A program made the position numbers and the translations under genes. The notes beneath the pieces were generated by a model, which saw only the letters and a program-made list of their open reading frames with translations, did no database searches and was not told where the DNA came from. 64,000 nucleotides of DNA from Massilia putida (GTDB lineage: Bacteria > Pseudomonadota > Gammaproteobacteria > Burkholderiales > Burkholderiaceae_D): the NCBI RefSeq assembly GCF_001941825.1, contig NZ_CP019038.1:5518001-5582000 (forward strand), read 5' to 3'. Shown in pieces: positions 1 to 64,000 of this stretch. Numbering within the stretch: position 1 is the first letter of the stretch; every line of letters begins with the position of its first letter.

Positions 1-528
1 CTGGCCGAGCGCGACGGCCTGACGGGCCTGGCCAACCGCCGCCTGTTCGAGGACCGCCTCGTACGCGAATACGAGCGCGCGCGCCGCAGCGGCGCGCCGT
101 TCGCCCTCGTCATGGCCGACATCGACCACTTCAAGCAGTACAACGACCGCTTCGGCCACCTGGCCGGCGACGAATGCCTGCGCAAGGTGGCCGGGGCCGT
201 CGCCGACGGCGCGCGCCGTCCGGCCGACCTGGCCGCGCGCTACGGCGGCGAGGAATTCGCCGTGATCCTGGCCGATACCGATCTGGCCGGCGCCAACGCG
301 GTGGCCGACCGGATCCGCGCGGTCGTGGCAAGCCTCGACCTGCGCCATCCGGACAACCCCGCCGGGCGCGTCAGCCTCAGCATGGGCGTGTACGTCGGCC
401 ATCCCGCCTTGGCCGAGCGCAACGATCCGCTGGCCTGGGTCGACGTGGCCGACCGCCTGCTGTACCAGGCCAAGGGCGCCGGGCGCAACCGCGTCGTCGC
501 GCGCGAAGGCCACGAGGCCGCGGCGTGA
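1..528 (+). CDS. Diguanylate cyclase (GGDEF domain), C-terminal part
   Basis: This frame is open from the first base of the window, so the N-terminal sensor part lies outside. What remains is a GGDEF domain, which makes cyclic di-GMP from two GTP. It opens with the usual RDGLTGLANRR stretch. The metal and substrate motif MADIDHFKQYND begins at about residue 38. The active-site loop reads RYGGEEF, an intact GGEEF signature. Five residues before it sits RPAD, which fits the RxxD inhibitory site, so product feedback inhibition is expected. The gene stops at 526-528, 45 bases before ohrR on the same strand. The input signal cannot be told from this fragment. Confidence 0.93.
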   Translation: MAERDGLTGLANRRLFEDRLVREYERARRSGAPFALVMADIDHFKQYNDRFGHLAGDECLRKVAGAVADGARRPADLAARYGGEEFAVILADTDLAGANAVADRIRAVVASLDLRHPDNPAGRVSLSMGVYVGHPALAERNDPLAWVDVADRLLYQAKGAGRNRVVAREGHEAAA

Positions 529-573
529 CGCCTGCCGTGCGCCGCACCGCCGCGGAAGGCCTACACTGGCATC

Positions 574-1038
574 ATGGAAGCGAACGAAACATCTGCGGAG
601 CAAGGGAGGCGGACGCCTGTCCTCGACGACCAGTTGTGTTTTGCGCTGTACTCGACCGGCCTGGCGATGACCAAGGTGTACCGCAAGCTGTTGCGCAAGC
701 TGGACCTGACTTACCCGCAATACCTCGTCATGCTGGTGCTGTGGGAAAAGGACGAGCAGACGGTGTCCGAGATCGGCGCCCGGCTGTTCCTGGACTCGGC
801 CACCTTGACGCCGCTGCTCAAGCGGCTGGAGGCGGCCGGACTCGTGACCCGGACCCGTTCCGCCCTCGACGAGCGGCAGGTCGTCGTGGCCCTGAGCCCC
901 GCCGGCCGCGCGCTGGAGCAGGAAGCCGCCGCGATCTACGAGGGCGTACTGTGCGCCACCGGCTGCGCGCCGTCCCAGCTGGCTGCCATCAAGGGGCAGC
1001 TCGATATGTTGCGCGGCAAGCTGGCTCACCACACGTGA
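574..1038 (+). CDS. ohrR: Organic hydroperoxide sensor OhrR (MarR family)
   Basis: A 154-residue MarR-family repressor that senses organic hydroperoxides through a reactive cysteine. The core ([48 protein letters not shown]) is the typical OhrR winged helix. Cys22 lies in the LDDQLC motif that holds the peroxidatic cysteine of the family. Further cysteines are at 127 and 131. The 22/127 pairing is the arrangement of two-cysteine OhrR proteins such as the Xanthomonas one, which form an intersubunit disulfide. The usual target gene ohr is not adjacent and was not found in the window; neighbours are a GGDEF gene and an unrelated hypothetical gene. No clear TACAATT-type palindrome was seen in the short upstream gap. 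Confidence 0.93.
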
Positions 1039-1081
1039 GCGGCGCCGGCGCGGCGGCGTACGGCTGTGTCAGAATGTCGGA

Positions 1082-1831
1082 ATGGACAAATTACTTTCGG
1101 AATTGACCCGCCTGTACCTGCTGCCGGACAGCCCGGCCGCGCAGGCACTGGCCCAACGCAGCGCCGGCGGGGCGTGCGCGCCCGTCGGCCTCGCATCGAA
1201 CGACGGGTTCACGCGCGCCATCGCGATCCCGTTCCGCAACGCGGCTGGCAGCAACGTCCAGCACTGGGAGCGCCTGTGCGCCGTCGCGAACGGCTTGCAG
1301 GCCGACTTCGGTTTTCCGGCGCCGGCCGTGAGCGTCGCCAGCGCGGGCGGCTTCGTGCTGTGGCTGTCGCTGGCAACGCCCGTCACGGTGGCCGATGCGC
1401 GCCGCTTCGTCGACGGCCTGGGGCGTTTGTGGCCGGACACGCTGCCGCCCGCCGACGTCGTCACCGACCCCGTCGAATTGCCGCCGTGCCTGAACGGGGC
1501 CACCGGCACATGGGCCGCGTTCATCCACCCGGGCATGGGCGCATCGTTCGCGGACGAATCCGGGCTCGACATGCCCCCGCCCGCGGCGGGGCAGGTCGCG
1601 TTTCTCGACGGGCTGGACAGCATCACGGCCGAGCAGTTTGACGAAGCGCTGGCCCGGCTGGCACCGGCGCCGCCGGTGCGGCAACCCGCCCCGCCGGCGC
1701 CGCGCGACGTCCCTGTGCCGGAGGGCCTGCTGCTCAAGGACGCGACATTGGAAGACATCGTCCGTCTCCTGCACGCGCGTCACATCGAACCGACGTTCCG
1801 CTTCAACCTTCCCGAGACTCCGACACGATGA
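1082..1831 (+). CDS. Unrecognised 249-residue protein coupled to a GH43 gene
   Basis: I do not recognise the family. The product is a soluble-looking protein with no signal peptide or membrane segment. It has an N-terminal alpha/beta-like region of about 165 residues, a proline/alanine-rich linker at about 195-215 (APAPPVRQPAPPAPRD), and a short C-terminal tail that includes LEDIVRLLHARHIEPTFRF. This last part resembles a small helical docking segment, but that is only an impression. Its stop overlaps the start of the following GH43 gene by four bases (ATGA at 1828-1831), so the two are probably translationally coupled. Codon use matches the neighbours, so it is very likely a real gene. Confidence 0.75.
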   Translation: MDKLLSELTRLYLLPDSPAAQALAQRSAGGACAPVGLASNDGFTRAIAIPFRNAAGSNVQHWERLCAVANGLQADFGFPAPAVSVASAGGFVLWLSLATPVTVADARRFVDGLGRLWPDTLPPADVVTDPVELPPCLNGATGTWAAFIHPGMGASFADESGLDMPPPAAGQVAFLDGLDSITAEQFDEALARLAPAPPVRQPAPPAPRDVPVPEGLLLKDATLEDIVRLLHARHIEPTFRFNLPETPTR

Positions 1832-2886
1832 ACATCCGTCCGGCCCTGCGCCGCCTGCTGTTTGCGGCCGCGGCCATGGCCGGCGTCGCCGCGCATGCGG
1901 CCAATCCGATCGTCGAAGGGTGGTACGCCGATCCGGAAATCCGCATCTTCGACGACACGTACTGGATCTATCCGACGTATTCCGACGACTTCGGCACGCC
2001 GGACCGGTCGCGGGCGTTCACGGCGCAACAGCAGCGCATGCGGGCCCGGTCGGACCTGATCTGGGCACCGTTCCTCAAGCAGACGTTCATCAACGCCTTC
2101 TCGTCGCGCGATCTGGTGCACTGGACGCGGCACGAGCACGTACTGGATGTCGCGGACGTGGCCTGGGCCGCCTACGCCGTGTGGGCGCCGTCGGCCATCG
2201 AACACCGGGGCAAGTACTACCTGTTCTTCGGCGCGAACGACATCAAGAGCAACGACCAGCTGGGCGGCATCGGCGTGGCGGTGAGCGATCGTCCCGAAGG
2301 ACCGTTCAAGGATGCACTCGGCAAACCGCTGATCGGGCAGATCCGCAACGGCGCGCAGCCGATCGACCAGATGGTCTTCAAGGACGACGACGGCCAGGCG
2401 TACATGGTCTACGGCGGCTGGAAGCATGCCAACGTCGTCAAGCTGGCGCCGGACCTGCTCGGTGTCGTGCCGTTCCCGGACGGGACCACGTACAAGGAGA
2501 TCACGCCCGACCCGGCGTACGTCGAAGGCCCGTTCATGGCCAAGCGCAAGGGTGTGTATTACTTCATGTGGTCGGAAGGCGGCTGGACGGGGCCGGACTA
2601 CCGCGTCGCCTATGCCATGGGTACGTCGCCGTTCGGCCCGTTCAAGCGGATCGGCACGATCCTCGCGCAGGACGGCCGCATCGCGCGGGGCGCGGGCCAC
2701 CATTCCATCGTCAACGTGCCCGGCACCGACGAGTGGTATATCGCCTACCACCGCCGGCCGCTGGGCGACGACGAGGGCAACCATCGGGAGATGGCCATCG
2801 AACGCCTGTATTTCAACGACGACGGCACGATCCGGCCGGTGGTCATGACGCACGAGGGCGTGGCGCCGCGGCCGCTTACCCGGTGA
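1828..2886 (+). CDS. Secreted glycoside hydrolase family 43 protein
   Basis: A 352-residue exported enzyme with a clear signal peptide (about residues 1-24, ending AAHA) and a five-bladed GH43 beta-propeller. The three family carboxylates can be assigned: base Asp35 in GWYADPEI, pKa-modulating Asp180 in QPIDQMV, and acid Glu233 in YVEGPF. GH43 enzymes are inverting beta-xylosidases or alpha-L-arabinofuranosidases; the arabinan locus further along favours an arabinofuranose substrate, but sequence alone does not settle it. The gene starts inside the stop of the preceding gene (ATGA overlap). It converges with the LysR remnant on the other strand, overlapping it by about 11 bases at the 3' ends. 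Confidence 0.88.
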   Translation: MNIRPALRRLLFAAAAMAGVAAHAANPIVEGWYADPEIRIFDDTYWIYPTYSDDFGTPDRSRAFTAQQQRMRARSDLIWAPFLKQTFINAFSSRDLVHWTRHEHVLDVADVAWAAYAVWAPSAIEHRGKYYLFFGANDIKSNDQLGGIGVAVSDRPEGPFKDALGKPLIGQIRNGAQPIDQMVFKDDDGQAYMVYGGWKHANVVKLAPDLLGVVPFPDGTTYKEITPDPAYVEGPFMAKRKGVYYFMWSEGGWTGPDYRVAYAMGTSPFGPFKRIGTILAQDGRIARGAGHHSIVNVPGTDEWYIAYHRRPLGDDEGNHREMAIERLYFNDDGTIRPVVMTHEGVAPRPLTR

Positions 2887-3478
2887 GGTAAGCCGCCAGC
2901 TCGTCCGGCGTGCCTTGCGGGAACGCCGCCTTGAGGTAGTCGAGGAAGGCCGACACGCGTGCGCTCAGCAGCTTGCGCGACGGATACAGCGCCCACAAGG
3001 CGATCTCGGGCCCGGCCACGTCGCCCCAGCGCACCAGCGTGCCGGCGGCGAGATCGTGGCTGACGACGGAGACGGGCAGGCAGCCGGCGCCGACGCCCGC
3101 GCGCACCGCGTCGCGCACCATCGCGAGCGACGACAGGCGCAGCACCGGGTCGATCGCGATGTCGGGCTGTCCCGTCACGATCCAGGCCGTGTGCTCGCTC
3201 CCGGTCCGCACGACGGCGGGCGCCGCCCGGCGCGGGCGGGCCAGCGCCGGACTCGCCACGACGGCCAGCCGGTCGCGCAAGAAGATCCGGCCCACGAGGT
3301 TCTCGTCCCGATCCGGGTTCACGCGAGTCACGAGGTCGACACCTTCCTCGACCATGCCGACGGGCCGGTCTTCCGTCGTGACTTCCAGCCGGACCTCCGG
3401 ATAGCGCAACGCGAACCCGGCCGCCAGTTTTCCCATCGCCGTCTGCGAGAACAGCAGCAGCGCGCTGATCCGCAGCCA
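2876..3478 (-). pseudogene. LysR-family regulator remnant lacking its DNA-binding domain
   Basis: The frame encodes only the effector-binding half of a LysR-type regulator. It is readable from TWLRISALLLFSQTAMGKL, goes through RYPEVRLEVTTEDRPVGMVEEGVDLVTRV, and continues to the usual C-terminal region. The N-terminal winged helix-turn-helix (about 60-90 residues) is missing. Reading upstream on the minus strand, the frame meets a stop codon (TGA) immediately before TWLRIS, and no HTH-like sequence appears in any frame up to the next gene. An internal ATG at 3436 could start a 186-residue product, but such a protein could not bind DNA by the family mode. It neighbours a second damaged gene, which suggests local decay. 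Confidence 0.72.
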
Positions 3479-3547
3479 TGTGTTTCACCAGCGAGACGGG
3501 GTGTCCAAATATGCCGTCTATCGGCGCACCTGTGGGACGTCCAAGCT

Positions 3548-4023
3548 GTGAAGCGTCAACCGGCACCATTTCTGCTTCTCAACCCGGCAGGGGAGATGCC
3601 GCTGACCCGCGCACAGGCCTGGAGCGGACTCGTGCTCAAGGCACGCGACGCCCGCGCATTCCTCCCGCCCAACCTGTGCACGCGTTGCGACGTCGTCGAG
3701 GAAAGCGCGACGCATATCGTGCGCGACGCGACCATCGGCGGCGCCGACCTGCGCGAAATCATCGTCTTCGAGCCGGAACACAAGGTCTCGTTCTTCCAGG
3801 CGAGCGGCCCGCGCGAAGGCGTCATCGTCAACGAGTTGTTCGAGGCCGAGACCGGCGCGCTGCAACTGAAGTTCTATTGCTACACCGGCCTGCGCGGCAA
3901 GGCGCCGGGCGTCCCGAGGCGCAGGCCGAGCAGGCCTGGATGGACAGCGACAAGGGTTACAAGACCGCCTTGTCGTCGACGCTCGAGCGGACCCGCGCGT
4001 TGCTTGCGCAAGTGCGGCTGTGA
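3548..4023 (+). pseudogene. DUF1857/SRPBCC-fold protein, frameshifted near the 3' end
   Basis: The N-terminal about 120 residues read as a DUF1857 (SRPBCC, START-like fold) protein: PLTRAQAWSGLVLKARDARAF, then the TIGGADLREIIVFEPEHKVSFFQ strand region, then LQLKFYCYTGLRGKAPG. From about 3910-3925 the expected continuation (EAQAEQAWMDSDKGYK, then LERTRALLAQVRL) lies in a different frame. One missing base within GTCCCGAGG would explain it. The unshifted frame runs on into low-quality arginine-rich sequence. The start is taken as GTG 3548; ATG 3596 is an alternative. It could be a true frameshift or a sequencing error. Function of the family is unknown beyond a hydrophobic-ligand-binding fold. 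Confidence 0.72.
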
Positions 4024-4133
4024 CCGTTCGTCTTCGGCTTTTCCGAAGTTCAATTTCTGATATTTCTGGTTCTTCTGGTGACCTGTCAGCTATACACTTT
4101 GTCTGTCGTCAATATAGCTGAAAGGGAATCAAA

Positions 4134-4946
4134 ATGAATCGAGTGTCATTGAATGCGGGCAAAAAGCTCGTCGTCGCGATCGTCGTGCTGATCCTGTTGT
4201 TCGCGCTGGCGCCGTTCGGGACGGTGCCGGCGGGCTCGAGAGGCGTGATGACGACGTTCGGCAGCCCGAGCGACCAGGTGCTGAGCGAGGGCATCCACTT
4301 CCGCGTGCCGCTGGCGCAAAAGCTCAACCTCGTCAACGTCTCGATCCAGAAGGGCGAGGGCGAGGGCGACGCCGCCTCGCGCGACCTGCAGACCGTGCAC
4401 ACCCGCGTGGCGCTGAACTACCACGTGCGGCCGGACGCCGCGATGACGGTGTTCCGCGACCTGGGCAACGAGCCGGGCCAGCGCATCATCATCCCGTCCG
4501 TGCAGGAAGCGGTGAAGGCCGTCACGGCGCGCTTCACGGCGGAAGAGCTGATCGCCAAGCGGACCGACGTGCGCGACCAGATCATCGCCCAGCTGCGCGA
4601 ACGGCTGGCCCGCCACGGCATCGTGGTCGACGAATTCTCGATCGTGAACTTCAATTTCTCGCGCTCGTTCAACGACGCGATCGAAGCGAAGACGACGGCC
4701 GAGCAGCTCAAACTGAAGGCCGAACGCGACCTGCAGCGCATCGAAGTGGAAGCGAAGCAGCGCGTGGCCCAGGCGCGCGCCGAGGCCGAATCGCTGGCCG
4801 TGCAGCGCCAGCAGGTGACGCCGGAACTGATCCGCCTGCGCGAGATGGAAAACCAGCGCCTGGCCATCGAGAAATGGGACGGCAAGCTGCCCAATGTGGC
4901 GGGCGGCGCGATCCCGTTCATCAACGTCGCGGCCGCGACGAAATGA
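4134..4946 (+). CDS. Prohibitin-like SPFH/Band 7 membrane protein
   Basis: A 270-residue membrane-anchored protein. One N-terminal transmembrane segment lies at about residues 12-30 (LVVAIVVLILLFALAPF), and the SPFH/Band 7 domain (about 30-200) contains VPAGSRGVMTTFG and the FRDLGNEPGQRIIIPSVQEAVK region typical of prohibitins. A charged coiled coil at about 180-235 (AEQLKLKAERDLQRIEVEAKQRV) follows. Proteins of this class form large ring or cage assemblies in the inner membrane, often tied to FtsH-type proteolysis or membrane domains. No protease gene is adjacent. It has its own upstream region of about 110 bases and seems to be a single-gene unit. The downstream 200 bases hold no gene. Confidence 0.9.
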   Translation: MNRVSLNAGKKLVVAIVVLILLFALAPFGTVPAGSRGVMTTFGSPSDQVLSEGIHFRVPLAQKLNLVNVSIQKGEGEGDAASRDLQTVHTRVALNYHVRPDAAMTVFRDLGNEPGQRIIIPSVQEAVKAVTARFTAEELIAKRTDVRDQIIAQLRERLARHGIVVDEFSIVNFNFSRSFNDAIEAKTTAEQLKLKAERDLQRIEVEAKQRVAQARAEAESLAVQRQQVTPELIRLREMENQRLAIEKWDGKLPNVAGGAIPFINVAAATK

Positions 4947-5088
4947 GTTGTCGCTTTCCGGGCGTAGCGTGGACCTCCCGTGCCAGGCAGACGTTTGCGG
5001 TCCGCGGACGTTCGGTGGGCACGTTTCATTTGCGGCCCCGGCCTCAAATGCCCACCCGACGGCAATTGCGATTCGACGGGTCTTGACG

Positions 5089-5114
5089 AAAAAAAGCGGG
5101 ACCGAAGTCCCGCC
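5089..5114 (-). terminator. Intrinsic terminator of the TonB receptor gene
   Basis: Read on the minus strand, a perfect 7-bp stem (GCGGGAC/GTCCCGC) with a four-base loop TTCG is followed directly by a run of seven T. It lies about 37 bases after the stop of the minus-strand receptor gene. This is a textbook intrinsic terminator. Confidence 0.93.
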
Positions 5115-5150
5115 AAGAGGGTACAGCAGAAGAGGAGATGAAGCGTTACA

Positions 5151-7631
5151 TCAGAAGCGGTAGGTCAGCGAGGCTTCCCACGCACGGCCGAAGATCGGAC
5201 GGGCGTTGATCGGGCCGACGCTGGCGCCGACCAGGCGCGAGTTACCTTCCGTCAGGCCGAGCGCGTTGTTGACGTTGGTGCCGGTGACGCGGAATTCCAG
5301 CTTGTCCGACAGCTCGGCCAGGATGCCCAGGTCCAGCGTGTTATACGACGGCAGGTACTGGGTGTTCTGCTGGTCGGCCCAGCGCGCGCCCACGTGCGCG
5401 TAGGTGCCGTAGAAGCGCAGCGCGTAATCGCCGATCGGCAGGCGGTAGCTCGGCGAGAAGCGGTACTGGAACTTCGGCTGGCGCTGCACCTGGTTGCCGG
5501 CGATGGTCGGATTGTCCTTGTACGTCGAATCCTGCCAGTCGCCCGTCAGCTGCAGCTGCAGGCCCGTGATCGGGCGCACGGCCAGTTCGAATTCCACCCC
5601 CTTGCCGTGCGAGCCGCTCACCGAATACAGCACGCCCGTCGTCGTGATCTGCTGGAACGAGATACCCGTGAAGTCCGTGAAGAACGCGTTCACGTAGGCG
5701 CTGTACAGCGGGGTCGCGGTCTTGTAGCCGATCTCGTATTGCGTGACTTTCGGCGTCGGGACGCGGTTGCGGTCGTTCACCACGTCCTGGCTGCCGGCGT
5801 TGCGCAGGTCGTCGAAGTAGATGAACGTGTGGCCCTGGTTGGCGCGCACGAACACGCTCGAATCGCGCGTCAGTTTATACAGGCCGCCGGCCGTGAACGA
5901 GTTGGCGGTGTCGTCGCGCGACAGGCCCGTGAAGCTGCCGCTCGGCATGGAGGTGCCGTTGTTGTACACGGTCAGCGGGTTGTTGTCCGTGTCGCCCGAG
6001 GTCAGGTTCGAGATCGAGCCCGAGATGTGCTGCTTCTCGTGGCGCATACCGGCGTCGACCTTCATGCGGTCGTTGATGCGCCATTCGTCCGCCAGGAACA
6101 CGGCCGTGTTGTGGCCGTCGTACGACGCGATCGGCGCGTAGAACACGTTGCCGTCCGTGCCGTTTTTCGACACGATGGCGCCGTTGTTCAGCTTGACGTC
6201 GATGAGGCGCGCGTTCGGCGTGGCCGTCATCAAGTGGCTGTTGCCGAGGTACCAGACGTCGTGCGACGAATAGTTGGCGATGTAGGCGCCGGCCGTGATC
6301 GTGTTGTTGTAGCCGATATCCTTGCTGACGCGGAATTCGTCCGTGAACGAGCGCAGCTTTTTCTCGACGGCCCACAGGCCCGCCTGCACCACCTGCTGGT
6401 TGCCTGCGACGGCGCCGCCGCCGTTCGTGTACGTGATGGCGCCGCTCGTGGCCGGTGCGCCGGCCGCCGCGACCACGGCCGCATTGCCGTTGGCGGAAGC
6501 AATGGCCTGGCTCACGTAATCGGCCGCGCTCAGCGGGTTGTTACCCGTGAACATGGCGATCGTGTTGAGGTCGCCCTTGAAGTAGTTGAACTTGTTCGAC
6601 ACGTCCCAGCCGTTCAGCTTTTGCTGGAAATCCGCGCCGACCAGGTTCGAGGAGAGGCCGCGGCCTTCGCCCAGGTCGTACGTCAGCGTCTTGCCCGGGC
6701 CCGCTTCCACCGTGAAGTTGCGCATCTCGTTGCTCATCAAGGTGCCGCGCAGCGGATCGAAGCCGGGGAACGACGAGATCGTGTGGCCGTTGTTCGACGA
6801 GATCAGCGGCACGCCCGTGTAGAACGCGTTCTTGTCGGACGTCGAGCGGGCGTAGACCGTCAGTTCGCCCTGGTCGAGCTTGCGGGTCAGCGAGGCGGAC
6901 AGCTGGCCGCCGTCGTCGGCCGGGAAGCCGGCGTCGCGCACGCCGTTCGTCGTGCGGTAGAAGCCGCCGATCATGCCGTACCAGCCGTCGGCGATCTTGC
7001 CGCTGTAGACGCCGTCGAAGCGGCGCAGGCTGCCGGTGCCCGTCGTGAAGCGCAAGCTGCCTTCCGGCTCGTCGCCGCCTTTCTTCATGATGAAGTTCAT
7101 CGTGGCGCCCGGCTGGCCGCTCGAATAGATCGTGCTCGGACCGCCGCGCAGCACTTCCACGCGCTCGATCGTGTCGTCCAGGCGGAAGGCGGACGAGCCT
7201 TCGAAGAACGACAGCACCGGAACCGGATAGATCGGGTTGCCGTTCATCTGCACGGAGACGAACGGCGAGTCGCTGCCCGACGGGAAGCCGCGCACTTCGA
7301 TGTTGGCGCCGGACTGGCCGCCCGTCGCTTCGGCGTACACGCCCGGCACGATCTTCAGCACGTCGGCCGTGCTGGACGGCGCGGCCTGCTTCAGCTGTTC
7401 CTCGGTCGCGGTCGTGATCGAGAAGCTCGTATCGATCTTGCGCGTGCCGGAGGCCGATGCCGTACCGGTCACGACGACTTGCTGGATTTCTTTCTGGACG
7501 TTGTCCTGCGCGGGCACCGGAGAAGCCTGCTGGGCGCTGGCCTGGGAGTGGGCCACGAGGGCGAGGACTGCGAGGGCAACTGCCGACAGTTGCGGGAACT
7601 GCATGGTGTTTTTCAGCATGGGGTTATTCAT
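5151..7631 (-). CDS. TonB-dependent outer-membrane receptor of the disaccharide locus
   Basis: An 826-residue TonB-dependent receptor. It has a signal peptide (cleavage near ASA-Q34) and a TonB-box-like QQVVVTG at about 50-56. The plug domain follows (DVLKIVPGVYAEATGG, IEVRGF, VEVLRGGPSTIYSSGQPGATMNF), then a beta-barrel ending in the aromatic terminus LTYRF. It should bring a ligand across the outer membrane using TonB energy. It is divergent from lacI-GH65-pgmB-MFS, and its -35 box overlaps the LacI-type operator, so it is probably induced with them and imports the GH65 disaccharide or a longer glucan. A siderophore ligand is possible from the fold, but the context argues against it. Confidence 0.92.
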   Translation of the reverse strand: MNNPMLKNTMQFPQLSAVALAVLALVAHSQASAQQASPVPAQDNVQKEIQQVVVTGTASASGTRKIDTSFSITTATEEQLKQAAPSSTADVLKIVPGVYAEATGGQSGANIEVRGFPSGSDSPFVSVQMNGNPIYPVPVLSFFEGSSAFRLDDTIERVEVLRGGPSTIYSSGQPGATMNFIMKKGGDEPEGSLRFTTGTGSLRRFDGVYSGKIADGWYGMIGGFYRTTNGVRDAGFPADDGGQLSASLTRKLDQGELTVYARSTSDKNAFYTGVPLISSNNGHTISSFPGFDPLRGTLMSNEMRNFTVEAGPGKTLTYDLGEGRGLSSNLVGADFQQKLNGWDVSNKFNYFKGDLNTIAMFTGNNPLSAADYVSQAIASANGNAAVVAAAGAPATSGAITYTNGGGAVAGNQQVVQAGLWAVEKKLRSFTDEFRVSKDIGYNNTITAGAYIANYSSHDVWYLGNSHLMTATPNARLIDVKLNNGAIVSKNGTDGNVFYAPIASYDGHNTAVFLADEWRINDRMKVDAGMRHEKQHISGSISNLTSGDTDNNPLTVYNNGTSMPSGSFTGLSRDDTANSFTAGGLYKLTRDSSVFVRANQGHTFIYFDDLRNAGSQDVVNDRNRVPTPKVTQYEIGYKTATPLYSAYVNAFFTDFTGISFQQITTTGVLYSVSGSHGKGVEFELAVRPITGLQLQLTGDWQDSTYKDNPTIAGNQVQRQPKFQYRFSPSYRLPIGDYALRFYGTYAHVGARWADQQNTQYLPSYNTLDLGILAELSDKLEFRVTGTNVNNALGLTEGNSRLVGASVGPINARPIFGRAWEASLTYRF

Positions 7632-7735
7632 ATTGTGCTCTCTTGTGATTGGGAACCGGCTGCGGGGCGTCTCCTCCCCGTTTTCTGCCCGACGTGGTGG
7701 TTATCGAGCAAGAATGTTGGCCATTGAAACATTGG

Positions 7736-7774
7736 ATTGACATCGATGTCAATCAAAATGCTATCGATGTCATT
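7736..7774. promoter_or_regulatory. Pair of LacI-family operators in the divergent promoter
   Basis: Operator 1 (7736-7753) is a perfect 18-bp palindrome, ATTGACATCGATGTCAAT. Operator 2 (7757-7774) is AATGCTATCGATGTCATT, the same dyad with two mismatches in one arm. Their centres are exactly 21 bp apart, two helical turns. TTGACA on the minus strand within operator 1 fits the -35 box of the receptor gene, so binding would block that promoter. The lacI gene starts about 93 bases downstream. Palindromes centred on CG are typical of the LacI family. Confidence 0.85.
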
Positions 7775-7866
7775 TTTTGTCGACACGGCAAAAAAAGATC
7801 TGTCATAATGCGTCCCGCTCAAGTAATCTGTTACCGCTACTCCAAGATTTACTGCTCACGAACACT

Positions 7867-8874
7867 ATGGCGCAAGCGAAGAAACCGATAGCCGGCGATT
7901 CTGCCGTGACGATGGAAGACCTGGCGAAGATCGCAGGCGTCTCCACGATCACGGTATCGCGTGCGCTGCGCGACAGCCCGCTCGTGACGGAAAACACGCG
8001 GGAAAAGATCCGCAAGATCGCGCAAGAGCAGGGCTACCGTTTCAACATCAGCGCGCGCAACCTGCGCATGCGCCGTTCGTATTCCGTCGCCGTCGTCGTC
8101 GAGATGACGCCCGTGAAGGGGCGGCCGATGTCCGACCCGTATCCGCTCGAACTCCTGGGCGGCATCACGCAGGAATTGACGACGGCCGGCTACAGCGTCG
8201 TCCTCACGTCCAAGCAGCTGCTCGACACGGCCCCGGTGCAGGGCGCCGACGGCCTGATCCTGCTGGGCCAGGGCTCGCACGGCGAAGCCGTGAAAGCCCT
8301 GCAGCAGACCACGCTGCCCCTCGTCGTCTGGGGCGCGCCGGAAGAGGGCGCCACCTATACCGTCGTCGGTTCCGACAACCGCAAGGGCGGCGCCAGCGTG
8401 GCCGAGCGCTTCCTGGAACAGGGCCGGCGCAAGCTGATCTTCGTGGGCGACGTCGACCACGCCGAGGTGCAGGAACGCTGCGCCGGCTTCATCGACGCGC
8501 TGTCCGGCCGCGCCACCGTGCACATCCTGCGCCCGAAAGCGTTCACGTTCGAAGCCGGCTTCGACTGCGTGACGTCGCTGCTGAAAAAGAAGAGCGGCCA
8601 CAGCATCGACGGCCTGTTCGCCGCCAGCGACCTGCTGGCGATGGGCGCCATCCGCGCGCTGACGGAAGCGGGCCTGCGCGTGCCCGACGACATTTCCGTG
8701 GTCGGCTACGACGATACGCCGGGCGCTGCCAGCTTCGTGCCGCCGCTCACGAGCGTCCACCAATACCTGCGCGACGGCGGCGTGCTGCTCGCGAAAAAAA
8801 TGCTGGCCATGATCGATGGCCGGCCGGCGCATTCCGAAATGCTGCCGACCACGCTGATCGTACGTCACACCTGA
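7867..8874 (+). CDS. LacI-family sugar-responsive repressor
   Basis: A 335-residue LacI/GalR regulator. The N-terminal helix-turn-helix is TMEDLAKIAGVSTITVSRAL, followed by the hinge helix region and a periplasmic-binding-protein-like effector domain (SYSVAVVVEM, GADGLILLGQGSH, GLFAASDLLAMGAIRALTEAGLRVPDDISVVGYDD). ATG 7867 was chosen because it begins a normal-length family member; an upstream in-frame ATG at 7777 would add an unusual 30-residue extension across the promoter. It is the first gene of lacI-GH65-pgmB-MFS and probably represses both this operon and the divergent receptor through the operators at 7736-7774. The effector is likely the imported disaccharide or a phosphorylated product (inference). 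Confidence 0.92.
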   Translation: MAQAKKPIAGDSAVTMEDLAKIAGVSTITVSRALRDSPLVTENTREKIRKIAQEQGYRFNISARNLRMRRSYSVAVVVEMTPVKGRPMSDPYPLELLGGITQELTTAGYSVVLTSKQLLDTAPVQGADGLILLGQGSHGEAVKALQQTTLPLVVWGAPEEGATYTVVGSDNRKGGASVAERFLEQGRRKLIFVGDVDHAEVQERCAGFIDALSGRATVHILRPKAFTFEAGFDCVTSLLKKKSGHSIDGLFAASDLLAMGAIRALTEAGLRVPDDISVVGYDDTPGAASFVPPLTSVHQYLRDGGVLLAKKMLAMIDGRPAHSEMLPTTLIVRHT

Positions 8875-8929
8875 CCGCACCCCAACAAGCATGAAGAACG
8901 CGCTCCGCGCACGAGACGAGGAAACCGAA

Positions 8930-11257
8930 GTGAGTAATGACATCGATAACAATGGCGCCATCGCGGCCGAACCTTGGCGCATCCGCGAGACGGCGTGCGA
9001 CCCGGCGCGCGCGTTCCTGCACGAGACCCTGTTCACCCTGGGGAACGGCTGGATCGGCATGCGCGGCACACCGGACGAAGGCACGCTCAAGCATGCCGGG
9101 CAGACGCTCGAAGGCACTTACCTGAACGGCTTCCACGACACGGAGGCGATCCGCTATCCGGAGAACGCGTATGGCCTGGCACGCGTGAACGAGTTCATGC
9201 TGAACGTGCCGAACGCCAAGCGCGTGGCAGCCGTCGTCGATGGCGAACGCTTTTCTCTCGATAGCGGGCGCGTGCTGGCGTGGGAACGCACGCTGGATCT
9301 GAAAACCGGCCTGCTCGTGCGCACGGTCGAGTGGGAGACGACGACGGGCAAGCGCCTGCGCATCGCCAGCCGCCGCCTGGTCGCCCTCGCGCGCAAGCAT
9401 GTGGCCGCGATCGAATACGCCGTCACGCCGCTGAATTTCTCGGGTGCCGTGCGCATCGATGCCGACATCGATGCGGACGTGACCAATCTGCAGGCCGGCG
9501 ACGATCCGCGCGTCGGGTCGGCGTTGACGGGCCCCTCGCTGATCGAGATTGCGCGCGAGGTCGGCGCGCAGGACGTGCTGCTGTTGCAGCGCACGCGCCA
9601 CAGCGGTTTTACGCTGGCCACCGCGACGTCGGTCGCCGTATCGGGCGCCGCCCGCGTCGAGCCGGCCGGACTGGGTCACGCCTTCGAGGCCGACCTGCAA
9701 CAGGGCAGCACGTTCACGCTGCACAAATACGTCGCCTACGCCAGCTCGCGCGACATGGCGGAGGATGCCGTCGGCCCGCACGCGCGCGCCGAACTGGCCC
9801 GTACCGAAGCCGCCGGCTTCGATGCGCTCGCGCTGGAACAGGCCGACTACCTGGCCCGCTTCTGGATCGATGCCGACGTCGCCATCGCCGGCGACGACGC
9901 CCTGCAGCAGGGCGTGCGCTTCAACCAGTTCCACCTGCTGCAGTCGGTCGGCCGCGACGGCAAGACGAATATCGCGGCCAAGGGCGTGACGGGAGAGGGC
10001 TATGAAGGGCACTATTTCTGGGACACGGAAATCTATGTGTTCCCGTTCTTCCTGTTCTCGCGTCCCGAGATCGCGCGCGCGCTGCTGCAGTACCGCTACA
10101 ACGGCCTGCCCAAGGCGCGCGAGCGGGCCCGCCAGATGGCGCACGACAAGGGCGCGCTGTACCCGTGGCGCACGATCGCGGGCGAGGAATGCTCGGCCTA
10201 TTTCCCGGCCGGTACCGCGCAATACCACATCAACGCGGACGTCGCGTACTCGATCCGCCTGTACCTGCTGGCCACCGGCGACTTCGACTTCATGGCGGAG
10301 CAGGGGGCCGAGATCGTGCTCGAGACGGCCCGCATCTGGACGGGCATCGGCGGCTACGACCGCAAGGGGCGCTTCTGCATCAACGAAGTGACGGGACCGG
10401 ACGAATACACGGCCCTCGTCAACAACAATTACTACACGAACGCGATGGCGCGCATGCACATGACGTTCGCGGCGGACGTCGCCGAGCGCCTGCGCGCGGA
10501 ACGCCCCGCCGACTACGCGCGCGTGGCGAACGCCATCGGGCTCGCGGACGGCGAGATCAAGGCCTGGCGCGACGCCAGCGCCGCGATGTTCCTGCCGTAC
10601 GACGCCGATCTCGGCATCCACGAGCAGGACGACAGCTTTCTCTCCAAGAAGCCGTGGGATTTCGACAACACGCCGAAAGAGAACTACCCGCTGCTGCTCA
10701 ACTACCACCCGCTCGTCATCTACCGCCACCAGGTGTGCAAGCAGGCGGACGTCGTGCTGGCGCTGCTGCTGTTGTCGAACCAGTTCTCGCTGGACGACAA
10801 GCGCCGCGACTTCGACTTTTATGAACGCGTGACGACGCACGATTCCTCGCTGTCCTCGTGCATCTTCAGCATCGTCGCGAGCGAAGTCGGTTACCGCGAC
10901 AAGGCCTACGACTACTTCATGGAGACGGCGCGCCTGGACCTCGACAACACGCACGCGAATACGCAGTACGGCGTGCACACGGCCGCGATGGCCGGCACGT
11001 GGCTCGGCGTCGCGTACGGCTTCGCGGGCATGCGCCTCGACGACGCCGGCCTGCGCTTCGCGCCCACGCTCCCCGATCGGTGGACGGGCTACCGCTTCAA
11101 GGTGCAGGCGCACGGCGCATTGCTGGACGTCGCCGTCGACGCCACGGGCACGGACTACCGCCTGCTGCGCGGCGAACGGCTGACGTTCGCGCATGCCGGC
11201 ACCACGATCACACTCGACGCGCAGCGCGCGCACATCCGCATGGAGAACCAGTCATGA
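8930..11257 (+). CDS. Glycoside hydrolase family 65 disaccharide phosphorylase
   Basis: A cytoplasmic GH65 enzyme of about 775 residues. These inverting phosphorylases split an alpha-glucosyl disaccharide with phosphate into beta-glucose 1-phosphate and a sugar. Family landmarks are LFTLGNGWIGMRG near the N terminus, the (alpha/alpha)6-barrel segment GHYFWDTEIYVFPFF, and the general acid in NEVTGPDEY (Glu486 counted from this start). GTG 8930 is preferred because GAGGAA lies seven bases before it; ATG 8891 in the same frame has no good ribosome site. The next gene is a beta-phosphoglucomutase, as expected if the product is beta-glucose 1-phosphate. Whether the substrate is maltose, trehalose, kojibiose or nigerose cannot be read here. 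Confidence 0.92.
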   Translation: MSNDIDNNGAIAAEPWRIRETACDPARAFLHETLFTLGNGWIGMRGTPDEGTLKHAGQTLEGTYLNGFHDTEAIRYPENAYGLARVNEFMLNVPNAKRVAAVVDGERFSLDSGRVLAWERTLDLKTGLLVRTVEWETTTGKRLRIASRRLVALARKHVAAIEYAVTPLNFSGAVRIDADIDADVTNLQAGDDPRVGSALTGPSLIEIAREVGAQDVLLLQRTRHSGFTLATATSVAVSGAARVEPAGLGHAFEADLQQGSTFTLHKYVAYASSRDMAEDAVGPHARAELARTEAAGFDALALEQADYLARFWIDADVAIAGDDALQQGVRFNQFHLLQSVGRDGKTNIAAKGVTGEGYEGHYFWDTEIYVFPFFLFSRPEIARALLQYRYNGLPKARERARQMAHDKGALYPWRTIAGEECSAYFPAGTAQYHINADVAYSIRLYLLATGDFDFMAEQGAEIVLETARIWTGIGGYDRKGRFCINEVTGPDEYTALVNNNYYTNAMARMHMTFAADVAERLRAERPADYARVANAIGLADGEIKAWRDASAAMFLPYDADLGIHEQDDSFLSKKPWDFDNTPKENYPLLLNYHPLVIYRHQVCKQADVVLALLLLSNQFSLDDKRRDFDFYERVTTHDSSLSSCIFSIVASEVGYRDKAYDYFMETARLDLDNTHANTQYGVHTAAMAGTWLGVAYGFAGMRLDDAGLRFAPTLPDRWTGYRFKVQAHGALLDVAVDATGTDYRLLRGERLTFAHAGTTITLDAQRAHIRMENQS

Positions 11258-11898
11258 GCACCCGCTTCAAAGCCGTCATCTTCGACCTCGACGGCGTCAT
11301 CACCGACACGGCGCACTACCACTACCTGGCGTGGAAGCGCCTCGCGGACAGCGTCGACGCGCCGTTCGACGAAGCGTTCAACGAGCAGCTGAAGGGCGTC
11401 GACCGCATGGGATCCCTGGGGCTGATCCTCGCGCGCGCGCCGCGCGCGTACACGCCTGAGGAAAAGCGTAAGCTGGCGGATGCGAAGAACGGCCATTATC
11501 AGGAACTGATCGCGACGATGACCCCGGGCGACCTGCTGCCGGGCGCCCTGCGCGCGCTGGAAGAGGTGCGCGCGGCGGGCTTGAAGATCGGCCTCGCGTC
11601 CGTCAGCCGCAACGCGTTCACGGTGCTGGACCGCCTGGGCATCCGCGACCGCTTCGACGACGTCGTCGATGCCGCCACCGTCGTCAACGGCAAGCCGGAC
11701 CCGGAGATCTTCCTGACGGCGGCCGCGCACCTCGGCGTGCCGCCCGCGGACTGCCTGGGCGTGGAAGATGCGGCGGCCGGCGTCGCGTCGATCAAGGATG
11801 CGGGCATGTTCGCGGTGGGCGTCGGCAATCCGGAGGTCTTGTACCGGGCCGACCGCGTGATACCGTCGATGGAAGCGTTCCGGCTCGAAGACTACTGA
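11254..11898 (+). CDS. pgmB: Beta-phosphoglucomutase
   Basis: A 214-residue HAD-superfamily enzyme that converts beta-glucose 1-phosphate to glucose 6-phosphate. The catalytic DLDGVITDTA motif (nucleophile and acid/base aspartates) begins at about residue 11. The cap helix carries the substrate-specificity segment LKGVDRMGSL. Motifs II and III follow in LASVSRNA and NGKPDPEIF, and GVEDAAAGV supplies the magnesium site. Its start overlaps the GH65 stop (ATGA at 11254-11257), so the two are translationally coupled and form one metabolic step pair. The presence of a beta-specific mutase is strong evidence that the GH65 partner is a phosphorylase, not a hydrolase. Confidence 0.95.
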   Translation: MSTRFKAVIFDLDGVITDTAHYHYLAWKRLADSVDAPFDEAFNEQLKGVDRMGSLGLILARAPRAYTPEEKRKLADAKNGHYQELIATMTPGDLLPGALRALEEVRAAGLKIGLASVSRNAFTVLDRLGIRDRFDDVVDAATVVNGKPDPEIFLTAAAHLGVPPADCLGVEDAAAGVASIKDAGMFAVGVGNPEVLYRADRVIPSMEAFRLEDY

Positions 11899-11945
11899 CG
11901 CGCGCGTCACGATAAAACGATCATAAAAACTGAGCGGAGACAAAC

Positions 11946-13208
11946 GTGAACCAACGACGCATCCTGCTGGCCCTGTTTCTCATCTACTTCATGTTCGCCA
12001 TCCTGCTCAACAGCGTGGGCACGGTGATCCTGCAGGTCATTCATAACTATGGCGTCGACAAGGGCGCGGCGAGCGTGCTGGAAGGGTTCAAGGACCTGCC
12101 GATCGCGATCGTGTCGTTCCTCGTCGCGTCGACGCTGCCGCGCTTCGGCTACAAGAAGGCGATGCTGCTGGCGCTCGCGATCGTCGCCGTCGCCACGCTG
12201 GCGATGCCGCTGATGCCGGCATTCGCCACGGCCAAGCTGCTGTTCCTGTGCGTGGGCGTCGCGTTCGCGCTGGCGAAAGTCTCGGTGTACTCGACCATCG
12301 GCCTCGTCGCGCGCGACCGCAAGCAGCATGCCGGCATCACGAATCTGCTGGAAGGTTTTTTCATGGTGGGGGTGCTGTCGGCGTACTGGATCTTCGGCTT
12401 CTTCATCGATTCCGACCACCCCGAGTCGACCAGTTGGCTGAACGTGTACTGGCTGCTCTCCGGCCTGTGCGCGGCCACGTTCCTGCTCGTGCTGTCGACC
12501 TCCTTCGACGAGCGCGGCGCGGCGGCGCCGCACAGCCGCGGACCGGCCGCCGATTTCGTCGAGATGCTGCGCCTGTTCGCCCGTCCCCTCGTGTGCGTGT
12601 TCGTGCTGACGGCTTTCCTGTACGTGCTCGTCGAGCAGGCCGTCGGCACGTGGCTCCCCACCTTCAACAACGAGATCCTGAAGCTGCCCGCCGCGATGAG
12701 CGTGCAGGTGACGAGCATCTACGCGGGCTGCCTGGCGGTGGGGCGCTTGTCGGCCGGTGTCATCATGCGCCGCCTGAACTGGTATCCGGTGCTGTCCGTG
12801 TGCATGCTGGCGATGGGCGCCACGGTGGTTCTTACGCTGCCGCTGACGCACGGCGTCAACCATGATCCGAACGTGACGTGGTCGACGGCGCCGGTGGCGG
12901 CGTTCCTGTTCCCGCTCATCGGCCTGTTCATGGCGCCGATCTACCCGGGCATCAATTCCGTGATGCTCAGTTCTCTCCCGCGCCACCAGCACGCGCCGAT
13001 GACGGGGCTGCTCGTGATCTTTTCCGCGCTGGGCGGCACGACCGGGTCGCTGATCACGGGGTATGTGTTCGGGCATGTCAACGGGCATTTCGCGTTCTAC
13101 CTGACGCTCGTGCCGATCGTGCTGATGCTGGGGAGCCTGTACGCGTTCAAGCGGCAGGTGGAAAAGAACGCGTCGGAGACCGTGACGCCGGCGCACGAGG
13201 CCGCGTAA
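11946..13208 (+). CDS. MFS sugar permease
   Basis: A 420-residue major facilitator with about 12 membrane segments. The first half contains FLIYFMFAILLNSVG and the motif-A-like loop around LPRFGYKKAMLL. The second half contains FLFPLIGLFMAPIYPGINSVML and LLVIFSALGGTTGSLITGYVFG. The IYPGINS and GG-TGS signatures resemble the FucP/FHS branch of proton-sugar symporters. As the last gene of the lacI-GH65-pgmB operon, it should move the GH65 disaccharide from periplasm to cytoplasm. Start ATG 11946 follows a GGAGACAAAC ribosome site. Substrate is inferred from context. Confidence 0.87.
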   Translation: MNQRRILLALFLIYFMFAILLNSVGTVILQVIHNYGVDKGAASVLEGFKDLPIAIVSFLVASTLPRFGYKKAMLLALAIVAVATLAMPLMPAFATAKLLFLCVGVAFALAKVSVYSTIGLVARDRKQHAGITNLLEGFFMVGVLSAYWIFGFFIDSDHPESTSWLNVYWLLSGLCAATFLLVLSTSFDERGAAAPHSRGPAADFVEMLRLFARPLVCVFVLTAFLYVLVEQAVGTWLPTFNNEILKLPAAMSVQVTSIYAGCLAVGRLSAGVIMRRLNWYPVLSVCMLAMGATVVLTLPLTHGVNHDPNVTWSTAPVAAFLFPLIGLFMAPIYPGINSVMLSSLPRHQHAPMTGLLVIFSALGGTTGSLITGYVFGHVNGHFAFYLTLVPIVLMLGSLYAFKRQVEKNASETVTPAHEAA

Positions 13209-13211
13209 CCG

Positions 13212-13336
13212 CCGTTCCCGCGAAAGCGGGAACCCGTACTGGGCAACAGGAATCGGTACGCAGGACACACGCCAGTGTTCTGGAACGACAGACTTCGGAA
13301 GCCCAGCATGGATCCCGGGCCGCGCGGGAACGACGG
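13212..13336. repeat. REP-like intergenic element with inverted ends
   Basis: About 125 bases between the MFS stop and the convergent LOV-GGDEF-EAL gene. It begins CCGTTCCCGCGAAAGCGGG, itself a short hairpin, and ends CGCGGGAACGACGG, the inverted counterpart. Related elements occur at 20722, 29289, 35945 and 41241. It may act as a bidirectional 3' stabiliser or terminator for the two convergent genes. Confidence 0.7.
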
Positions 13337-13345
13337 CGCCAATGA

Positions 13346-15466
13346 TTACGAATCCGGTTGATAGCACCCCGGATCCGCTTGTTGAGGCTCGGTGCGTTGC
13401 GCCAGCAGCAGCGCGCGGAAGTCGCTCGCGCGCATCGGCTTGCCGATCAGGTAGCCCTGCAACACATCGCACCCCGTCGAGCGGATCGCTTCCTTCTGCA
13501 GCTCCGTCTCGATGCCTTCGCAGATCACATCCAGCTTGAGCGACTTGGCGAACGCGATCACGCCGTTGACGATGTCGAGGCAGCGGCGGTCCTGTTCGAT
13601 TTCGCGCACGAACGAGCGGTCGATCTTGATCGCGGTGATCGGCAGCTGGCGCAGGTACGACAGGTTGGAATAGCCGGTGCCGAAGTCGTCGAGGGCGATG
13701 CGAAAGCCCACGCTCTGCAATGAACTCAGCACCAGCGCGGCCTTGTCGATGTCCTGCATCAGCATGCTTTCCGTCACCTCCAGCTTGATGCACTCGGCGT
13801 CCAGGCCGTAGCGCGCCACGATGTTCTTCAGCAGCGGGGGCAGGTTCTCGTCCATCAGCTGGCGCGGCGAAACGTTCACCGCCATCCGCAGGCGGTAGCC
13901 CAGCAACTCCCATTCCCGCGCCTGGCGGCAGGCCTCCTCGCACACCCACGCGCCGACGGCCGTGATGGCGGGCGAGCCTTCCAGCATCGGCAGGAAAAGG
14001 TCGGGGCCCAGCAGGCCGAGACGCGGATGTTCCCAGCGCAGCAGCGCTTCCGCGCCGACGACGGCACCGTTGACGGCGCTGACCTGCGGCTGGTAGAACA
14101 GCACGAACTGGCGCCGGTCGAGGGCCGAGAACACTTCCTGACGCAGTTCCAGGCGCTGCTTGAGCAGATGGCGCGCGTGCGTCGAGAACACGGCGAACGT
14201 GTGGCGGCCGTTGTCCTTGGCCTCGTACATGGCGGCGTCCGCGTTGTTGAGCAGTTCGTCGGCCGTGTATTCGCGGCCGCTGCCGATCGCGATGCCGATG
14301 CTGGCGCCGACCGCCACATGCTGGCCGTCGACCGGAATCGGTGTCGCCAGCTCTTGCAGGACGGCGCTTGCTATGGCCTTCGCGCCCTCCGTATCCATCT
14401 CTTCGAGCACGAACACGAATTCGTCGCCGCTGATGCGCGCCACCGTGACGCCGGCGCGTGCGAGCGCGCCGAGGCGGCGTCCGATTTCCTGCAGCACCGT
14501 GTCGCCGGCGCGGTGGCCGTGGGCGTCGTTGACTTCCTTGAAGTGGTCGAGGTCGACGAACAGCACGCCCACGGGATGCTCTTCCTCGACCGAGCGCGCG
14601 AGCGCGTCGTCGAGCGTGCGCAGGCAGGAAAAGCGGTTGTGCAGGCCCGTCAGGCTGTCGTGCGTGGCCAGATGCATGAGCCGCTGCTCGCCTTCCTTGC
14701 GTTCGGTAACGTCGGCATAGAACACGGTCAGCCCTTCGCGCGACGGATAGGCACGCACTTCGATCCACATGCCCAGCGGTTCGTAATAGCTCTCGCAAGT
14801 GGCGAATTCGTGCTCGTCCATCGCTCGCTTATACGTCTGGTAGAACGGCCCGCCCACCGCTTCGGGAAATTCCTTCCACAGGTGCTTGCCGATCAGGTCT
14901 TCCGGACGGCGCCCGATCGCGTCCGCGCCGCGCGCATTGATGTAGGTGATGCGCCAGTCGCGGTCGACCGAGAAGCAGCCGTCGGACACGCTTTCCAGGA
15001 CGGTGCTCAGGCGCTCGCGCGCCTGCACGACCGCGTGCTGCGCTTCGACCACTTCCGTCACGTCCTGCAGGAAGGCGACGAAGTGCGTGGGCGCGGCGCC
15101 GTCTTCGCGCACGGGGAACAGGTGCATGCGGCTCCAGAACAGGCTGCCGTCCTTGCGGTAGTTGCGCAGCAGTGCCGTGCTGATCTCGGCATGCTCCACG
15201 GCGTGGCGGATGAGAGCGATCCCCGGCTGGTCGCGGTCGTCGCGCTGCAGGAAACGGCAGTTGCGGCCGACGACTTCGTACAGCGCGTAGCCCGTCATGC
15301 GTTCGAACGCGGGGTTGACGTAGGCGACGGGATTGTCCGGCAGGCTCGCGTCGGAAATGATGATGCCCGTGTTGCTCGCCTCGATCAGCCGCTTGAAGAA
15401 TGGGACGGGCAGCTGCTCGATTTTGTCGAGGATTGAGCGTACCTCTTCAGGAGAGCAATTCTGCAT
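13346..15466 (-). CDS. LOV-PAS-GGDEF-EAL blue-light-type c-di-GMP protein
   Basis: A 706-residue cytoplasmic signalling protein. Residues about 20-140 form a LOV domain: GRNCRFLQ holds the flavin-adduct cysteine Cys70, followed by NYRKDGSLFW and FLQDVTE. A second PAS domain (about 150-270), a GGDEF domain (about 275-440) and an EAL domain (about 450-690) follow. The GGDEF loop reads ISGDEF, a variant that may be weak or inactive. The EAL domain keeps its catalytic set: EALLRW, NVSPRQL, EVTES, DDFGTG, IKIDRSF, EGIET and QGYLIGKP. Net phosphodiesterase output controlled by blue light is the likely role (inference). One flavin-binding asparagine of the family (FWN) is Ser112 here. Confidence 0.93.
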   Translation of the reverse strand: MQNCSPEEVRSILDKIEQLPVPFFKRLIEASNTGIIISDASLPDNPVAYVNPAFERMTGYALYEVVGRNCRFLQRDDRDQPGIALIRHAVEHAEISTALLRNYRKDGSLFWSRMHLFPVREDGAAPTHFVAFLQDVTEVVEAQHAVVQARERLSTVLESVSDGCFSVDRDWRITYINARGADAIGRRPEDLIGKHLWKEFPEAVGGPFYQTYKRAMDEHEFATCESYYEPLGMWIEVRAYPSREGLTVFYADVTERKEGEQRLMHLATHDSLTGLHNRFSCLRTLDDALARSVEEEHPVGVLFVDLDHFKEVNDAHGHRAGDTVLQEIGRRLGALARAGVTVARISGDEFVFVLEEMDTEGAKAIASAVLQELATPIPVDGQHVAVGASIGIAIGSGREYTADELLNNADAAMYEAKDNGRHTFAVFSTHARHLLKQRLELRQEVFSALDRRQFVLFYQPQVSAVNGAVVGAEALLRWEHPRLGLLGPDLFLPMLEGSPAITAVGAWVCEEACRQAREWELLGYRLRMAVNVSPRQLMDENLPPLLKNIVARYGLDAECIKLEVTESMLMQDIDKAALVLSSLQSVGFRIALDDFGTGYSNLSYLRQLPITAIKIDRSFVREIEQDRRCLDIVNGVIAFAKSLKLDVICEGIETELQKEAIRSTGCDVLQGYLIGKPMRASDFRALLLAQRTEPQQADPGCYQPDS

Positions 15467-15600
15467 GATCGTCTACCTTCGCGCTTGACGAGTGCAGTGT
15501 AACGCCGGGCGCGTTCCGTATGCAGCACGAAAGACAGCTGTGTACGCATGTTGTTTCCCCCCGGCTGGAAGCGGACGCTGCCGCGCGCCGAACCCGCGTG

Positions 15601-16410
15601 TTACGCCACGCCCAGCGCCGCCATGCGGGCGCGCAGCGCGACCCGGTCCGCGTCGATCTGCGCGCCGTTCGTGCGGCTCGACAAGGCGGCCCTGTCCTTG
15701 CGGCCGAGGAAGTAGGCGATGCGTTCGGCGTTGGCGCCGGACGGGTGCGGAATGCCGTGCAGGATCCGGTCCGCCGGCAGCACGCCGCGCCGCGCCAGCC
15801 AGTCGAGCGCGCGGCCGACCTTCGGACCCAGCGGCACGTAGACGGCGCCGGGCAGCGCGAGCGCCTCGCGCGCGAAATAGTCGAGCAGCTGGGCCTGCAG
15901 CAGCGGTGTCGTCAGCATGTTCGGCGACGCGCCGTTGTAGTTCTTGTGGTCGACGAAGACCGGGTGGCGCAGCACCGCCGTCACGTGCATCAGGTGCGCG
16001 TGCTCGCCGAACAGCGTGGCGCAGCTGGCGATGCCGAGCCAGCGCTGCAGGCCCACGTGATCGAGCAGGGCGACGAGGTTCGGGCGGATGGCGCCGGAAA
16101 ACGCGCCGGTGTACTTGGCGGCGCGCAGCACCGCTTCGTCCGTTACCGCCTCCGGCGCCTGATGCGCCATCTGGCGCCGCGCCTCGCGCACCGCGTTCTT
16201 CCATTGCACGAAACCGGGCGCGATCCCGACGAGCACCAGGCGCGCCGCGCGGTTCACGTAATCGAACGGGATGTAGTGCGCGCTGATGCCGCCCGCGCGC
16301 GCCAGCAGGAAGCCGTCGGGGATCTGCGCCGGCGTCGCGACGGCGTCCGGATCGGTGTTCAGGATCAGGTCGCGGAACGCGGAAAACGTGGCGGGAGCGG
16401 TGGTCGACAT
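15601..16410 (-). CDS. Uracil-DNA-glycosylase-fold protein
   Basis: A 269-residue protein of the uracil-DNA glycosylase superfamily. Recognisable points are LVLVGIAPGF, the position of the water-activating loop, and GIPHPSGANAERIAYFLG near the C terminus, which matches the HPS DNA-intercalation motif. The first loop lacks the classical GQDPYH, so it is not family 1 Ung. It may be one of the divergent UDG-like proteins whose activity is not established. ATG 16410 gives MSTTAPATF; longer in-frame starts reach into the receptor promoter and were not used. It is transcribed away from the arabinan locus and shows no link to it. Confidence 0.72.
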   Translation of the reverse strand: MSTTAPATFSAFRDLILNTDPDAVATPAQIPDGFLLARAGGISAHYIPFDYVNRAARLVLVGIAPGFVQWKNAVREARRQMAHQAPEAVTDEAVLRAAKYTGAFSGAIRPNLVALLDHVGLQRWLGIASCATLFGEHAHLMHVTAVLRHPVFVDHKNYNGASPNMLTTPLLQAQLLDYFAREALALPGAVYVPLGPKVGRALDWLARRGVLPADRILHGIPHPSGANAERIAYFLGRKDRAALSSRTNGAQIDADRVALRARMAALGVA

Positions 16411-16484
16411 GGTTTCAGGAAAATGGTGGATTCCCGCATTGTGCCATGTGAAATCGTTGTCAGCCTTCGTCGGCGTGTTCAATT

Positions 16485-16551
16485 GATATGAAAAACGGTA
16501 TCGAAGTTGCGGAAAAATTGATTGGATCGTTCTCAATCGAGCGCCTACCAT
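16485..16551 (+). promoter_or_regulatory. Arabinose-regulon promoter module, copy 1 (TonB receptor)
   Basis: An 18-bp dyad GATATGAAAAACGGTATC (16485-16502) is followed after 12 bases by AAATTGATTGGA (16515-16526). TTGGAT at 16522-16527 serves as -35, with TACCAT 18 bases later as a possible -10. The same layout recurs at 23818 and 36591. The dyad sits where a LysR-type activator normally binds, about 20 bases or more upstream of the -35. The receptor gene starts 103 bases after the module. Confidence 0.72.
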
Positions 16552-16629
16552 TACCGTCAAGCATTCCAGTTCTGAAAGCGTCTCAGCCTTTCAGAAACAT
16601 AACAATACTTACAGAGAAATAGGAGACGT

Positions 16630-19269
16630 ATGGAACCCATCGCAGCGGGCCGGTTCGCGCCCGCCACCCGGACCTTCGCATTGCGCGGCACTGTCGCTGC
16701 ACTCATGGGCATCGGCCTGTTGACGAGCGTCTCCGTACGCGCCCAGGACGCCGGCGCCGCCCAAGAGGCCAACCAGGCCAACGGCAGCAACGTCGTGGTC
16801 GTCAGCGGCCAGCGCCAGGCGGCGCAGAGCGCCCAGACGATCAAGAAGAACGCCGAGCAGGTGCTCGATTCGATCGTCGCCGACGACATCGGCAAGTTCC
16901 CGGACAAGAACGTCGCCGAGATCCTCGGCCGCGTCACCGGCGTCCAGATCGTTCGCGAGAACGGCGAGGCCGGACGCATCGTCGTGCGCGGCCTCGGCGG
17001 CGTGACCACGCTCTTCAATGGCCGCGAAATGTTCACGGCCGCCGGCCGTTCGCTGTTCCTCGCCGACGTGCCCGTCTCGATGCTGCAGCGCGTGGACGTG
17101 TACAAATCGCAGGGCGCCGACATGGTCGAAGGGGGCACCTCGGGCGTCATCGACGTGCGCACGTTCCGGCCGTTCGACTTCAAGGGCGAGCAGATCGCCA
17201 TCAACACCCGTGCCGAGCACCGCGACAAGGCCGGCAAGACCGATCCGCAGGTCGGCGGCCTGTGGTCGAACCGCTGGAAGACCGGCATCGGCGAAGTCGG
17301 CCTGCTGGGCGGCCTGTCGTACCAGCGCGGCCGCTACCAGGACGAAGTGGCGTGGGCTGCCCCGGGCGTCAAATACACCCAGCCTGCCGGCGTGATCGGT
17401 ACGGACACCCTCGGCCGCGTGATGACCACTGGCGACCGCAAGCGCCTGGCCGCGAATTTCTCGGCCCAATGGCGCCCGAACCGCGACATGCAACTCTACG
17501 CGGAAGGTTTCGGCACCAAGATCGATCACGATTCGCAGAGCATCTTCTTCGTCGGCGGCCTGCCGATCAATAACCCGGCGTCGACCGTCACCACCTTCTC
17601 CGGCACGAATTACCTCGACACGATCAGCAACCCGAGTGTCAACACGTTCACGCTGAGCTCGACGCAGGCGCGCCGCGACTGGTCCAAGGGCAGCCAGGGC
17701 GCGATCGGCGGCATCTGGGACGTGACGTCGTCCGTGCGCGTGAGCTCGGAACTGGTGCGCACCGTGTCCACGTACCGCCAGTCGAACCCGATCCTGGACA
17801 CGATCTATAACGCACCGAAGGCGGTCAGCGGCAGCATCCGCGACGGCGGCGGCTTCCTGACCTACCCGGGCGTCAATATGACGGATCCGTCCAACTGGAC
17901 GATGTTCGCCTTCTTCGACAACCATAACCACTCGAACGGCAGCGCCAACGACTGGCGCGGCGACGTCACCTGGACCCCGGAAAACGACGGCGTGCTGAAG
18001 GAATTGACGGGGGGCGTGCGCTGGGCCCAGCGCGACGCATCGTATGCCCACGAGCTGAACAACTACTCGTCGGCGCCGGACCAGTGGGGCCCGAACGCGA
18101 TCAAGGTCACCAGCATCCCGGGCCTGTCGTGCACCAGCCCGGCCACTGGCGGCAACTACGGCATGAACCAGTTCTTCGCGCCGTGCTATGAATACCTGCT
18201 GAACAATACGGGCGTGGTCCGCAAGGCCATCACCGGCAGCAGCGCCGACAAGCCGGACGATCCTCTGTCGTACTACGCCGACCGCGAAACGACGTCGGCA
18301 CTGTACGGCAAGGCCAAGATCGGCTTCGACGCGTTTTCGGTGCCGGTCGAGGGCACGGTCGGCGTGCGTGTCGTGCATACCCGCCAGAGCATCGTCGGCA
18401 ACTCGCGTGACCTCAACAACGTGATCTCGCCGGTGGCCGTCAGCACCAGCAACACCGACGTGCTGCCGAGCTTGAACGTGCGCGCCAATTTCCGTGACGA
18501 CCTGGTCGGCCGTATCGTGGCCGGCAAGGCGATCGAGCGCGCCGGATTCGGCGACTTCAACCCGGGCCTGATCCTGTATCCGTCGACCAACACGACGATG
18601 GCGACGGGTACGGCCGGCAACCCGAACCTGAAGCCGCAGGAAGGCCGCAACGTCGATGTCGCCCTGGAGTGGTACTTCTCCAAGGACGGTTCCCTGACCG
18701 GTACGCTGTTCAACCACGACTTCAAGAACTTCCTGCGTCACAAGTCGACGACGGAGACCTACAACGGCGCCAACTATTTCGTCGACCGTCCGTACAACGC
18801 GGACACGGGCAAGCTGTACGGCTTCGAGGCGGCCTACCAGCAATTCTTCAGCAGCCTGCCGGGCTGGATGAGCGGACTGGGCATGCAGGCGAACTTCACC
18901 TTCATGAACGGGGGCCTGACCGAGCCGGATGGCACGCGCAACACGTTCCCGGGCATGTCCAAGAAAGCCTACAACCTGGTCGGCCTGTACGAGCGCGGCC
19001 CGTGGTCGGCGCGCGTGGCGTACAGCTGGCGCGACAAGTTCGTGGACACGTACAACTACCGCAACCTGGGTTTCAACCTGATCGTCGACCCGATCAAGAC
19101 CCTGGACGCGTCGGTCTCGTACAAGATCACGGAGCAGCTGACCGTGACGCTGGACGGCAGCAACCTGCTGAACGAGGCATACCACGACTACCACGGCGTG
19201 CCGGAACTGCCGCGTGACGTGCGCCGTTACGACCGCGTCGTGGGTCTGGCTCTGCGCTGGAAACATTGA
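16630..19269 (+). CDS. TonB-dependent receptor for arabinan-derived sugars
   Basis: An 879-residue outer-membrane receptor. It has a signal peptide ending near SVRA-Q and a TonB-box-like VVVVSG at about 56-61. The plug has the IGKFPDKNVAEILGRVTGVQI signature common in carbohydrate-type receptors of this lineage, with IVVRGLGG and DVYKSQGADMVEGGTSGVIDV. The barrel ends ALRWKH, so the usual terminal aromatic residue is not last. It is expected to import oligosaccharides. Its promoter carries the 42-bp module shared with the arabinonate dehydratase and ABC transporter genes, and a GPH symporter with cytoplasmic GH43 follows. Arabino-oligosaccharide is therefore the best substrate guess (inference). 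Confidence 0.9.
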   Translation: MEPIAAGRFAPATRTFALRGTVAALMGIGLLTSVSVRAQDAGAAQEANQANGSNVVVVSGQRQAAQSAQTIKKNAEQVLDSIVADDIGKFPDKNVAEILGRVTGVQIVRENGEAGRIVVRGLGGVTTLFNGREMFTAAGRSLFLADVPVSMLQRVDVYKSQGADMVEGGTSGVIDVRTFRPFDFKGEQIAINTRAEHRDKAGKTDPQVGGLWSNRWKTGIGEVGLLGGLSYQRGRYQDEVAWAAPGVKYTQPAGVIGTDTLGRVMTTGDRKRLAANFSAQWRPNRDMQLYAEGFGTKIDHDSQSIFFVGGLPINNPASTVTTFSGTNYLDTISNPSVNTFTLSSTQARRDWSKGSQGAIGGIWDVTSSVRVSSELVRTVSTYRQSNPILDTIYNAPKAVSGSIRDGGGFLTYPGVNMTDPSNWTMFAFFDNHNHSNGSANDWRGDVTWTPENDGVLKELTGGVRWAQRDASYAHELNNYSSAPDQWGPNAIKVTSIPGLSCTSPATGGNYGMNQFFAPCYEYLLNNTGVVRKAITGSSADKPDDPLSYYADRETTSALYGKAKIGFDAFSVPVEGTVGVRVVHTRQSIVGNSRDLNNVISPVAVSTSNTDVLPSLNVRANFRDDLVGRIVAGKAIERAGFGDFNPGLILYPSTNTTMATGTAGNPNLKPQEGRNVDVALEWYFSKDGSLTGTLFNHDFKNFLRHKSTTETYNGANYFVDRPYNADTGKLYGFEAAYQQFFSSLPGWMSGLGMQANFTFMNGGLTEPDGTRNTFPGMSKKAYNLVGLYERGPWSARVAYSWRDKFVDTYNYRNLGFNLIVDPIKTLDASVSYKITEQLTVTLDGSNLLNEAYHDYHGVPELPRDVRRYDRVVGLALRWKH

Positions 19270-19299
19270 TCACGGCGTCTGATCGATAGGCAATATTGA

Positions 19300-19330
19300 G
19301 GGTGCTACTCGGAAAATCCGCGTAGCACCC
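19300..19330 (+). terminator. Hairpin after the TonB receptor gene
   Basis: GGGTGCTAC pairs with GTAGCACCC (9 bp). Inside, after one mismatch, CGGA pairs with TCCG around an AAA loop. The downstream TGTTCGTTTG is only weakly T-rich, so it may terminate partially or protect the 3' end and set different levels for receptor and symporter. Confidence 0.7.
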
Positions 19331-19353
19331 TGTTCGTTTGGAAGGAAGTCCGC

Positions 19354-20706
19354 ATGCAAACCCAGAAACTTTCCACTCTCGAAAAAGTGGGCTTCGGCGC
19401 CGGCGACATGGCGCTCAACGTGGTGATCTCGTCGATGATGCTGATTATCACCATCTTCTACACAGACATCTACGGCTTGAAGACCAGCGACCTGGCCTTG
19501 CTGTTCATGCTCGTCAAGTTCATCGGTGCGATGTCGGACTTCGCCACCGGCCAGCTGACCGACAGCTTTCTCTCACGCTGGGGCCGCTACCGGCCCTGGC
19601 TGCTGTTCCTGGCCGTGCCGTATGGCCTGTCCGTCTTTTTCGTGTTCACCACGCCGGACTGGAATTACGACGCCAAGCTCGTCTGGGCTTACTCCACGTA
19701 TATCGTGATGACGCTGATGACGTCGGGCGTGGGCGTCTCCTATATCTCGCTGCCCAGCGCGCTGACGGCGGACCCGCAGGAACGCCTGTCGGCCAACGGC
19801 TACCGCCTGTTCCTGGCCAAGATCGGCGCGTTCATGGTGACGATCGTCGTCCCCATCCTGGCCGAGCGCTGGGGCCATGGCAATCCGGCCGCCGGCTACC
19901 AGGCGGCGATGGCGCTGATGGCCTTGCTGGGCACCGTGCTGTTCCTGTTCTGCTTCTTCACGACGACCGAGCGCGTCGTCTACAAGGTCGCGCGCCAGCC
20001 GCTGGGCGAGCAGATCGCCGTGCTGGCGAAGAACGACCAGTGGCTGTACCTGGCCGGCGCCTGCGTGACGGGCACGATCGGCTACGTGATCCGCGGCTCC
20101 GTCGCCGCCTATTACGCCAAATACTATCTGCATGGCGACACGGGCGTCGTCTCCGCCTTCCTGTCGACGGGCGTGGCGGCGGCCATCATCGCGATGGTCA
20201 TCTCGACCTGGGTCACCAAGTTCTATTGCAAGGTCAAGCTGTTCCGCTACACGCAGCTGATCGTGGCCGTGCTGTCCGTGCTGATCTATTTCCTCGTCAA
20301 GCCAGGCGACACGATGCTGGCGTTCGTGCTGTATTTCGCACTGTCGCTGATCGTCGATCTGCATGCGCCCGTGTTCTGGTCCGCCATCGCCGAGACCATC
20401 GACTACGGCCAGCTGAAGACGGGCAAGCGCGTCTCCGGCTTCGCCTTCGGCGGCATCTCCATCGCGCAGAAGGTCGGCATGGGGATCGCCGGCGGCATGA
20501 TCGGCGTGCTGCTCACCTATTTCCAGTACCAGCCGAACCAGGAGCAGACGCCGCTGGCGCTGCAGGGCATCGCGCTGATGCTGTCCGTGATTCCGGGCTT
20601 CTTCCATTTCCTGATGGGGGCGCTGATGTTCAAGTACCGCATCAGCGATGAGTATTACTCGACCGTCAAGGAAGACCTGCGGGCGAGCCAGGTGGCGGCG
20701 GGCTGA
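19354..20706 (+). CDS. GPH-family sugar:cation symporter
   Basis: A 450-residue inner-membrane transporter with about 12 membrane segments, of the glycoside-pentoside-hexuronide:cation symporter family (MelB/XynB/YicJ type). Hallmarks are LSTLEKVGFGAGDMALNVV at the N terminus, DFATGQLTDSFLSRWGRYRPWLL after the second segment, and WSAIAETIDYGQLKTGKRVSG in the second half. ATG 19354 follows the ribosome site GGAAGGAAG. It lies between the TonB receptor and a cytoplasmic GH43. The three would form a route in which short arabino-oligosaccharides cross both membranes intact and are cut inside. Confidence 0.9.
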   Translation: MQTQKLSTLEKVGFGAGDMALNVVISSMMLIITIFYTDIYGLKTSDLALLFMLVKFIGAMSDFATGQLTDSFLSRWGRYRPWLLFLAVPYGLSVFFVFTTPDWNYDAKLVWAYSTYIVMTLMTSGVGVSYISLPSALTADPQERLSANGYRLFLAKIGAFMVTIVVPILAERWGHGNPAAGYQAAMALMALLGTVLFLFCFFTTTERVVYKVARQPLGEQIAVLAKNDQWLYLAGACVTGTIGYVIRGSVAAYYAKYYLHGDTGVVSAFLSTGVAAAIIAMVISTWVTKFYCKVKLFRYTQLIVAVLSVLIYFLVKPGDTMLAFVLYFALSLIVDLHAPVFWSAIAETIDYGQLKTGKRVSGFAFGGISIAQKVGMGIAGGMIGVLLTYFQYQPNQEQTPLALQGIALMLSVIPGFFHFLMGALMFKYRISDEYYSTVKEDLRASQVAAG

Positions 20707-20721
20707 CAACGAATGTTTGAA

Positions 20722-20859
20722 CGTCATTCCCGCGCAAGCCGGAATCCAAACACCGTTTCCGGCGAAGCAAATGCCGGCTGTGCGGCACACTGAATATGGA
20801 TCCCGCGGGGCCGCCCAGGATGCGCGGGGAGTCATTTCTGGCAGTGCCGGGAATGACGG
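20722..20859. repeat. REP-like intergenic element with inverted ends
   Basis: It begins CGTCATTCCCGCGCAAGCCG and ends GGGAATGACGG, the inverted counterpart, between the symporter stop and the cytoplasmic GH43 start. It belongs to the same family as the elements at 29289 and 41241. It may separate expression of the two genes. Confidence 0.7.
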
Positions 20860-20885
20860 TTTTTAATGTAACGATGAGAATAGCT

Positions 20886-21833
20886 ATGGAAACCGTTCTT
20901 ACACCCCTGATCGAACAACGCGCCGACCCGTACATCTACAAGCACACGGACGGCTATTACTACTTCACCGCCTCGGTCCCGCAATACGACCGCATCGAAC
21001 TGCGCCGCGCGAAAACCATCGCCGAACTGGCGACGGCACCGACCGTCGACGCGTGGATCAAGCCGGACACGGGCCCGTACAGCGAATTGATCTGGGCACC
21101 GGAACTGCATTTCAATATGGGCGCGTGGTACGTCTATTTCGCCGCCGCGCCGAGCCGCGAGATCAAGTATAAGCTGTTCCAGCACCGCATGTACGCGATC
21201 CGCAATACGAACGCCAATCCGCTCGAAGGCACGTGGGAATTCATGGGCCAGGTCGATACGGGCATCGACACGTTCTGCCTGGACGCGACCACGTTCAACC
21301 ACAACGGTGTGCTGTACTACCTGTGGGCGCAAAAGGACAACGAGATCGAAGGCAACTCGAACCTGTACATCGCGAACATGAAGACGCCGTGGCAGATCGA
21401 GGGCAAGCCGGTGCTGCTGTCCAAGCCGGAACACGACTGGGAAATCCGCGGATTCTGGGTCAACGAGGGACCGTCCGTCCTGCGCCGCAACGGCAAGATC
21501 TTCATCTCGTATTCCGCCAGCGCCACCGACGAAAACTACGCGATGGGCCTGCTGTGGGCGGACGAGAACGCGGACCTGCTCGATCCGGCGTCGTGGACAA
21601 AGTCGCGCGAGCCCGTGTTCCGTACATGCTACGATCACGGCATCTACGGACCCGGCCACAACAGCTTTACGTATGCTGAAGATGGCGATACCGTCATGCT
21701 CGTCTACCACGCGCGCACCTATACCGAAATCGTCGGCGATCCGCTGTGGAACCCGGACCGCCACACTTTCGTCAAACCGCTGCGCTGGGACGAGAACGGC
21801 ATGCCGGTATTCGGGCGGCCTTCCACCCTCTGA
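20886..21833 (+). CDS. Cytoplasmic GH43 arabinofuranosidase-type enzyme
   Basis: A 315-residue GH43 enzyme without a signal peptide, in contrast to the other GH43 proteins here. Base Asp14 (QRADPYIYKH), modulating Asp133 (CLDATTF) and acid Glu194 (VNEGPSV) are all present. The segment ELRRAKTIAEL near residue 40 and YGPGHNSFTY late in the chain match the small exo-acting alpha-L-arabinofuranosidase branch. ATG 20886 is preferred, with GAGAA six bases upstream; ATG 20874 is possible. Gene order (TonB receptor, symporter, this enzyme, aldose epimerase, lactonase) suggests that it releases L-arabinose from oligosaccharides imported by the symporter. Confidence 0.88.
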   Translation: METVLTPLIEQRADPYIYKHTDGYYYFTASVPQYDRIELRRAKTIAELATAPTVDAWIKPDTGPYSELIWAPELHFNMGAWYVYFAAAPSREIKYKLFQHRMYAIRNTNANPLEGTWEFMGQVDTGIDTFCLDATTFNHNGVLYYLWAQKDNEIEGNSNLYIANMKTPWQIEGKPVLLSKPEHDWEIRGFWVNEGPSVLRRNGKIFISYSASATDENYAMGLLWADENADLLDPASWTKSREPVFRTCYDHGIYGPGHNSFTYAEDGDTVMLVYHARTYTEIVGDPLWNPDRHTFVKPLRWDENGMPVFGRPSTL

Positions 21834-21845
21834 GGATATAACAAC

Positions 21846-22904
21846 GTGCAAAACGGAATCACCCAGGTGCCGTTCGGGACCTTGCCCGACGGCAGGCAAG
21901 TCGCCGAATACACGCTCAGGAACAATAACGGCATGGTCGTGAAGATCCTCGATTTCGGCGGGATCATCACCGAGATCCACGTCCCGGACCGCGACGGGGT
22001 CTTCGCCGACGTGGCGCTGGGCTTCGAGACGCTCGACCCCTATGTCAAGGACAGCCCGTACTTCGGCGCCCTGATCGGCCGCTACGGCAACCGCATTGGC
22101 AAAGGCCGCTTCACGCTGGACGGCAAGGAATACCAGCTGACGGTCAACAACGGCAACAACCACCTGCACGGCGGCGACCCGGGCTACGACAAGGTGCTGT
22201 GGACGGCGGCCATTGAAGGCGACAGCCTCGTGCTGCGCTACGACAGCCCGGACGGCGAGCAGGGCTACCCGGGCAACCTGGTGGCCACGGTCACGTACCG
22301 GCTGACGGACGACAACGAGATCGTCGTGCACTTTTCTGCCGTTACCGACCGGCCGACGCCCGTCAACCTCACGCAGCACAGCTATTTCAACCTGGCGGGC
22401 GCGGGGCAGGGCGACATCCTCGGCCACGAGATCACGATCGACGCCGACAAATTCGTGCCCATCGACGCGGAGTCGATCCCGTTCGGCGAACTGGCCCCCG
22501 TGACCGGCACGCCGTTCGACTTCCGCAAGCCGCGCACGATCGGCGAGCGCATCGGCCAGCCGGACAAGCAGCTGCGCCACGGCACCGGGTACGACCATTG
22601 CTGGGTGCTGAACAGGAAGCCGGGCGAGCGCGGCCTCAAGCGCGCGGTCCACGTGGTCGAACCGGCGTCGGGCCGCGTGCTCGAGTTGTTCACGCAGGAA
22701 CCGGGTGTGCAGTTCTACAGCGGCAACTTCCTCGACGGCTCGCTGCAGGGCAAGGGCCATCCGTGGATCTTCCGCAGCGGCTTTTGCATCGAGCCCGAGC
22801 ACTATCCCGATTCGCCCAACCAGCCGGCGTATCCGAACACGATCCTGCGCCCGGGCGAGGTCTATGAAACGGAGTCGCGCTTCCGCTTCTCGGTGGCGCA
22901 GTAA
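21846..22904 (+). CDS. galM: Aldose 1-epimerase
   Basis: A 352-residue mutarotase that interconverts alpha and beta anomers of free sugars. Active-site residues are visible: NNHLHGG and the catalytic histidine in TQHSYFNLAG, with the catalytic glutamate in LFTQEPGVQFYSGNFLDG. GTG 21846 is the start, 12 bases after the GH43 stop and preceded by GAGGATATAACAAC. Placed between the arabinofuranosidase and the lactonase, it probably supplies the L-arabinose anomer used by the 1-dehydrogenase. It could also serve galactose. Confidence 0.95.
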   Translation: MQNGITQVPFGTLPDGRQVAEYTLRNNNGMVVKILDFGGIITEIHVPDRDGVFADVALGFETLDPYVKDSPYFGALIGRYGNRIGKGRFTLDGKEYQLTVNNGNNHLHGGDPGYDKVLWTAAIEGDSLVLRYDSPDGEQGYPGNLVATVTYRLTDDNEIVVHFSAVTDRPTPVNLTQHSYFNLAGAGQGDILGHEITIDADKFVPIDAESIPFGELAPVTGTPFDFRKPRTIGERIGQPDKQLRHGTGYDHCWVLNRKPGERGLKRAVHVVEPASGRVLELFTQEPGVQFYSGNFLDGSLQGKGHPWIFRSGFCIEPEHYPDSPNQPAYPNTILRPGEVYETESRFRFSVAQ

Positions 22905-22919
22905 TCAGGAGAGCACTAC

Positions 22920-23804
22920 ATGATGGAACTGGCGGTGGACGGCCGGCATGTGCTGGGGGAGGGGATCATCTGGGACGACAAGGGCGCGCGCCTGTTCTGG
23001 ACCGACATCGAGCGCAGCGAGTTGTGGTCGCATGCGCCCGCGACGGGCGCGCTGCAGCGCTGGCCGCTGCCGGAGCGCCTGTGTTCGATGGCGCTGACGC
23101 ATGACGACGGCCGCCTGCTGCTGGGTCTCGCCTCGGGTCTCGCCTTCTTCGACCTTGCGAGCGGCGAACTCGATCGCATCTGCGACGTCGAAGCCGACCT
23201 GCCCACCACCCGCCTCAACGACGGCCGTGCCGACCGCCAGGGCCGCTTCGTCTTCGGCGTGTTCAACCAGGCCGAGAACCCGAAGGATCCGATCGGCGGG
23301 TTCTACCGCCTGAACCACGACTTGTCGCTGGAGCGCCTGCCGCTGGGCGGCGTCGCCATCGCCAACAGCATCTGCTTCAGCCCGGACGGCCGCACGATGT
23401 ATTACGCGGACTCGGGCACGCGTGAGATCCGTTGCTGCGATTACGACGTGGACACGGGCGCCGTGGCCAACCCGCGCCAGTTCGTGGCCGCCGACGCCGC
23501 CCCCGGCGATCCGGACGGCTCCACGATCGACGCCGACGGCTACCTGTGGAGCACGCGCTGGGGCGCCGGCCAGGTGGTACGCTTCGCGCCGGACGGCCGC
23601 ATCGACCGCGTATTGACGCTGCCGGCGCCGCAGCCGACCTGTCCCGCGTTCGGCGGTGCAAGGTTGGACGTGTTGTATGTCACGTCGGCAACGGTCGGAC
23701 TGCGCGCCGGCCAGCTGGCGGATGCGCCGAAATCCGGCGGTGTATTTGCGCAAACCCTGCCGATGCGCGGTCTGACGGAGGTGCGGTTCGCTGGCTGGCG
23801 GTGA
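22920..23804 (+). CDS. SMP-30-family lactonase, probable L-arabinolactonase
   Basis: A 294-residue six-bladed beta-propeller of the SMP-30/gluconolactonase/LRE family. It hydrolyses the sugar lactone formed by the 1-dehydrogenase to the open acid, here L-arabinonate. Metal and substrate residues are recognisable: Glu in VLGEGIIWD, Asn in LNDGRADRQGRF, the central Asn in IANSICFSPDGRTMYYADS, and Asp in GDPDGSTIDADGYLW. Start at 22920 (ATG ATG) follows AGGAGAGC. It is the last gene before the promoter of the arabinonate dehydratase, whose substrate it makes. Confidence 0.9.
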   Translation: MMELAVDGRHVLGEGIIWDDKGARLFWTDIERSELWSHAPATGALQRWPLPERLCSMALTHDDGRLLLGLASGLAFFDLASGELDRICDVEADLPTTRLNDGRADRQGRFVFGVFNQAENPKDPIGGFYRLNHDLSLERLPLGGVAIANSICFSPDGRTMYYADSGTREIRCCDYDVDTGAVANPRQFVAADAAPGDPDGSTIDADGYLWSTRWGAGQVVRFAPDGRIDRVLTLPAPQPTCPAFGGARLDVLYVTSATVGLRAGQLADAPKSGGVFAQTLPMRGLTEVRFAGWR

Positions 23805-23817
23805 TTGCGGTAACATC

Positions 23818-23884
23818 GATGTCGATAACGATATCGATTGCTGTTAAAAATTGATTGGAAAGTTATCTGATCGGCCTTTAGACT
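23818..23884 (+). promoter_or_regulatory. Arabinose-regulon promoter module, copy 2 (arabinonate dehydratase)
   Basis: The dyad GATGTCGATAACGATATC (23818-23835) is followed by AAATTGATTGGA (23848-23859), with the same spacing as copies 1 and 3. TTGGAA (23855-23860) and TAGACT (23879-23884) are 18 bases apart, as in copy 1. The overlapping ACATCGATGTC (23813-23823) also matches the core of the LacI-type operators at 7736. Confidence 0.75.
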
Positions 23885-23952
23885 TCCTCCATCGCTGAGC
23901 TTGGCATCACCAAGACACTCAGAACTACAAAAACGACGACGGAGGAAGGAAC

Positions 23953-25695
23953 ATGTCCGAGACAAAGAAGAAGCCCACCCTGCGTTCCGCAGCGTGGTTC
24001 GGCACCCAGGACAAGAACGGCTTCATGTACCGGAGCTGGATGAAGAACCAGGGTATCCCCGATCACGAATTCCAGGGCAAGCCGATCATCGGCATCTGCA
24101 ACACCTGGTCCGAACTGACCCCCTGCAACGCCCACTTCCGCAAGCTGGCCGAGCACGTCAAGCGCGGCATCCTGGAGGCGGGCGGCTTCCCGGTCGAATT
24201 CCCGGTCTTCTCGAACGGCGAATCGAACCTGCGTCCGACCGCCATGCTGACCCGTAACCTGGCCAGCATGGACGTCGAAGAATCCATCCGCGGCAACCCG
24301 ATGGACGGCGTCGTCCTGCTGGTCGGCTGCGACAAGACCACGCCGGCCCTGCTGATGGGCGCGGCCAGCGTCGACCTGCCGACGATCGTCGTCACCGGCG
24401 GCCCGATGCTGAACGGTAAGCTGAACGGCAAGGACATCGGTTCCGGCACCGCCGTCTGGCAGCTGCACGAGCAGGCCAAGGGCGGCCAGATCACGATGCA
24501 CGACTTCCTCGCCGCCGAGGCGGGCCACTCGCGCTCGGCCGGCACCTGCAACACGATGGGCACCGCGTCGACGATGGCCTGCATGGCCGAATCGCTGGGC
24601 ACCTCGCTGCCGCACAATGCCGCGATCCCCGCCGTCGATGCACGCCGCTACGTGCTGGCCCACATGTCGGGCATGCGCATCGTCGAGATGGTCAACGAAG
24701 ATCTGAAGCTGTCGAAGATCCTCAAGCGCGAGAACTTCGAAAACGCGATCCGCGTGAACGCCGCCATCGGCGGTTCGACCAACGCCGTGATCCACCTGAA
24801 GGCCATCGCCGGCCGCGTGGGCGTGCCGCTGGAGCTGGAAGACTGGACCGCCATCGGCAAGGGCACCCCGACCATCGTCGACCTGCTGCCGTCCGGCCGC
24901 TTCCTGATGGAAGAGTTTTATTACGCCGGCGGCCTGCCGGGCGTGATCCGCCGCCTGGGCGAACACAACCTGCTGCCGCACAAGGACGCGCTGACCGTCA
25001 ACGGCAAGACGCTGTGGGAAAACAACCAGGACGCGCCGATCTACAACGATGAAGTCATCCGCAAGATCGACAACCCGCTGATCGACGACGGCGGCATCTG
25101 CATCCTGCGCGGTAACCTCTCGCCACGCGGCGCCGTGCTGAAACCGTCGGCCGCGTCCCCGCACCTGATGAAGCACCGCGGCAAGGCCGTCGTGTTCGAA
25201 GACTTCGACCACTACAAGCAGCGCATCAATGATCCCGACCTGGACGTCGACGAGAACTCGGTCCTCGTGATGAAGAACTGCGGTCCGAAGGGTTATCCGG
25301 GCATGGCCGAAGTGGGCAATATGGGGCTGCCGCCGAAGCTGCTGGCCAAGGGCATCACCGACATGGTCCGCATCTCGGACGCGCGCATGAGCGGCACCGC
25401 CTACGGCACCGTCGTGCTGCACGTGGCGCCGGAAGCGATGGCCGGCGGCCCGCTGGGCATCGTCAAGGACGGCGACTTCATCGAACTCGATTGCAAGGCC
25501 GGCCGCCTGCACCTGGACGTGCCGGACGAGGAGATCCAGACCCGCCTGGCCGACCGCGCCGAGAACCAGAAGGAGGCGCCGCGCACCGGTTACGCGGGCC
25601 TGTACCTGGACCACGTGCTGCAGGCGGACGAGGGGTGCGACTTCGACTTCCTCGTCGGCTGCCGCGGTTCGGCCGTGCCCAAGCATTCACATTGA
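23953..25695 (+). CDS. L-arabinonate dehydratase (IlvD/EDD family)
   Basis: A 580-residue dehydratase converting L-arabinonate to L-2-keto-3-deoxyarabinonate. Its iron-sulfur cysteines are Cys58 (WSELTPCN), Cys126 (VGCDKTTPA) and Cys199 (SAGTCNTMGTASTM). They match, one residue shifted, the three [2Fe-2S] ligands described for the Rhizobium arabinonate dehydratase (recalled family knowledge). The active-site serine region is RISDARMSGTAYG. The N-terminal RSAAWFGTQDKNGFMYRSW is typical of the sugar-acid branch and unlike IlvD. It has its own promoter with the shared 42-bp module and GGAGGAAGGAAC as ribosome site. AraD1, semialdehyde dehydrogenase and pentose dehydrogenase follow. Confidence 0.94.
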   Translation: MSETKKKPTLRSAAWFGTQDKNGFMYRSWMKNQGIPDHEFQGKPIIGICNTWSELTPCNAHFRKLAEHVKRGILEAGGFPVEFPVFSNGESNLRPTAMLTRNLASMDVEESIRGNPMDGVVLLVGCDKTTPALLMGAASVDLPTIVVTGGPMLNGKLNGKDIGSGTAVWQLHEQAKGGQITMHDFLAAEAGHSRSAGTCNTMGTASTMACMAESLGTSLPHNAAIPAVDARRYVLAHMSGMRIVEMVNEDLKLSKILKRENFENAIRVNAAIGGSTNAVIHLKAIAGRVGVPLELEDWTAIGKGTPTIVDLLPSGRFLMEEFYYAGGLPGVIRRLGEHNLLPHKDALTVNGKTLWENNQDAPIYNDEVIRKIDNPLIDDGGICILRGNLSPRGAVLKPSAASPHLMKHRGKAVVFEDFDHYKQRINDPDLDVDENSVLVMKNCGPKGYPGMAEVGNMGLPPKLLAKGITDMVRISDARMSGTAYGTVVLHVAPEAMAGGPLGIVKDGDFIELDCKAGRLHLDVPDEEIQTRLADRAENQKEAPRTGYAGLYLDHVLQADEGCDFDFLVGCRGSAVPKHSH

Positions 25696-25706
25696 TTACG
25701 TATCCG

Positions 25707-25771
25707 CGTGGGCACGGGGTGCCCACCCTGCGCACGTTGCGTTGACGTAGGGTGGGCGCCCCGAGCCCACG
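25707..25771. repeat. Inverted repeat between dehydratase and araD1 genes
   Basis: CGTGGGCACGGGGTGCCCA near the start is mirrored by GGTGGGCGCCCCGAGCCCACG at the end, with AGGGTGGGC also facing CCCACCCT. It forms a long imperfect hairpin in the 124-base gap. It is a different sequence family from the CGTCATTCCCGCG elements. It may modulate read-through to araD1. Confidence 0.65.
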
Positions 25772-25819
25772 TGTTCATTGCCTGCATCGCGGCAAACGCC
25801 GCGCGAAGGAGACACAAAC

Positions 25820-26812
25820 ATGCTGCTCATCCAATACAAATCGGCCACCGGCGACCGCCGCGTCGGCATCCTGAACGGCGACGTCGTCACCGCCATCACC
25901 GGCTACGCGACCACGCTGGACCTGGCGAAAGCCGCCATCGCGCAGGGCAAGGGCTTGGCCAGCCTGGCCGATGCGAATGCCACCGGCACCAACGAATCGT
26001 ACGAAGCCATCGCCGCGGAAGGCCGCCTGCTGGCCCCGATCGACCACCCGGACGCCGCCCACTGCTACGTCACTGGCACGGGCCTCACGCACCTGGGCAG
26101 CGCCGACACGCGCGACGCCATGCACAAGAAGATCGGCGGCGACGTCGAGACGCTGTCGGACTCCATGAAGATGTTCCGCATGGGCGTCGAAGGCGGCAAG
26201 CCGGAAGCGGGCAAGGCCGGCGTGCAGCCGGAATGGTTCTACAAGGGCGACGGCTCGATCGTGCGCGCCAGCGGCCAGGACATGGAAATGCCGGACTTCT
26301 CGCTGGACGGCGGCGAAGAACCGGAGATCGCCGGCCTGTACGTGATCGGCGACGACGGCCAGCCGTACCGCGTCGGCTTCGCACTGGGTAACGAATTCTC
26401 GGACCACGTGACGGAACGCCAGAACTACCTGTACCTCGCCCACTCGAAGCTGCGCAACTGCGGCGTGGGCCCGGCGCTGCTTGTCGGCGAACTGCCGGCG
26501 CACGTGCAGGGCGTCTCGCGCATCCGCGATGCGCAGGGCAACGTGCGGTGGGAGAAAGCCTTCGTGTCGGGCGAACAGAATATGTCGCACACGATCGGCA
26601 ACCTGGAATACCACCACTTCAAATACGGCCTGTTCAACCGTCCGGGCGACGTGCACATCCACTTCTTCGGCACCGCGACCCTGAGCTTCGCCGACAGCGT
26701 AAACGTGCAGGCCGGCGAAACGTTCGAGATCGAATCGCCGCAGTTCGGCCCCGCGCTGCGCAACAAGCTCACCGTCCATGCCACCCAATTTGCGAAAGTG
26801 AAGACCTTATGA
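25820..26812 (+). CDS. araD1: AraD1/GguC-type L-2-keto-3-deoxyarabinonate dehydratase (FAH fold)
   Basis: A 330-residue protein of the AraD1/GguC family, which has a fumarylacetoacetate-hydrolase-like fold. It is assigned the step from 2-keto-3-deoxyarabinonate to 2-oxoglutarate semialdehyde, replacing the DapA-like dehydratase of the classical Azospirillum pathway. Typical stretches are VGILNGDVV, YVTGTGLTHLGSADTRDAMHKK, the metal-ligand-like region MEMPDFSLDGGEEPEIAGLYVIG, and GNEFSDHVTERQNYLYLAHSKLR. ATG 25820 follows GAAGGAGACAC. Its stop overlaps the next start (ATGA), coupling it to the dehydrogenase that consumes its product. The function rests on family naming and context. Confidence 0.88.
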   Translation: MLLIQYKSATGDRRVGILNGDVVTAITGYATTLDLAKAAIAQGKGLASLADANATGTNESYEAIAAEGRLLAPIDHPDAAHCYVTGTGLTHLGSADTRDAMHKKIGGDVETLSDSMKMFRMGVEGGKPEAGKAGVQPEWFYKGDGSIVRASGQDMEMPDFSLDGGEEPEIAGLYVIGDDGQPYRVGFALGNEFSDHVTERQNYLYLAHSKLRNCGVGPALLVGELPAHVQGVSRIRDAQGNVRWEKAFVSGEQNMSHTIGNLEYHHFKYGLFNRPGDVHIHFFGTATLSFADSVNVQAGETFEIESPQFGPALRNKLTVHATQFAKVKTL

Positions 26813-28383
26813 CCATCGCACAGATCACGGGCGAAGCCCTCATCGGCGGCGTCGCCCGGCGCGGCGCCGGCAATTCGTTCAAGGCGTGGAACCCGGCCGC
26901 GCGCGAGCACATCGAGCCCGCCTTCCACATGGTCGACATCGACCAGATCGACCAGGCATGCAGCCTGGCCGGCGAGGCGTTCGACGTCTTCCGCAACACC
27001 ACCGACGAAGAACGCGCCGGCTTTCTGGACACCGTCGCCGACCAGATCATGGCCCTTGGCGACGCGCTCGTCGAGCGCGCGATGGCGGAAACCGGCCTGC
27101 CGCGCGGCCGCATGGAGGGCGAGCGCGCCCGCACGTGCAACCAGCTGAAACTGTTCGGCAGCCTGCTGCGCGAAGGGTCGTGGCAGGATCCGCGCATCGA
27201 TCCGGCCCTGCCGCAGCGCACGCCGCCACGTCCGGACCTGCGCAGCCGCCTGATCGGCGTCGGCCCCGTCGCCGTGTTCGCCGCATCGAACTTCCCGCTC
27301 GCGTTCTCCGTCGCCGGCGGCGACACGGCATCGGCCTTCGCGGCCGGCTGCCCGGTCGTCCTGAAGGCCCACTCGGCCCACCCCGGCACGTCGGAACTGG
27401 TGGCGCGCGCCGTCGTGAAAGCCGTCGAGCTGTGCGGCCTGCCGGCCGGCACGTTCGCACTGCTGACCGGCAACGGCATCGGCCAGGCATTGGTCGCGCA
27501 TCCGGCGATCCAGGCCGTCGGCTTCACCGGCTCCCGTTCGGGCGGCACGGCGCTGATGGCCGTCGCCGCGGGCCGCCAGCAGCCGATCCCGGTCTATGCC
27601 GAGATGAGCAGCATTAACCCGGTGTTGCTGCTGCCGCAGGCGCTGGAACAGCACGCCGAGCGCATCGGCCGCGAATTCGCCGCGTCGCTGACGCTGGGCG
27701 TCGGCCAGTTCTGCACCAACCCCGGCCTCGTGCTGACGATCGACGGTCCGGGCCTCGCGACGTTCTGCGCAGCCGCCACGGCAGCGCTGAACGACACGCA
27801 GCCGGCAACCATGCTGTCGGCCGGTATCGCATCGAGCTTCCGCCGCGGCGTCGCCGCGCTGGGCAGCAACGAAGCGGTGACGACCTTGCTGCGCCTGGAG
27901 CACGAAGACAACCAGGGCCACGCCGCGTTGTTCCGTGTCGACGGCGCCGACTTCCTGGCCCGCAAGGAACTGCACGAAGAGGTGTTCGGCCCGGCCTCGC
28001 TGCTGGTCGTGTGCCGGGACGTCGAGCAGATGCGCGCCATCGTCGAACATCTGGAAGGCCAGCTGACGGCCGCGATCCACCTGGAAGAGGGCGACATCGA
28101 GGCGGCGCAGGCACTGCTGCCGACGCTGGAGCGCAAGGTCGGCCGCATCCTGGCCAACGGCTTCGGTACCGGCGTGGAAGTGACGCACGCGATGGTGCAC
28201 GGCGGTCCGTTCCCGGCCACGGCCGACGGCCGCAGCACGTCGGTGGGCACGGGCGCGATCTTCCGCTTCCTGCGCCCGGTGGCGTACCAGAACCTGCCGC
28301 AGGCGCTGCTGCCGGCGGTGCTGCGCGACGAGAATCCGCGCGGCATCTGGCGCCGCCGCGACGGCGCGCTGGGCAAGGAATAA
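26809..28383 (+). CDS. 2-oxoglutarate semialdehyde dehydrogenase
   Basis: A 524-residue aldehyde dehydrogenase of the long NADP-type branch that oxidises 2,5-dioxopentanoate to 2-oxoglutarate, the last step of oxidative pentose breakdown. Cofactor and catalytic residues are clear: GPVAVFAASNFPLAFSVAGGD for nucleotide binding, GFTGSRSGG, general base Glu265 (VYAEMSS) and nucleophile Cys302 (GVGQFCTNPGL). Length and the GQFCTNPG signature fit this subfamily and not succinate-semialdehyde dehydrogenases of about 480 residues. The gene starts within the araD1 stop codon. A strong hairpin lies between it and the pentose dehydrogenase. Confidence 0.94.
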   Translation: MTIAQITGEALIGGVARRGAGNSFKAWNPAAREHIEPAFHMVDIDQIDQACSLAGEAFDVFRNTTDEERAGFLDTVADQIMALGDALVERAMAETGLPRGRMEGERARTCNQLKLFGSLLREGSWQDPRIDPALPQRTPPRPDLRSRLIGVGPVAVFAASNFPLAFSVAGGDTASAFAAGCPVVLKAHSAHPGTSELVARAVVKAVELCGLPAGTFALLTGNGIGQALVAHPAIQAVGFTGSRSGGTALMAVAAGRQQPIPVYAEMSSINPVLLLPQALEQHAERIGREFAASLTLGVGQFCTNPGLVLTIDGPGLATFCAAATAALNDTQPATMLSAGIASSFRRGVAALGSNEAVTTLLRLEHEDNQGHAALFRVDGADFLARKELHEEVFGPASLLVVCRDVEQMRAIVEHLEGQLTAAIHLEEGDIEAAQALLPTLERKVGRILANGFGTGVEVTHAMVHGGPFPATADGRSTSVGTGAIFRFLRPVAYQNLPQALLPAVLRDENPRGIWRRRDGALGKE

Positions 28384-28394
28384 GCACGAAAGAC

Positions 28395-28423
28395 GGCGGC
28401 GCCGGGCCGTTCCCGGCGCCGCC
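28395..28423 (+). terminator. Perfect 12-bp hairpin between two pathway genes
   Basis: GGCGGCGCCGGG and CCCGGCGCCGCC pair perfectly around a five-base loop. No T run follows (TACAATAAGATTTT), so it is either a weak terminator or an RNA-stability element that sets lower expression of the following dehydrogenase. Confidence 0.65.
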
Positions 28424-28448
28424 TACAATAAGATTTTAGGAGACGACG

Positions 28449-29216
28449 ATGGGTACTTTAGCCAAGTACGGTAGCCTCGAAGGCAAACGGGTATTCGTGA
28501 CGGGCGGCGGCAGCGGGATCGGCGAAGCGATCGTCGCCGCGCTGGCGGAGCAGGGCGCGCTGGTCGGCTTTGTCGACATCGTGCGCGACGCCAGCGAGGC
28601 ATTGGTCGCGCGCCTGGCCGCTGCCGGCCATAACGCACCGATGTACCGTTACTGCGACATCACCGACATCCCGAGCCTGCAGGCCGTGATGGCCGAGATG
28701 GCCGCCAAGCTGGGCGACTTCGACGTTATCGTCAACAACGCCGCCAACGACCAGCGCCACCAGATCGGCGACGTCTCGGTCGAGTACTGGGACGAACGCA
28801 TCGCCATCAACCAGCGCCCGATGTTCTTCACCGTGCAGGCCGCCTTGGCCGGCATGAAGCGCCGCGGCGGCGGGTCCGTCATCAACTTCAGTTCGATGTC
28901 GTGGCATGCCAAGAATCCGAACTATCCGATCTATGCGACCACGAAGGCGTCCGTGATCGGCCTGACGCGCTGCCTCGCGCGCGACCTCGGACAATTCAAC
29001 ATCCGCGTCAACACCGTGACGCCGGGCTGGGTGATGACCCAGCGCCAGATCGACCTGTGGCTGGACGAGGCGGGCGAAGCCGAGATCGCGCGCTCGCAGT
29101 GCCTGCCGGGCAAGCTGATGCCCGAGGATATCGCCGCGATGGTGCTGTTCCTGTCCGCCGACGACAGCAAGATGTGCACGGGGCAGGAATTCATCGTGGA
29201 TGCAGGGTGGGTGTGA
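28449..29216 (+). CDS. Pentose (L-arabinose) 1-dehydrogenase, SDR family
   Basis: A 255-residue short-chain dehydrogenase. It has the cofactor loop TGGGSGIG, an acidic residue after strand 2 (GFVDIV) that favours NAD, NNAAND, and the catalytic YxxxK in YPIYATTKAS. The overall pattern (NNAANDQRHQIGD, SSMSWH, VTPGWVMTQRQ, DDSKMCTGQEFIVDAGW) resembles Caulobacter xylose dehydrogenase XylB and related L-arabinose 1-dehydrogenases. It would oxidise L-arabinose to the lactone, the first step of the pathway completed by its neighbours. A role as 2-keto-3-deoxypentonate 4-dehydrogenase is the main alternative. The TTTTAGGAGACGACG ribosome site is strong. Confidence 0.85.
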   Translation: MGTLAKYGSLEGKRVFVTGGGSGIGEAIVAALAEQGALVGFVDIVRDASEALVARLAAAGHNAPMYRYCDITDIPSLQAVMAEMAAKLGDFDVIVNNAANDQRHQIGDVSVEYWDERIAINQRPMFFTVQAALAGMKRRGGGSVINFSSMSWHAKNPNYPIYATTKASVIGLTRCLARDLGQFNIRVNTVTPGWVMTQRQIDLWLDEAGEAEIARSQCLPGKLMPEDIAAMVLFLSADDSKMCTGQEFIVDAGWV

Positions 29217-29288
29217 CGGCAATACCGTCGCATCGTTGATTGCGCGCGTATGCGCCGTGTGATCGTCGTTTTTCCGCCGCCTCCAAAA

Positions 29289-29371
29289 CCGTCATTCCCG
29301 CGCACTCGGGAATCCATGCCGCGCCTCTCCGGCACGCGGCCTATGGATTCCCGTTTTCGCGGGAATGACGG
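29289..29371. repeat. Palindromic REP-like element
   Basis: An almost complete 83-base palindrome. CCGTCATTCCCGCG and CGGGAATCCAT on the left are mirrored by ATGGATTCCCG and CGCGGGAATGACGG on the right. It lies between the pentose dehydrogenase and the GH51 gene. It is the clearest copy of the family also seen at 20722 and 41241. Confidence 0.85.
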
Positions 29372-29425
29372 GTTCTGTTCTTCACCAACAAAACTACCCC
29401 ATCGACCAAAATAAACGGAGACCCC

Positions 29426-30979
29426 ATGAAACCATTCCAACCCACCATCCTCGCCCTCGGCATCGCCGCCGCGTTCTGTGCCGGCACCGCGTTCGCCCAG
29501 GTGAACGTCACTGTCGACACGACCAAGCCGGGTGCGGTGATCGACAAGGACGTCTATGGCCAGTTCGCCGAACACCTCGGCACCGGCATCTACGGCGGCC
29601 TGTGGGTCGGTCCGGATTCGAAGATCCCGAATACGCGCGGCTGGCGCAACGACGTCGTCGGCGCGCTGAAGGACATGCACGTGCCGCTGGTCCGCTGGCC
29701 GGGCGGTTGCTTCGCCGACGAATACCACTGGCGCGAAGGCATCGGCCCGCGCAACAAGCGTCCGGTGAAGGTCAACACGAACTGGGGCGGTGTGCCGGAA
29801 AACAATGCGGTGGGCACGCACGAATTCTTCGACCTCGTCGAGCAGCTGGGCGCGGACGCCTACGTCAACGGCAATCTCGGTACCGGCACCCCGCAGGAAG
29901 CGGCCGAGTGGATCGAGTACATGACGTCGGAAGGCAAGTCGACGCTGGCCGAACTGCGCGCGAAGAACGGCCACCCGGCGCCGTTCAAGGTCGCGTATTT
30001 CGCCATCGGTAACGAGTCGTGGGGCTGCGGCGGCAATATGCGGCCGCAGTACTACGCCGACCTGTACCGCCAGTGGAACACGTTCCTGAAGGCGCCGCAG
30101 CACCTGCGTCCGAAGATGATCGCCAGCGGCGGCACGGCCGACGACACCACCTGGACCGACGTCCTCTCGCGCGACCTGAAGGGCCGCACCGACGGCATCA
30201 GCTTCCACTACTACACGCTCCCGACCGGCAACTGGGAGAAGAAAGGCGCCGCCACCGGCTTCCCGGAGTCGGAATGGTTCTCGACGATGTCGCAGACCCT
30301 GCGCATGGAAGACTTCGTCCGCAAGAACGTCGCGATCCTCGACAAGAACGATCCGGAGAAGAAGATCGGCTTCGACGTGGACGAGTGGGGCACCTGGTAC
30401 GACGTCGAGAAGGGCACGAACCCGGGCTTCCTGTTCCAGCGTAATACGATCCGCGACGCCGTCGTGGCCGCGCTCAACTTCAACATCTTCCACGCCTACG
30501 CCGACCGCGTGCGCATGACGAACATCGCGCAGATGGTCAACGTGCTGCAGGCCATGATCATCACCGACAACGAGAAGATGCTGCTGACGCCGACGTACTA
30601 CGCATTCAAGATGTACGCGCCGTTCCAGGGCGCCGCGTCGCTGCCGGTTGCGCTGTCGAACAACACGACCTACGCCTCGAACGGCCAGGGCGTGCCGGGC
30701 ATCAGCGCGTCGGCCGCGAAGGGCAAGGACGGCAAGACCTATGTCGCCCTCGTCAACACGAACCCGCATGAAGCCACCGACGTCGTCCTGAACGTCGCCG
30801 GCCAGAACGTCGGCGCCGTGCGCGGCCAGCTGCTGACCGCGGATGCGATGGACGCCCACAACACGTTCGAGCACAAGGACGCCGTCAAGCCGGTGCCGTT
30901 CAGCGCCAACGCGGGCGGCGGCAAGCTGACGATCAAGGTGCCGGCCAAGTCGGTGCTGGTCGTGGCCGTGGAAGGCTGA
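29426..30979 (+). CDS. Secreted GH51 alpha-L-arabinofuranosidase
   Basis: A 517-residue retaining enzyme that removes terminal alpha-L-arabinofuranose from arabinan, arabinoxylan or oligosaccharides. Signal peptide is about residues 1-24 (FCAGTAFA-Q). The catalytic barrel shows IYGQF-type KDVYGQFAEHLGTGIYGGLW, RWPGGCFADEYHW, acid/base Glu197 (AIGNESWGCGGN) and nucleophile Glu320 (FDVDEWGTWYDVE), followed by the C-terminal beta domain. Many GH51 enzymes are cytoplasmic, so export is notable. The gene opens a tight run of four polysaccharide-degrading genes (GH51, two GH43, GH127/146) with 3, 15 and -4 base gaps. Confidence 0.95.
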   Translation: MKPFQPTILALGIAAAFCAGTAFAQVNVTVDTTKPGAVIDKDVYGQFAEHLGTGIYGGLWVGPDSKIPNTRGWRNDVVGALKDMHVPLVRWPGGCFADEYHWREGIGPRNKRPVKVNTNWGGVPENNAVGTHEFFDLVEQLGADAYVNGNLGTGTPQEAAEWIEYMTSEGKSTLAELRAKNGHPAPFKVAYFAIGNESWGCGGNMRPQYYADLYRQWNTFLKAPQHLRPKMIASGGTADDTTWTDVLSRDLKGRTDGISFHYYTLPTGNWEKKGAATGFPESEWFSTMSQTLRMEDFVRKNVAILDKNDPEKKIGFDVDEWGTWYDVEKGTNPGFLFQRNTIRDAVVAALNFNIFHAYADRVRMTNIAQMVNVLQAMIITDNEKMLLTPTYYAFKMYAPFQGAASLPVALSNNTTYASNGQGVPGISASAAKGKDGKTYVALVNTNPHEATDVVLNVAGQNVGAVRGQLLTADAMDAHNTFEHKDAVKPVPFSANAGGGKLTIKVPAKSVLVVAVEG

Positions 30980-30982
30980 TCC

Positions 30983-32533
30983 ATGGCGCACGCTCTCACC
31001 CCGCGTGCGCTGGCTACCGCCGTCGCCGCCGCGTTCGTCCTCGCCGGTTGCGGCGGGGGCGGTGGCGGCGGTAGCACGGCGGTGAGCACGCCGGTCGCCG
31101 CCACGCCGTCGACTCCCGCGGCGACAGCCACCGACACCCCGGCCCAGGCCGCGGTCACTTTCGCCAACGTCTCCGTGCACGACCCGGCCGTCATCAAGGT
31201 CGGCGACACGTGGTACGCGTTCGGCTCGCACCTGGCGGCCGCGAAGACGACGGACCTGATGAACTGGACGAAGATCGCCGACGGCGTCAACGACGGCAAC
31301 CCGCTGTTTTCGAAAGTGACGACGGCGCTGGCCGACACGTTCGCGTGGGCCCAGGTCACGGACCTGTGGGCGCCGGACGTCATCCAGCTCGACGACGGCA
31401 AGTTCTACATGTACTACGATGCCTGCAAGGGCGATTCGCCGCGTTCCGCGCTGGGCGTGGCCGTCGCCGACAAGATCGAAGGCCCGTACGTCAACAAGCA
31501 GGTGTTCCTCAAGTCCGGCATGTGGGGCGAGGTCAGTCCCGACGGCACCGTTTACGACGCGCTGAAGCATCCGAACGTCGTCGACCCGAACACCTTCCGC
31601 GACGCGGCCGGCAAGCTGTGGATGATCTACGGCTCGTATTCGGGCGGCATCTTCATCATGGCGATGGATCCGGCCACCGGCCTGCCGGTCGCGGGCCAGG
31701 GCTACGGCAAGCATCTCATGGGCGGCAACCACGCGCGCATCGAGGGCGCCTATGTGATGTACAGCCCGGCGACCAAGTACTACTACCTGTTCACGTCGTT
31801 CGGCGGACTCGATGCCACCGGCGGCTACAACATGCGCGTGGCGCGCGCGACGAACCCGGACGGCCCTTACCTCGACGCCTCCGGCAAGGACATGGCCGAC
31901 GTGAAGGCCGACCCAAGCAAGCCCCTGTTCGACGACGCGAGCATCGCGCCGTACGGCCAGAAGCTCGTGGGCAGCCACCAGTTCGCGCTGGCGGCCGGCG
32001 AATCCGGCACGCCGCTCGGCTACGTGTCGCCGGGCCACAATTCGGCGCGCTACGAAGCCGCGACGAACCAATACTTCCTGATCTTCCACACCCGCTTCCC
32101 GGGCCAGGGCGAATACCACGAGATGCGCGTGCACGAGATGTTCATCAACGACGACGGCTGGCCGGTGGCGGCGCCGCTGCGTTACGTGCCCCTGTCGAAG
32201 AGCGCGACGACGATCTCGTCGACCGTCACGAGCGCGGACACGGCCGGCGCGTACAAGATGGTCAACCACGGCAAGGACATCTCGGCCACGGTCAAGCCGT
32301 CCGTCGCGGTCCGGCTGGACGCTAACGGCACGGTGAGCGGCGCAGGATCGGGCAACACCGGCGGCACCTGGACGCACAAGGGCAACAACAACGTCGCCAT
32401 CGTGATCGACGGCGTCACCTACAGCGGCGTGCTGTCGCGCCAGTGGAACCCGAATGCGAACGCGTTCGCGGTGACCTTCACGGCGCAGTCGAAGACCGGC
32501 GTGTCGCTGTGGGGCATCCGCACCGGCTCGTGA
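30983..32533 (+). CDS. Lipoprotein GH43 endo-arabinanase-type enzyme
   Basis: A 516-residue surface or periplasmic lipoprotein: the lipobox is LAGC with Cys23, followed by a polyglycine stretch and a Thr/Pro/Ala-rich tether to about residue 58. The GH43 propeller has base Asp67 (SVHDPAVI), Asp201 (VVDPNTF) and acid Glu254 (ARIEGAYVMY). DLWAPDVIQLDDGKFYMYY and the calcium-type histidine region GHNSARYE fit endo-alpha-1,5-L-arabinanases with a C-terminal beta domain (about 400-516). It probably cuts arabinan at the cell surface to feed the TonB receptor. It starts three bases after the GH51 stop. Confidence 0.9.
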   Translation: MAHALTPRALATAVAAAFVLAGCGGGGGGGSTAVSTPVAATPSTPAATATDTPAQAAVTFANVSVHDPAVIKVGDTWYAFGSHLAAAKTTDLMNWTKIADGVNDGNPLFSKVTTALADTFAWAQVTDLWAPDVIQLDDGKFYMYYDACKGDSPRSALGVAVADKIEGPYVNKQVFLKSGMWGEVSPDGTVYDALKHPNVVDPNTFRDAAGKLWMIYGSYSGGIFIMAMDPATGLPVAGQGYGKHLMGGNHARIEGAYVMYSPATKYYYLFTSFGGLDATGGYNMRVARATNPDGPYLDASGKDMADVKADPSKPLFDDASIAPYGQKLVGSHQFALAAGESGTPLGYVSPGHNSARYEAATNQYFLIFHTRFPGQGEYHEMRVHEMFINDDGWPVAAPLRYVPLSKSATTISSTVTSADTAGAYKMVNHGKDISATVKPSVAVRLDANGTVSGAGSGNTGGTWTHKGNNNVAIVIDGVTYSGVLSRQWNPNANAFAVTFTAQSKTGVSLWGIRTGS

Positions 32534-32548
32534 TCGAAAGGATGAAGC

Positions 32549-33577
32549 ATGCGTAAAGCGACGAAATTCGCGGCCGCGCTCGGCGCCGGCGTGATGGCGC
32601 TGGCCCCCGCGCTGGCGGCCCAGGCATCCCAGGTCAGCGTGCACGACCCCGTGATGGCCAAGGAGGGCAGCACGTACTACCTGTACAGCACGGGACCCGG
32701 CATCACGTTCTACTCCTCGATCGACATGGTGCACTGGAAGCCGGAAGGCCGCGTGTTCGCGGGCGAACCCGCGTGGGCGAAACGTGCGGCACCGACGTTC
32801 AACGACCATATCTGGGCGCCGGACGTCCACCGGCACAACGGCCGCTGGCTGCTGTATTACTCGGTGTCCGGCTTCGGCAAGAACACGTCGGGCATCGGCG
32901 TGACGACCAATGCGACGCTCCACCCGCGCGCGCCCAACTACCGCTGGGAAGACCAGGGGATGGTCGTGCAGTCGGTGCCGGGCCGCGACATGTGGAACGC
33001 CATCGACCCGAACGTCGTCGAGGACGACAAGGGGCAGGGCTGGATGACGTTCGGTTCGTTCTGGGGCGGCATCAAGCTCGTGAAGCTGGACGACAGCTGG
33101 ACGAAGATCGCCGAGCCGCAGGAATGGCACACGATCGCCCGGCGCGAACGTCCCGCGTTCACGCCGGACGAGCAAGCGGCGCCGGCCGAGATCGAAGGGC
33201 CGTTCATCTTCAAGAAGAACGGGTATTACTACCTGTTCGTCTCGTGGGGCCTGTGCTGCCAGGGTCCGAAGAGCACGTACCACGTCGTCGTCGGCCGCGC
33301 GCGGGACGTCATGGGACCGTACCTCGACCGTCAGGGCAAGGACATGGCACAGGGCGGCGGCTCGCTCGTGATCCAGGGCGACAAGGACTGGAAGGCGCTG
33401 GGCCACAACAGCGCCTACACGTTCGACGGCAAGGATTACCTCGTGCTGCACGCGTACGAGACGGCCGACCGTTACAAGCAGAAGCTCAAGGTGATGGACA
33501 TCCGCTGGGACAAGGACGGCTGGCCGACGGTCGACCCGAAAGACCTCAATCGTTACGTAAGCGAAGAAGTCAAATGA
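32549..33577 (+). CDS. Secreted GH43 endo-1,5-alpha-L-arabinanase
   Basis: A 342-residue exported GH43 enzyme with a signal peptide of about 26 residues. Catalytic residues are Asp33 (QVSVHDPVMA), Asp153 (NAIDPNVVED) and Glu216 (AEIEGPFIF). HIWAPDVHRHNGRWLLYYSVSGFGKNTS and GHNSAYTFDGKDYLVLHAY are typical of ArbA-type arabinan endo-1,5-alpha-L-arabinosidases, and the length matches that short class. It complements the larger lipoprotein arabinanase before it. Fifteen bases separate it from the previous gene, with GAAAGGATGAAGC as ribosome site. Its stop overlaps the next start. Confidence 0.92.
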   Translation: MRKATKFAAALGAGVMALAPALAAQASQVSVHDPVMAKEGSTYYLYSTGPGITFYSSIDMVHWKPEGRVFAGEPAWAKRAAPTFNDHIWAPDVHRHNGRWLLYYSVSGFGKNTSGIGVTTNATLHPRAPNYRWEDQGMVVQSVPGRDMWNAIDPNVVEDDKGQGWMTFGSFWGGIKLVKLDDSWTKIAEPQEWHTIARRERPAFTPDEQAAPAEIEGPFIFKKNGYYYLFVSWGLCCQGPKSTYHVVVGRARDVMGPYLDRQGKDMAQGGGSLVIQGDKDWKALGHNSAYTFDGKDYLVLHAYETADRYKQKLKVMDIRWDKDGWPTVDPKDLNRYVSEEVK

Positions 33578-35937
33578 CACTGACCCGCATCGCCGCGCTG
33601 TTGTTCACCCTGGGCGCGACGTGCGCCCAGGCCGCCGATCTGTTCCCGCTGCAGGACGTGCGCCTGGGCCCGAGCCCCTTCCTCGACGCCCAGACGACGG
33701 ACCTGAACTACCTGATGGCGATGGAGCCGGACCGCCTGCTGGCGCCGTTCCTGCGCGAAGCGGGGCTCACGCCGAAGCAGCCCAGCTACGGCAACTGGGA
33801 ATCGTCGGGCCTCGACGGCCACATGGGCGGGCACTACCTGTCGGCGCTGGCGTTGATGGTTGCGTCGACCGGCGATGCGGAGGTCAAGAAGCGTCTCGAC
33901 TACTTCGTCGCGGAGCTGAAGCGCGCGCAGCAGGCCAACAAGGACGATGAGATGCGCGGCTATGTGGGCGGCGTGCCCGGCGGCCGCGCCGCGTGGCGCG
34001 ACGTCGCCGCGGGCAAGCTCCATGCCGACAATTTTTCCGTCAACGGCAAATGGGTCCCGTGGTACAACCTGCACAAGATCTACGCGGGCCTGCGCGACGC
34101 CTACCGCTATGCCGGCAACGAGGATGCGAAGGCGATGCTGATTGCCATGGCCGACTGGGCGCTGCGCCTGACGAGCCATTTGACGGACGAGCAGATGCAG
34201 CAGATGCTGAAGGCCGAACATGGCGGCATGAACGAGGTGCTGGCCGACGTCGCCCAGATGACCGGGGACTCGCGTTACATGGACCTCGCGCTGAAGTTCT
34301 CGCACCAGGCCATCCTGCAGCCGCTCGAAAAGCACGAGGACAAGCTCACGGGCCTGCACGCCAACACCCAGATCCCGAAGGTCATCGGCTTCAAGCGCAT
34401 CGGCGAACTCACGGGCCGCAAGGACATGGCGGACGCCGCCGCGTTCTTCTGGCAGACCGTCGTCGGCCACCGCACGGTGGCCATCGGCGGCAACAGCGTC
34501 AGGGAGCACTTCCATGACGACAAGGACTTCAGCCCGATGATCGACGAGGTCGAGGGGCCGGAAACCTGCAACACGTATAACATGCTGAAGCTGACGGAGA
34601 TGCTGTTCGAGACGTCGGACAAGGCCAGCTACGCGGACTATTACGAGCGCGCGCTGTACAACCACATCCTCGCCTCCGAACATCCTGGCACGGGCGGCTT
34701 CGTCTACTTCACGCCGATGCGTCCGAATCACTACCGCGTGTATTCACAGGTGGACCAGGCCATGTGGTGCTGCGTCGGCTCCGGCATCGAGAGCCATGCC
34801 AAATATGGCGAATTCATCTACGCGCACGAAGGCGATGTCTTGTTCGTCAACCTGTTCATTCCGTCCACCCTCAACTGGCGCGAGAAGAACGTCAAGATCA
34901 CGCAGGCGAACAACTTCCCGGACCAGGCCAGCACGCGCATCACCATCGACGGCGATGCAAAGTTCGCGCTGAAGATCCGCTATCCGGCCTGGGTCGCGCC
35001 GGGCAAGCTCGCGCTGAAGGTGAACGGCAAACTCGTCAAGGTCGATGCGAAGCCGGGCGGCTACGTCAGCGTCGATCGCGCGTGGAAAAAGGGCGACCGC
35101 GTCGACGTGAGCCTGCCGATGTCGATGCGCCTGGAGCAGATGCCGGACAAGTCGAATTACTACGCGGTGCTGTACGGCCCCGTCGTGCTGGCGGCGAAGA
35201 CGAACCCGTTCCCGACCGAGCACCTGAACTTCCTCGCGGACGATTCGCGCATGGGCCACAGCCCGTCCGGCCAGGTCTGCCCACTGGAGGCGGCGCCGAC
35301 CTTCGTCTCGGACAGCAAGGATTTCACGCGCCGCTTCAAGCCCGTGAAGGGCAAGGCGCTGACGTTCACGGCACCCGGCGTCGTGCAGGGCGGCGCGGGG
35401 GCGTCGACGGAGTTCATTCCGTTCTTCCGCCTGCACGACTCGCGCTACATGATCTACTGGCAGCAGAGCACCCCGGCCGAATTCGCGCGCGTGAGGCAGG
35501 AGAACGCGGAGAAGGAAGCCGAGCGCCTGGCGCTGGACGCGCAGACCATCGACCAGGTGGCGCCGGGCGAACAGCAGCCGGAATCGGACCACGGCTTCCA
35601 GGGCGAGGGCGCGGACGCGGGCCTCAACGGTGGCCGCCACTGGCGCCATGCGAGCAAGTGGTTCAGCTACCAGCTCAACGACCCGAAGCACGAGGCGAAG
35701 GCGTTGCGCCTGACGTTCGCGCGCGCGGACGCGGGCCGCAAGTTCGACATCGTCGTGGCGGGCCAGCGCATCGCGGAAGTCGAACTGCCGTCCGGCGAGG
35801 CGCAGGAATTCTATACGCGCGACTTCGCGCTGCCGCCCGCGCTGGTGCAGGGTGCGAACGGCAAGCTGGAAGTGAAGTTCGTCGCGAAGGAAGGGTCCAT
35901 GGCGGGCGGATTGTACGGACTCCGGCTGTTGCGTTGA
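33574..35937 (+). CDS. Secreted GH127/GH146 beta-L-arabinofuranosidase
   Basis: A 787-residue exported enzyme of the former DUF1680 group. Signal peptide is about residues 1-20 (GATCAQA-A). The (alpha/alpha)6 domain carries the zinc-thiolate active site: Glu330 and Cys332 in GPETCNTYNML, and Cys399-Cys400 in MWCCVGSGIESHAKYGE. These correspond to the Glu/Cys/Cys/Cys set of bifidobacterial HypBA1, where one cysteine is the nucleophile (family knowledge). It should release terminal beta-L-arabinofuranose, found in extensins and some pectin side chains. The long C-terminal beta region (about 480-787) points to GH146 or a related clade. The start overlaps the preceding stop (ATGA). Confidence 0.92.
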   Translation: MTLTRIAALLFTLGATCAQAADLFPLQDVRLGPSPFLDAQTTDLNYLMAMEPDRLLAPFLREAGLTPKQPSYGNWESSGLDGHMGGHYLSALALMVASTGDAEVKKRLDYFVAELKRAQQANKDDEMRGYVGGVPGGRAAWRDVAAGKLHADNFSVNGKWVPWYNLHKIYAGLRDAYRYAGNEDAKAMLIAMADWALRLTSHLTDEQMQQMLKAEHGGMNEVLADVAQMTGDSRYMDLALKFSHQAILQPLEKHEDKLTGLHANTQIPKVIGFKRIGELTGRKDMADAAAFFWQTVVGHRTVAIGGNSVREHFHDDKDFSPMIDEVEGPETCNTYNMLKLTEMLFETSDKASYADYYERALYNHILASEHPGTGGFVYFTPMRPNHYRVYSQVDQAMWCCVGSGIESHAKYGEFIYAHEGDVLFVNLFIPSTLNWREKNVKITQANNFPDQASTRITIDGDAKFALKIRYPAWVAPGKLALKVNGKLVKVDAKPGGYVSVDRAWKKGDRVDVSLPMSMRLEQMPDKSNYYAVLYGPVVLAAKTNPFPTEHLNFLADDSRMGHSPSGQVCPLEAAPTFVSDSKDFTRRFKPVKGKALTFTAPGVVQGGAGASTEFIPFFRLHDSRYMIYWQQSTPAEFARVRQENAEKEAERLALDAQTIDQVAPGEQQPESDHGFQGEGADAGLNGGRHWRHASKWFSYQLNDPKHEAKALRLTFARADAGRKFDIVVAGQRIAEVELPSGEAQEFYTRDFALPPALVQGANGKLEVKFVAKEGSMAGGLYGLRLLR

Positions 35938-35944
35938 CCCGGTT

Positions 35945-36032
35945 CCGTCGTTCCTGCGCAGGCAGGCCCCCAATTTGCACGCGTTATCGCAACCGACGCA
36001 GCACTTGGGGCCCCGCCTGCGCGGGGACGACG
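35945..36032. repeat. REP-like element after the arabinanase operon
   Basis: CCGTCGTTCCTGCGCAGGCA at the left is mirrored by CCTGCGCGGGGACGACG at the right, and GGCCCCCAA faces TTGGGGCCCC. It is a variant of the dispersed element family and lies seven bases after the GH127/146 stop, where it may end or protect the transcript. It also separates the operon from the convergent rsgA remnant. Confidence 0.7.
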
Positions 36033-36041
36033 TCTCAGGCG

Positions 36042-36348
36042 CTAGCGCTTCGCCTGCGCCCGCGCCTTCGCCATCCGGTTCAACACCTTCCACTTCGACC
36101 GCGCGGCGATGCGGTCCAGCGGCGTGGCCGCCGCGTGCCGCACTTCGCGAAGCAGCTTGTGGTAGTTGCGCAGACGGTCCGCATCCACGACGCCGCGCAC
36201 CGCGCATCCCGGCTCCTCCACATGCGTGCAGTCGTGGAAGCGGCAGCCTGCGGCCAGCGCGTCGATGTCGTCGAACGCCGCGTTGACGTCGTCCTCATCG
36301 GCGTCCGGCTGCGATGCGGCGCAGCGCCGCGATATCGAAATCGATCAT
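36042..36348 (-). pseudogene. rsgA: Internally deleted rsgA (ribosome-associated GTPase) remnant
   Basis: Minus-strand ATG 36348 opens MIDFDIAALRRIA, resembling an RsgA N terminus, then stops. In another frame directly after it, AAFDDIDALAAGCRFHDC continues into the RsgA C-terminal zinc motif: C-x4-C-x-H-x5-C in CRFHDCTHVEEPGC, then RLRNYHKLLREVRHAA, ending RAQAKR at 36042. The whole middle of the protein, including OB-fold and GTPase motifs, is absent. About 100 of some 300 residues remain. The reading is a large internal deletion with frameshift. A functional copy would have to exist elsewhere. Confidence 0.78.
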
Positions 36349-36590
36349 GTCGTTGTGTTCCTGTTGAGAAGTGCGCGAGCGCGCACGGGCACGCCGCCGC
36401 AAGCGCGCGGTGGCGGGTTTCTGTCAGGGAACTCGGCGCGCTGGCGCGCCCGTTCACAACGTCTGCGGTCGACGGGAAGCGGTCAGGCAGCCGACAGGCG
36501 GGCAATATCCGGTTGGTTCATGGCACGCTCCTGTGGGGGAATGAAGCGGCCAGTATAGCTCGACCGATCCGCAGAGGGAACCGACGCTGA
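36349..36590. other. Gap between rsgA remnant and ABC-operon promoter
   Basis: No convincing gene is seen. GC-rich self-complementary stretches (GTGCGCGAGCGCGCAC, CGGCGCGCTGGCGCGCC) suggest structured RNA or leftover sequence from the rsgA deletion. On the minus strand, an AGGAG site precedes a 12-codon frame, MNQPDIARLSAA (36521 to 36483); it may be a chance leader. Nothing else is supported. Confidence 0.5.
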
Positions 36591-36658
36591 GATGTCAAAA
36601 TGGGTATGGATTCCGTCAAAAAAATGATTGGATGAATATGTCAGTTCTGTCATAGTAT
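36591..36658 (+). promoter_or_regulatory. Arabinose-regulon promoter module, copy 3 (ABC transporter)
   Basis: The dyad GATGTCAAAATGGGTATG (36591-36608) and AAAATGATTGGA (36621-36632) have the same 42-base extent as copies 1 and 2. TTGGAT at 36628-36633 is the -35. TAGTAT at 36653-36658 (or the overlapping ATAGTA) is a likely -10. The binding-protein gene starts 55 bases after the module. Confidence 0.75.
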
Positions 36659-36687
36659 CCATGCACAACAATTCCGGAGACAAAGTG

Positions 36688-37650
36688 ATGACCGTCACCC
36701 GCAGAACCCTCCTGGGCGTTGCCGCCGCCGTCGCGTGCGCAACCGCCATCCCGGCATTTGCCGCTAAACCCCTCACGATCGGCTTCTCGCAGGTCGGCGC
36801 CGAAAGCGAGTGGCGCACCGCGAACACCGCCTCGATCAAGGACGCCGCCAAGAAGGCCGGCGTCAACCTGAAATTCGCCGACGCCCAGCAACAGCAGCAG
36901 AACCAGGTCAAGGCCATCCGTTCGTTCATCGCCCAGCGTGTCGACGTGATCGCGTTCTCGCCCGTCGTGGAAACCGGTTGGGAGACCGTGCTGCGCGAAG
37001 CGAAGAACGCAAAAATCCCCGTGATCCTGACCGATCGCGCCGTCAAGGTCAGCGATCCGTCGCTGTACGTCAGCTTCATCGGTTCCGACTTCGTGGAAGA
37101 AGGCCGCCGCGCCGGACGCTGGCTGCTCGACTACGACAAGAAGATCGGCGGCAAGCCGCTGAACATCGTCGAACTGCAGGGCACGACCGGTGCCGCGCCG
37201 GCGATCGACCGCAGGACCGGATTCGCCGAAGTCATCGCGGAGAATCCGAAGCTGAAGATCATCCGCTCGCAGACGGGCGACTTCACCCGCGCCAAGGGCA
37301 AGGAAGTCATGGAAGCGTTCCTGAAGTCCGAAGGCAAGAACATCAACGTGCTGTTCGCGCACAACGACGACATGGCCATCGGCGCGATCCAGGCCATCGA
37401 GGAAGCGGGCCTGAAGCCGGGCAAGGACATCATCATCATCTCGATCGACGGCGTGAAAGGCGCGTTCGAGGCCATGAAGGCCGGGAAGCTGAATGTCACG
37501 GTCGAGTGCAATCCGCTGCTCGGCCCGACCCTGATCCAGACCGCGCAGGACGTCGTGGCCGGCAAGCCGGTCCCCAAGCGCATCGTCGTGAACGAGGGGG
37601 TGTTCCCGGCTGAGGTGGCGGCGAAGGAACTCCCGAACCGCAAATACTGA
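36688..37650 (+). CDS. Periplasmic sugar-binding protein (YtfQ type)
   Basis: A 320-residue ABC-transporter binding protein with a signal peptide (about residues 1-26, ending IPAFA) and a Peripla_BP_4 fold. LTIGFSQVGAESEWRTANTASIKDAA, FSPVVETGWETVLREAKNA, IPVILTDRAV and LFAHNDDMAIGAIQAIEEAGLKPGKD closely follow E. coli YtfQ, which binds galactofuranose. Related systems in other bacteria bind L-arabinofuranose. Given the arabinan locus and shared promoter module, L-arabinose in furanose form is the likely ligand (inference). ATG 36688 was chosen because it begins a proper signal peptide, with GGAGA 10 bases upstream. Confidence 0.9.
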   Translation: MTVTRRTLLGVAAAVACATAIPAFAAKPLTIGFSQVGAESEWRTANTASIKDAAKKAGVNLKFADAQQQQQNQVKAIRSFIAQRVDVIAFSPVVETGWETVLREAKNAKIPVILTDRAVKVSDPSLYVSFIGSDFVEEGRRAGRWLLDYDKKIGGKPLNIVELQGTTGAAPAIDRRTGFAEVIAENPKLKIIRSQTGDFTRAKGKEVMEAFLKSEGKNINVLFAHNDDMAIGAIQAIEEAGLKPGKDIIIISIDGVKGAFEAMKAGKLNVTVECNPLLGPTLIQTAQDVVAGKPVPKRIVVNEGVFPAEVAAKELPNRKY

Positions 37651-37661
37651 TCGGATCGAGC

Positions 37662-39179
37662 ATGGTCGATTCGAAACATCCGGTGCTGGAAGTCACCGGC
37701 ATCCATAAAGCCTTCCCCGGTGTGAAGGCGCTGTCCGACGCCGGACTGCGCCTGTTCCCCGGCGAAGTCCACACGCTGATGGGCCAGAACGGCGCGGGCA
37801 AGTCCACGCTGATCAAGGTCCTCACCGGCGTCTACCAGCCGGACGCCGGCAGTATCGTGCTGGAGGGCCGGGCCATCCACCCGCGCTCCACGCAGGATGC
37901 GCAGAACCTGGGCATCAGCACCGTCTACCAGGAAGTCAATCTGTGCCCGAACCTGTCGGTCGCGGAAAACATTTTCATCGGACGTTATCCGCGCCGTTTC
38001 GGCATGGTCGACTGGCGTTCGATGCGCAAAGAGGCCGCCGCGCTGCTGGAGCGCCTGCAGATCCACGTCGACGTCAGCAAGCCGCTCGCCGACTATCCGC
38101 TCGCGATCCAGCAGATGGTCGCCATCGCGCGCGCGCTGAACACGGAATCGCGCGTGCTGATCCTCGACGAGCCCACGTCCAGCCTGGACGAGGCGGAAGT
38201 GCAGATGCTGTTCTCGGTACTGCGCCGCCTGCGCGAAGAAGGGATGGCGATCCTGTTCGTCACGCACTTCCTCGACCAGACCTATGCGATCTCGGACCGC
38301 ATCACGGTGATGCGCAACGGCGAGCGCGAAGGCGAGTACGCCTGCGCGGATCTGTCGCGCCTCGCGCTCGTCAACAAGATGATCGGCGCGCCGGCCGACG
38401 CGGAACACGCGGCCGGGACGGCGACGCAGGGCGAAGCCAACGAACACGGCGACGTCTTCCTGCGCGCCCGCGGCATCGCGCGCAAGGGCGTCTTGTCGCC
38501 GGTCGACCTGGAAATCCGCCGCGGCGAATTGCTGGGCCTTGCCGGCCTGCTGGGCTCCGGCCGCACGGAAACCGCGCGCCTGCTGTTCGGCGCGGACAAG
38601 GCGGACGCCGGCAGCTTCGACATCGACGGCAAGCAGGTCAGCTTCTCGAACCCGCGCGACGCGATTCGCGAGGGCATCGGCTTCTGCTCGGAAGACCGCA
38701 AGCACGAAGGCGCGATCCTCGCGCTGTCCGTGCGCGAAAACCTGATCCTCGCGCTGCAGGCGAGACAGGGCATCTTCCGCGCCATCCCCTTCAAGCGCCA
38801 GCAGCAGCTGGCGCTGGACTACGTCAAGTGGCTGGGCATCAAGACGGCCAGCATCGAGACGCCGATCGGCACGCTCTCCGGCGGCAACCAGCAGAAGGTC
38901 TTGCTGGCGCGCTGGCTCGCGACCGATCCGCGCCTGATGATTCTCGACGAACCGACGCGCGGCATCGACGTGCGCGCCAAGCAGGAAATCATGGATTACG
39001 TCAGCAACCTGTGCCGCAAAGGCATGTCCATCCTCTTCATCTCGTCCGAGCTGCCGGAAGTGTTGCGCGTGTCGGACCGCATGGTCGTCATGCGCGACCG
39101 CAAGGCGTGCGGCGAATACCGGCGCGGTGAGCTCGACGAGACCACCGTGCTGCACGTGATCGCGGGAGAGACGGCATGA
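37662..39179 (+). CDS. Sugar ABC transporter ATPase (YtfR type)
   Basis: A 505-residue ATPase with two fused ABC domains, as in the RbsA/AraG/YtfR class. Domain 1 has Walker A GQNGAGKST and Walker B VLILDEPTSSLD. Domain 2 has the degenerate P-loop GLLGSGRTE expected in this class, signature LSGGNQQKVLLARW, and Walker B LMILDEPTRGIDV. It powers the two membrane proteins encoded next. It starts 11 bases after the binding-protein stop and overlaps the following permease start by four bases (ATGA), so the four-gene system is one operon. Confidence 0.95.
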   Translation: MVDSKHPVLEVTGIHKAFPGVKALSDAGLRLFPGEVHTLMGQNGAGKSTLIKVLTGVYQPDAGSIVLEGRAIHPRSTQDAQNLGISTVYQEVNLCPNLSVAENIFIGRYPRRFGMVDWRSMRKEAAALLERLQIHVDVSKPLADYPLAIQQMVAIARALNTESRVLILDEPTSSLDEAEVQMLFSVLRRLREEGMAILFVTHFLDQTYAISDRITVMRNGEREGEYACADLSRLALVNKMIGAPADAEHAAGTATQGEANEHGDVFLRARGIARKGVLSPVDLEIRRGELLGLAGLLGSGRTETARLLFGADKADAGSFDIDGKQVSFSNPRDAIREGIGFCSEDRKHEGAILALSVRENLILALQARQGIFRAIPFKRQQQLALDYVKWLGIKTASIETPIGTLSGGNQQKVLLARWLATDPRLMILDEPTRGIDVRAKQEIMDYVSNLCRKGMSILFISSELPEVLRVSDRMVVMRDRKACGEYRRGELDETTVLHVIAGETA

Positions 39180-40210
39180 GCACGACCGGCGCTACCGTCA
39201 AACCGGCCGCGCAGGCGGGAGCAGCGCGCGCGGCAATGCTGCAGCATCCGCTCGTGCGACCGCTCGGCGCGCTCGTCGCGCTGCTGCTCGTCGACGCATT
39301 CCTCGTGCCCGGCTTCTTCCACCTGGAAGTCAAGGAAGGGCACCTGTACGGCGCGATCATCGACATCCTCAACCGCGCGGCGCCGCTGATGCTGGCGGCG
39401 CTCGGCATGACCCTCGTCATCGCCACGCGCGGCATCGACATCTCGGTCGGCGCGGTCGTCGCGCTGTCCGGCACCGTGTCCGCGATGCTCATCGGCGGCG
39501 ACACGCCGTCCACGTCGATGGCGGTCGCGCTGGCGGCCTCGCTGGGCGTCGCGCTGCTGTGCGGCCTGTGGAACGGCGTGCTCGTGGCCGGCATCAAGCT
39601 GCAGCCGATCGTCGCCACCTTGATCCTGATGGTCGCGGGGCGCGGCCTCGCGCAGCTGCTGACGGACGGCCAGATCGTCACCGTGTACTACCAGCCGTTC
39701 TTCTTCCTGGGCGGCGGTTATCTCGCCGGCCTGCCGTTCTCGCTGTTCGTCGTGACGGCCGTGTTCGCGGCGACGCTGCTGCTGGTGAAGAAGACGGCGC
39801 TCGGCCTGTTCATCCAGGCCGTCGGCATCAATCCGGTGGCGGCACGCCTCGCGGGCCTGTGCACGGCGACCCTGATCACCTTCGTGTACGTGTTCTGCAG
39901 CGCCTGCGCGGGCCTGGCCGGCATGCTGATCACGTCGAACATCAAGAGCGCGGACGCGAACAACGCCGGCCTGCTGCTGGAGCTGGACGCGATCCTCGCC
40001 GTCACGCTCGGCGGCACGTCGCTGGCCGGCGGTAAATTCAGCCTGGTGGGCAGCATGATCGGCGCGCTGATCATCCAGACGCTCACCTACACGATCTACT
40101 CGCTGGGCGTGCCGCCCGAAGTGAACATGGTCGTCAAGTCCATTGTCGTCTTCGTCGTCTGCATCTCGCAGTCGAGCGAATTCAAGAACATCCTGCGGAG
40201 GTCCGCATGA
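39176..40210 (+). CDS. Sugar ABC transporter permease 1 (YtfT type)
   Basis: A 344-residue membrane protein of the RbsC/AraH/YtfT permease family with about 8-10 membrane segments. The cytosolic coupling loop IGGTSLAGG is seen here as VTLGGTSLAGGKFSL. The conserved GMTLVIATRGIDISVGAVVALSG region lies near residue 75-95. It differs from the second permease in having a longer hydrophilic N terminus (about 20 residues). Two distinct permeases encoded in tandem are characteristic of the YtfQRT-YjfF arrangement, whereas ribose and arabinose AraFGH systems have one permease gene. It overlaps both neighbours by four bases. Confidence 0.93.
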   Translation: MSTTGATVKPAAQAGAARAAMLQHPLVRPLGALVALLLVDAFLVPGFFHLEVKEGHLYGAIIDILNRAAPLMLAALGMTLVIATRGIDISVGAVVALSGTVSAMLIGGDTPSTSMAVALAASLGVALLCGLWNGVLVAGIKLQPIVATLILMVAGRGLAQLLTDGQIVTVYYQPFFFLGGGYLAGLPFSLFVVTAVFAATLLLVKKTALGLFIQAVGINPVAARLAGLCTATLITFVYVFCSACAGLAGMLITSNIKSADANNAGLLLELDAILAVTLGGTSLAGGKFSLVGSMIGALIIQTLTYTIYSLGVPPEVNMVVKSIVVFVVCISQSSEFKNILRRSA

Positions 40211-41190
40211 GCGCGGTCGCAACTGGTACCCGCGGCGTGACGAGTGCGCCGTGGTTTACGTCCCTGGTCACCGTGGTCCTGCTGGTGGCGATGCTGGGCA
40301 TCGGCGGGTCGGTGTACCCGGGCTTCCTGTCGCTGCAGGTGATCTTCAACCTCCTGATCGACAACGCGTTCCTGCTCGTGATCGCGGTGGGCATGGGCTT
40401 CGTGATCCTCTCGGGCGGCATCGACCTGTCGGTCGGCTCCGTGCTGGCGCTGTCGACGATGATCTCGGCCTGGCTGCTGCAGCACGCGCATTGGCCGCCG
40501 GCCGCCGTCATCCTGCTCGTGCTGCTGCTGGGCGCGTGCTTCGGCGGCGCGATGGGCACGATCATCCACCTGTTCAAGCTGCAGCCGTTCATCGTCACCT
40601 TGGCCGGCATGTTCCTGGCGCGCGGCCTGTGCTACCTGATCAGCGTCGAATCGATCACGATCGACGATCCGGTGTTCACGGCGATGTCGCAGACCCAGGT
40701 GCCGATCCTGGGCGGCTTCCTGTCGCCGGGCGCGATCATCGCCCTCGTCGTGCTGCTGGTCGCCATCTGGCTCGCGCACTTCACCGCGTTCGGCCGCGCC
40801 GTGTACGCCGTCGGCGGCAACGAGCAGTCGGCCGCGATGATGGGCCTGAACGTGGGCCGCACGAAGGTCCTCGTGTACGCGCTGTCGGGCTTCTGCGCAT
40901 CGCTGGGCGGCGTGCTGTTCGCCTTCTACATGTTGTCCGGCTACGGCCTGCACGGGCAGGGCACGGAACTCGACGCCATCGCGGCCGTCGTCATCGGCGG
41001 CACGCTGCTCACGGGCGGCTACGGCTATATCGCGGGCGCGCTGTCGGGCGTGCTGGTGCTGGGCGCCATCCAGACGCTGATCGCCTTCGACGGCACGCTC
41101 AGCTCGTGGTGGACCAAGATCGTCATCGGAGCGCTGCTGTTCGTCTTCTGCGTCGTGCAGAGGGTGATGGGTGGGCGTTCGAAACAATAA
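40207..41190 (+). CDS. Sugar ABC transporter permease 2 (YjfF type)
   Basis: A 327-residue permease of the same family, last gene of the ABC operon. GMGFVILSGGIDLSVGSVLALSTM and VIGGTLLTGGYGYIAGAL mark the family, and FGRAVYAVGGNEQSAAMMGLNV is the usual cytoplasmic loop. It probably pairs with the YtfT-type protein as a heterodimer. It overlaps the previous gene by four bases. A repeat-rich gap of 180 bases then separates it from the secreted GH43 gene. Confidence 0.93.
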   Translation: MSAVATGTRGVTSAPWFTSLVTVVLLVAMLGIGGSVYPGFLSLQVIFNLLIDNAFLLVIAVGMGFVILSGGIDLSVGSVLALSTMISAWLLQHAHWPPAAVILLVLLLGACFGGAMGTIIHLFKLQPFIVTLAGMFLARGLCYLISVESITIDDPVFTAMSQTQVPILGGFLSPGAIIALVVLLVAIWLAHFTAFGRAVYAVGGNEQSAAMMGLNVGRTKVLVYALSGFCASLGGVLFAFYMLSGYGLHGQGTELDAIAAVVIGGTLLTGGYGYIAGALSGVLVLGAIQTLIAFDGTLSSWWTKIVIGALLFVFCVVQRVMGGRSKQ

Positions 41191-41240
41191 CGGGTCGCGT
41201 CAATATCAACTCGGTATGGAGGAATGGTGCCAGTGGCACT

Positions 41241-41315
41241 ATTCCCGCGTGCGCGGAATGACGGCACGTTCGGACGCTGACAATAGCACGTCATTCCCGC
41301 GCAAGCGGAATCCAT
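41241..41315. repeat. REP-like repeats after the ABC operon
   Basis: ATTCCCGCGTGCGCGGAAT with ATGACGG (41241-41264) and, 25 bases on, CGTCATTCCCGCGCAAGCGG (41289 onward) with AATCCAT are two units of the dispersed family in divergent orientation. They fill most of the gap before the secreted GH43 gene and may cap the ABC-operon transcript. Confidence 0.75.
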
Positions 41316-41370
41316 AAGCCGTACCCGGCGCCGCCAACGCCGGTGATCCACAAAAGACAACGGAGACTAC

Positions 41371-42324
41371 ATGCTCAAACCCACGCTCGGCGCGGCCCTG
41401 GTCGCGACGGCGGCGCTCGCCCACGCCGCCAATCCCATCACCAGCAAGATCTTCACGGCCGATCCCGCGGCCCTCGTCGACAACGGCCGCGTGTACCTGT
41501 ACGTCGGCCGCGACGAGGCGCCCGTCGGCGGCAAGGATTACCTGATGAACGAATGGCGTGTGTTTTCCAGCTGCGACATGCAGCACTGGACCGCGCACCC
41601 GGACGGCGTGCCGTTCTCCACGTTCAAATGGGCCGCCCGGGACGCGTGGGCCAGCGACATCACGAAGCGCAACGGCAAGTACTACCTGTACGTGACGGTC
41701 GAACACAAGACGATCCCCGGCAAGGCGATCGGCGTCGCGGTGTCGGACAGCCCGACGGGTCCGTTCGTCGACGCGCGCGGCTCGGCCCTGATCACGAACG
41801 ACATGACGCACGAGACCGAGATCAGCTGGGACGACATCGACCCGGCGATCTTCGTCGACGACGACGGCCAGGCCTATCTGTACTGGGGCAACACGGTCAT
41901 GAAGTACGCGAAGCTGAAGCCCAACATGACGGAGCTGGACGGCCCGATCCACACGGTGGGCCTGGAAGCGTTCACGGAAGCGTCGTACCTGCACAAGCAC
42001 GCCGGCAAATACTACCTGTCGTACTCGCGCAAGTTCCCGGAAGAGACCGTATACATGACGGGCCCGACGGCCACCGGTCCGTGGTCGTACGGCGGCGTGA
42101 TCATGGAGCAGAACACGAACGTGAAGACGATCCACCACGCGATCGTCGATTTCAACGGCAAGTCCTATATTTTTTATCACAACGGCAAGCTGCCGACGGG
42201 CGGCGAATTCCGCCGTTCGGTCGCCGTCGAGGAATTGCACTACGGTCCGGACGGCAAGATCCTGCCCGTGGCGCAGACGGCAGAAGGCCCCGCCGCGAAT
42301 CCGTCCACTGCGTGCAAGCGATGA
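41371..42324 (+). CDS. Secreted GH43 enzyme, probable alpha-L-arabinofuranosidase
   Basis: A 317-residue exported GH43 protein with a short signal peptide (about 1-19, ending ALAHA). Catalytic residues are Asp31 (FTADPAALV), Asp157 (DIDPAIFVD) and Glu203 (AFTEASYLHK). The acid residue sits in FTEASYL where the arabinanases nearby have IEGPF/IEGAY, so it belongs to a different GH43 subfamily, closer to exo-acting arabinofuranosidases or xylosidases. EETVYMTGPTATGPWSYGGVIME is typical of that group. It starts after GGAGACTAC. It may trim side chains in the periplasm and release the furanose sugar taken up by the ABC system next to it. Confidence 0.88.
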   Translation: MLKPTLGAALVATAALAHAANPITSKIFTADPAALVDNGRVYLYVGRDEAPVGGKDYLMNEWRVFSSCDMQHWTAHPDGVPFSTFKWAARDAWASDITKRNGKYYLYVTVEHKTIPGKAIGVAVSDSPTGPFVDARGSALITNDMTHETEISWDDIDPAIFVDDDGQAYLYWGNTVMKYAKLKPNMTELDGPIHTVGLEAFTEASYLHKHAGKYYLSYSRKFPEETVYMTGPTATGPWSYGGVIMEQNTNVKTIHHAIVDFNGKSYIFYHNGKLPTGGEFRRSVAVEELHYGPDGKILPVAQTAEGPAANPSTACKR

Positions 42325-42351
42325 CAGTTTTGCATAAATTTCCGTTAAAGC

Positions 42352-42369
42352 AATATCGATAATGATATG
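42352..42369 (+). promoter_or_regulatory. Candidate autoregulatory LysR site
   Basis: AATATCGATAATGATATG matches the 18-bp dyad of the three arabinose-regulon promoters: five-base arms separated by eight bases, and closest to the copy at 23818. It ends nine bases before the ATG of the LysR gene, where a bound regulator could hinder its own transcription. Confidence 0.62.
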
Positions 42370-42377
42370 ATGTATTG

Positions 42378-43319
42378 ATGGACACGACCAACCCGAACTG
42401 GTTTCTCAAGGCCCGCCTCAAGACGCGCCAGCTGCTGCTCTTGATCGCGCTCGACGACTACCGCAACATCCACCGCGCCGCGGATGAGCTGCACATGACG
42501 CAGCCGGCCGCCTCCAAGCAGATCAAGGACCTGGAGGAGATGCTGGACGTCAAGCTGTTCGAGCGCCTGCCGCGCGGCATGGAGCCGACGATCTACGGCG
42601 AGACGATGATCCGCCACGCGCGCATGGCGCTGACGAGCCTCGCGCTGGCGCACGACGACATCGTCACGCTCAAGGCGGGCCTCACGGGCCAGGTCGAGGT
42701 GGGCGTGATCATGACGCCCGCGATGGCGCTGCTGCCCCGGGCGATTGCCCGCGTGAAGGAAGAGGCCCCGCTGCTGCGCATCGGCGTGCAGCTGGAGACC
42801 AGTAACCTCCTGCTGGATAAGCTGCAGCACGGCATGCTGGACTTCATGATCGGCCGCATCTTCGACACGGGCGACACGTCCGGCCTGATCTACGAAGAGC
42901 TGACGGAAGAGCCGGCGTGCGCCGTCGTGCGTCCCGGCCATCCGCTGCTGGAACGGAAGGACCTGACGCTCACGGACATCGCGCCGCTGCCGTGGATCGT
43001 GCCGCCGCACGGCAGTATCCTGCGCTACCGTTTCGACATGATGTTCCGCCGCGCCGGCCTGGAACCGCCGGCGAACGTCGTCGACACGACGGCCATGTTG
43101 ATGATCACGGCGCTGCTGCAGCAGACGGATTCGCTGCACGTGATGCCGATCGAGGTGGCGCAGTACTACGCGTCGCTGAACGTGATGCGCATCCTGCCGA
43201 TCGAAATCCCGTGCAAGATGGACGCGTTCGGCATCATCCGCCACCAGGACCACCTGCTGTCGCCGGGCGCCGATCTGCTGCTGCGCGCGGTGCGGGCCGC
43301 GGCCAAGGAGATCTACTGA
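42378..43319 (+). CDS. LysR-family regulator, GbpR type, probable arabinose regulator
   Basis: A 313-residue LysR regulator. The N-terminal helix-turn-helix (about residues 15-75) contains RNIHRAADELHMTQPAASKQIKDLEEML. The effector domain follows, with GVIMTPAMALLPRAIARVKEEAP and DFMIGRIFDTGDTSGLIYEELTEEPACAVVRPGHPL. The overall pattern is that of the GbpR/GguR group, which controls galactose, arabinose and sugar-acid uptake genes in proteobacteria. It closes the arabinan locus, and an 18-bp site like those in three locus promoters lies just before it. ATG 42378 is used; an adjacent in-frame TTG at 42375 is possible. Assignment as the locus regulator is inference. Confidence 0.88.
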   Translation: MDTTNPNWFLKARLKTRQLLLLIALDDYRNIHRAADELHMTQPAASKQIKDLEEMLDVKLFERLPRGMEPTIYGETMIRHARMALTSLALAHDDIVTLKAGLTGQVEVGVIMTPAMALLPRAIARVKEEAPLLRIGVQLETSNLLLDKLQHGMLDFMIGRIFDTGDTSGLIYEELTEEPACAVVRPGHPLLERKDLTLTDIAPLPWIVPPHGSILRYRFDMMFRRAGLEPPANVVDTTAMLMITALLQQTDSLHVMPIEVAQYYASLNVMRILPIEIPCKMDAFGIIRHQDHLLSPGADLLLRAVRAAAKEIY

Positions 43320-43420
43320 GCCGGGGCGTATTGCCCGTTCCTCCATAGCGTGATTGTGTTAGGCTGTTCGATGCGTCCGGCTCGCCGGATGCCATCGCAA
43401 CCGTCTTTGCAAGGATACGC

Positions 43421-44119
43421 ATGACCGGCTTCGTCATTACGCCTCCCGCCGTCCCGGCCCTCGCCGTGGCCGGCTCCGACCAGGTTTTCCCGCTGCGCCG
43501 CGTGTTCTGCGTCGGCCGCAACTACGCCGCCCACGCGCGCGAGATGGGCGCCGATCCGAACCGCGAACCGCCGTTCTTCTTCACCAAGCCCGCCGACGCC
43601 GTCGTGCCGGCCAGCGGCACCGTGCCGTATCCGCCGGCCACGCGCGAGCTGCACCACGAGGTCGAACTGGTCGTCGCACTGAAAGGCGGCGGCACCGACA
43701 TCGCGCCGGACCAGACCCTGGATCTCGTGTGGGGCTATGGCGTGGGCCTGGACCTGACGCGGCGCGATATGCAGGCCGTCGCCAAGAAGGATGGCCGCCC
43801 GTGGGACATGGCGAAAGGCTTCGACGCGTCCGCGCCGTGCAGCCCGCTGGTGCCCGTCGAACGCACCGGCCACCCGCAAGAGGCGCGCATCTGGCTCGAA
43901 GTGAACGGCCAGTTGAAACAGGAAGGCAATCTGAACGAGATGATCTGGCCCGTGGCGGACGTGATCGCCGCGCTGTCGCGCCTCGTCGCGCTGGCGCCGG
44001 GTGACCTGATCTACACGGGCACGCCGGCCGGCGTCGATGCGCTGAACCCCGGCGACAAGGTGCGCGGCGGCGTCGACGGCGTCACCACGTTCGAACTCGG
44101 GATCGGCGCGGGGGCATGA
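43421..44119 (+). CDS. Fumarylacetoacetate-hydrolase-family protein
   Basis: A 232-residue FAH-superfamily enzyme, the compact single-domain type that includes fumarylpyruvate and acylpyruvate hydrolases. Landmarks are VFCVGRNYAAHAREMG, PFFFTKPADAVVP, metal ligands in ELHHEVELVVAL and the GYGVGLDLTRRDMQ aspartate, and GDLIYTGTPAGVDALNPGDKV near the C terminus. It should cleave a 2,4-diketo acid into pyruvate and a second acid. Its stop overlaps the start of a 2-hydroxyacid dehydrogenase gene. In some Herbaspirillum-type pathways, FAH hydrolases act on diketo acids derived from pentoses, so a side branch of arabinose breakdown is possible but unproven. Confidence 0.9.
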   Translation: MTGFVITPPAVPALAVAGSDQVFPLRRVFCVGRNYAAHAREMGADPNREPPFFFTKPADAVVPASGTVPYPPATRELHHEVELVVALKGGGTDIAPDQTLDLVWGYGVGLDLTRRDMQAVAKKDGRPWDMAKGFDASAPCSPLVPVERTGHPQEARIWLEVNGQLKQEGNLNEMIWPVADVIAALSRLVALAPGDLIYTGTPAGVDALNPGDKVRGGVDGVTTFELGIGAGA

Positions 44120-45042
44120 GGGTCGTCCTGCAGATCGGCGAATTCGCACCCGAGATCCAGGCCCGGCTCGACACCGAATTCCGCTGCGTGAACCTGGCCG
44201 ATCTCGAACGCGAGCCCGGCCTGGCGATTGCCGTGAGCGCCATCGTCACGCGCAGCAACCAGGACGTGCCGGAAGACGTCGTGCGGCGCCTGCCGGCCCT
44301 GGAGATCATCGCCACGTGCGGCGTCGGCTACGACCTGATCCCGCGCGCGCTGGCGGCAAGCCGCGGCATCGTCGTCACGAACACGCCGGGCGTGCTGAAC
44401 GCGGCCGTGGCCGAGCTGTGCATCGGCTCTCTGCTGGCGCTGTTGCGCCGCCTGCCGCAGGCCGACCGCTTCGTGCGCGAAGGCCGCTGGACGGCAGCGG
44501 GCTTCCCGCTGGCGACGAGCCTCGCGGGCAAGCACGTGGGCATCGTCGGCATGGGCCGCATCGGCAAGGAGATCGCGTGCAGGCTGGAGATGTTCGGCGT
44601 CGCGCTCGCGTACCACGGGCGTACCGACCAGCAGCTGGCGTGGCGTTACGAGGCCGACCTGCCGGCCCTCGCGCGCGACTCCGACATCCTCGTCGTCGTG
44701 GCGCCCGGCGGCGCGGACACGCGGCACCTGATCGACGCGCGCGTGCTCGATGCGCTGGGACCCGACGGCTACCTCGTGAACGTGGCGCGTGGCTCGCTCG
44801 TCGACGAGCAGGCGCTGCTCGCGGCGCTGGAGCGGGGCGGCATCGCCGGCGCGGCGCTGGACGTGTTCGATAACGAGCCGGACATCGACCCGCGCTTCTT
44901 TGCGCTTCCCAACGTGCTGCTCACGCCGCACCTGGGCAGCGCCACGCACGAGACGCGCGCGGCGATGGCGCAGCTCATGCTGGACAATGTGCGCAGCTGG
45001 TTCCGCAGCGGCAGGGCGCTGACGCCGGTCGAGCCGGACTGA
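44116..45042 (+). CDS. D-isomer-specific 2-hydroxyacid dehydrogenase
   Basis: A 308-residue NAD(P)-dependent dehydrogenase of the glyoxylate/hydroxypyruvate reductase class. The nucleotide-binding motif is GIVGMGRIGKEI. Catalytic residues are the arginine in NVARGSLVDE, the glutamate in DVFDNEP, and the histidine in TPHLGSATHET. CGVGYDLIP and TNTPGVLNAAVAEL are also typical. It is coupled to the FAH-family gene by an ATGA overlap. If the hydrolase yields glycolate or glyoxylate-type products, this enzyme could interconvert them; that is inference from adjacency only. Confidence 0.92.
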   Translation: MRVVLQIGEFAPEIQARLDTEFRCVNLADLEREPGLAIAVSAIVTRSNQDVPEDVVRRLPALEIIATCGVGYDLIPRALAASRGIVVTNTPGVLNAAVAELCIGSLLALLRRLPQADRFVREGRWTAAGFPLATSLAGKHVGIVGMGRIGKEIACRLEMFGVALAYHGRTDQQLAWRYEADLPALARDSDILVVVAPGGADTRHLIDARVLDALGPDGYLVNVARGSLVDEQALLAALERGGIAGAALDVFDNEPDIDPRFFALPNVLLTPHLGSATHETRAAMAQLMLDNVRSWFRSGRALTPVEPD

Positions 45043-45127
45043 CGCGGTCCGCGCGGCTATTGTGCGCCGCCACGCCGGCGCGTGGATTACGCTCTTCAAT
45101 ACGAGCGCAAACCGCAATGGAGGTCCC

Positions 45128-46156
45128 ATGCACATCCACACGCCCGCGTGCACCTGCTTCATCATCCCTTCGTCCATGCTGCGCAAACTGGCCGTCCAGG
45201 CGGACGGGGCCGAGCGCCAGCGCCTGCTGGAACAGGTCGAACGCTCGGCCTTCCTGCGCGGCCAGCGCGCCGCCAGCGGCCTGGCCGCGCCGGGCCTGCT
45301 GGTGGCGCCCGGCGTCAAGCATCGTACCGTGTATGATGCGCACCACGGCACCCGCCTGCCCGGCAAGCTCGTACGCACGGAGACGGCGGGGCCCGTGCCC
45401 GACACCGCCGTCAACGAGGCGTTCGACGGCGCCGGCACCACGTACGACTTTTACCAGCAGGTCCTGCAACGCAATTCCATCGACGGCCGCGGCATGGGCA
45501 TCGATTCGAGCGTCCACTACAGCAAGAGCTTCAACAACGCGTTCTGGAACGGCCGCCAGATGGTCTACGGCGACGGCGACGGCAAGCTGTTCACGGGGTT
45601 CACCCGCGCGCTCGACGTGATCGCGCACGAGCTGACGCATGGCGTCACGCAGTACACGGTGCCGGGCGGAGGCCTCGTCTACGACGGCCAGAGCGGGGCG
45701 CTGAACGAATCCATCTCCGACGTGTTCGGCTCCGTCGTCAAGCAATGGCACCTGAAGCAGACGGTCGAGAAGGCCGACTGGCTGATCGGCGCGGGCATCA
45801 TGACGCCCGCCGTCGGCCATGCGCTGCGTTCGATGGCCGATCCGGGCAATACGTCCCTCACGTGGTCGGGCGACGATCAGCCGGGCACGATGAAGGGCTA
45901 TGTGGAAGGCGGGGACGTGCACACGAATTCCGGCATCCCCAACCACGCGTTCTGCCTCGCGGCAATGAAGCTGGGTGGGCACAGCTGGGACAAGGCGGGA
46001 CCGATCTGGTATCAGGCGCTGTCGCTGCTGCATCCGGATGCGACGTTCGCGGATGCCGCCCAGGCCACCGTCAAGGCGGCCGAGCTGCGCCACGGCGTGG
46101 GCTCCGCCGAGGCCGCGGCGGTGCAGGGCGCATGGCACGAGGTGGGCGTCGTGTGA
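45128..46156 (+). CDS. Protealysin-like M4 metalloprotease
   Basis: A 342-residue zinc protease of the thermolysin family. HELTH (His167, Glu168, His171) and the third ligand Glu194 in GALNESISD form the zinc site, and VHTNSGIPNHAF contains the C-terminal active-site histidine. There is no signal peptide. The short N-terminal propeptide (about 50 residues) with CFIIPSSML matches the PPL-type motif of protealysin-like enzymes, which are made in the cytoplasm. ATG 45128 was chosen for this motif. The next gene, overlapping by one base, encodes an emfourin-like protein, known as the inhibitor partner of protealysin. Target proteins are unknown. Confidence 0.93.
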   Translation: MHIHTPACTCFIIPSSMLRKLAVQADGAERQRLLEQVERSAFLRGQRAASGLAAPGLLVAPGVKHRTVYDAHHGTRLPGKLVRTETAGPVPDTAVNEAFDGAGTTYDFYQQVLQRNSIDGRGMGIDSSVHYSKSFNNAFWNGRQMVYGDGDGKLFTGFTRALDVIAHELTHGVTQYTVPGGGLVYDGQSGALNESISDVFGSVVKQWHLKQTVEKADWLIGAGIMTPAVGHALRSMADPGNTSLTWSGDDQPGTMKGYVEGGDVHTNSGIPNHAFCLAAMKLGGHSWDKAGPIWYQALSLLHPDATFADAAQATVKAAELRHGVGSAEAAAVQGAWHEVGVV

Positions 46157-46446
46157 TGCGCCTGTCCCTGCACTGCGTGGGCGGTTTCACCGGGCCGGCG
46201 GGGGCGCAGACGCGCAATGTGGACGTCGACAGCCTGCCGGCGGCGGAAGGCGCGCGCGTGCGCTCGCTCGTGCAGGCGCTCGACCTGGCGCAACTGCCGG
46301 CGACCTTGTTGAAAGCGCGGCCGCAGCCTTGGGATTTCACGTACACGCTGACGGTCGACGGCCACCAGGTGCGCTTTCACGCCGACGCCGCGCCGGCGCC
46401 GTTGCGGGAGCTGGTCGAGATCCTCGAACAGCACCCGCCCGGGTGA
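46156..46446 (+). CDS. Emfourin-like protealysin inhibitor
   Basis: A 96-residue protein beginning MRLSLHCVGGFTGPAGAQTRNVDVDSL. The GGFTG element near the N terminus, the middle segment around VRSLVQAL, and the C-terminal FTYTLTVDGHQVRFHADAAP strands resemble emfourin, a small slow-binding inhibitor encoded beside protealysin genes. It starts one base inside the stop of the M4 protease gene (TGATG), so the pair is translationally coupled and would be made together. It has no signal peptide, in line with a cytoplasmic role of restraining the protease. The call rests on the motif plus the strict gene pairing. Confidence 0.82.
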   Translation: MRLSLHCVGGFTGPAGAQTRNVDVDSLPAAEGARVRSLVQALDLAQLPATLLKARPQPWDFTYTLTVDGHQVRFHADAAPAPLRELVEILEQHPPG

Positions 46447-46448
46447 CG

Positions 46449-47603
46449 TCAATTCGCCATATTCCTGGCGACGATGGCGTCCGTCGCCGCTTTGGCCTGC
46501 TGCAACGGCTGGTTCAACACGGTGGTCGTGTACGCGGGCGCGGGCGCGGCCACGGTGCCGAGCGCGCTGCCGCCCGGATGGCTGGTGTCCACGTCGACCG
46601 TGGCCGACAGGCCCACGCGCAGCGGATGCGCGGCCAGCTCCTTCGGATCGAGCGAGATGCGCACCGGCACCCGCTGCACGACCTTGATCCAGTTGCCGGT
46701 CGCGTTCTGTGCCGGCAGCAGCGAGAACGCGCTGCCCGTGCCCGCGCCGAGGCCGACGACCTTGCCGTGGTAGACCACCTTGCTGCCGTAGATGTCGGCC
46801 TCGATGGTGGCCGCCTGGCCCACGCGGATGTCGCGCAATTCCGATTCCTTGAAATTGGCGTCGACCCACAGCTGATCCAGCGGTACGATCGACAGCAGCG
46901 GCGCGCCCGGTGCGATGCGGCTGCCGACCTGCACGCTGCGCTTGGCGACATAGCCCGACACCGGCGCGACGATCGCGTTGCGGCGCGCGGCCAGCCATGC
47001 GGACAGATAATCCGCCTTCGCGGCCAGCACGTTCGGGTGCTCGGCCGGCGACACGCCCGCCACCGTCACGCGCGCGGCCGCCAGCTGTTTCTGCGCGACT
47101 TCCAGCGCGGCCTTCGCATCCTCGACGGCGCGACGGGCGTGCGCCACGTCCTCGCCGGAGACGAGGTTGTCGGCCGCCAGCGGCGCGCGCCGGGCCAGGT
47201 CTTCCTGCTTCGCCCTGAGTTCCACGCGGCGCTGGTCGACGAGCGCCTCGTACTGCGCGACGTTCGTGTAGCGCTCGCGCTGCTGGCGCACGGCCGTGCC
47301 CAGGCGCGCCTCGGCCTGGGCCAGCGCGACTTCCGCGTCGGACGGATCGAGGCGGACGATCTCGGTGCCGGCCTGCACGAGTTGCGTCTCGTCGGCGCGG
47401 ATCTCGACGACGCTGCCCGTCACCTGCGACGAAACATTCACGAGGTTGCCACCCACGTAGGCGTTGTCCGTCTCGACGCGCTTGGACAGCACGAGCGCGT
47501 AATAGGCCGCGTAGGCCGCGCCGGCGGCGAGGAAGGCGACGGTGATGCCGGCGAGGACGACGCGGCGTTTCTTATTGGCGTTGGGTTGGGTCTCGGTGCT
47601 CAT
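46449..47603 (-). CDS. emrA: EmrA-type membrane fusion protein
   Basis: A 384-residue HlyD/EmrA-family adaptor. One N-terminal membrane anchor (about 16-36), then VETDNAYVGGNLVNVSSQVTGSV, the first half of the lipoyl domain; a coiled-coil hairpin at about 95-190 rich in Ala/Glu/Arg; and the second lipoyl half around AIVAPVSGYVAKRSVQVGSRI. It links the inner-membrane EmrB-type pump to the outer-membrane channel. ATG 47603 was chosen, as upstream in-frame ATG would run into the neighbouring gene. It is the last gene of the marR-emrB-OMF-emrA operon on the minus strand. Confidence 0.93.
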   Translation of the reverse strand: MSTETQPNANKKRRVVLAGITVAFLAAGAAYAAYYALVLSKRVETDNAYVGGNLVNVSSQVTGSVVEIRADETQLVQAGTEIVRLDPSDAEVALAQAEARLGTAVRQQRERYTNVAQYEALVDQRRVELRAKQEDLARRAPLAADNLVSGEDVAHARRAVEDAKAALEVAQKQLAAARVTVAGVSPAEHPNVLAAKADYLSAWLAARRNAIVAPVSGYVAKRSVQVGSRIAPGAPLLSIVPLDQLWVDANFKESELRDIRVGQAATIEADIYGSKVVYHGKVVGLGAGTGSAFSLLPAQNATGNWIKVVQRVPVRISLDPKELAAHPLRVGLSATVDVDTSHPGGSALGTVAAPAPAYTTTVLNQPLQQAKAATDAIVARNMAN

Positions 47604-47607
47604 GGCT

Positions 47608-49050
47608 TTACTTGGTGTTCGATTGGGTGAGGGCAGGTGCGGTGGCGTGATAGCCGCCACCGAGTGCGCGGACGAGGGCGACCTGCGTCTGCAGGCGCGC
47701 GTCCGTCAGCTGCAGGTCGACGTCGCGCTGGCGCAGCGCGGCCATGCGCGCCTGCTGCACGGCGGCGCGGTCGGCGAGGCCGCGCTTCATGCGCGCCTCG
47801 GCGTTTGCCGCCAGGCGCAAGCTCGCGTCCAGCGTGGCCGCATGCGCTTCCGCCTCTTTCGCGATGCCTTGCAGGGTCGCGGCTTCGCGCGCGACGTCGC
47901 GCACCGCATCCAGCACGGCCTCGTTGTACTCGGCCAGCAATTCGTCGCGGCTCGCGCGCGCGCTGCCCAGCTGGGCGTGCAGGCGGCCGCTGTCGAACAA
48001 GGGCAGGTCGAGCGTGGCGCCGAGCAGCGGCGTGCGGCTCGGATAGCGCAGCAGCTTGCCCAGCGACGTTGCGTCGAGGCCGATGACGGCGGCCAGGTTG
48101 ATGTCGGGCCGGAACGCGGCTTCGCTGGCGGCCACGCGCCCCAGCTGCGCCTCGACGCGCCAGCGCGCCGCCTGCAGGTCGGGACGCCGCGCCAGCAGTT
48201 CCATGCCCAGTTCGCGCGGCACGGCATCGATCGCGGGTGCCGGCTGGAAGCGCGCGAGATCGTTCAGCGCGGCCGCGTCGCCACCGATCAGCGCGCGCAG
48301 GCCTTCGCGTTCGCGCGTGGCGTCCGTGTCGTAGCGGGCCGCCTGTTCCTGCAGGCTCGCGAGGTCCTGCTCCGCGCTCTGCAGCGCATCGGCGCTGATC
48401 AGGCCATGCGCCATGCGGGTCTTGCGGCCGGCGACGATGTCGCGCTGCACGGCGATCAGGGCACGCGTGTTGTCCTGGCGCGCCCACAGCATCTGCAGGC
48501 GCAGATAACTTTGCACGACGGATGTGGCCAGCGTCTGGCGGACCTGCGCGCTTTCCGCGGCCGCTGCGTTCGTCTCGCCCAGCGCGGCGGCGATGAGGGC
48601 GCGGTGCTTGCCCCACCAGTCGAAGTCGTACGAGGCGCGCAGCGACACGGACGCGTCGTTGAACCACGCCCCGCCGATCGGCGGCGGGAAGAAGCCGTTC
48701 GACGAATAGCGCTGGCGGTTCAGGCTTGATGCCAAGTCGACGCGGCCGCCTTCGTTCGCCACTTCCGCCGTGACCCCGGCACGTGCGCGCGCGACGCGCG
48801 CGGCGGCGACCGTCAACGTCGGGCTGTCGCGCAGGGCGCGCGCGACGAGGCCGTTCAGCTGCGGGTCGTGGTAGTCGAGCCACCACTGATCGGAGGGCCA
48901 GGCGTCGGCCGGGAGCCGGATGGCAGGGGCATGCTGCGCCTTGGCGAAGTCGGGACCTTGCGCCTTGTTCGTGTCGGGCGGAACGCTGATGCAGCCGGAC
49001 AGCAGGGCCAGCGCGGCGACCGCGATGGGGATGAGTGTCAAGTGTCGCAC
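47608..49050 (-). CDS. Outer-membrane efflux lipoprotein (NodT/OprM family)
   Basis: A 480-residue TolC-like channel protein with a lipoprotein signal: lipobox LLSGC, Cys20. Two repeats of the outer-membrane efflux domain are visible, each with a strand signature (WWLDYHDPQLNGLVARALRDSPTL, and later ELGMELLARRPDLQAARWRVEAQLG) and long helices. It should form the trimeric exit duct for the EmrAB-type pump. It lies four bases upstream of emrA and 15 after emrB in the same transcript, so the complete tripartite machine is encoded together. Confidence 0.93.
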   Translation of the reverse strand: MRHLTLIPIAVAALALLSGCISVPPDTNKAQGPDFAKAQHAPAIRLPADAWPSDQWWLDYHDPQLNGLVARALRDSPTLTVAAARVARARAGVTAEVANEGGRVDLASSLNRQRYSSNGFFPPPIGGAWFNDASVSLRASYDFDWWGKHRALIAAALGETNAAAAESAQVRQTLATSVVQSYLRLQMLWARQDNTRALIAVQRDIVAGRKTRMAHGLISADALQSAEQDLASLQEQAARYDTDATREREGLRALIGGDAAALNDLARFQPAPAIDAVPRELGMELLARRPDLQAARWRVEAQLGRVAASEAAFRPDINLAAVIGLDATSLGKLLRYPSRTPLLGATLDLPLFDSGRLHAQLGSARASRDELLAEYNEAVLDAVRDVAREAATLQGIAKEAEAHAATLDASLRLAANAEARMKRGLADRAAVQQARMAALRQRDVDLQLTDARLQTQVALVRALGGGYHATAPALTQSNTK

Positions 49051-49065
49051 GATGAGTCTTTCAAA

Positions 49066-50598
49066 TTATTCGAGAGCGGCGTGGTCGATCTGTGCCGGTG
49101 CGGCGGATGCCTTCGGCGGGCGGATCATCAGCAGCATCGGGATCACGGCCAGGGTCAGGAGCATCATCAGCCAGTAGTCGTCGACGTAGGCGATCATCGA
49201 CGCCTGGCGCGTGACTTCGTTGTTGACGAGGGCGGGGCCGGCCTGCGTCGCCATGTCGTAGAGGCTCATTGGATCGCGCACGGCCGGATTGGCGGCGTTC
49301 ACTTGCGTGGCCAGCGACGCGTGCGCGATCTGCGTGTTGCGCACGAGGAGGGCCTGCACGAGGGCGATGCCGATCGACGAACCGATATTGCGTACGAGGC
49401 TGTACAGCGCCGTGCCTTCGGCGCGCATCTGCGGGGACAGCGTCGCGAACGTGGCGGCCGACAGCGGCACGAACACGAGGCCCAGGCCCACGCCCTGGAT
49501 CACGCCCGGCCACACGATGTCCGACTGCGACAGCACGAGCGTGTAATGCGTCATCTGCCACAGCGAGAACGCGGTGATGGCGAAGCCGACGCCCAGCAGC
49601 AAGCGGAAATCGACCTTGCCCGTGAGGCGTCCGACGATCATCATCGCGGCCATCGTGCCGAGGCCCGACGGCGCCGTGACGAGGCCCGCGAGCTTGGCCG
49701 GATAGCCCATCAGGCCTTGCAGCATCGTCGGCATCAGCGCGCGCGTCGCGAACAAGACCATGCCGACGATGAAGATCAACAGGAGGCCCGTGACGTAGTT
49801 GGCGTTCTTGAGCAGGCGGAAGTCGACGAACGTCTGGCCGGCGGGACGCGTCAGCGTGTGGCCGATGAAGTAGGCGAAGGCCAGCGCGGTCAGGATCAGT
49901 TCGACCCACGTCTCGATCGACGCGAACCAGTCGTTCTGCTCGCCGCGGTCGAGCAGCATCTGCAGCGCGCCGATGGCGACGGACAGCGTGACGAAGCCGA
50001 AGGTGTCGAAGCGGACGCGCCGCGCCGGATCGGTCGCGTGGATGTAGCGCCAGATCCCCCAGAAGGCCATGGCGCCGATCGGCACGTTGATGAAGAAGAC
50101 CCAGCGCCAGCTGTAGCTGTCCGTCAGCCAGCCGCCCAGCGTGGGTCCCAGGATCGGCCCGATCATCACGCCCATGCCCCATACGGCCATCGCGGAGCCG
50201 TGCTTTTCGCGCGGGTTGATGTCGAGGAGGACCGACTGCGACAGCGGCACGAGCGCCGCGCCGAACACGCCCTGCAGCATGCGCGCGATGACGATTTCCG
50301 TCAGCGTGGCCGAGATCCCGCACAGCACCGAGGCGAGCGTAAAACCCGCGACGGACACGAGGAACACGTTTTTCAAACCGAAGCGGTCGACGAGCCAGCC
50401 GTTCAGCGGCGTCGCGATCGCGGCCGCCACGATGAACGACGTCAGCACCCACGTGATCTGGTCCTGCGACGCCGACAGCGATCCCTGCATGTGGGGCAGG
50501 GCGACGTTGGCGATGGTGCCGTCCAGCGCCTGGATGATCGTCGCCAGCATGATCGAGATCGTGATCATGGTGCGGTTGAGGGGCGCCGCTGTGGTCAC
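49066..50598 (-). CDS. emrB: EmrB-type drug efflux transporter (DHA2, 14 segments)
   Basis: A 510-residue MFS transporter of the DHA2 group. NVALPHMQGSLSASQDQITWVLTSF is the classic first loop, WLVDRFGLKNVFL is motif A, and GPILGPTLGGWLTD is motif C of drug:proton antiporters. Length and hydrophobicity fit 14 membrane segments. Its start overlaps the marR stop by four bases. Exported compounds are unknown; the family handles hydrophobic drugs and uncouplers. Confidence 0.94.
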   Translation of the reverse strand: MTTAAPLNRTMITISIMLATIIQALDGTIANVALPHMQGSLSASQDQITWVLTSFIVAAAIATPLNGWLVDRFGLKNVFLVSVAGFTLASVLCGISATLTEIVIARMLQGVFGAALVPLSQSVLLDINPREKHGSAMAVWGMGVMIGPILGPTLGGWLTDSYSWRWVFFINVPIGAMAFWGIWRYIHATDPARRVRFDTFGFVTLSVAIGALQMLLDRGEQNDWFASIETWVELILTALAFAYFIGHTLTRPAGQTFVDFRLLKNANYVTGLLLIFIVGMVLFATRALMPTMLQGLMGYPAKLAGLVTAPSGLGTMAAMMIVGRLTGKVDFRLLLGVGFAITAFSLWQMTHYTLVLSQSDIVWPGVIQGVGLGLVFVPLSAATFATLSPQMRAEGTALYSLVRNIGSSIGIALVQALLVRNTQIAHASLATQVNAANPAVRDPMSLYDMATQAGPALVNNEVTRQASMIAYVDDYWLMMLLTLAVIPMLLMIRPPKASAAPAQIDHAALE

Positions 50599-51044
50599 AG
50601 GCCGTCCTCGAGGCGTTTCTTCAGGGTCTCCAGCAGGACGGTCGCCGCGGCCAGCACCTGCGGATCGAGGCCGGTCAGCAGGTCGGCGCGGAACGGCGCC
50701 GCTTCGTGGAGGACTTCGGCGTAGACGGTCTTGCCGGTGTCGGTCAGGTGCACGAGTTTCACGCGACGGTCAGTGGGAGAGGGCGCGCGCGTGACGAACC
50801 CGTCGCGCTCCAGGCGGTCCAGCATCGACACCATCGACGGCCCCTCGACGCCGACCAGGTCGGCCAGCGCCCGCTGCGACATCGGCTCGCCCGACTTGGC
50901 GATCATCGCGATGGTCATCCAGCCGGACTGGCCGATGCCCAGATGCTTGAGGCGCTTGTCCAGCGCAAGCCGCCACAACCGTGCACTCGTGTGCAGGGCG
51001 GCCGAGAAGCGTTCCTCGACCGATTCGGGTAGCTTACTCATCAT
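50595..51044 (-). CDS. MarR-family repressor of the efflux operon
   Basis: A 149-residue MarR-type winged-helix protein. HTH region is MSQRALADLVGVEGPSMVSMLDRLERDGFVTR, followed by the wing PSPTDRRVKLVHLTDTGK. It is the first gene of the marR-emrB-OMF-emrA operon and is coupled to emrB by overlap. A near-perfect palindrome eight bases upstream of its start is the likely operator, so it should repress itself and the pump until a ligand binds. The ligand is not evident. Confidence 0.93.
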   Translation of the reverse strand: MMSKLPESVEERFSAALHTSARLWRLALDKRLKHLGIGQSGWMTIAMIAKSGEPMSQRALADLVGVEGPSMVSMLDRLERDGFVTRAPSPTDRRVKLVHLTDTGKTVYAEVLHEAAPFRADLLTGLDPQVLAAATVLLETLKKRLEDGL

Positions 51045-51051
51045 TAGTCAT

Positions 51052-51077
51052 AAAATAGATAGGAATCTATCGATTTT
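51052..51077 (-). promoter_or_regulatory. Probable MarR operator
   Basis: AAAATAGATAG and CTATCGATTTT form 11-bp inverted arms with one mismatch around the spacer GAAT. It lies eight bases upstream of the marR start codon, where a bound dimer would block the operon promoter. Confidence 0.75.
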
Positions 51078-51111
51078 ATGCTGCGCAACCAAACTGCGCA
51101 AGAGACAACAC

Positions 51112-51246
51112 CGGGGTCAGAGCCCTTTTTTGAGCAATTGATCGCGCAGGCAGGACATGGGCACGCGGCCAGCGTCGCGATGGCCGTGGCGCCTGTCAGG
51201 GTGATGTTGATGCGGAGCTATGTCCAGAAAAAGGGCTCTGACCCCG
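51112..51246. repeat. 135-bp element with perfect 19-bp terminal inverted repeats
   Basis: CGGGGTCAGAGCCCTTTTT at the left end is repeated exactly inverted at the right end (AAAAAGGGCTCTGACCCCG). The interior holds no convincing gene. Flanks show no clear target duplication. It fits a small non-autonomous mobile element, or a REP-type unit mobilised by a transposase elsewhere. It lies between the marR operator and the 3' end of the asparaginase gene. Confidence 0.8.
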
Positions 51247-51256
51247 AATTTGGCCG

Positions 51257-52306
51257 TCACACCGGCGAGTCCGCCTTTTCCAAGGTGAACACGGCGTGGA
51301 CATCGCCGGCCACGATGCCGCGCGCGTTCTTGATCGGCGGGGCGCGGTAGGGCTCGAGGTGGGCGCGGCGTCGTTCGTCCAGCAGGCCCAGTTGATCGAG
51401 CACGGCGAACGTGGCCGGGTGCAGCGCGCGCGGGGCGCCGTCGGCCACCTTGATGGCGATGCCGATGCCGGCCGAGCGGATGCCGATGGCTTGCACGGCG
51501 TCGGCGCCGATCTTGGCCACCCAGTCGCCGCCGCCGGCCTGCATCCAGGCGAGGTCGGTGCGCGAGTCGCCGGACACCATGTCCGGGTGCGCCGTCATCG
51601 CATCGAACAATTCGCCCAGCGCGCCGCCGAGACGGGCGTCCGGCCCCGGCTGCGCGAGGCGCGCGTACAGGTGCGCGAGGCGCGCCAGTGGCATCGCGTA
51701 GTTCGGCGCGGAGCAGCCGTCGATGCCCATCGGCAGCGTGTCTTCCGTCATCTTCACGCAATCGGCCAGCGTCGCGCGGATGGCCCGCTGCAGCGGGTGC
51801 GCAGGATCGACGTAGCCGTCCAATGGCGCGCCGTGCAGGCGGCACCAGGCGAGGAAGCCGCTGTGCTTGCCCGAGCAATTGTGGTGGACCGTGCGCCAGC
51901 GCCGCCCGGCCGGCACGGGCAGGCCGACGGCGTCGTAGTACAGCGGCGCCGCGCAGCCGCAGGCGAGGTGGCTTTCGTCCACGCCGATCTTGTCGAGGAT
52001 GGAGGTCACGCCCACCAGATGCTTTTCCTCGCCCGAGTGGCTGGCGCACAGCAGGGCCAGTTCGGCGCGGGTGAATCCGAAGCGGGCCGGGCCGTCGTCC
52101 AGTACGAAGGGCAGGGCCTGGAACGGCTTCAGCGCGGAGCGGGTGAAGGTCATGATGTCGGGATCGCCCGCCGACCACAGCAGGCGCCCGGCCACGTCGA
52201 CGACGGCGATCGAACCGAAGTGGATGTTCTCGACCGCGTAGCCGCCGGCATGGTCGCGGTCCTGCGGATAGCCACGCGTCGTGGCCACCAGGGGCACTGG
52301 ATGCAT
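51257..52306 (-). CDS. ReAV/AnsA-type L-asparaginase
   Basis: A 349-residue enzyme of the Rhizobium asparaginase II (AnsA/ReAV) family, unrelated in sequence to the E. coli types, that hydrolyses asparagine to aspartate and ammonia. The two Ser-Lys tandems are present: Ser57/Lys60 in FTRSALKPFQ and the Cys144-Ser-Gly-Lys147 segment in HHNCSGKHSG. Cys198 in GIDGCSAPNY completes the set. All align with constant offset to the catalytic and zinc-site residues I recall for R. etli ReAV. ATG 52306 is preferred because GAAGGAGAC lies just upstream; ATG 52321 falls within that ribosome site. No transporter or regulator is adjacent. Confidence 0.87.
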   Translation of the reverse strand: MHPVPLVATTRGYPQDRDHAGGYAVENIHFGSIAVVDVAGRLLWSAGDPDIMTFTRSALKPFQALPFVLDDGPARFGFTRAELALLCASHSGEEKHLVGVTSILDKIGVDESHLACGCAAPLYYDAVGLPVPAGRRWRTVHHNCSGKHSGFLAWCRLHGAPLDGYVDPAHPLQRAIRATLADCVKMTEDTLPMGIDGCSAPNYAMPLARLAHLYARLAQPGPDARLGGALGELFDAMTAHPDMVSGDSRTDLAWMQAGGGDWVAKIGADAVQAIGIRSAGIGIAIKVADGAPRALHPATFAVLDQLGLLDERRRAHLEPYRAPPIKNARGIVAGDVHAVFTLEKADSPV

Positions 52307-52635
52307 CGGTGTCTCCTTCATTGAGCTGGGCTTTTGAAGCCGACACTGTAGCGGATATCGGCCACACGGCGCGCCCCGAAGCCCTGCGGAACGATGCCAA
52401 AAACTATATGCATCCGCTGCATTTCGGGCCGGGTTTTCGACAGTTCATCCCCAGTTTTCGACGGTTTGGCGTTTCGCCGATGACGCTGGCGCACGCGCTT
52501 CCTACACTGTCATCACTCGCCGCCCATTATTGAGGCGGCGATATGAAAAACGGTGGGCCCCTTGAGCGTCTGACGATCCTTTTGAAATCGAGCTCACGGT
52601 CCGTTCTATATTTCGTATCTTACTCTGGAGCAATC
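52307..52635. other. 329-base gap between asparaginase and a secreted protein gene
   Basis: No gene is supported. It must hold the two divergent promoters. A hairpin, CGCCGCC facing GGCGGCG around a nine-base loop, lies near 52520. A second region around 52590-52620 is AT-richer and may contain the promoter of the downstream gene. Short frames here lack codon bias. Confidence 0.5.
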
Positions 52636-53001
52636 ATGCGTATCCAACAAGCCCTGGCCTTCATCGGCGCCGCCACCCTGTCCCTGTCCGCGTTTGCCGA
52701 CCCGTCCGTCGCACCGATGTCGGCCACCGCCAGCAGCGTGCTCGTCCAGGGCGCATCGCACGCCTACCGCCTGACCCAGGACGAAGCCGAGCACATGCGC
52801 GGTTCGTTCCGGCTCACCGACGGCCGCACGATCAAGGTGACGAACAGGATGAACAAGCTGTACGTCGATCTGGATGGCAAGCGCGAAGAACTGGTCCCGA
52901 TCGCTCCCAAGAAATTCATCACGCGCGACACGGGCGCCACCGTCGCCTTCAACCAGGTGCCGTTCGCCGACGAGGTCGTCGTCAACCAGGCCGCGCGCTG
53001 A
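52636..53001 (+). CDS. Small secreted protein of unknown function
   Basis: A 121-residue protein with a signal peptide (about 1-21, cleavage near LSAFA-D). The mature part has about 100 residues with YRLTQDEAEHMRGSFRLTDGRTIKV followed by LYVDLDGKREELVPIAPKKFI and FAFNQVPF-like ending AFNQVPFADEVVV. It looks like a small beta-rich periplasmic or extracellular domain. I do not recognise a named family. ATG 52636 follows CTCTGGAG. It stands alone between the asparaginase and pirin genes, with its own promoter region. Confidence 0.72.
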   Translation: MRIQQALAFIGAATLSLSAFADPSVAPMSATASSVLVQGASHAYRLTQDEAEHMRGSFRLTDGRTIKVTNRMNKLYVDLDGKREELVPIAPKKFITRDTGATVAFNQVPFADEVVVNQAAR

Positions 53002-53067
53002 TGCGCGGCGCCGAACCTGCCGGCCTGGCCGATGCGGTCCGGGCCGGCGCCTTTTGACGTTGCAGAC

Positions 53068-53922
53068 TCAGATCGGCGCGCCGAAACGCCCGGCCTGATA
53101 ATCGATGATCGCCTGCTGGATTTCCTCGCGTGTATTCATCACGAACGGCCCGTGCGCCACGACCGGTTCGCGGATCGGCTCGGCGTGGCCCAGCAGCAGG
53201 ATGCTGTCGTGGTCGGCCCGGATCTCCAGTTCGTCGCCCTGCGGTTCGAACTCGGCCAGGTGGAACGCGCTCACCGTCTCCGGCATGCATTCGATCACGC
53301 CGCGCACGACGTACAGGAACACGTTGCGATCCAACAGGCCGTCCACGTGCAGGCGCGCGCCCGCTTGCATCTCCACCGTGCACAGCGACACGCCCGTCAG
53401 CGATTCGATCGGGCCCGTCACGCCGCCAACCGTCCCCGACACGAGATGCACGCGCACGCCGTCGCCGCGGTCCACGACCGGTATCCGGTCGCGTTGCAGG
53501 CCCACGTAGCGCGGCGCCGTCATCTTGAGCGCAGGCGGCAGATTGACCCACAGCTGCAGGATCTCCAGCGCGCCGCCGCGTTCCATGAATTCGTGCGGCG
53601 ACACTTCCGCGTGCACGATGCCGCGGCCGGCCGTCATCCACTGCACGCCGCCGGGGCCGATCACGCTCTCGTGCCCCGCGCTGTCGCGATGCGCGAGCAA
53701 GCCGTCGAGGATGAACGTCACGGTCTCGAAACCGCGGTGCGGATGCGGCCCGAACGGCAGGCCGCGGTTGTGCGGCGGATAGACCTGCGGGCCGTGGTGG
53801 TTGAGGAACAGGAACGGATCGATCTGGTCGAGATGGCGGTTCGGCACGGGCCGCCGGGTGATGAGGTCGCCGATGTCGTCGCGCAGCGCGGGATGCACCC
53901 GGCGGATGATTTTATGCGTCAT
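53068..53922 (-). CDS. Pirin-family cupin protein
   Basis: A 284-residue bicupin of the pirin family. The N-terminal metal site is GPHPHRGFETVT plus GRGIVHAEVSPHE, giving the His-His-His-Glu set. DPFLFLNHHGPQVYPPH precedes it. Some bacterial pirins show quercetin dioxygenase activity or regulate metabolic enzymes, but no specific role can be read here. It is divergent from the M20 peptidase gene and seems monocistronic. Confidence 0.92.
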   Translation of the reverse strand: MTHKIIRRVHPALRDDIGDLITRRPVPNRHLDQIDPFLFLNHHGPQVYPPHNRGLPFGPHPHRGFETVTFILDGLLAHRDSAGHESVIGPGGVQWMTAGRGIVHAEVSPHEFMERGGALEILQLWVNLPPALKMTAPRYVGLQRDRIPVVDRGDGVRVHLVSGTVGGVTGPIESLTGVSLCTVEMQAGARLHVDGLLDRNVFLYVVRGVIECMPETVSAFHLAEFEPQGDELEIRADHDSILLLGHAEPIREPVVAHGPFVMNTREEIQQAIIDYQAGRFGAPI

Positions 53923-54038
53923 GCCGTCTCCTTTGTCGAGGCCATAAGATTAGCCGATTGCGGGCCGAGGGGTCGCCAGCGCGGTTCCCGCAACCCTGCT
54001 AGACTCGTTGCGCTATTGCAATCATGGAGACGCTAACG

Positions 54039-55574
54039 ATGAATACGAAGACATGCGCACGCAACCTGGCCGCGGCCATCAGCCTCGCCTGGGCGGCAAG
54101 CGCGATGGGGGCGCCGACCGCGGCCCCGGCCGTGCCGGGCGAGATGGCAATCAAGGCGGCCAAACATGCCGTCACCGCTTACCGCGACGACGTCGTCGAG
54201 ACCTTGGCCAAGCTCGTCAGCTACAACACGGTGGCCGACAAGAACTTCCCGTGCGAACGCAACCCGCGCCACCAGGCGTTCAAGGCTTACCTGAAGCAGG
54301 AAGCGGAGCGCCTTGGCCTCGACTTCGCCGATTACGGCTGCGTGGCCGTCGTCGGCCTCGGCAAGGGCGACGAGCGCGTGGGCCTCGTCGCGCACGGCGA
54401 CGTGCAGCCCGTCGATGCGAGCAAATGGAAGAAGTCGCCGTTCGAACTGGACCGCACGAGCGAACCGGGCCGCCTGCTGGCGCGCGGCGCCGAGGACGAC
54501 AAGGGCCCCATCGCCACCGCGCTGTATGCGATGAAGTCGCTGAAGGACCTGCAGGTGCCGCTGTCCAAGCGCATCGAGCTGTACGTCTACATGGCGGAGG
54601 AATCGGACTGGGCGCCGCTGGAAGCCTTCATGAAGACGCACACGCTGCCGCAGATGAACATCACGCTCGACGCGGAGTATCCGGCCGTGACGGCGGAGAA
54701 GGGCTACGGCACCCTGGCCGTCACCATGCCGAAGACGGCCGCCGCGCCGCCGGCGGGCACGCCCTTCGTGAAGGCATTCAAGGGCGGCTTCTTCGGCAGC
54801 CAGATCCCCGAGGATGCCGAGGCGCTCGTCGCCAACGCGACGCCGGCGCTGGAAGCGCAGATCCGCGCGCGCGCCGACAAGCAGGCCGGCATGCACTACC
54901 AGTTCGACCGGCAGGACAAGGACCTGCACGTCACGGCCAAGGGCCTGTCGGCGCACTCGTCGAAACCGGAAGACGGCGTCAACGCCATCAGCATGCTGGC
55001 CGACGCGCTGGCCGTGCAGCCGTGGCCGGACACGACCGCGGGCGCCCTGGTCAACTTCCTCAACGAGATGGTGGGCACGGGTTACTTCGGCGAGAAATTC
55101 GGCAGCATCGCCTACCGCGACGCGTTCATGGGCCCGATGACGTTCGCCCCGACCGTGATCCGCCAGAAGGACGACGGCGGCATCGAGGTGGCGATCAACA
55201 TCCGCCGTCCGCAGGGCAAGACCGCGGAACAGCTGACCAACGAGATCAATGCCGCGCTCGCGCAGTGGCAGGGCGCGCACGTGCAGCTGGCGAACGTCGC
55301 CATGCAGATCGGCGACCCGTGGGTGCAGAAGGATGCGCCGCAGCTGCCGGTGTTGATGAAGACGTTCGCGTACTTCACGGGTATCAAGGATCCGAAACCG
55401 GTCGCGATCGGCGGCGGCACCAATTCGCGGCTGTTCCCGCATGCCGTCAGCTTCGGTCCGGCCATGCCGCACACGGTCTATACGGGCCATTCGGAGCACG
55501 AGTTCATCACCAATAAACAGTTGCTGCTGAACCTCGAGATGTACACGGCGGTGCTGGCCGAGCTCGCCAAGTAA
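54039..55574 (+). CDS. Exported M20-family dipeptidase
   Basis: A 511-residue zinc peptidase of the M20 family (PepV/Sapep/CPG2 type) with a signal peptide (about 1-24, ending AASAMGA). Metal and catalytic residues lie in VAHGDVQPVD (His, catalytic Asp), GAEDDKGPIA (bridging Asp) and YMAEESDW (catalytic base and ligand glutamates), with the late histidine in HTVYTGHSEHEF. ATG 54039 is preferred, with GGAG nine bases before; ATG 54024 would put the ribosome site inside the gene. It probably cuts dipeptides in the periplasm. A terminator-like hairpin follows. Confidence 0.9.
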   Translation: MNTKTCARNLAAAISLAWAASAMGAPTAAPAVPGEMAIKAAKHAVTAYRDDVVETLAKLVSYNTVADKNFPCERNPRHQAFKAYLKQEAERLGLDFADYGCVAVVGLGKGDERVGLVAHGDVQPVDASKWKKSPFELDRTSEPGRLLARGAEDDKGPIATALYAMKSLKDLQVPLSKRIELYVYMAEESDWAPLEAFMKTHTLPQMNITLDAEYPAVTAEKGYGTLAVTMPKTAAAPPAGTPFVKAFKGGFFGSQIPEDAEALVANATPALEAQIRARADKQAGMHYQFDRQDKDLHVTAKGLSAHSSKPEDGVNAISMLADALAVQPWPDTTAGALVNFLNEMVGTGYFGEKFGSIAYRDAFMGPMTFAPTVIRQKDDGGIEVAINIRRPQGKTAEQLTNEINAALAQWQGAHVQLANVAMQIGDPWVQKDAPQLPVLMKTFAYFTGIKDPKPVAIGGGTNSRLFPHAVSFGPAMPHTVYTGHSEHEFITNKQLLLNLEMYTAVLAELAK

Positions 55575-55595
55575 GCCGCTTTTCACGACACATTC

Positions 55596-55628
55596 AAGCG
55601 CCGCCCGCGTCCGCTCGCGGGGGCGCTT
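55596..55628 (+). terminator. Probable terminator of the dipeptidase gene
   Basis: AAGCGCC plus CCCGCG on the left (with one bulged G) pair with CGCGGGGGCGCTT on the right around TCCGCT. CACGATTTT follows. It starts 22 bases after the stop codon. Confidence 0.7.
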
Positions 55629-55648
55629 CACGATTTTGGTCGCTCGGC

Positions 55649-55722
55649 CGTCGTGTAGGCCCCTTTCTCGCCAAAATGTGTAAATCCTTCCATAAGTTTT
55701 GTAGGTTTGGGCCTACACGACG
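55649..55722. repeat. 14-bp perfect inverted repeat upstream of galT
   Basis: CGTCGTGTAGGCCC (55649-55662) is exactly inverted as GGGCCTACACGACG (55709-55722), 46 bases apart. GTAGG at 55701 adds a second, inner half-site facing CCTAC. Spacing suggests looping by a regulator or a long RNA hairpin. The remaining 200 bases to galT hold no gene and match no riboswitch I recognise. Confidence 0.7.
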
Positions 55723-55921
55723 CCCATCTTCATAGGGAATAAATGCCCCATCGGCGGCGTTTCCCTAGGAGAGACAGCAGACCGGGCCACGGTCCCCGGA
55801 CAAGCCTCCGCGCGGCCCGTTGATTGTCGGAAAATCAAGTGCTGACCGCAAGAAAATGTGGCGAAAACGCCATGATAGGATCAGGCCTGACGTAAGGAGC
55901 ACTGCCTGACCTGTCGATGCC

Positions 55922-57016
55922 ATGCACAGCCAAGACCTGATAAAACCTGACGGAAGACACCTGACGCTGTACAGCAACCGGCCCATCCCGGACGGCATCG
56001 TCGCGACCAGCCCCTTCGCCGAGCCGCAGCACGCCAACCCGCATCTGCGCTGGCACCCGTTGCGCGGCGAGTGGGTCACGTATGCCGCGTTCCGCCAGAA
56101 CCGCACCTATCAGCCGCCGCCGCAATACAACCCGCTGGCACCCACGCGCGACCCGGCGCACCCCACCGAGATGCCGGCCGGCGATTACGAGATCGCCGTG
56201 TTCGACAACCGTTTTCCATCGCTGGCGCTCGATGCGCACGAGCCGCCCGCGTTGACCGTGCCGACCGCGCCCGCCAACGGCCTGTGCGAGGTCGTCGTGT
56301 TCACGCAGGACCCGCAGACGTCCCTCGGCCGCCTGCCGCTCCCGCGCATCGAATTGCTGCTGGAAGTGTGGGGCGACCGCACGCGGCGCGTCGCAGGGCA
56401 GCACCACATCCAGTACGTGCTGCCGTTCGAGAACCGCGGCGCCGAGGTGGGCGTCACGCTGCACCATCCGCACGGCCAGATCTATGCGTACCCATTCGTG
56501 CCGCCCGTGCCCGCGCGCCAGCTGGCGCAGGAGCGCGAGTACTACCTGCAGCACGGCGCGAGCCTGCTCACCGACATGGCGCGCGAGGAAGCGGAGGACG
56601 GCAAGCGCGTGCTGTACCAGGACGAACACGCGATCGCATTCGTGCCGGCCTGCGCGCGCTATCCGTACGAGGTGTGGACGATGCCGACGGCCCCCTGCAA
56701 GGATTTCGCCGCGCTCACGCCGGAACAGCGCGGCAGCCTGGCGCGCGCGCTGAAGACCGTGCTGCTGAAATTCGATACCTTGTGGGAGCGCCCGTTCCCT
56801 TACCTGATGGTGTGGTACCAGGCGCCCACGGACGGCGCGGATCACCCCGAGACGCAGCTGCACTGCCAGTTCTATCCGCCGTACCGCACGCGCGACCGCC
56901 TGAAATACCTGGCCGGCACCGAGATCGGCGCCGGCATGTTCGCGATGGACGTGTTGCCGGAAACCACCGCGTACGAATTGCAGCAGGTCGAGGTGCGGTT
57001 GGAGGCCCCGGCATGA
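55922..57016 (+). CDS. galT: Galactose-1-phosphate uridylyltransferase
   Basis: A 364-residue enzyme that swaps UMP between UDP-glucose and galactose 1-phosphate. The active-site HPH motif is in VTLHHPHGQIYAYPF. The N-terminal WHPLRGEWVTYAAFRQNRTYQPP and the later HCQFYPPYRTRDRLKYLAGTEIGAG (with the zinc/iron-region histidines) are diagnostic. It is the first gene of galT-M24-galK-GH2. Its stop overlaps the next start by four bases. galE, needed to complete the Leloir pathway, is not in the window. Confidence 0.96.
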   Translation: MHSQDLIKPDGRHLTLYSNRPIPDGIVATSPFAEPQHANPHLRWHPLRGEWVTYAAFRQNRTYQPPPQYNPLAPTRDPAHPTEMPAGDYEIAVFDNRFPSLALDAHEPPALTVPTAPANGLCEVVVFTQDPQTSLGRLPLPRIELLLEVWGDRTRRVAGQHHIQYVLPFENRGAEVGVTLHHPHGQIYAYPFVPPVPARQLAQEREYYLQHGASLLTDMAREEAEDGKRVLYQDEHAIAFVPACARYPYEVWTMPTAPCKDFAALTPEQRGSLARALKTVLLKFDTLWERPFPYLMVWYQAPTDGADHPETQLHCQFYPPYRTRDRLKYLAGTEIGAGMFAMDVLPETTAYELQQVEVRLEAPA

Positions 57017-58137
57017 GTACGCTGCCGGATACCCGCCCCGCCGAAGTCGCGGACAAGCTCGCGCTGCTGCGCGCCGCGTTGGCCGAATCCGGCGCGGGGG
57101 CGATACGCCTGCGCGGCGTGGACTGGTTCGCGTGGGCGACGGCGGGCGGCGACGCGGCCGTGCTGCTGGTCGCCGACTGCGGCGTGGCCGAGGTGCTCGT
57201 CACGCGCGACGACGCCGTGATCCTCACGGACGCCATCGAAGCCGAGCGTCTGCGCCTGGAACAGGTGCCGCCCGGCTTCACGTTCCACATCGCGCCGTGG
57301 GCCGAGACGGAACTGCGCGACACGTATGTGCTGGGCGCGGCCGCCGGCGGCGCCGTGCTGTCCGATCGCCCGCGCCATGGCAACGGCAACGGCAACGGCG
57401 AACAGCCTTTGCCGGCGAGCCTGCGCCTGCGCCGCATGGTCTTGCAGCCGTCCGAACAGGAACGCTACCGCGCGCTGGGCCGGGACGCCGCCGGCGCGAT
57501 GACGGACACGCTGCGCGCGGCGCGCCCGGAGTGGACGGAACTCGAACTGGCGGCCGCGGGCGCGCAAGCGCTGTGGCGGCGCGGGATCCAGCCGGCGCTC
57601 GTGCTGGCCGGCGGTAGCAGGCGCCTGCAGGCGTTCCGCCATCCCGTGCCGACGATGGAGCCGCTGGGCAGCCGCGCCATGCTCGTGTTCTGCGCGCGCC
57701 GCCACGGCCTCGTCGCGAGCCTGTCGCGCGGCGTCGCGTTCGGGCGTCTCTCGGACGACGAGCGCAATGCGCAAGCCGACCTGCTGCAGGTCGAAGCGAC
57801 GGGGCTCGACGCCGTGCGGCCGGGCCAGTCGCTGGCCGCCGTGTATCACGCGCTCGATGCGGCCTACCGCCACGTCAACCGTGGCGAAGCGATCCGCGAG
57901 CACCACCAGGGCGGCATCGCGGGCTACCAGGCGCGCGAGATCGTCGCGAGCCCCAGCACGGCGACGGGCATCGAGACGGGCATGGCGTTCGCGCTCAATC
58001 CGAGCTTCGCCGGCATGAAAGTGGAAGACACGTTTTTACTCGGCGCCGGCGGACTGGACAACCTGACGCTGGATCCGGACTGGCCGGCAACGACAATCCA
58101 GGGCCGTGCGCGGCCCGTATGGCTGGAGGTGGCATAA
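57013..58137 (+). CDS. M24-fold protein in the gal operon, probable pseudoenzyme
   Basis: A 374-residue protein with a pita-bread (creatinase/Xaa-Pro aminopeptidase) architecture. An N-terminal domain of about 140 residues is followed by a C-terminal domain with LRRMVLQPSEQERYRALGRDAAGAMTDTL, PEWTELELAAAGAQALWRRG and HHQGGIAGYQAREIV. The two-metal site of active M24 enzymes needs Asp-Asp-His-Glu-Glu. Here the Asp pair region reads MLVFCARRHGLVASLSR with no aspartate, and the next glutamate position reads FALNPS; only the last (KVEDTFLL) seems kept. It overlaps galT by four bases and lies one base before galK. Its role in galactose metabolism is unknown. Confidence 0.82.
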   Translation: MSTLPDTRPAEVADKLALLRAALAESGAGAIRLRGVDWFAWATAGGDAAVLLVADCGVAEVLVTRDDAVILTDAIEAERLRLEQVPPGFTFHIAPWAETELRDTYVLGAAAGGAVLSDRPRHGNGNGNGEQPLPASLRLRRMVLQPSEQERYRALGRDAAGAMTDTLRAARPEWTELELAAAGAQALWRRGIQPALVLAGGSRRLQAFRHPVPTMEPLGSRAMLVFCARRHGLVASLSRGVAFGRLSDDERNAQADLLQVEATGLDAVRPGQSLAAVYHALDAAYRHVNRGEAIREHHQGGIAGYQAREIVASPSTATGIETGMAFALNPSFAGMKVEDTFLLGAGGLDNLTLDPDWPATTIQGRARPVWLEVA

Positions 58138-58138
58138 C

Positions 58139-59239
58139 ATGAACAATCCCGAGACCTTCTTCGGCGGCGCGCCGGAAGCGCATGCATCGGCGCCCGGCCG
58201 CGTCAACCTGCTGGGCGAGCACACGGACTACAACGACGGCTACATGCTGCCCGTCGCGACGCCGCAGCGGACGGAGGTGGCGCTCGCGCACAGCCACGAC
58301 GACCAGCACCACCTGTATTCCGGCACGCTCGACGGCAACGTCACGTTCGCCGCGAAAGGGGGCAGCGCGCCGCAGGGCTTCGGCAGCTATATCGAAGGCT
58401 GCATCCGCCTCGTGGAAGCGACTGGCGTCACCGTGCCGCCGCTGCGCGTCTTCGTGACGACGAATCTGCCCGTCGGTTCGGGCCTGTCGTCGTCGGCCGC
58501 GCTCGAAGTGGCGATGCTGCGCGCACTGCGCAACCTGCTCGGTTTCACGCTCGATAATGTAAAACTCGCGCAAATCGCGCAGCGCGCCGAGGTCGAATAT
58601 GCGCGCGTCAACTGCGGCATCATGGACCAGATGGCGTCCAGCCTGTGCGACGAGCGGAACATGCTGTTCATCGACGCGCGCACGCTGGAGCACCGCCTCG
58701 TGCCGATGCCCCCCGGGACGGAGCTGATCGTCGTCGACTCCGGCGTGCCGCGCACGCTTGCCGCCAGCAAATACAACGAACGCCGCGCCGAATGCGAAGA
58801 GGCGTCGCGCAAGCTGGGCGTGCGTGCGCTGCGCGACGTGACGGATCCGGCGGCCGTGGAAAGCCTGCCCGAGCCGCTGCGCCGGCGCGCGCGCCACGTC
58901 GTGCTGGAAGACCTGCGCGTGCTGGAAGCGGCGCAGGGCGTGTCGGCCGAACGATTCGGCGAACTGATGAACGCGTCGCACGAGAGCCTGCGCGACGACT
59001 ACGAGGTTTCGATTCCCGAGCTTGACCAGCTGGTGGCCGCGCTGCGTGCCGCCCCGGGCGTGCTCGGTGCACGCTTGACCGGTGCCGGATTCGGCGGCGC
59101 CACCGTGGCTCTGTGCCGCGCCGGCCAAGCAAGACAGGCAGCGGAAACTGCACTCTCCACCTACAACAAAGCAGGACGCCAGGGACGCATCTTGATCCCG
59201 GTCCCGACCCAAGGAAAGGAAAACAATGAGCCAGTTTGA
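58139..59239 (+). CDS. galK: Galactokinase
   Basis: A 366-residue GHMP-family kinase that phosphorylates galactose at C1. The galactokinase signature is APGRVNLLGEHTDYNDGYMLP at about residue 16. The ATP loop is LPVGSGLSSSAALEVA, the catalytic aspartate region NCGIMDQMASSL, and motif 3 LTGAGFGGATVAL. ATG 58139 begins one base after the stop of the M24-fold gene. The 3' end overlaps the GH2 start by 14 bases, so the four genes are tightly coupled. Confidence 0.96.
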   Translation: MNNPETFFGGAPEAHASAPGRVNLLGEHTDYNDGYMLPVATPQRTEVALAHSHDDQHHLYSGTLDGNVTFAAKGGSAPQGFGSYIEGCIRLVEATGVTVPPLRVFVTTNLPVGSGLSSSAALEVAMLRALRNLLGFTLDNVKLAQIAQRAEVEYARVNCGIMDQMASSLCDERNMLFIDARTLEHRLVPMPPGTELIVVDSGVPRTLAASKYNERRAECEEASRKLGVRALRDVTDPAAVESLPEPLRRRARHVVLEDLRVLEAAQGVSAERFGELMNASHESLRDDYEVSIPELDQLVAALRAAPGVLGARLTGAGFGGATVALCRAGQARQAAETALSTYNKAGRQGRILIPVPTQGKENNEPV

Positions 59240-61034
59240 GTATCCCCGCCCGCAGCTGGTCCGCGACAATTGGATCAATCTGAACGGAAAATGGCGCTTT
59301 CGTTTCGACGATGAGCTGGTCAACAAGATGCCGGACGGCGTGACCGGCTGGACGCACGAGATCAATGTCCCGTTCGCGCCCGAAACCGAGATGTCCGGCA
59401 TCCAGGACACCGGCTTCCACCGCTTCTGCTGGTACGAGCGCGACTTCGAGCTGATGCCGGCCGAGGACCGTGTCATCCTACACTTCGGCGCCGTCGATTA
59501 TTTTTCCCGCGTGTGGGTCAACGGCCAGCTCGTGGCCGAGCACGAGGGCGGCCATACGCCGTTCCGTGCCGACATCACCCCCGCCTTGAGAGCGGACGGC
59601 AGGCAGACCGTGACCGTGTTCGTCGAGGACGATCCGGCCGACCTGGCCAAGCCCCGCGGCAAGCAGGACTGGCTGCTGGAACCGCACTCGATCTGGTATC
59701 CGCGCACGACCGGCATCTGGCAGACCGTGTGGGTCGAGAGGGTGTCGCGCACCTTCATCCAGACCTTGCGCTGGACGCCGCTGTTCGAAACCTTCGAGAT
59801 CGGTTGCGAAGTGTTTGCCGGCGGCGACATCCAGGAAGACATGTTTGTCGAGGTCAAGATTTGGCACGGCAAGCAGTTGCTGGCGGACGATAACTACAAG
59901 CTGCTGGCCGGCGAGGCGAACCGCAAGATCGCGCTGTCCGACCCCGGCATCGACGATTCGCGCAACGAATTGCTGTGGAGCCCCGAGCGTCCGACCTTGC
60001 TGGACGCCGAGGTGATTCTGCGCTGCGGCGACAGGATCGTCGACCACGTGAAGTCGTACACGGCGCTGCGCTCGTTCCACATCAACCGCGACCGCCTGCT
60101 GCTGAACGGCCGCCCGTATCCGCTGCGCCTCGTGCTCGACCAGGGCTACTGGAACGAATCGTTCATGACGGCGCCGTCGGACGAACACCTCAAGCGCGAC
60201 GTCGAACTGGCCAAGCTGATGGGCTTCAACGGCGTGCGCAAGCACCAGAAGATCGAAGATCCGCGCTACCTGTACTGGGCCGACAAGCTGGGGTTGCTCG
60301 TGTGGGAAGAGATGCCCTCGGCCTACCGCTTCGCCCCGCGCGCGATCACGCGCATGGTCAAGGAGTGGACCGAGGCCATCGAGCGCGACTACAGCCACCC
60401 CTGCATCATCGTGTGGGTGCCGTTCAACGAATCCTGGGGCGTGCCGAACCTGACGCTGACCCAGGCGCACCGCAACGCGGTCGAGGCGCTCTACCACCTG
60501 ACGCGCACCCTCGACTCGACCCGCCCGGTGATCGGCAACGACGGCTGGGAAGCCTCGGCCACCGACATCCTGGGTATCCATGATTACGACTGCAACCCGG
60601 ACAAGCTGAAGGCCCGCTACGAGGTCAGCGACCCCGTGCGCACGCTGTTCGATCAGCGCCGCCCCGGCGGACGCATCCTCACCTTGGACGGCTTCCCACA
60701 CCGCGGCCAGCCCATCGTGCTCACCGAATTCGGCGGCATCGCGTACGACCCGAACGCGACGCCCGAAGACGGCACGTGGGGCTATACCCGTGCCCACACG
60801 GCCGAGAGTTATCACGCGCTGTACCAACGGCTGCTGAAGGTGGTCAACGAGACCTTCATGTTCAGCGGCTTCTGCTATACCCAGTTCGCCGACACGTTCC
60901 AGGAAGCGAACGGCCTGCTCAATGCGGACCGTACACCCAAGCTGCCGTTCGAGGTGATCAGCGCGGCGACGCGCAACGTCGCCCTCGAACCGAAGGACGT
61001 GGAAGAGGAGGGAGACAAGCCGGGCAACGTTTGA
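59226..61034 (+). CDS. Cytoplasmic GH2 enzyme, probable beta-galactosidase
   Basis: A 602-residue GH2 protein with the three core domains: an N-terminal sugar-binding jelly roll (WYERDFELMPAEDRVILHFGAVDYFSRVWVNG), the immunoglobulin-like middle, and the TIM barrel. Acid/base Glu402 lies in PFNESWGVP and nucleophile Glu501 in VLTEFGGIAY. Length is near the short beta-glucuronidase-type GH2 enzymes and much shorter than LacZ. No signal peptide. Sitting in the galT-galK operon, it most likely frees galactose from beta-galactosides inside the cell. Beta-glucuronidase or alpha-L-arabinopyranosidase-like activity cannot be excluded. Confidence 0.9.
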   Translation: MSQFEYPRPQLVRDNWINLNGKWRFRFDDELVNKMPDGVTGWTHEINVPFAPETEMSGIQDTGFHRFCWYERDFELMPAEDRVILHFGAVDYFSRVWVNGQLVAEHEGGHTPFRADITPALRADGRQTVTVFVEDDPADLAKPRGKQDWLLEPHSIWYPRTTGIWQTVWVERVSRTFIQTLRWTPLFETFEIGCEVFAGGDIQEDMFVEVKIWHGKQLLADDNYKLLAGEANRKIALSDPGIDDSRNELLWSPERPTLLDAEVILRCGDRIVDHVKSYTALRSFHINRDRLLLNGRPYPLRLVLDQGYWNESFMTAPSDEHLKRDVELAKLMGFNGVRKHQKIEDPRYLYWADKLGLLVWEEMPSAYRFAPRAITRMVKEWTEAIERDYSHPCIIVWVPFNESWGVPNLTLTQAHRNAVEALYHLTRTLDSTRPVIGNDGWEASATDILGIHDYDCNPDKLKARYEVSDPVRTLFDQRRPGGRILTLDGFPHRGQPIVLTEFGGIAYDPNATPEDGTWGYTRAHTAESYHALYQRLLKVVNETFMFSGFCYTQFADTFQEANGLLNADRTPKLPFEVISAATRNVALEPKDVEEEGDKPGNV

Positions 61035-61203
61035 CGTCACGCGCCGCCCGGCGCGCTCCGAACCCTGTCGCGAGCACGGCACCCACAGGGCGCCTGCCTC
61101 CACCGCTGCGCGGTCACGCTTGGCCGCGCTGACGGACGGACACGTCCGTCCGCAACGTATTTCGATCAACCGACCGCCCGCAGCGGGCGACAAGGAGCTC
61201 ATC

Positions 61204-63789
61204 ATGTCCACGATCGTCGTTTTCAGCCACCTGCGCTGGGATTTCGTCTTCCAGCGGCCGCAGCATCTGCTGTCGCGCCTGGCCCAGCATTATCCGGTCC
61301 TGTTCGTCGAGGAACCCGTGTACGACGACGGCGCGCCGTTCATGGAACGATCCAGCCCCGCACCGAACGTGACCGTGTGCCGCGCACACACCCCCATCCA
61401 TGCGAACGGTTTCCACGACGAACAGCTGCGGCTGCTCCAGCCGATGGTGGCGCAGCTGGCACCACCAGGAGAGGAAGTCGTCGCCTGGTTCTACACGCCG
61501 ATGGCCCTGCCGCTGCTGCAATCGCTGCGGCCCGCGCTCGTCGTGTACGACTGCATGGATGAATTGGCTGCATTCAGGAATCCTCCCAAACAATTGCTGC
61601 AGCGCGAAAGCGCGCTGCTGTCCATCGCCGACCTCGTGTTCGCGGGCGGTCCCAGCCTGTACGAGGCCAAGCGCCACCGCCACCCGAATGTCCACTGCTT
61701 TTCCAGCAGCGTGGACGTCGTGCACTTCCAGCAGGCGCTGGACCGCACGCGATCGCATCCGCAGCAGGACGCCATCCCGCACCCGCGCCTGGGCTTTTAT
61801 GGCGTGCTGGACGAGCGCTTCGACCCCGACCTCGTCGGCGCCGTGGCGGAAAGCCATCCCGAGTGGCAGATCGTGCTGGCCGGACCGATCGTCAAGATCG
61901 ATTCGGAGCGTCTTCCACGCCGCCCCAACATCCATTACCTGGGGCAGCAGCCGTACACGGCCTTGCCCGACCTGCTGGCCGGCTGGGACGTCTGCCTGAT
62001 GCCGTTCGCCATCAACGAGGCGACCAAATACATCAGCCCGACCAAGGTGCTCGAATACATGGCGGCCCAGTTGCCGATCGTCAGCACGCCGATCGCCGAC
62101 GTCGCCAATCCGTACGGCCACGTCGTCGCGATCGCCGCGACTCCCGACGAATTCATCGCCGCCTGCGAAGCGGCACTTGCGCAGACGTCGGAACAGCGCC
62201 GCCACATGATCGCCGCGATGCAGGCCGTCGTCGCCGCGACGTCGTGGGACAACACGGCCGCGCGCATGCGCGAGCTGATCGACACGGCGCCACCGCACAC
62301 GGACCGGCGCGCCACGCCGCGCAGCCCGGACGGGGCCAGCGACGGCGGCACCAAGATCAATCCGCTGCGCGCGCACGAGCCGCACGTGGGCACGATCGTC
62401 ATCGGCGGCGGGCCGACGGGCCTGTCGGCGGCGTACCACCTGGGCGCCGATACGCTGCTGCTGGACCGTAACGAGAGCATCGGCGGCTGGTGCCGCTCGA
62501 TCGAGGACAATGGCTTCACGTTCGATTACGCCGGCCACATCATGTTCTCGAACGACCCGTACGTCCTCAAGATGTACGAGGTGCTGCTGGGCGATAACGT
62601 ACACTGGCAGAACCGCGAGGCGTGGGTCTACAGCAAGGGCGTCTACACGCGCTATCCGTTCCAGGGTGCGCTGTATGGCCTGCCACCGAAAGTGATCACG
62701 GAATGCGTGATGGGCGCCATCGAAGCCCGCTACGAAAGCGCGGAAGGCAAGACGGCCGCCGCGCAAGCCATCGACGATTGCTGCGCCGACGGCACGACCG
62801 ACGTCTGCAACACGGACCGCGCCGTGAAGGGCGAGGTGCGGAACTTCGAACAATTCATCTACAAGGTATGGGGCAAGGGCATCGCGAAACACTTCGCGAT
62901 TCCGTACAACCGCAAGATCTGGACCGTGCCGCTGTCCGAGATGGAAACGTCGTGGCTCGGCGGCCGCGTGCCGCTGCCGAACCTGGAAGAAATCATCCAG
63001 GGCGCACTGGAGCCGTCGCCGAAACCGCTGGGGCCGAACGCCCGCTTCGGCTATCCGCTCAAGGGCGGCTTCCAGGCCTTGATGAACGGCTTCCTGCCTC
63101 ACATCAAGGGCAAGATCGAGCTGAGTGCGGACGTCGTGAAAGTCCTGCCGCGCGAACACATCGTCGCCCTGCGCGACGGCCGCCGCTTCCGCTACGACGA
63201 TCTGATTTCCACGATGCCGCTGCCGGAATTGATCAAGGCGATCGGCGACGAGGCGCCGGAAGAGGTGAGGGCGGCCGCGAAGGGCTTGCGCCACGTGTCG
63301 ATCCGCTGCGTGAACATCGGCATCGACCGCGTCGCCACGGACAAGCACTGGATTTACTATCCGGAAGACACGATCTTCCACCGCATCTTTGTGCAGGGCA
63401 ATGCGAGCCCCGGGTGCAATCCGCCGGGCGGCTTCGGGTTCACCTGCGAGATTTCGTACTCGCCGTATAAACCGCTGCCCGTCGACGGCGACGCGCTGAT
63501 CGCACGCGCCATCGCGGATTGCCGCAAGGTCGGGATGATCCAGGAGGGCGACAAGATCCTGGCCGCGAACCAGGTCGACATGCCCTACGCCTATGTGCTG
63601 TACGACCACGCGCGCGCCCGTAACGTCGAGACATGCAAGGCCTGGCTGAAGCAGTTCGACATCACGCTGGTCGGCCGCTACAGCGAGTGGGAATACTACA
63701 ATTCCGACCACGCCCTGCTGGCCGGCAAGCGCGGCGCGGACATCGTGCGTGCCAAGCGCACGCAGGCGCAGCAGGTCGGGACGGAATAA
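61204..63789 (+). CDS. Glycosyltransferase fused to a UGM-like flavoprotein
   Basis: An 861-residue two-part protein. Residues 1 to about 375 form a GT-B glycosyltransferase: VVFSHLRWDFVFQRPQHLLSRLAQ, DCMDELAAFRNPPKQLL, then a GT4-like C-terminal half with VLAGPIVKID and YISPTKVLEYMAAQLPIVSTPI. After a linker rich in Pro/Asp/Arg, residues about 390-861 form an FAD-binding protein: GGGPTGLSAAYHLG, then FDYAGHIMFSNDPYV, GVYTRYPFQ and WGKGIAKHFAIPYNRKIW. This half resembles UDP-galactopyranose mutase and protoporphyrinogen-oxidase-like enzymes of polysaccharide synthesis. ATG 61204 follows AAGGAGCTC. The gal operon directly upstream could supply UDP-galactose (inference). Confidence 0.88.
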   Translation: MSTIVVFSHLRWDFVFQRPQHLLSRLAQHYPVLFVEEPVYDDGAPFMERSSPAPNVTVCRAHTPIHANGFHDEQLRLLQPMVAQLAPPGEEVVAWFYTPMALPLLQSLRPALVVYDCMDELAAFRNPPKQLLQRESALLSIADLVFAGGPSLYEAKRHRHPNVHCFSSSVDVVHFQQALDRTRSHPQQDAIPHPRLGFYGVLDERFDPDLVGAVAESHPEWQIVLAGPIVKIDSERLPRRPNIHYLGQQPYTALPDLLAGWDVCLMPFAINEATKYISPTKVLEYMAAQLPIVSTPIADVANPYGHVVAIAATPDEFIAACEAALAQTSEQRRHMIAAMQAVVAATSWDNTAARMRELIDTAPPHTDRRATPRSPDGASDGGTKINPLRAHEPHVGTIVIGGGPTGLSAAYHLGADTLLLDRNESIGGWCRSIEDNGFTFDYAGHIMFSNDPYVLKMYEVLLGDNVHWQNREAWVYSKGVYTRYPFQGALYGLPPKVITECVMGAIEARYESAEGKTAAAQAIDDCCADGTTDVCNTDRAVKGEVRNFEQFIYKVWGKGIAKHFAIPYNRKIWTVPLSEMETSWLGGRVPLPNLEEIIQGALEPSPKPLGPNARFGYPLKGGFQALMNGFLPHIKGKIELSADVVKVLPREHIVALRDGRRFRYDDLISTMPLPELIKAIGDEAPEEVRAAAKGLRHVSIRCVNIGIDRVATDKHWIYYPEDTIFHRIFVQGNASPGCNPPGGFGFTCEISYSPYKPLPVDGDALIARAIADCRKVGMIQEGDKILAANQVDMPYAYVLYDHARARNVETCKAWLKQFDITLVGRYSEWEYYNSDHALLAGKRGADIVRAKRTQAQQVGTE

Positions 63790-63807
63790 TAGCGCGCGGA
63801 CGCGCGC

Positions 63808-64000
63808 TCAGTGCTGGATGACGCCGCTCGCCAGGCTTACCCGGTCGCCGGTGCGGAAATCGGGCGTCGTCTGCTGGGTGACGACCTGGGTGCTGCCGTC
63901 GTCCATGCGCAGCGTGATGCGATAGACGCGGTCGGCGGAACTACCGGTCGTGCCGCCGGCGCTGCTACCTTGTGCCATGCTGGCGCCGCTGCTGCTTTCG
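63808..64000 (-). CDS. SlyB-like outer-membrane lipoprotein, C-terminal part
   Basis: The last 63 residues of a minus-strand gene that continues past the window. After a Gly/Ser-rich stretch comes DRVYRITLRMDDGSTQVVTQ, then PDFRTGDRVSLASGVIQH and the stop. This is the conserved C-terminal beta part of the SlyB/glycine-zipper lipoprotein family. The N-terminal lipobox and glycine zipper lie outside, so the call is by this tail only. Confidence 0.7.
   Translation of the reverse strand, partial: ESSSGASMAQGSSAGGTTGSSADRVYRITLRMDDGSTQVVTQQTTPDFRTGDRVSLASGVIQH

Follow-up and report, generated by a model that had tools for sequence, protein, structure and literature searches.

GbpR is a known regulator of chvE (PMC4086400), and the available text on Azospirillum brasilense mentions SbpA, GbpR, GguA and GguB together; no GbpR operator was found in the literature searched. 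Arabinose use is governed by AraC in E. coli and elsewhere by AraR proteins of the LacI and GntR types (PMC10204090) or of the NrtR type (PMC4666351). A LysR gene lies beside the xylose (Weimberg) genes of Pseudomonas, and the accessible part of that paper describes no binding site for its product (PMC10107873). No description of the regulon treated below was found in the literature searched, mostly without subscription papers.

The locus lies in a 64-kb stretch (64,000 nucleotides, the window) of the Massilia putida chromosome. We consider it highly probable that three 43-base blocks in the window (modules 1 to 3, Table 1) are the operator-promoters of a single regulon, activated by the LysR protein encoded at 42378, which would also repress its own gene. 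The dyad RATRTN8RTATS has exactly four matches in the window, all on the + strand, at the three modules and at 42352, against a mean of 0.22 in 100 shuffles, none of which reached four. TGATTGGAW occurs three times, each time inside a module (0.45 expected), and, if up to three mismatches are allowed, the whole 43-base pattern occurs three times in the window and never in the shuffles. The coordinates given in an earlier sequence-only reading are correct, and a recount agrees with its match of 29 out of 42 positions for copies 1 and 3; the figure is also 29 for copies 1 and 2, and 30 for copies 2 and 3. The dyad alone was rejected as the signal: with one mismatch it has 15 sites in the window against 8.9 expected (3 of 100 shuffles reach 15), and genome-wide it has 14 + 7 strict places, palindromic ones being counted twice, against 1 + 1 for a reversed control, many of them in coding sequence. 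The specific signal is the dyad together with the fixed 16-base gap and ATTGG.

Table 1. Features of the locus, in window coordinates.
Feature	Position	Strand	Details
Module 1	16485..16527	+	dyad GATATGAAAAACGGTATC 16485-16502, 16-base A-rich gap, TGATTGGAT; -35 TTGGAT 16522-16527; -10 TACCAT after 18 bases; 55.1 bits
TonB-dependent receptor	16630..19269	+	first gene after module 1; NCBIfam TIGR01782 604.9 bits, cut-off 310; Pfam plug + barrel
GPH-family symporter	19354-20706	+	downstream of TonB receptor
GH43	20856-21833	+	downstream of TonB receptor
Aldose 1-epimerase	21846-22904	+	downstream of TonB receptor
SMP-30 lactonase	22920-23804	+	last of gene run 19354..23804
Module 2	23818..23860	+	dyad GATGTCGATAACGATATC, gap, TGATTGGAA; -10 TAGACT after 18 bases; 46.5 bits
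IlvD/Edd dehydratase, L-arabinonate dehydratase-like	23953..25695	+	after module 2; PRK13016 840.5 bits, slightly below cut-off 882
AraD1/GguC-family protein	25778-26812	+	second gene run 25778..35937; GguC equivalog 528 bits, cut-off 340
Aldehyde dehydrogenase	26848-28383	+	second gene run; Pfam
SDR	28449-29216	+	second gene run; Pfam
Alpha-L-arabinofuranosidase	29426-30979	+	second gene run; Pfam
Two GH43	30983-33577	+	second gene run; Pfam
GH127 beta-L-arabinofuranosidase	about 33574-35937	+	second gene run; Pfam
Module 3	36591..36633	+	dyad GATGTCAAAATGGGTATG, gap, TGATTGGAT; -10 ATAGTA after 18 bases or TAGTAT after 19; 56.5 bits
YtfQ-like binding protein	36688-37650	+	first after module 3; YtfQ 391.6 bits, below cut-off 510; Pfam
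YtfR-like ATPase	37662-39179	+	YtfR 672.9 bits, below cut-off 850; Pfam
Two permeases	39176-40210, 40207-41190	+	ytf-type transporter run; Pfam
GH43	41371-42324	+	end of run 36688..42324; Pfam
Fourth dyad	42352..42369	+	AATATCGATAATGATATG; overlaps -10-like TATGAT 42366-42371 of LysR gene
LysR-family regulator, GbpR-type, 313 aa	42378..43319	+	Pfam HTH_1 73.3 bits, LysR_substrate 118.9 bits, both above cut-off; proposed regulator of the four sites

A scoring matrix trained solely on the ytfQ promoters of other genomes ranks the three modules first in the window, module 3 at 56.5 bits with close relatives of its own promoter in the training set, and gives the next site -15.4. The dyad consensus read from the matrix is GATAYC-N6-GRTATC, symmetric as T-N12-A and not as T-N11-A, the usual LysR box, which is common rather than universal. 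The A-tract, ATTGGAT and TANNAT columns rank among the most conserved, as might be expected if the module were a mere conserved sigma-70-type promoter with an UP-like A-tract element and an incidental dyad. We judge this improbable in the extreme: dyad columns 2-4 and 15-17 themselves hold 1.6-2.2 bits, their distance is fixed, and they are met again upstream of genes unrelated to one another; moreover, a LysR gene accompanies the module in nearly every genome of the family that has it (below).

The -35 elements lie 102, 92 and 54 bases before the gene starts for copies 1, 2 and 3, respectively, and the suggestion that the modules drive the TonB receptor, the arabinonate dehydratase and the ABC transporter is supported. 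The sequence-only reading had placed an arabinose regulon at this locus; the shared module stands, while confinement to the locus does not, since five further exact modules lie outside the window, all before TonB-receptor or glycoside-hydrolase genes. All eight exact modules of the 7.5-Mb genome stand 54-269 bases before uptake, pathway or glycoside-hydrolase genes, and among the matches listed they rank ahead of one place at one mismatch and seven at two. The module before the GH39 gene scores 5.2, barely over the best background of 2.0 in the stretches scanned. Weaker places, at one or two mismatches, number ten; three were followed by eye and none is counted among the eight. Two of these look real, at 4969940 (locus L178) before a GH43 gene with a ricin-type lectin domain and at 4982954 on the minus strand (locus L194) before a TonB receptor, and that at 6628068 does not. 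A module-like site at L005:16068 (14.3 bits) was also read and is directed at no gene start.

Across 195 genomes of the family, with a module counted only when exact, the module is present in 51 and a reversed control pattern in none. A LysR orthologue occurs in 70 of these genomes, in 50 of the 51 with the module versus 20 of the 144 without an exact one; those 20 count against the association. The two are also physically linked, 61 of 90 modules lying no more than 27 kb from the LysR gene and none between 27 and 122 kb. In genus g26 the module stands beside a divergent LysR gene in 10 of 11 LysR-bearing genomes, and the distance is 43-109 bases in the six cases measured manually. Upstream of ytfQ the module is found at all 72 readable loci, with 0-4 mismatches (three or fewer arise in 0.5% of shuffles), and the dehydratase orthologue is also module-preceded in other genomes (loci L172, L174, L176, L196 and L197). 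Modules further precede TonB, GH3, GH27-like, porin and chvE genes; of the 54 distinct modules at the loci examined, seven precede nothing nameable, and three of those seven fall within a coding frame. The strict pattern, which misses diverged forms of the module, matched 6 of 300 genomes of the order. Of the 290 in that set that do not belong to the family, two have a match, and in each it stands upstream of a dehydratase sharing 81-82% identity with the window's own. A matrix scan of this and related genomes had been proposed earlier on the grounds that a spurious motif would hit promoters at random; the scan showed no such random pattern.

Because LysR and the pathway genes occur together, co-occurrence alone cannot single out LysR. 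AraD1 is present in 67 of the 70 LysR genomes, too many to serve as a control that parts LysR from the pathway, and the four AraD1-only and three LysR-only genomes have no exact module in any of the seven. This confounding leaves room for the module being read by another DNA-binding protein, either a 41% identical LysR paralogue at C3:812621 or an unlinked regulator, which we nonetheless regard as very unlikely. The paralogue, the one alternative regulator that was examined genome by genome, is rejected: it is missing from 38 of the 51 module genomes, five genomes that have it without the 42378-type LysR are module-free, and its own surrounding 20 kb holds no module (best score -17.0). Two findings speak against any other regulator: the -10 of the LysR gene itself lies under the same half-sites, and LysR homologues adjoin the module in other classes. 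Co-occurrence, linkage, these half-sites and the chvE-linked homologues with the same module together tie the module to the LysR protein of the locus, which probably reads it.

The fourth dyad ends eight bases before the LysR ATG and has neither the A-tract nor TGATTGGA; with its overlap of TATGAT, this makes it a different kind of site. In 53 of 80 orthologous LysR loci the dyad, with at most one mismatch, precedes the ATG by 26-27 bases, the same half-sites falling over the -10. It is probably an autoregulatory operator, a candidate through which the LysR protein, proposed to repress itself because the dyad covers its -10, would act. The sequence-only reading had LysR controlling all four sites; this is supported for the three modules, while at the fourth site autorepression is likelier than activation. 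In 63 of the 80 orthologues an in-frame ATG follows TATNNT at a distance of six bases, the choice of ATG having favoured such spacing, and a Shine-Dalgarno-like sequence precedes the gene in two; the LysR mRNA is perhaps leaderless. Since LysR proteins are capable of both activation and repression, and the LysR gene has its -10 under the dyad, the protein might work at its sites mainly by a repression that sugar relieves. This is unlikely, as the target dyads would lie near -64 (-64.5 if the start is assumed seven bases past a -10 at 18-base spacing), well upstream of a weak TTGGAW -35, the usual geometry of activators. LysR-type promoters typically have their recognition dyad near -65 and an activation site by the -35.

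Activation by the locus LysR protein would be a mechanism of a known kind. One dimer would sit on the upstream dyad, centred some 64 bases upstream of the presumed start, and the second dimer of the tetramer over the A-tract and ATTGGAT around the -35, where a conserved TAT ten bases past ATTGGAT is a possible second half-site. A ligand, presumably the sugar or an early pathway intermediate, would shift the tetramer's grip beside the -35, so that it recruits RNA polymerase to the non-consensus TTGGAW/TANNNT promoter. This would turn on the TonB receptor, the arabinonate dehydratase pathway with the arabinofuranosidases, and the Ytf-type ABC transporter, as well as the unlinked TonB receptors and glycoside hydrolases; bound over its own -10, the LysR protein would hold its own expression down.

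The protein encoded at 42378 has an N-terminal HTH_1 and a LysR_substrate domain and is 41% and 35% identical to the chvE-adjacent LysR proteins of Azospirillum oryzae and Rhizobium leguminosarum, which bears out its earlier label as GbpR-type. Its closest NCBIfam model is PcaQ, the LysR regulator for protocatechuate (TIGR02424), an identity that is rejected: the score of 181.4 bits is far under the cut-off of 303.8, and no pca genes are among those identified around LysR. In A. argentinense and A. oryzae the matrix gives its three best scores to the promoters of chvE, ytfQ and SMP-30, which surround the gene for the LysR homologue; these are two of three Azospirillum loci, the scan finding no module in that of A. 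thermophilum (L204). For chvE-linked LysR loci elsewhere in the phylum, the top matrix site exceeds 0, in the right place and direction, in 12 of 19; three more score -0.8 to -3.3, and four (L212, L227, L228 and L233) have no score above -5. At chvE of R. leguminosarum the score is a weak 2.1, and the opposite strand reaches 0.8. We think it fairly likely that the module is an ancestral GbpR operator-promoter, its 16-base spacing kept in Alpha- and Betaproteobacteria and perhaps degraded in some Gammaproteobacteria, which in Massilia extended its reach beyond the promoters of sugar uptake and oxidative arabinose use to those of unlinked TonB receptors and of GH3, GH27-like, GH39 and GH43 genes, making a chromosome-wide hemicellulose regulator whose gene is self-repressing and possibly leaderless.

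A soil bacterium appears to switch on its genes for the uptake and digestion of plant arabinose through one shared 43-base block, recognisable versions of which precede sugar genes in distantly related bacteria according to the matrix scan. A regulator of pentose uptake may have been turned into a chromosome-wide hemicellulose regulator in Massilia. The block also provides a clear case of regulon growth, since it stands before a TonB receptor in one lineage and a porin in another. The matrix marks target promoters at base resolution, so that GbpR binding, inducer and regulon become directly testable; it yields a predicted hemicellulose regulon for Massilia, Janthinobacterium, Duganella and their relatives, and the module provides ready-made parts for building a pentose-responsive promoter in Betaproteobacteria that are not model organisms.

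The LysR protein of this locus would do the same job as the AraC and AraR types, with an unrelated protein family (HTH_1 and LysR_substrate). It resembles the Pseudomonas xylose cluster, likened here by description and not by sequence, in having a LysR gene at an oxidative pentose cluster. A further likeness is to GbpR-chvE of Agrobacterium and gbpR-sbpA-gguAB of Azospirillum brasilense, through the chvE-adjacent LysR homologues and module-like chvE sites of Azospirillum and Rhizobium, with whose proteins, rather than Agrobacterium's own, the comparison was made. The cluster includes chvE in genus g26 and Azospirillum; in Massilia putida chvE is not among the genes identified in the window, and the LysR gene is not adjoined there by chvE and gguAB. 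Unlike GbpR-chvE, the Massilia regulon would comprise a TonB receptor, a Ytf-type transporter, the enzymes of oxidative arabinose breakdown and numerous glycoside hydrolases, with sites scattered over the chromosome.

A promoter block that the sequence-only reading had proposed at three positions in the window is borne out: all three 43-base copies, or modules, are built of the same parts (a dyad, an A-rich gap of 16 bases, and TGATTGGAW, which includes the -35), and each precedes its gene. The exact dyad is found four times in the window and nowhere else within it (0.22 expected from shuffles), the fourth copy lying upstream of the gene for a GbpR-type LysR regulator, and the full block does not occur in shuffled sequence. 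The gene runs behind the modules make up what we take, from established knowledge, to be the oxidative arabinose pathway with its uptake and debranching enzymes. The window covers C3:5518001-5582000 of a genome 7.5 Mb in size, whose LysR protein is 98-99% identical to that of several Massilia species.

Module sites and LysR genes of Massilia putida (w, window position; otherwise position in the genome)
Position	Strand	Feature	Gene preceded (distance, bases)	Gene run	Matrix score (bits)
w16485		module 1	TonB receptor (102)	TonB receptor, GPH symporter, GH43, aldose epimerase, SMP-30 lactonase	55.1
w23818		module 2	IlvD/Edd dehydratase (92)	L-arabinonate dehydratase-like, AraD1/GguC family, aldehyde dehydrogenase, SDR, alpha-L-arabinofuranosidase, two GH43, GH127	46.5
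w36591		module 3	YtfQ-like binding protein, ytfQ (54)	Ytf-type ABC transporter, one GH43	56.5
w42352		fourth dyad	LysR		
w42378..43319	+	LysR gene			
769535		exact module	GH27-like, alpha-galactosidase family		18.5
895344	minus	exact module	TonB receptor		28.1
2504572		exact module	GH3		32.1
4704466	minus	exact module	GH39		5.2
6622305		exact module	TonB receptor		48.1
6628068		second module-like site (L005:16068-16110, +)	directed at no gene start		14.3
812621-813529	minus	LysR paralogue (L113)			

Promoters of related genomes were scanned, as had been suggested with the original reading. A ytfQ match is present at 73 of the 80 LysR orthologue loci (counting one partial match, L051), and in all 72 readable upstream regions the best module match has at most four mismatches (0, 1, 2, 3 and 4 at 12, 34, 15, 10 and 1 loci, respectively), vs. 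0.5% of shuffles reaching three or fewer. The loci examined hold 54 distinct exact modules, no random promoter sample since most loci were obtained via the pattern or the LysR; 33 precede genes matching targets in the window or own genome (22 ytfQ, 5 TonB, 4 dehydratase, one GH27-like and one GH3), four a chvE-like gene (74-81% identity), seven a porin (two by Pfam, the others by eye from the protein start), two an aldo/keto-reductase-like gene (by eye) and one the GH39 gene; seven precede no nameable gene, and three of those seven fall within a coding frame. In genus g28, near-identical exact matches at L147, L151 and L152 fall within one conserved coding frame and are probably not promoters; a module-like block at L149 precedes an ORF starting MKRRDFLGYAVVTPLLAACG, and L198, from another g28 genome, has the same kind of site.

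A matrix built from the ytfQ upstreams of the 72 loci, all from genomes other than this one and comprising 62 distinct sites (effective number 29.9), recovers the three window modules, with the next-best window site at -15.4; the ytfQ module has close relatives among the training sites, and the TonB and dehydratase modules are independent of them. Its conserved columns read GATAtC-NAAA-N2-gaTATC, then AAAAA, ATTGGAT and TANNAT, with a conserved TAT ten bases past the start of ATTGGAT. The own genome carries the pattern exactly at eight places, then once at one mismatch and seven times at two. The GH39 site is weak, because background in these stretches reaches 2.0; of two further sites picked by eye, one (26.9) lies before a GH43-lectin gene and the other (50.0) before a TonB receptor. 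The second module-like site of L005 lies in a gap between a leftward gene from 15901 (GH43-like by eye) and a gene ending at 16112. Divergent from the TonB receptor whose module lies at 895344 runs a series of genes (L115:10467-11378 and beyond) that by eye resemble 5-keto-4-deoxyglucarate dehydratase, aldehyde dehydrogenase, MFS transporter and SMP-30 genes.

Comparative evidence supports the further claim that the LysR runs the modules. Among 195 family genomes the exact module occurs in 51 and the reversed pattern in none; a LysR orthologue (E <= 1e-90) is present in 70, and 50 have both (Fisher p = 7e-29, overstated because related genomes are not independent). The exception, G102, has a single site, apparently a chance match. 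LysR-bearing genomes contain 90 modules: 61 are no more than 27 kb from the LysR gene, 15 are on a different contig from it and 14 are separated from it by at least 122 kb. The AraD1 pathway gene and the LysR go together almost without exception (67 genomes share both), so co-occurrence by itself does not single out the LysR. Positive pointers to it are half-sites over the gene's own -10 in 53 of the 80 orthologues, the divergent arrangement of LysR gene and module in genus g26 and the behavior of LysR homologues in other classes. A 41% identical paralogue is excluded as the reader, being absent from 38 of the 51 module genomes; the 20 kb around it hold no module. Next to this only other close LysR are an SDR gene and a gene that by eye resembles DgoK, a sugar-acid kinase. 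Control of the modules by the window's LysR is, in our judgment, very probable.

In 63 of the 80 orthologues a -10-like TATNNT ends six bases before an in-frame ATG (window 42366-42378), the ATG being picked to favor that distance, and a Shine-Dalgarno-like sequence is seen in two. Given a -10 so placed, the first transcribed base would be the A of the ATG, which suggests a leaderless mRNA, and the dyad over the -10 suggests autorepression. At the modules the dyad sits some 64 bases upstream of the presumed start, with a second element at a poor -35. LysR activators characteristically have a recognition site and an activation site so placed; here the upstream dyad would be the former and the -35 element the latter. 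The LysR is likely an activator, its inducer being, somewhat more tentatively, arabinose or an intermediate from early in the pathway; taken together with its main points, the explanation is one that we hold with considerable confidence.

Related arrangements extend beyond the family. In Comamonadaceae and on Burkholderiaceae plasmids a LysR homologue and either ytfQ or the dehydratase gene are transcribed divergently, and the top matrix sites fall in the gap between them (23.4, 10.8 and 12.9). In Azospirillum argentinense and A. oryzae it lies between an SMP-30 operon and chvE, and the top three sites are the chvE, ytfQ and SMP-30 promoters (21.0, 18.3 and 4.3; 21.9, 7.4 and 3.7; shuffle maxima -18.9 or lower); the matrix scan found no module at the A. 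thermophilum locus (best -22.6), and R. leguminosarum has a weak site at chvE (2.1). A Rhizobium LysR query of a phylum sample of 398 genomes matched in 43, and at 19 of the 30 loci kept the top site exceeds 0, vs. 2 of 150 shuffles. At 12 of the 19 chvE-linked loci this above-zero site is correctly oriented upstream of chvE, with three more at -0.8 to -3.3; at L211, L224 and L231 the top site is directed elsewhere or falls within chvE, and at L212 the scan found no module. Of the remaining 11 loci, L225 and L235 carry it before an AraD1 gene; at L236, which is from a family genome, and at L237, high-scoring sites precede genes without an assigned name; and seven loci fall below 0. The alignment of these loci, ATTTGACAGTTATG, retains the TAT that the spacer has in the family of the window. 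Sites of the form GATATCAAAA...CATTGG...GGTTAT beside LysR homologues in another family of the same class (L229, L230, L232 and L234; -5.9 to -10.4) may represent a diverged version of the module.

Literature searches found neither the regulon nor its operator described, and no mention of arabinose was found in the available portion of a Proteobacteria regulon survey (PMC5343134). Papers on known systems state that GbpR regulates chvE when sugars are present (PMC4086400), name GbpR, SbpA, GguA and GguB together in A. brasilense (PMC4042000), and list an annotated gbpR-sbpA-araC cluster in Roseobacter litoralis (PMC3141670).
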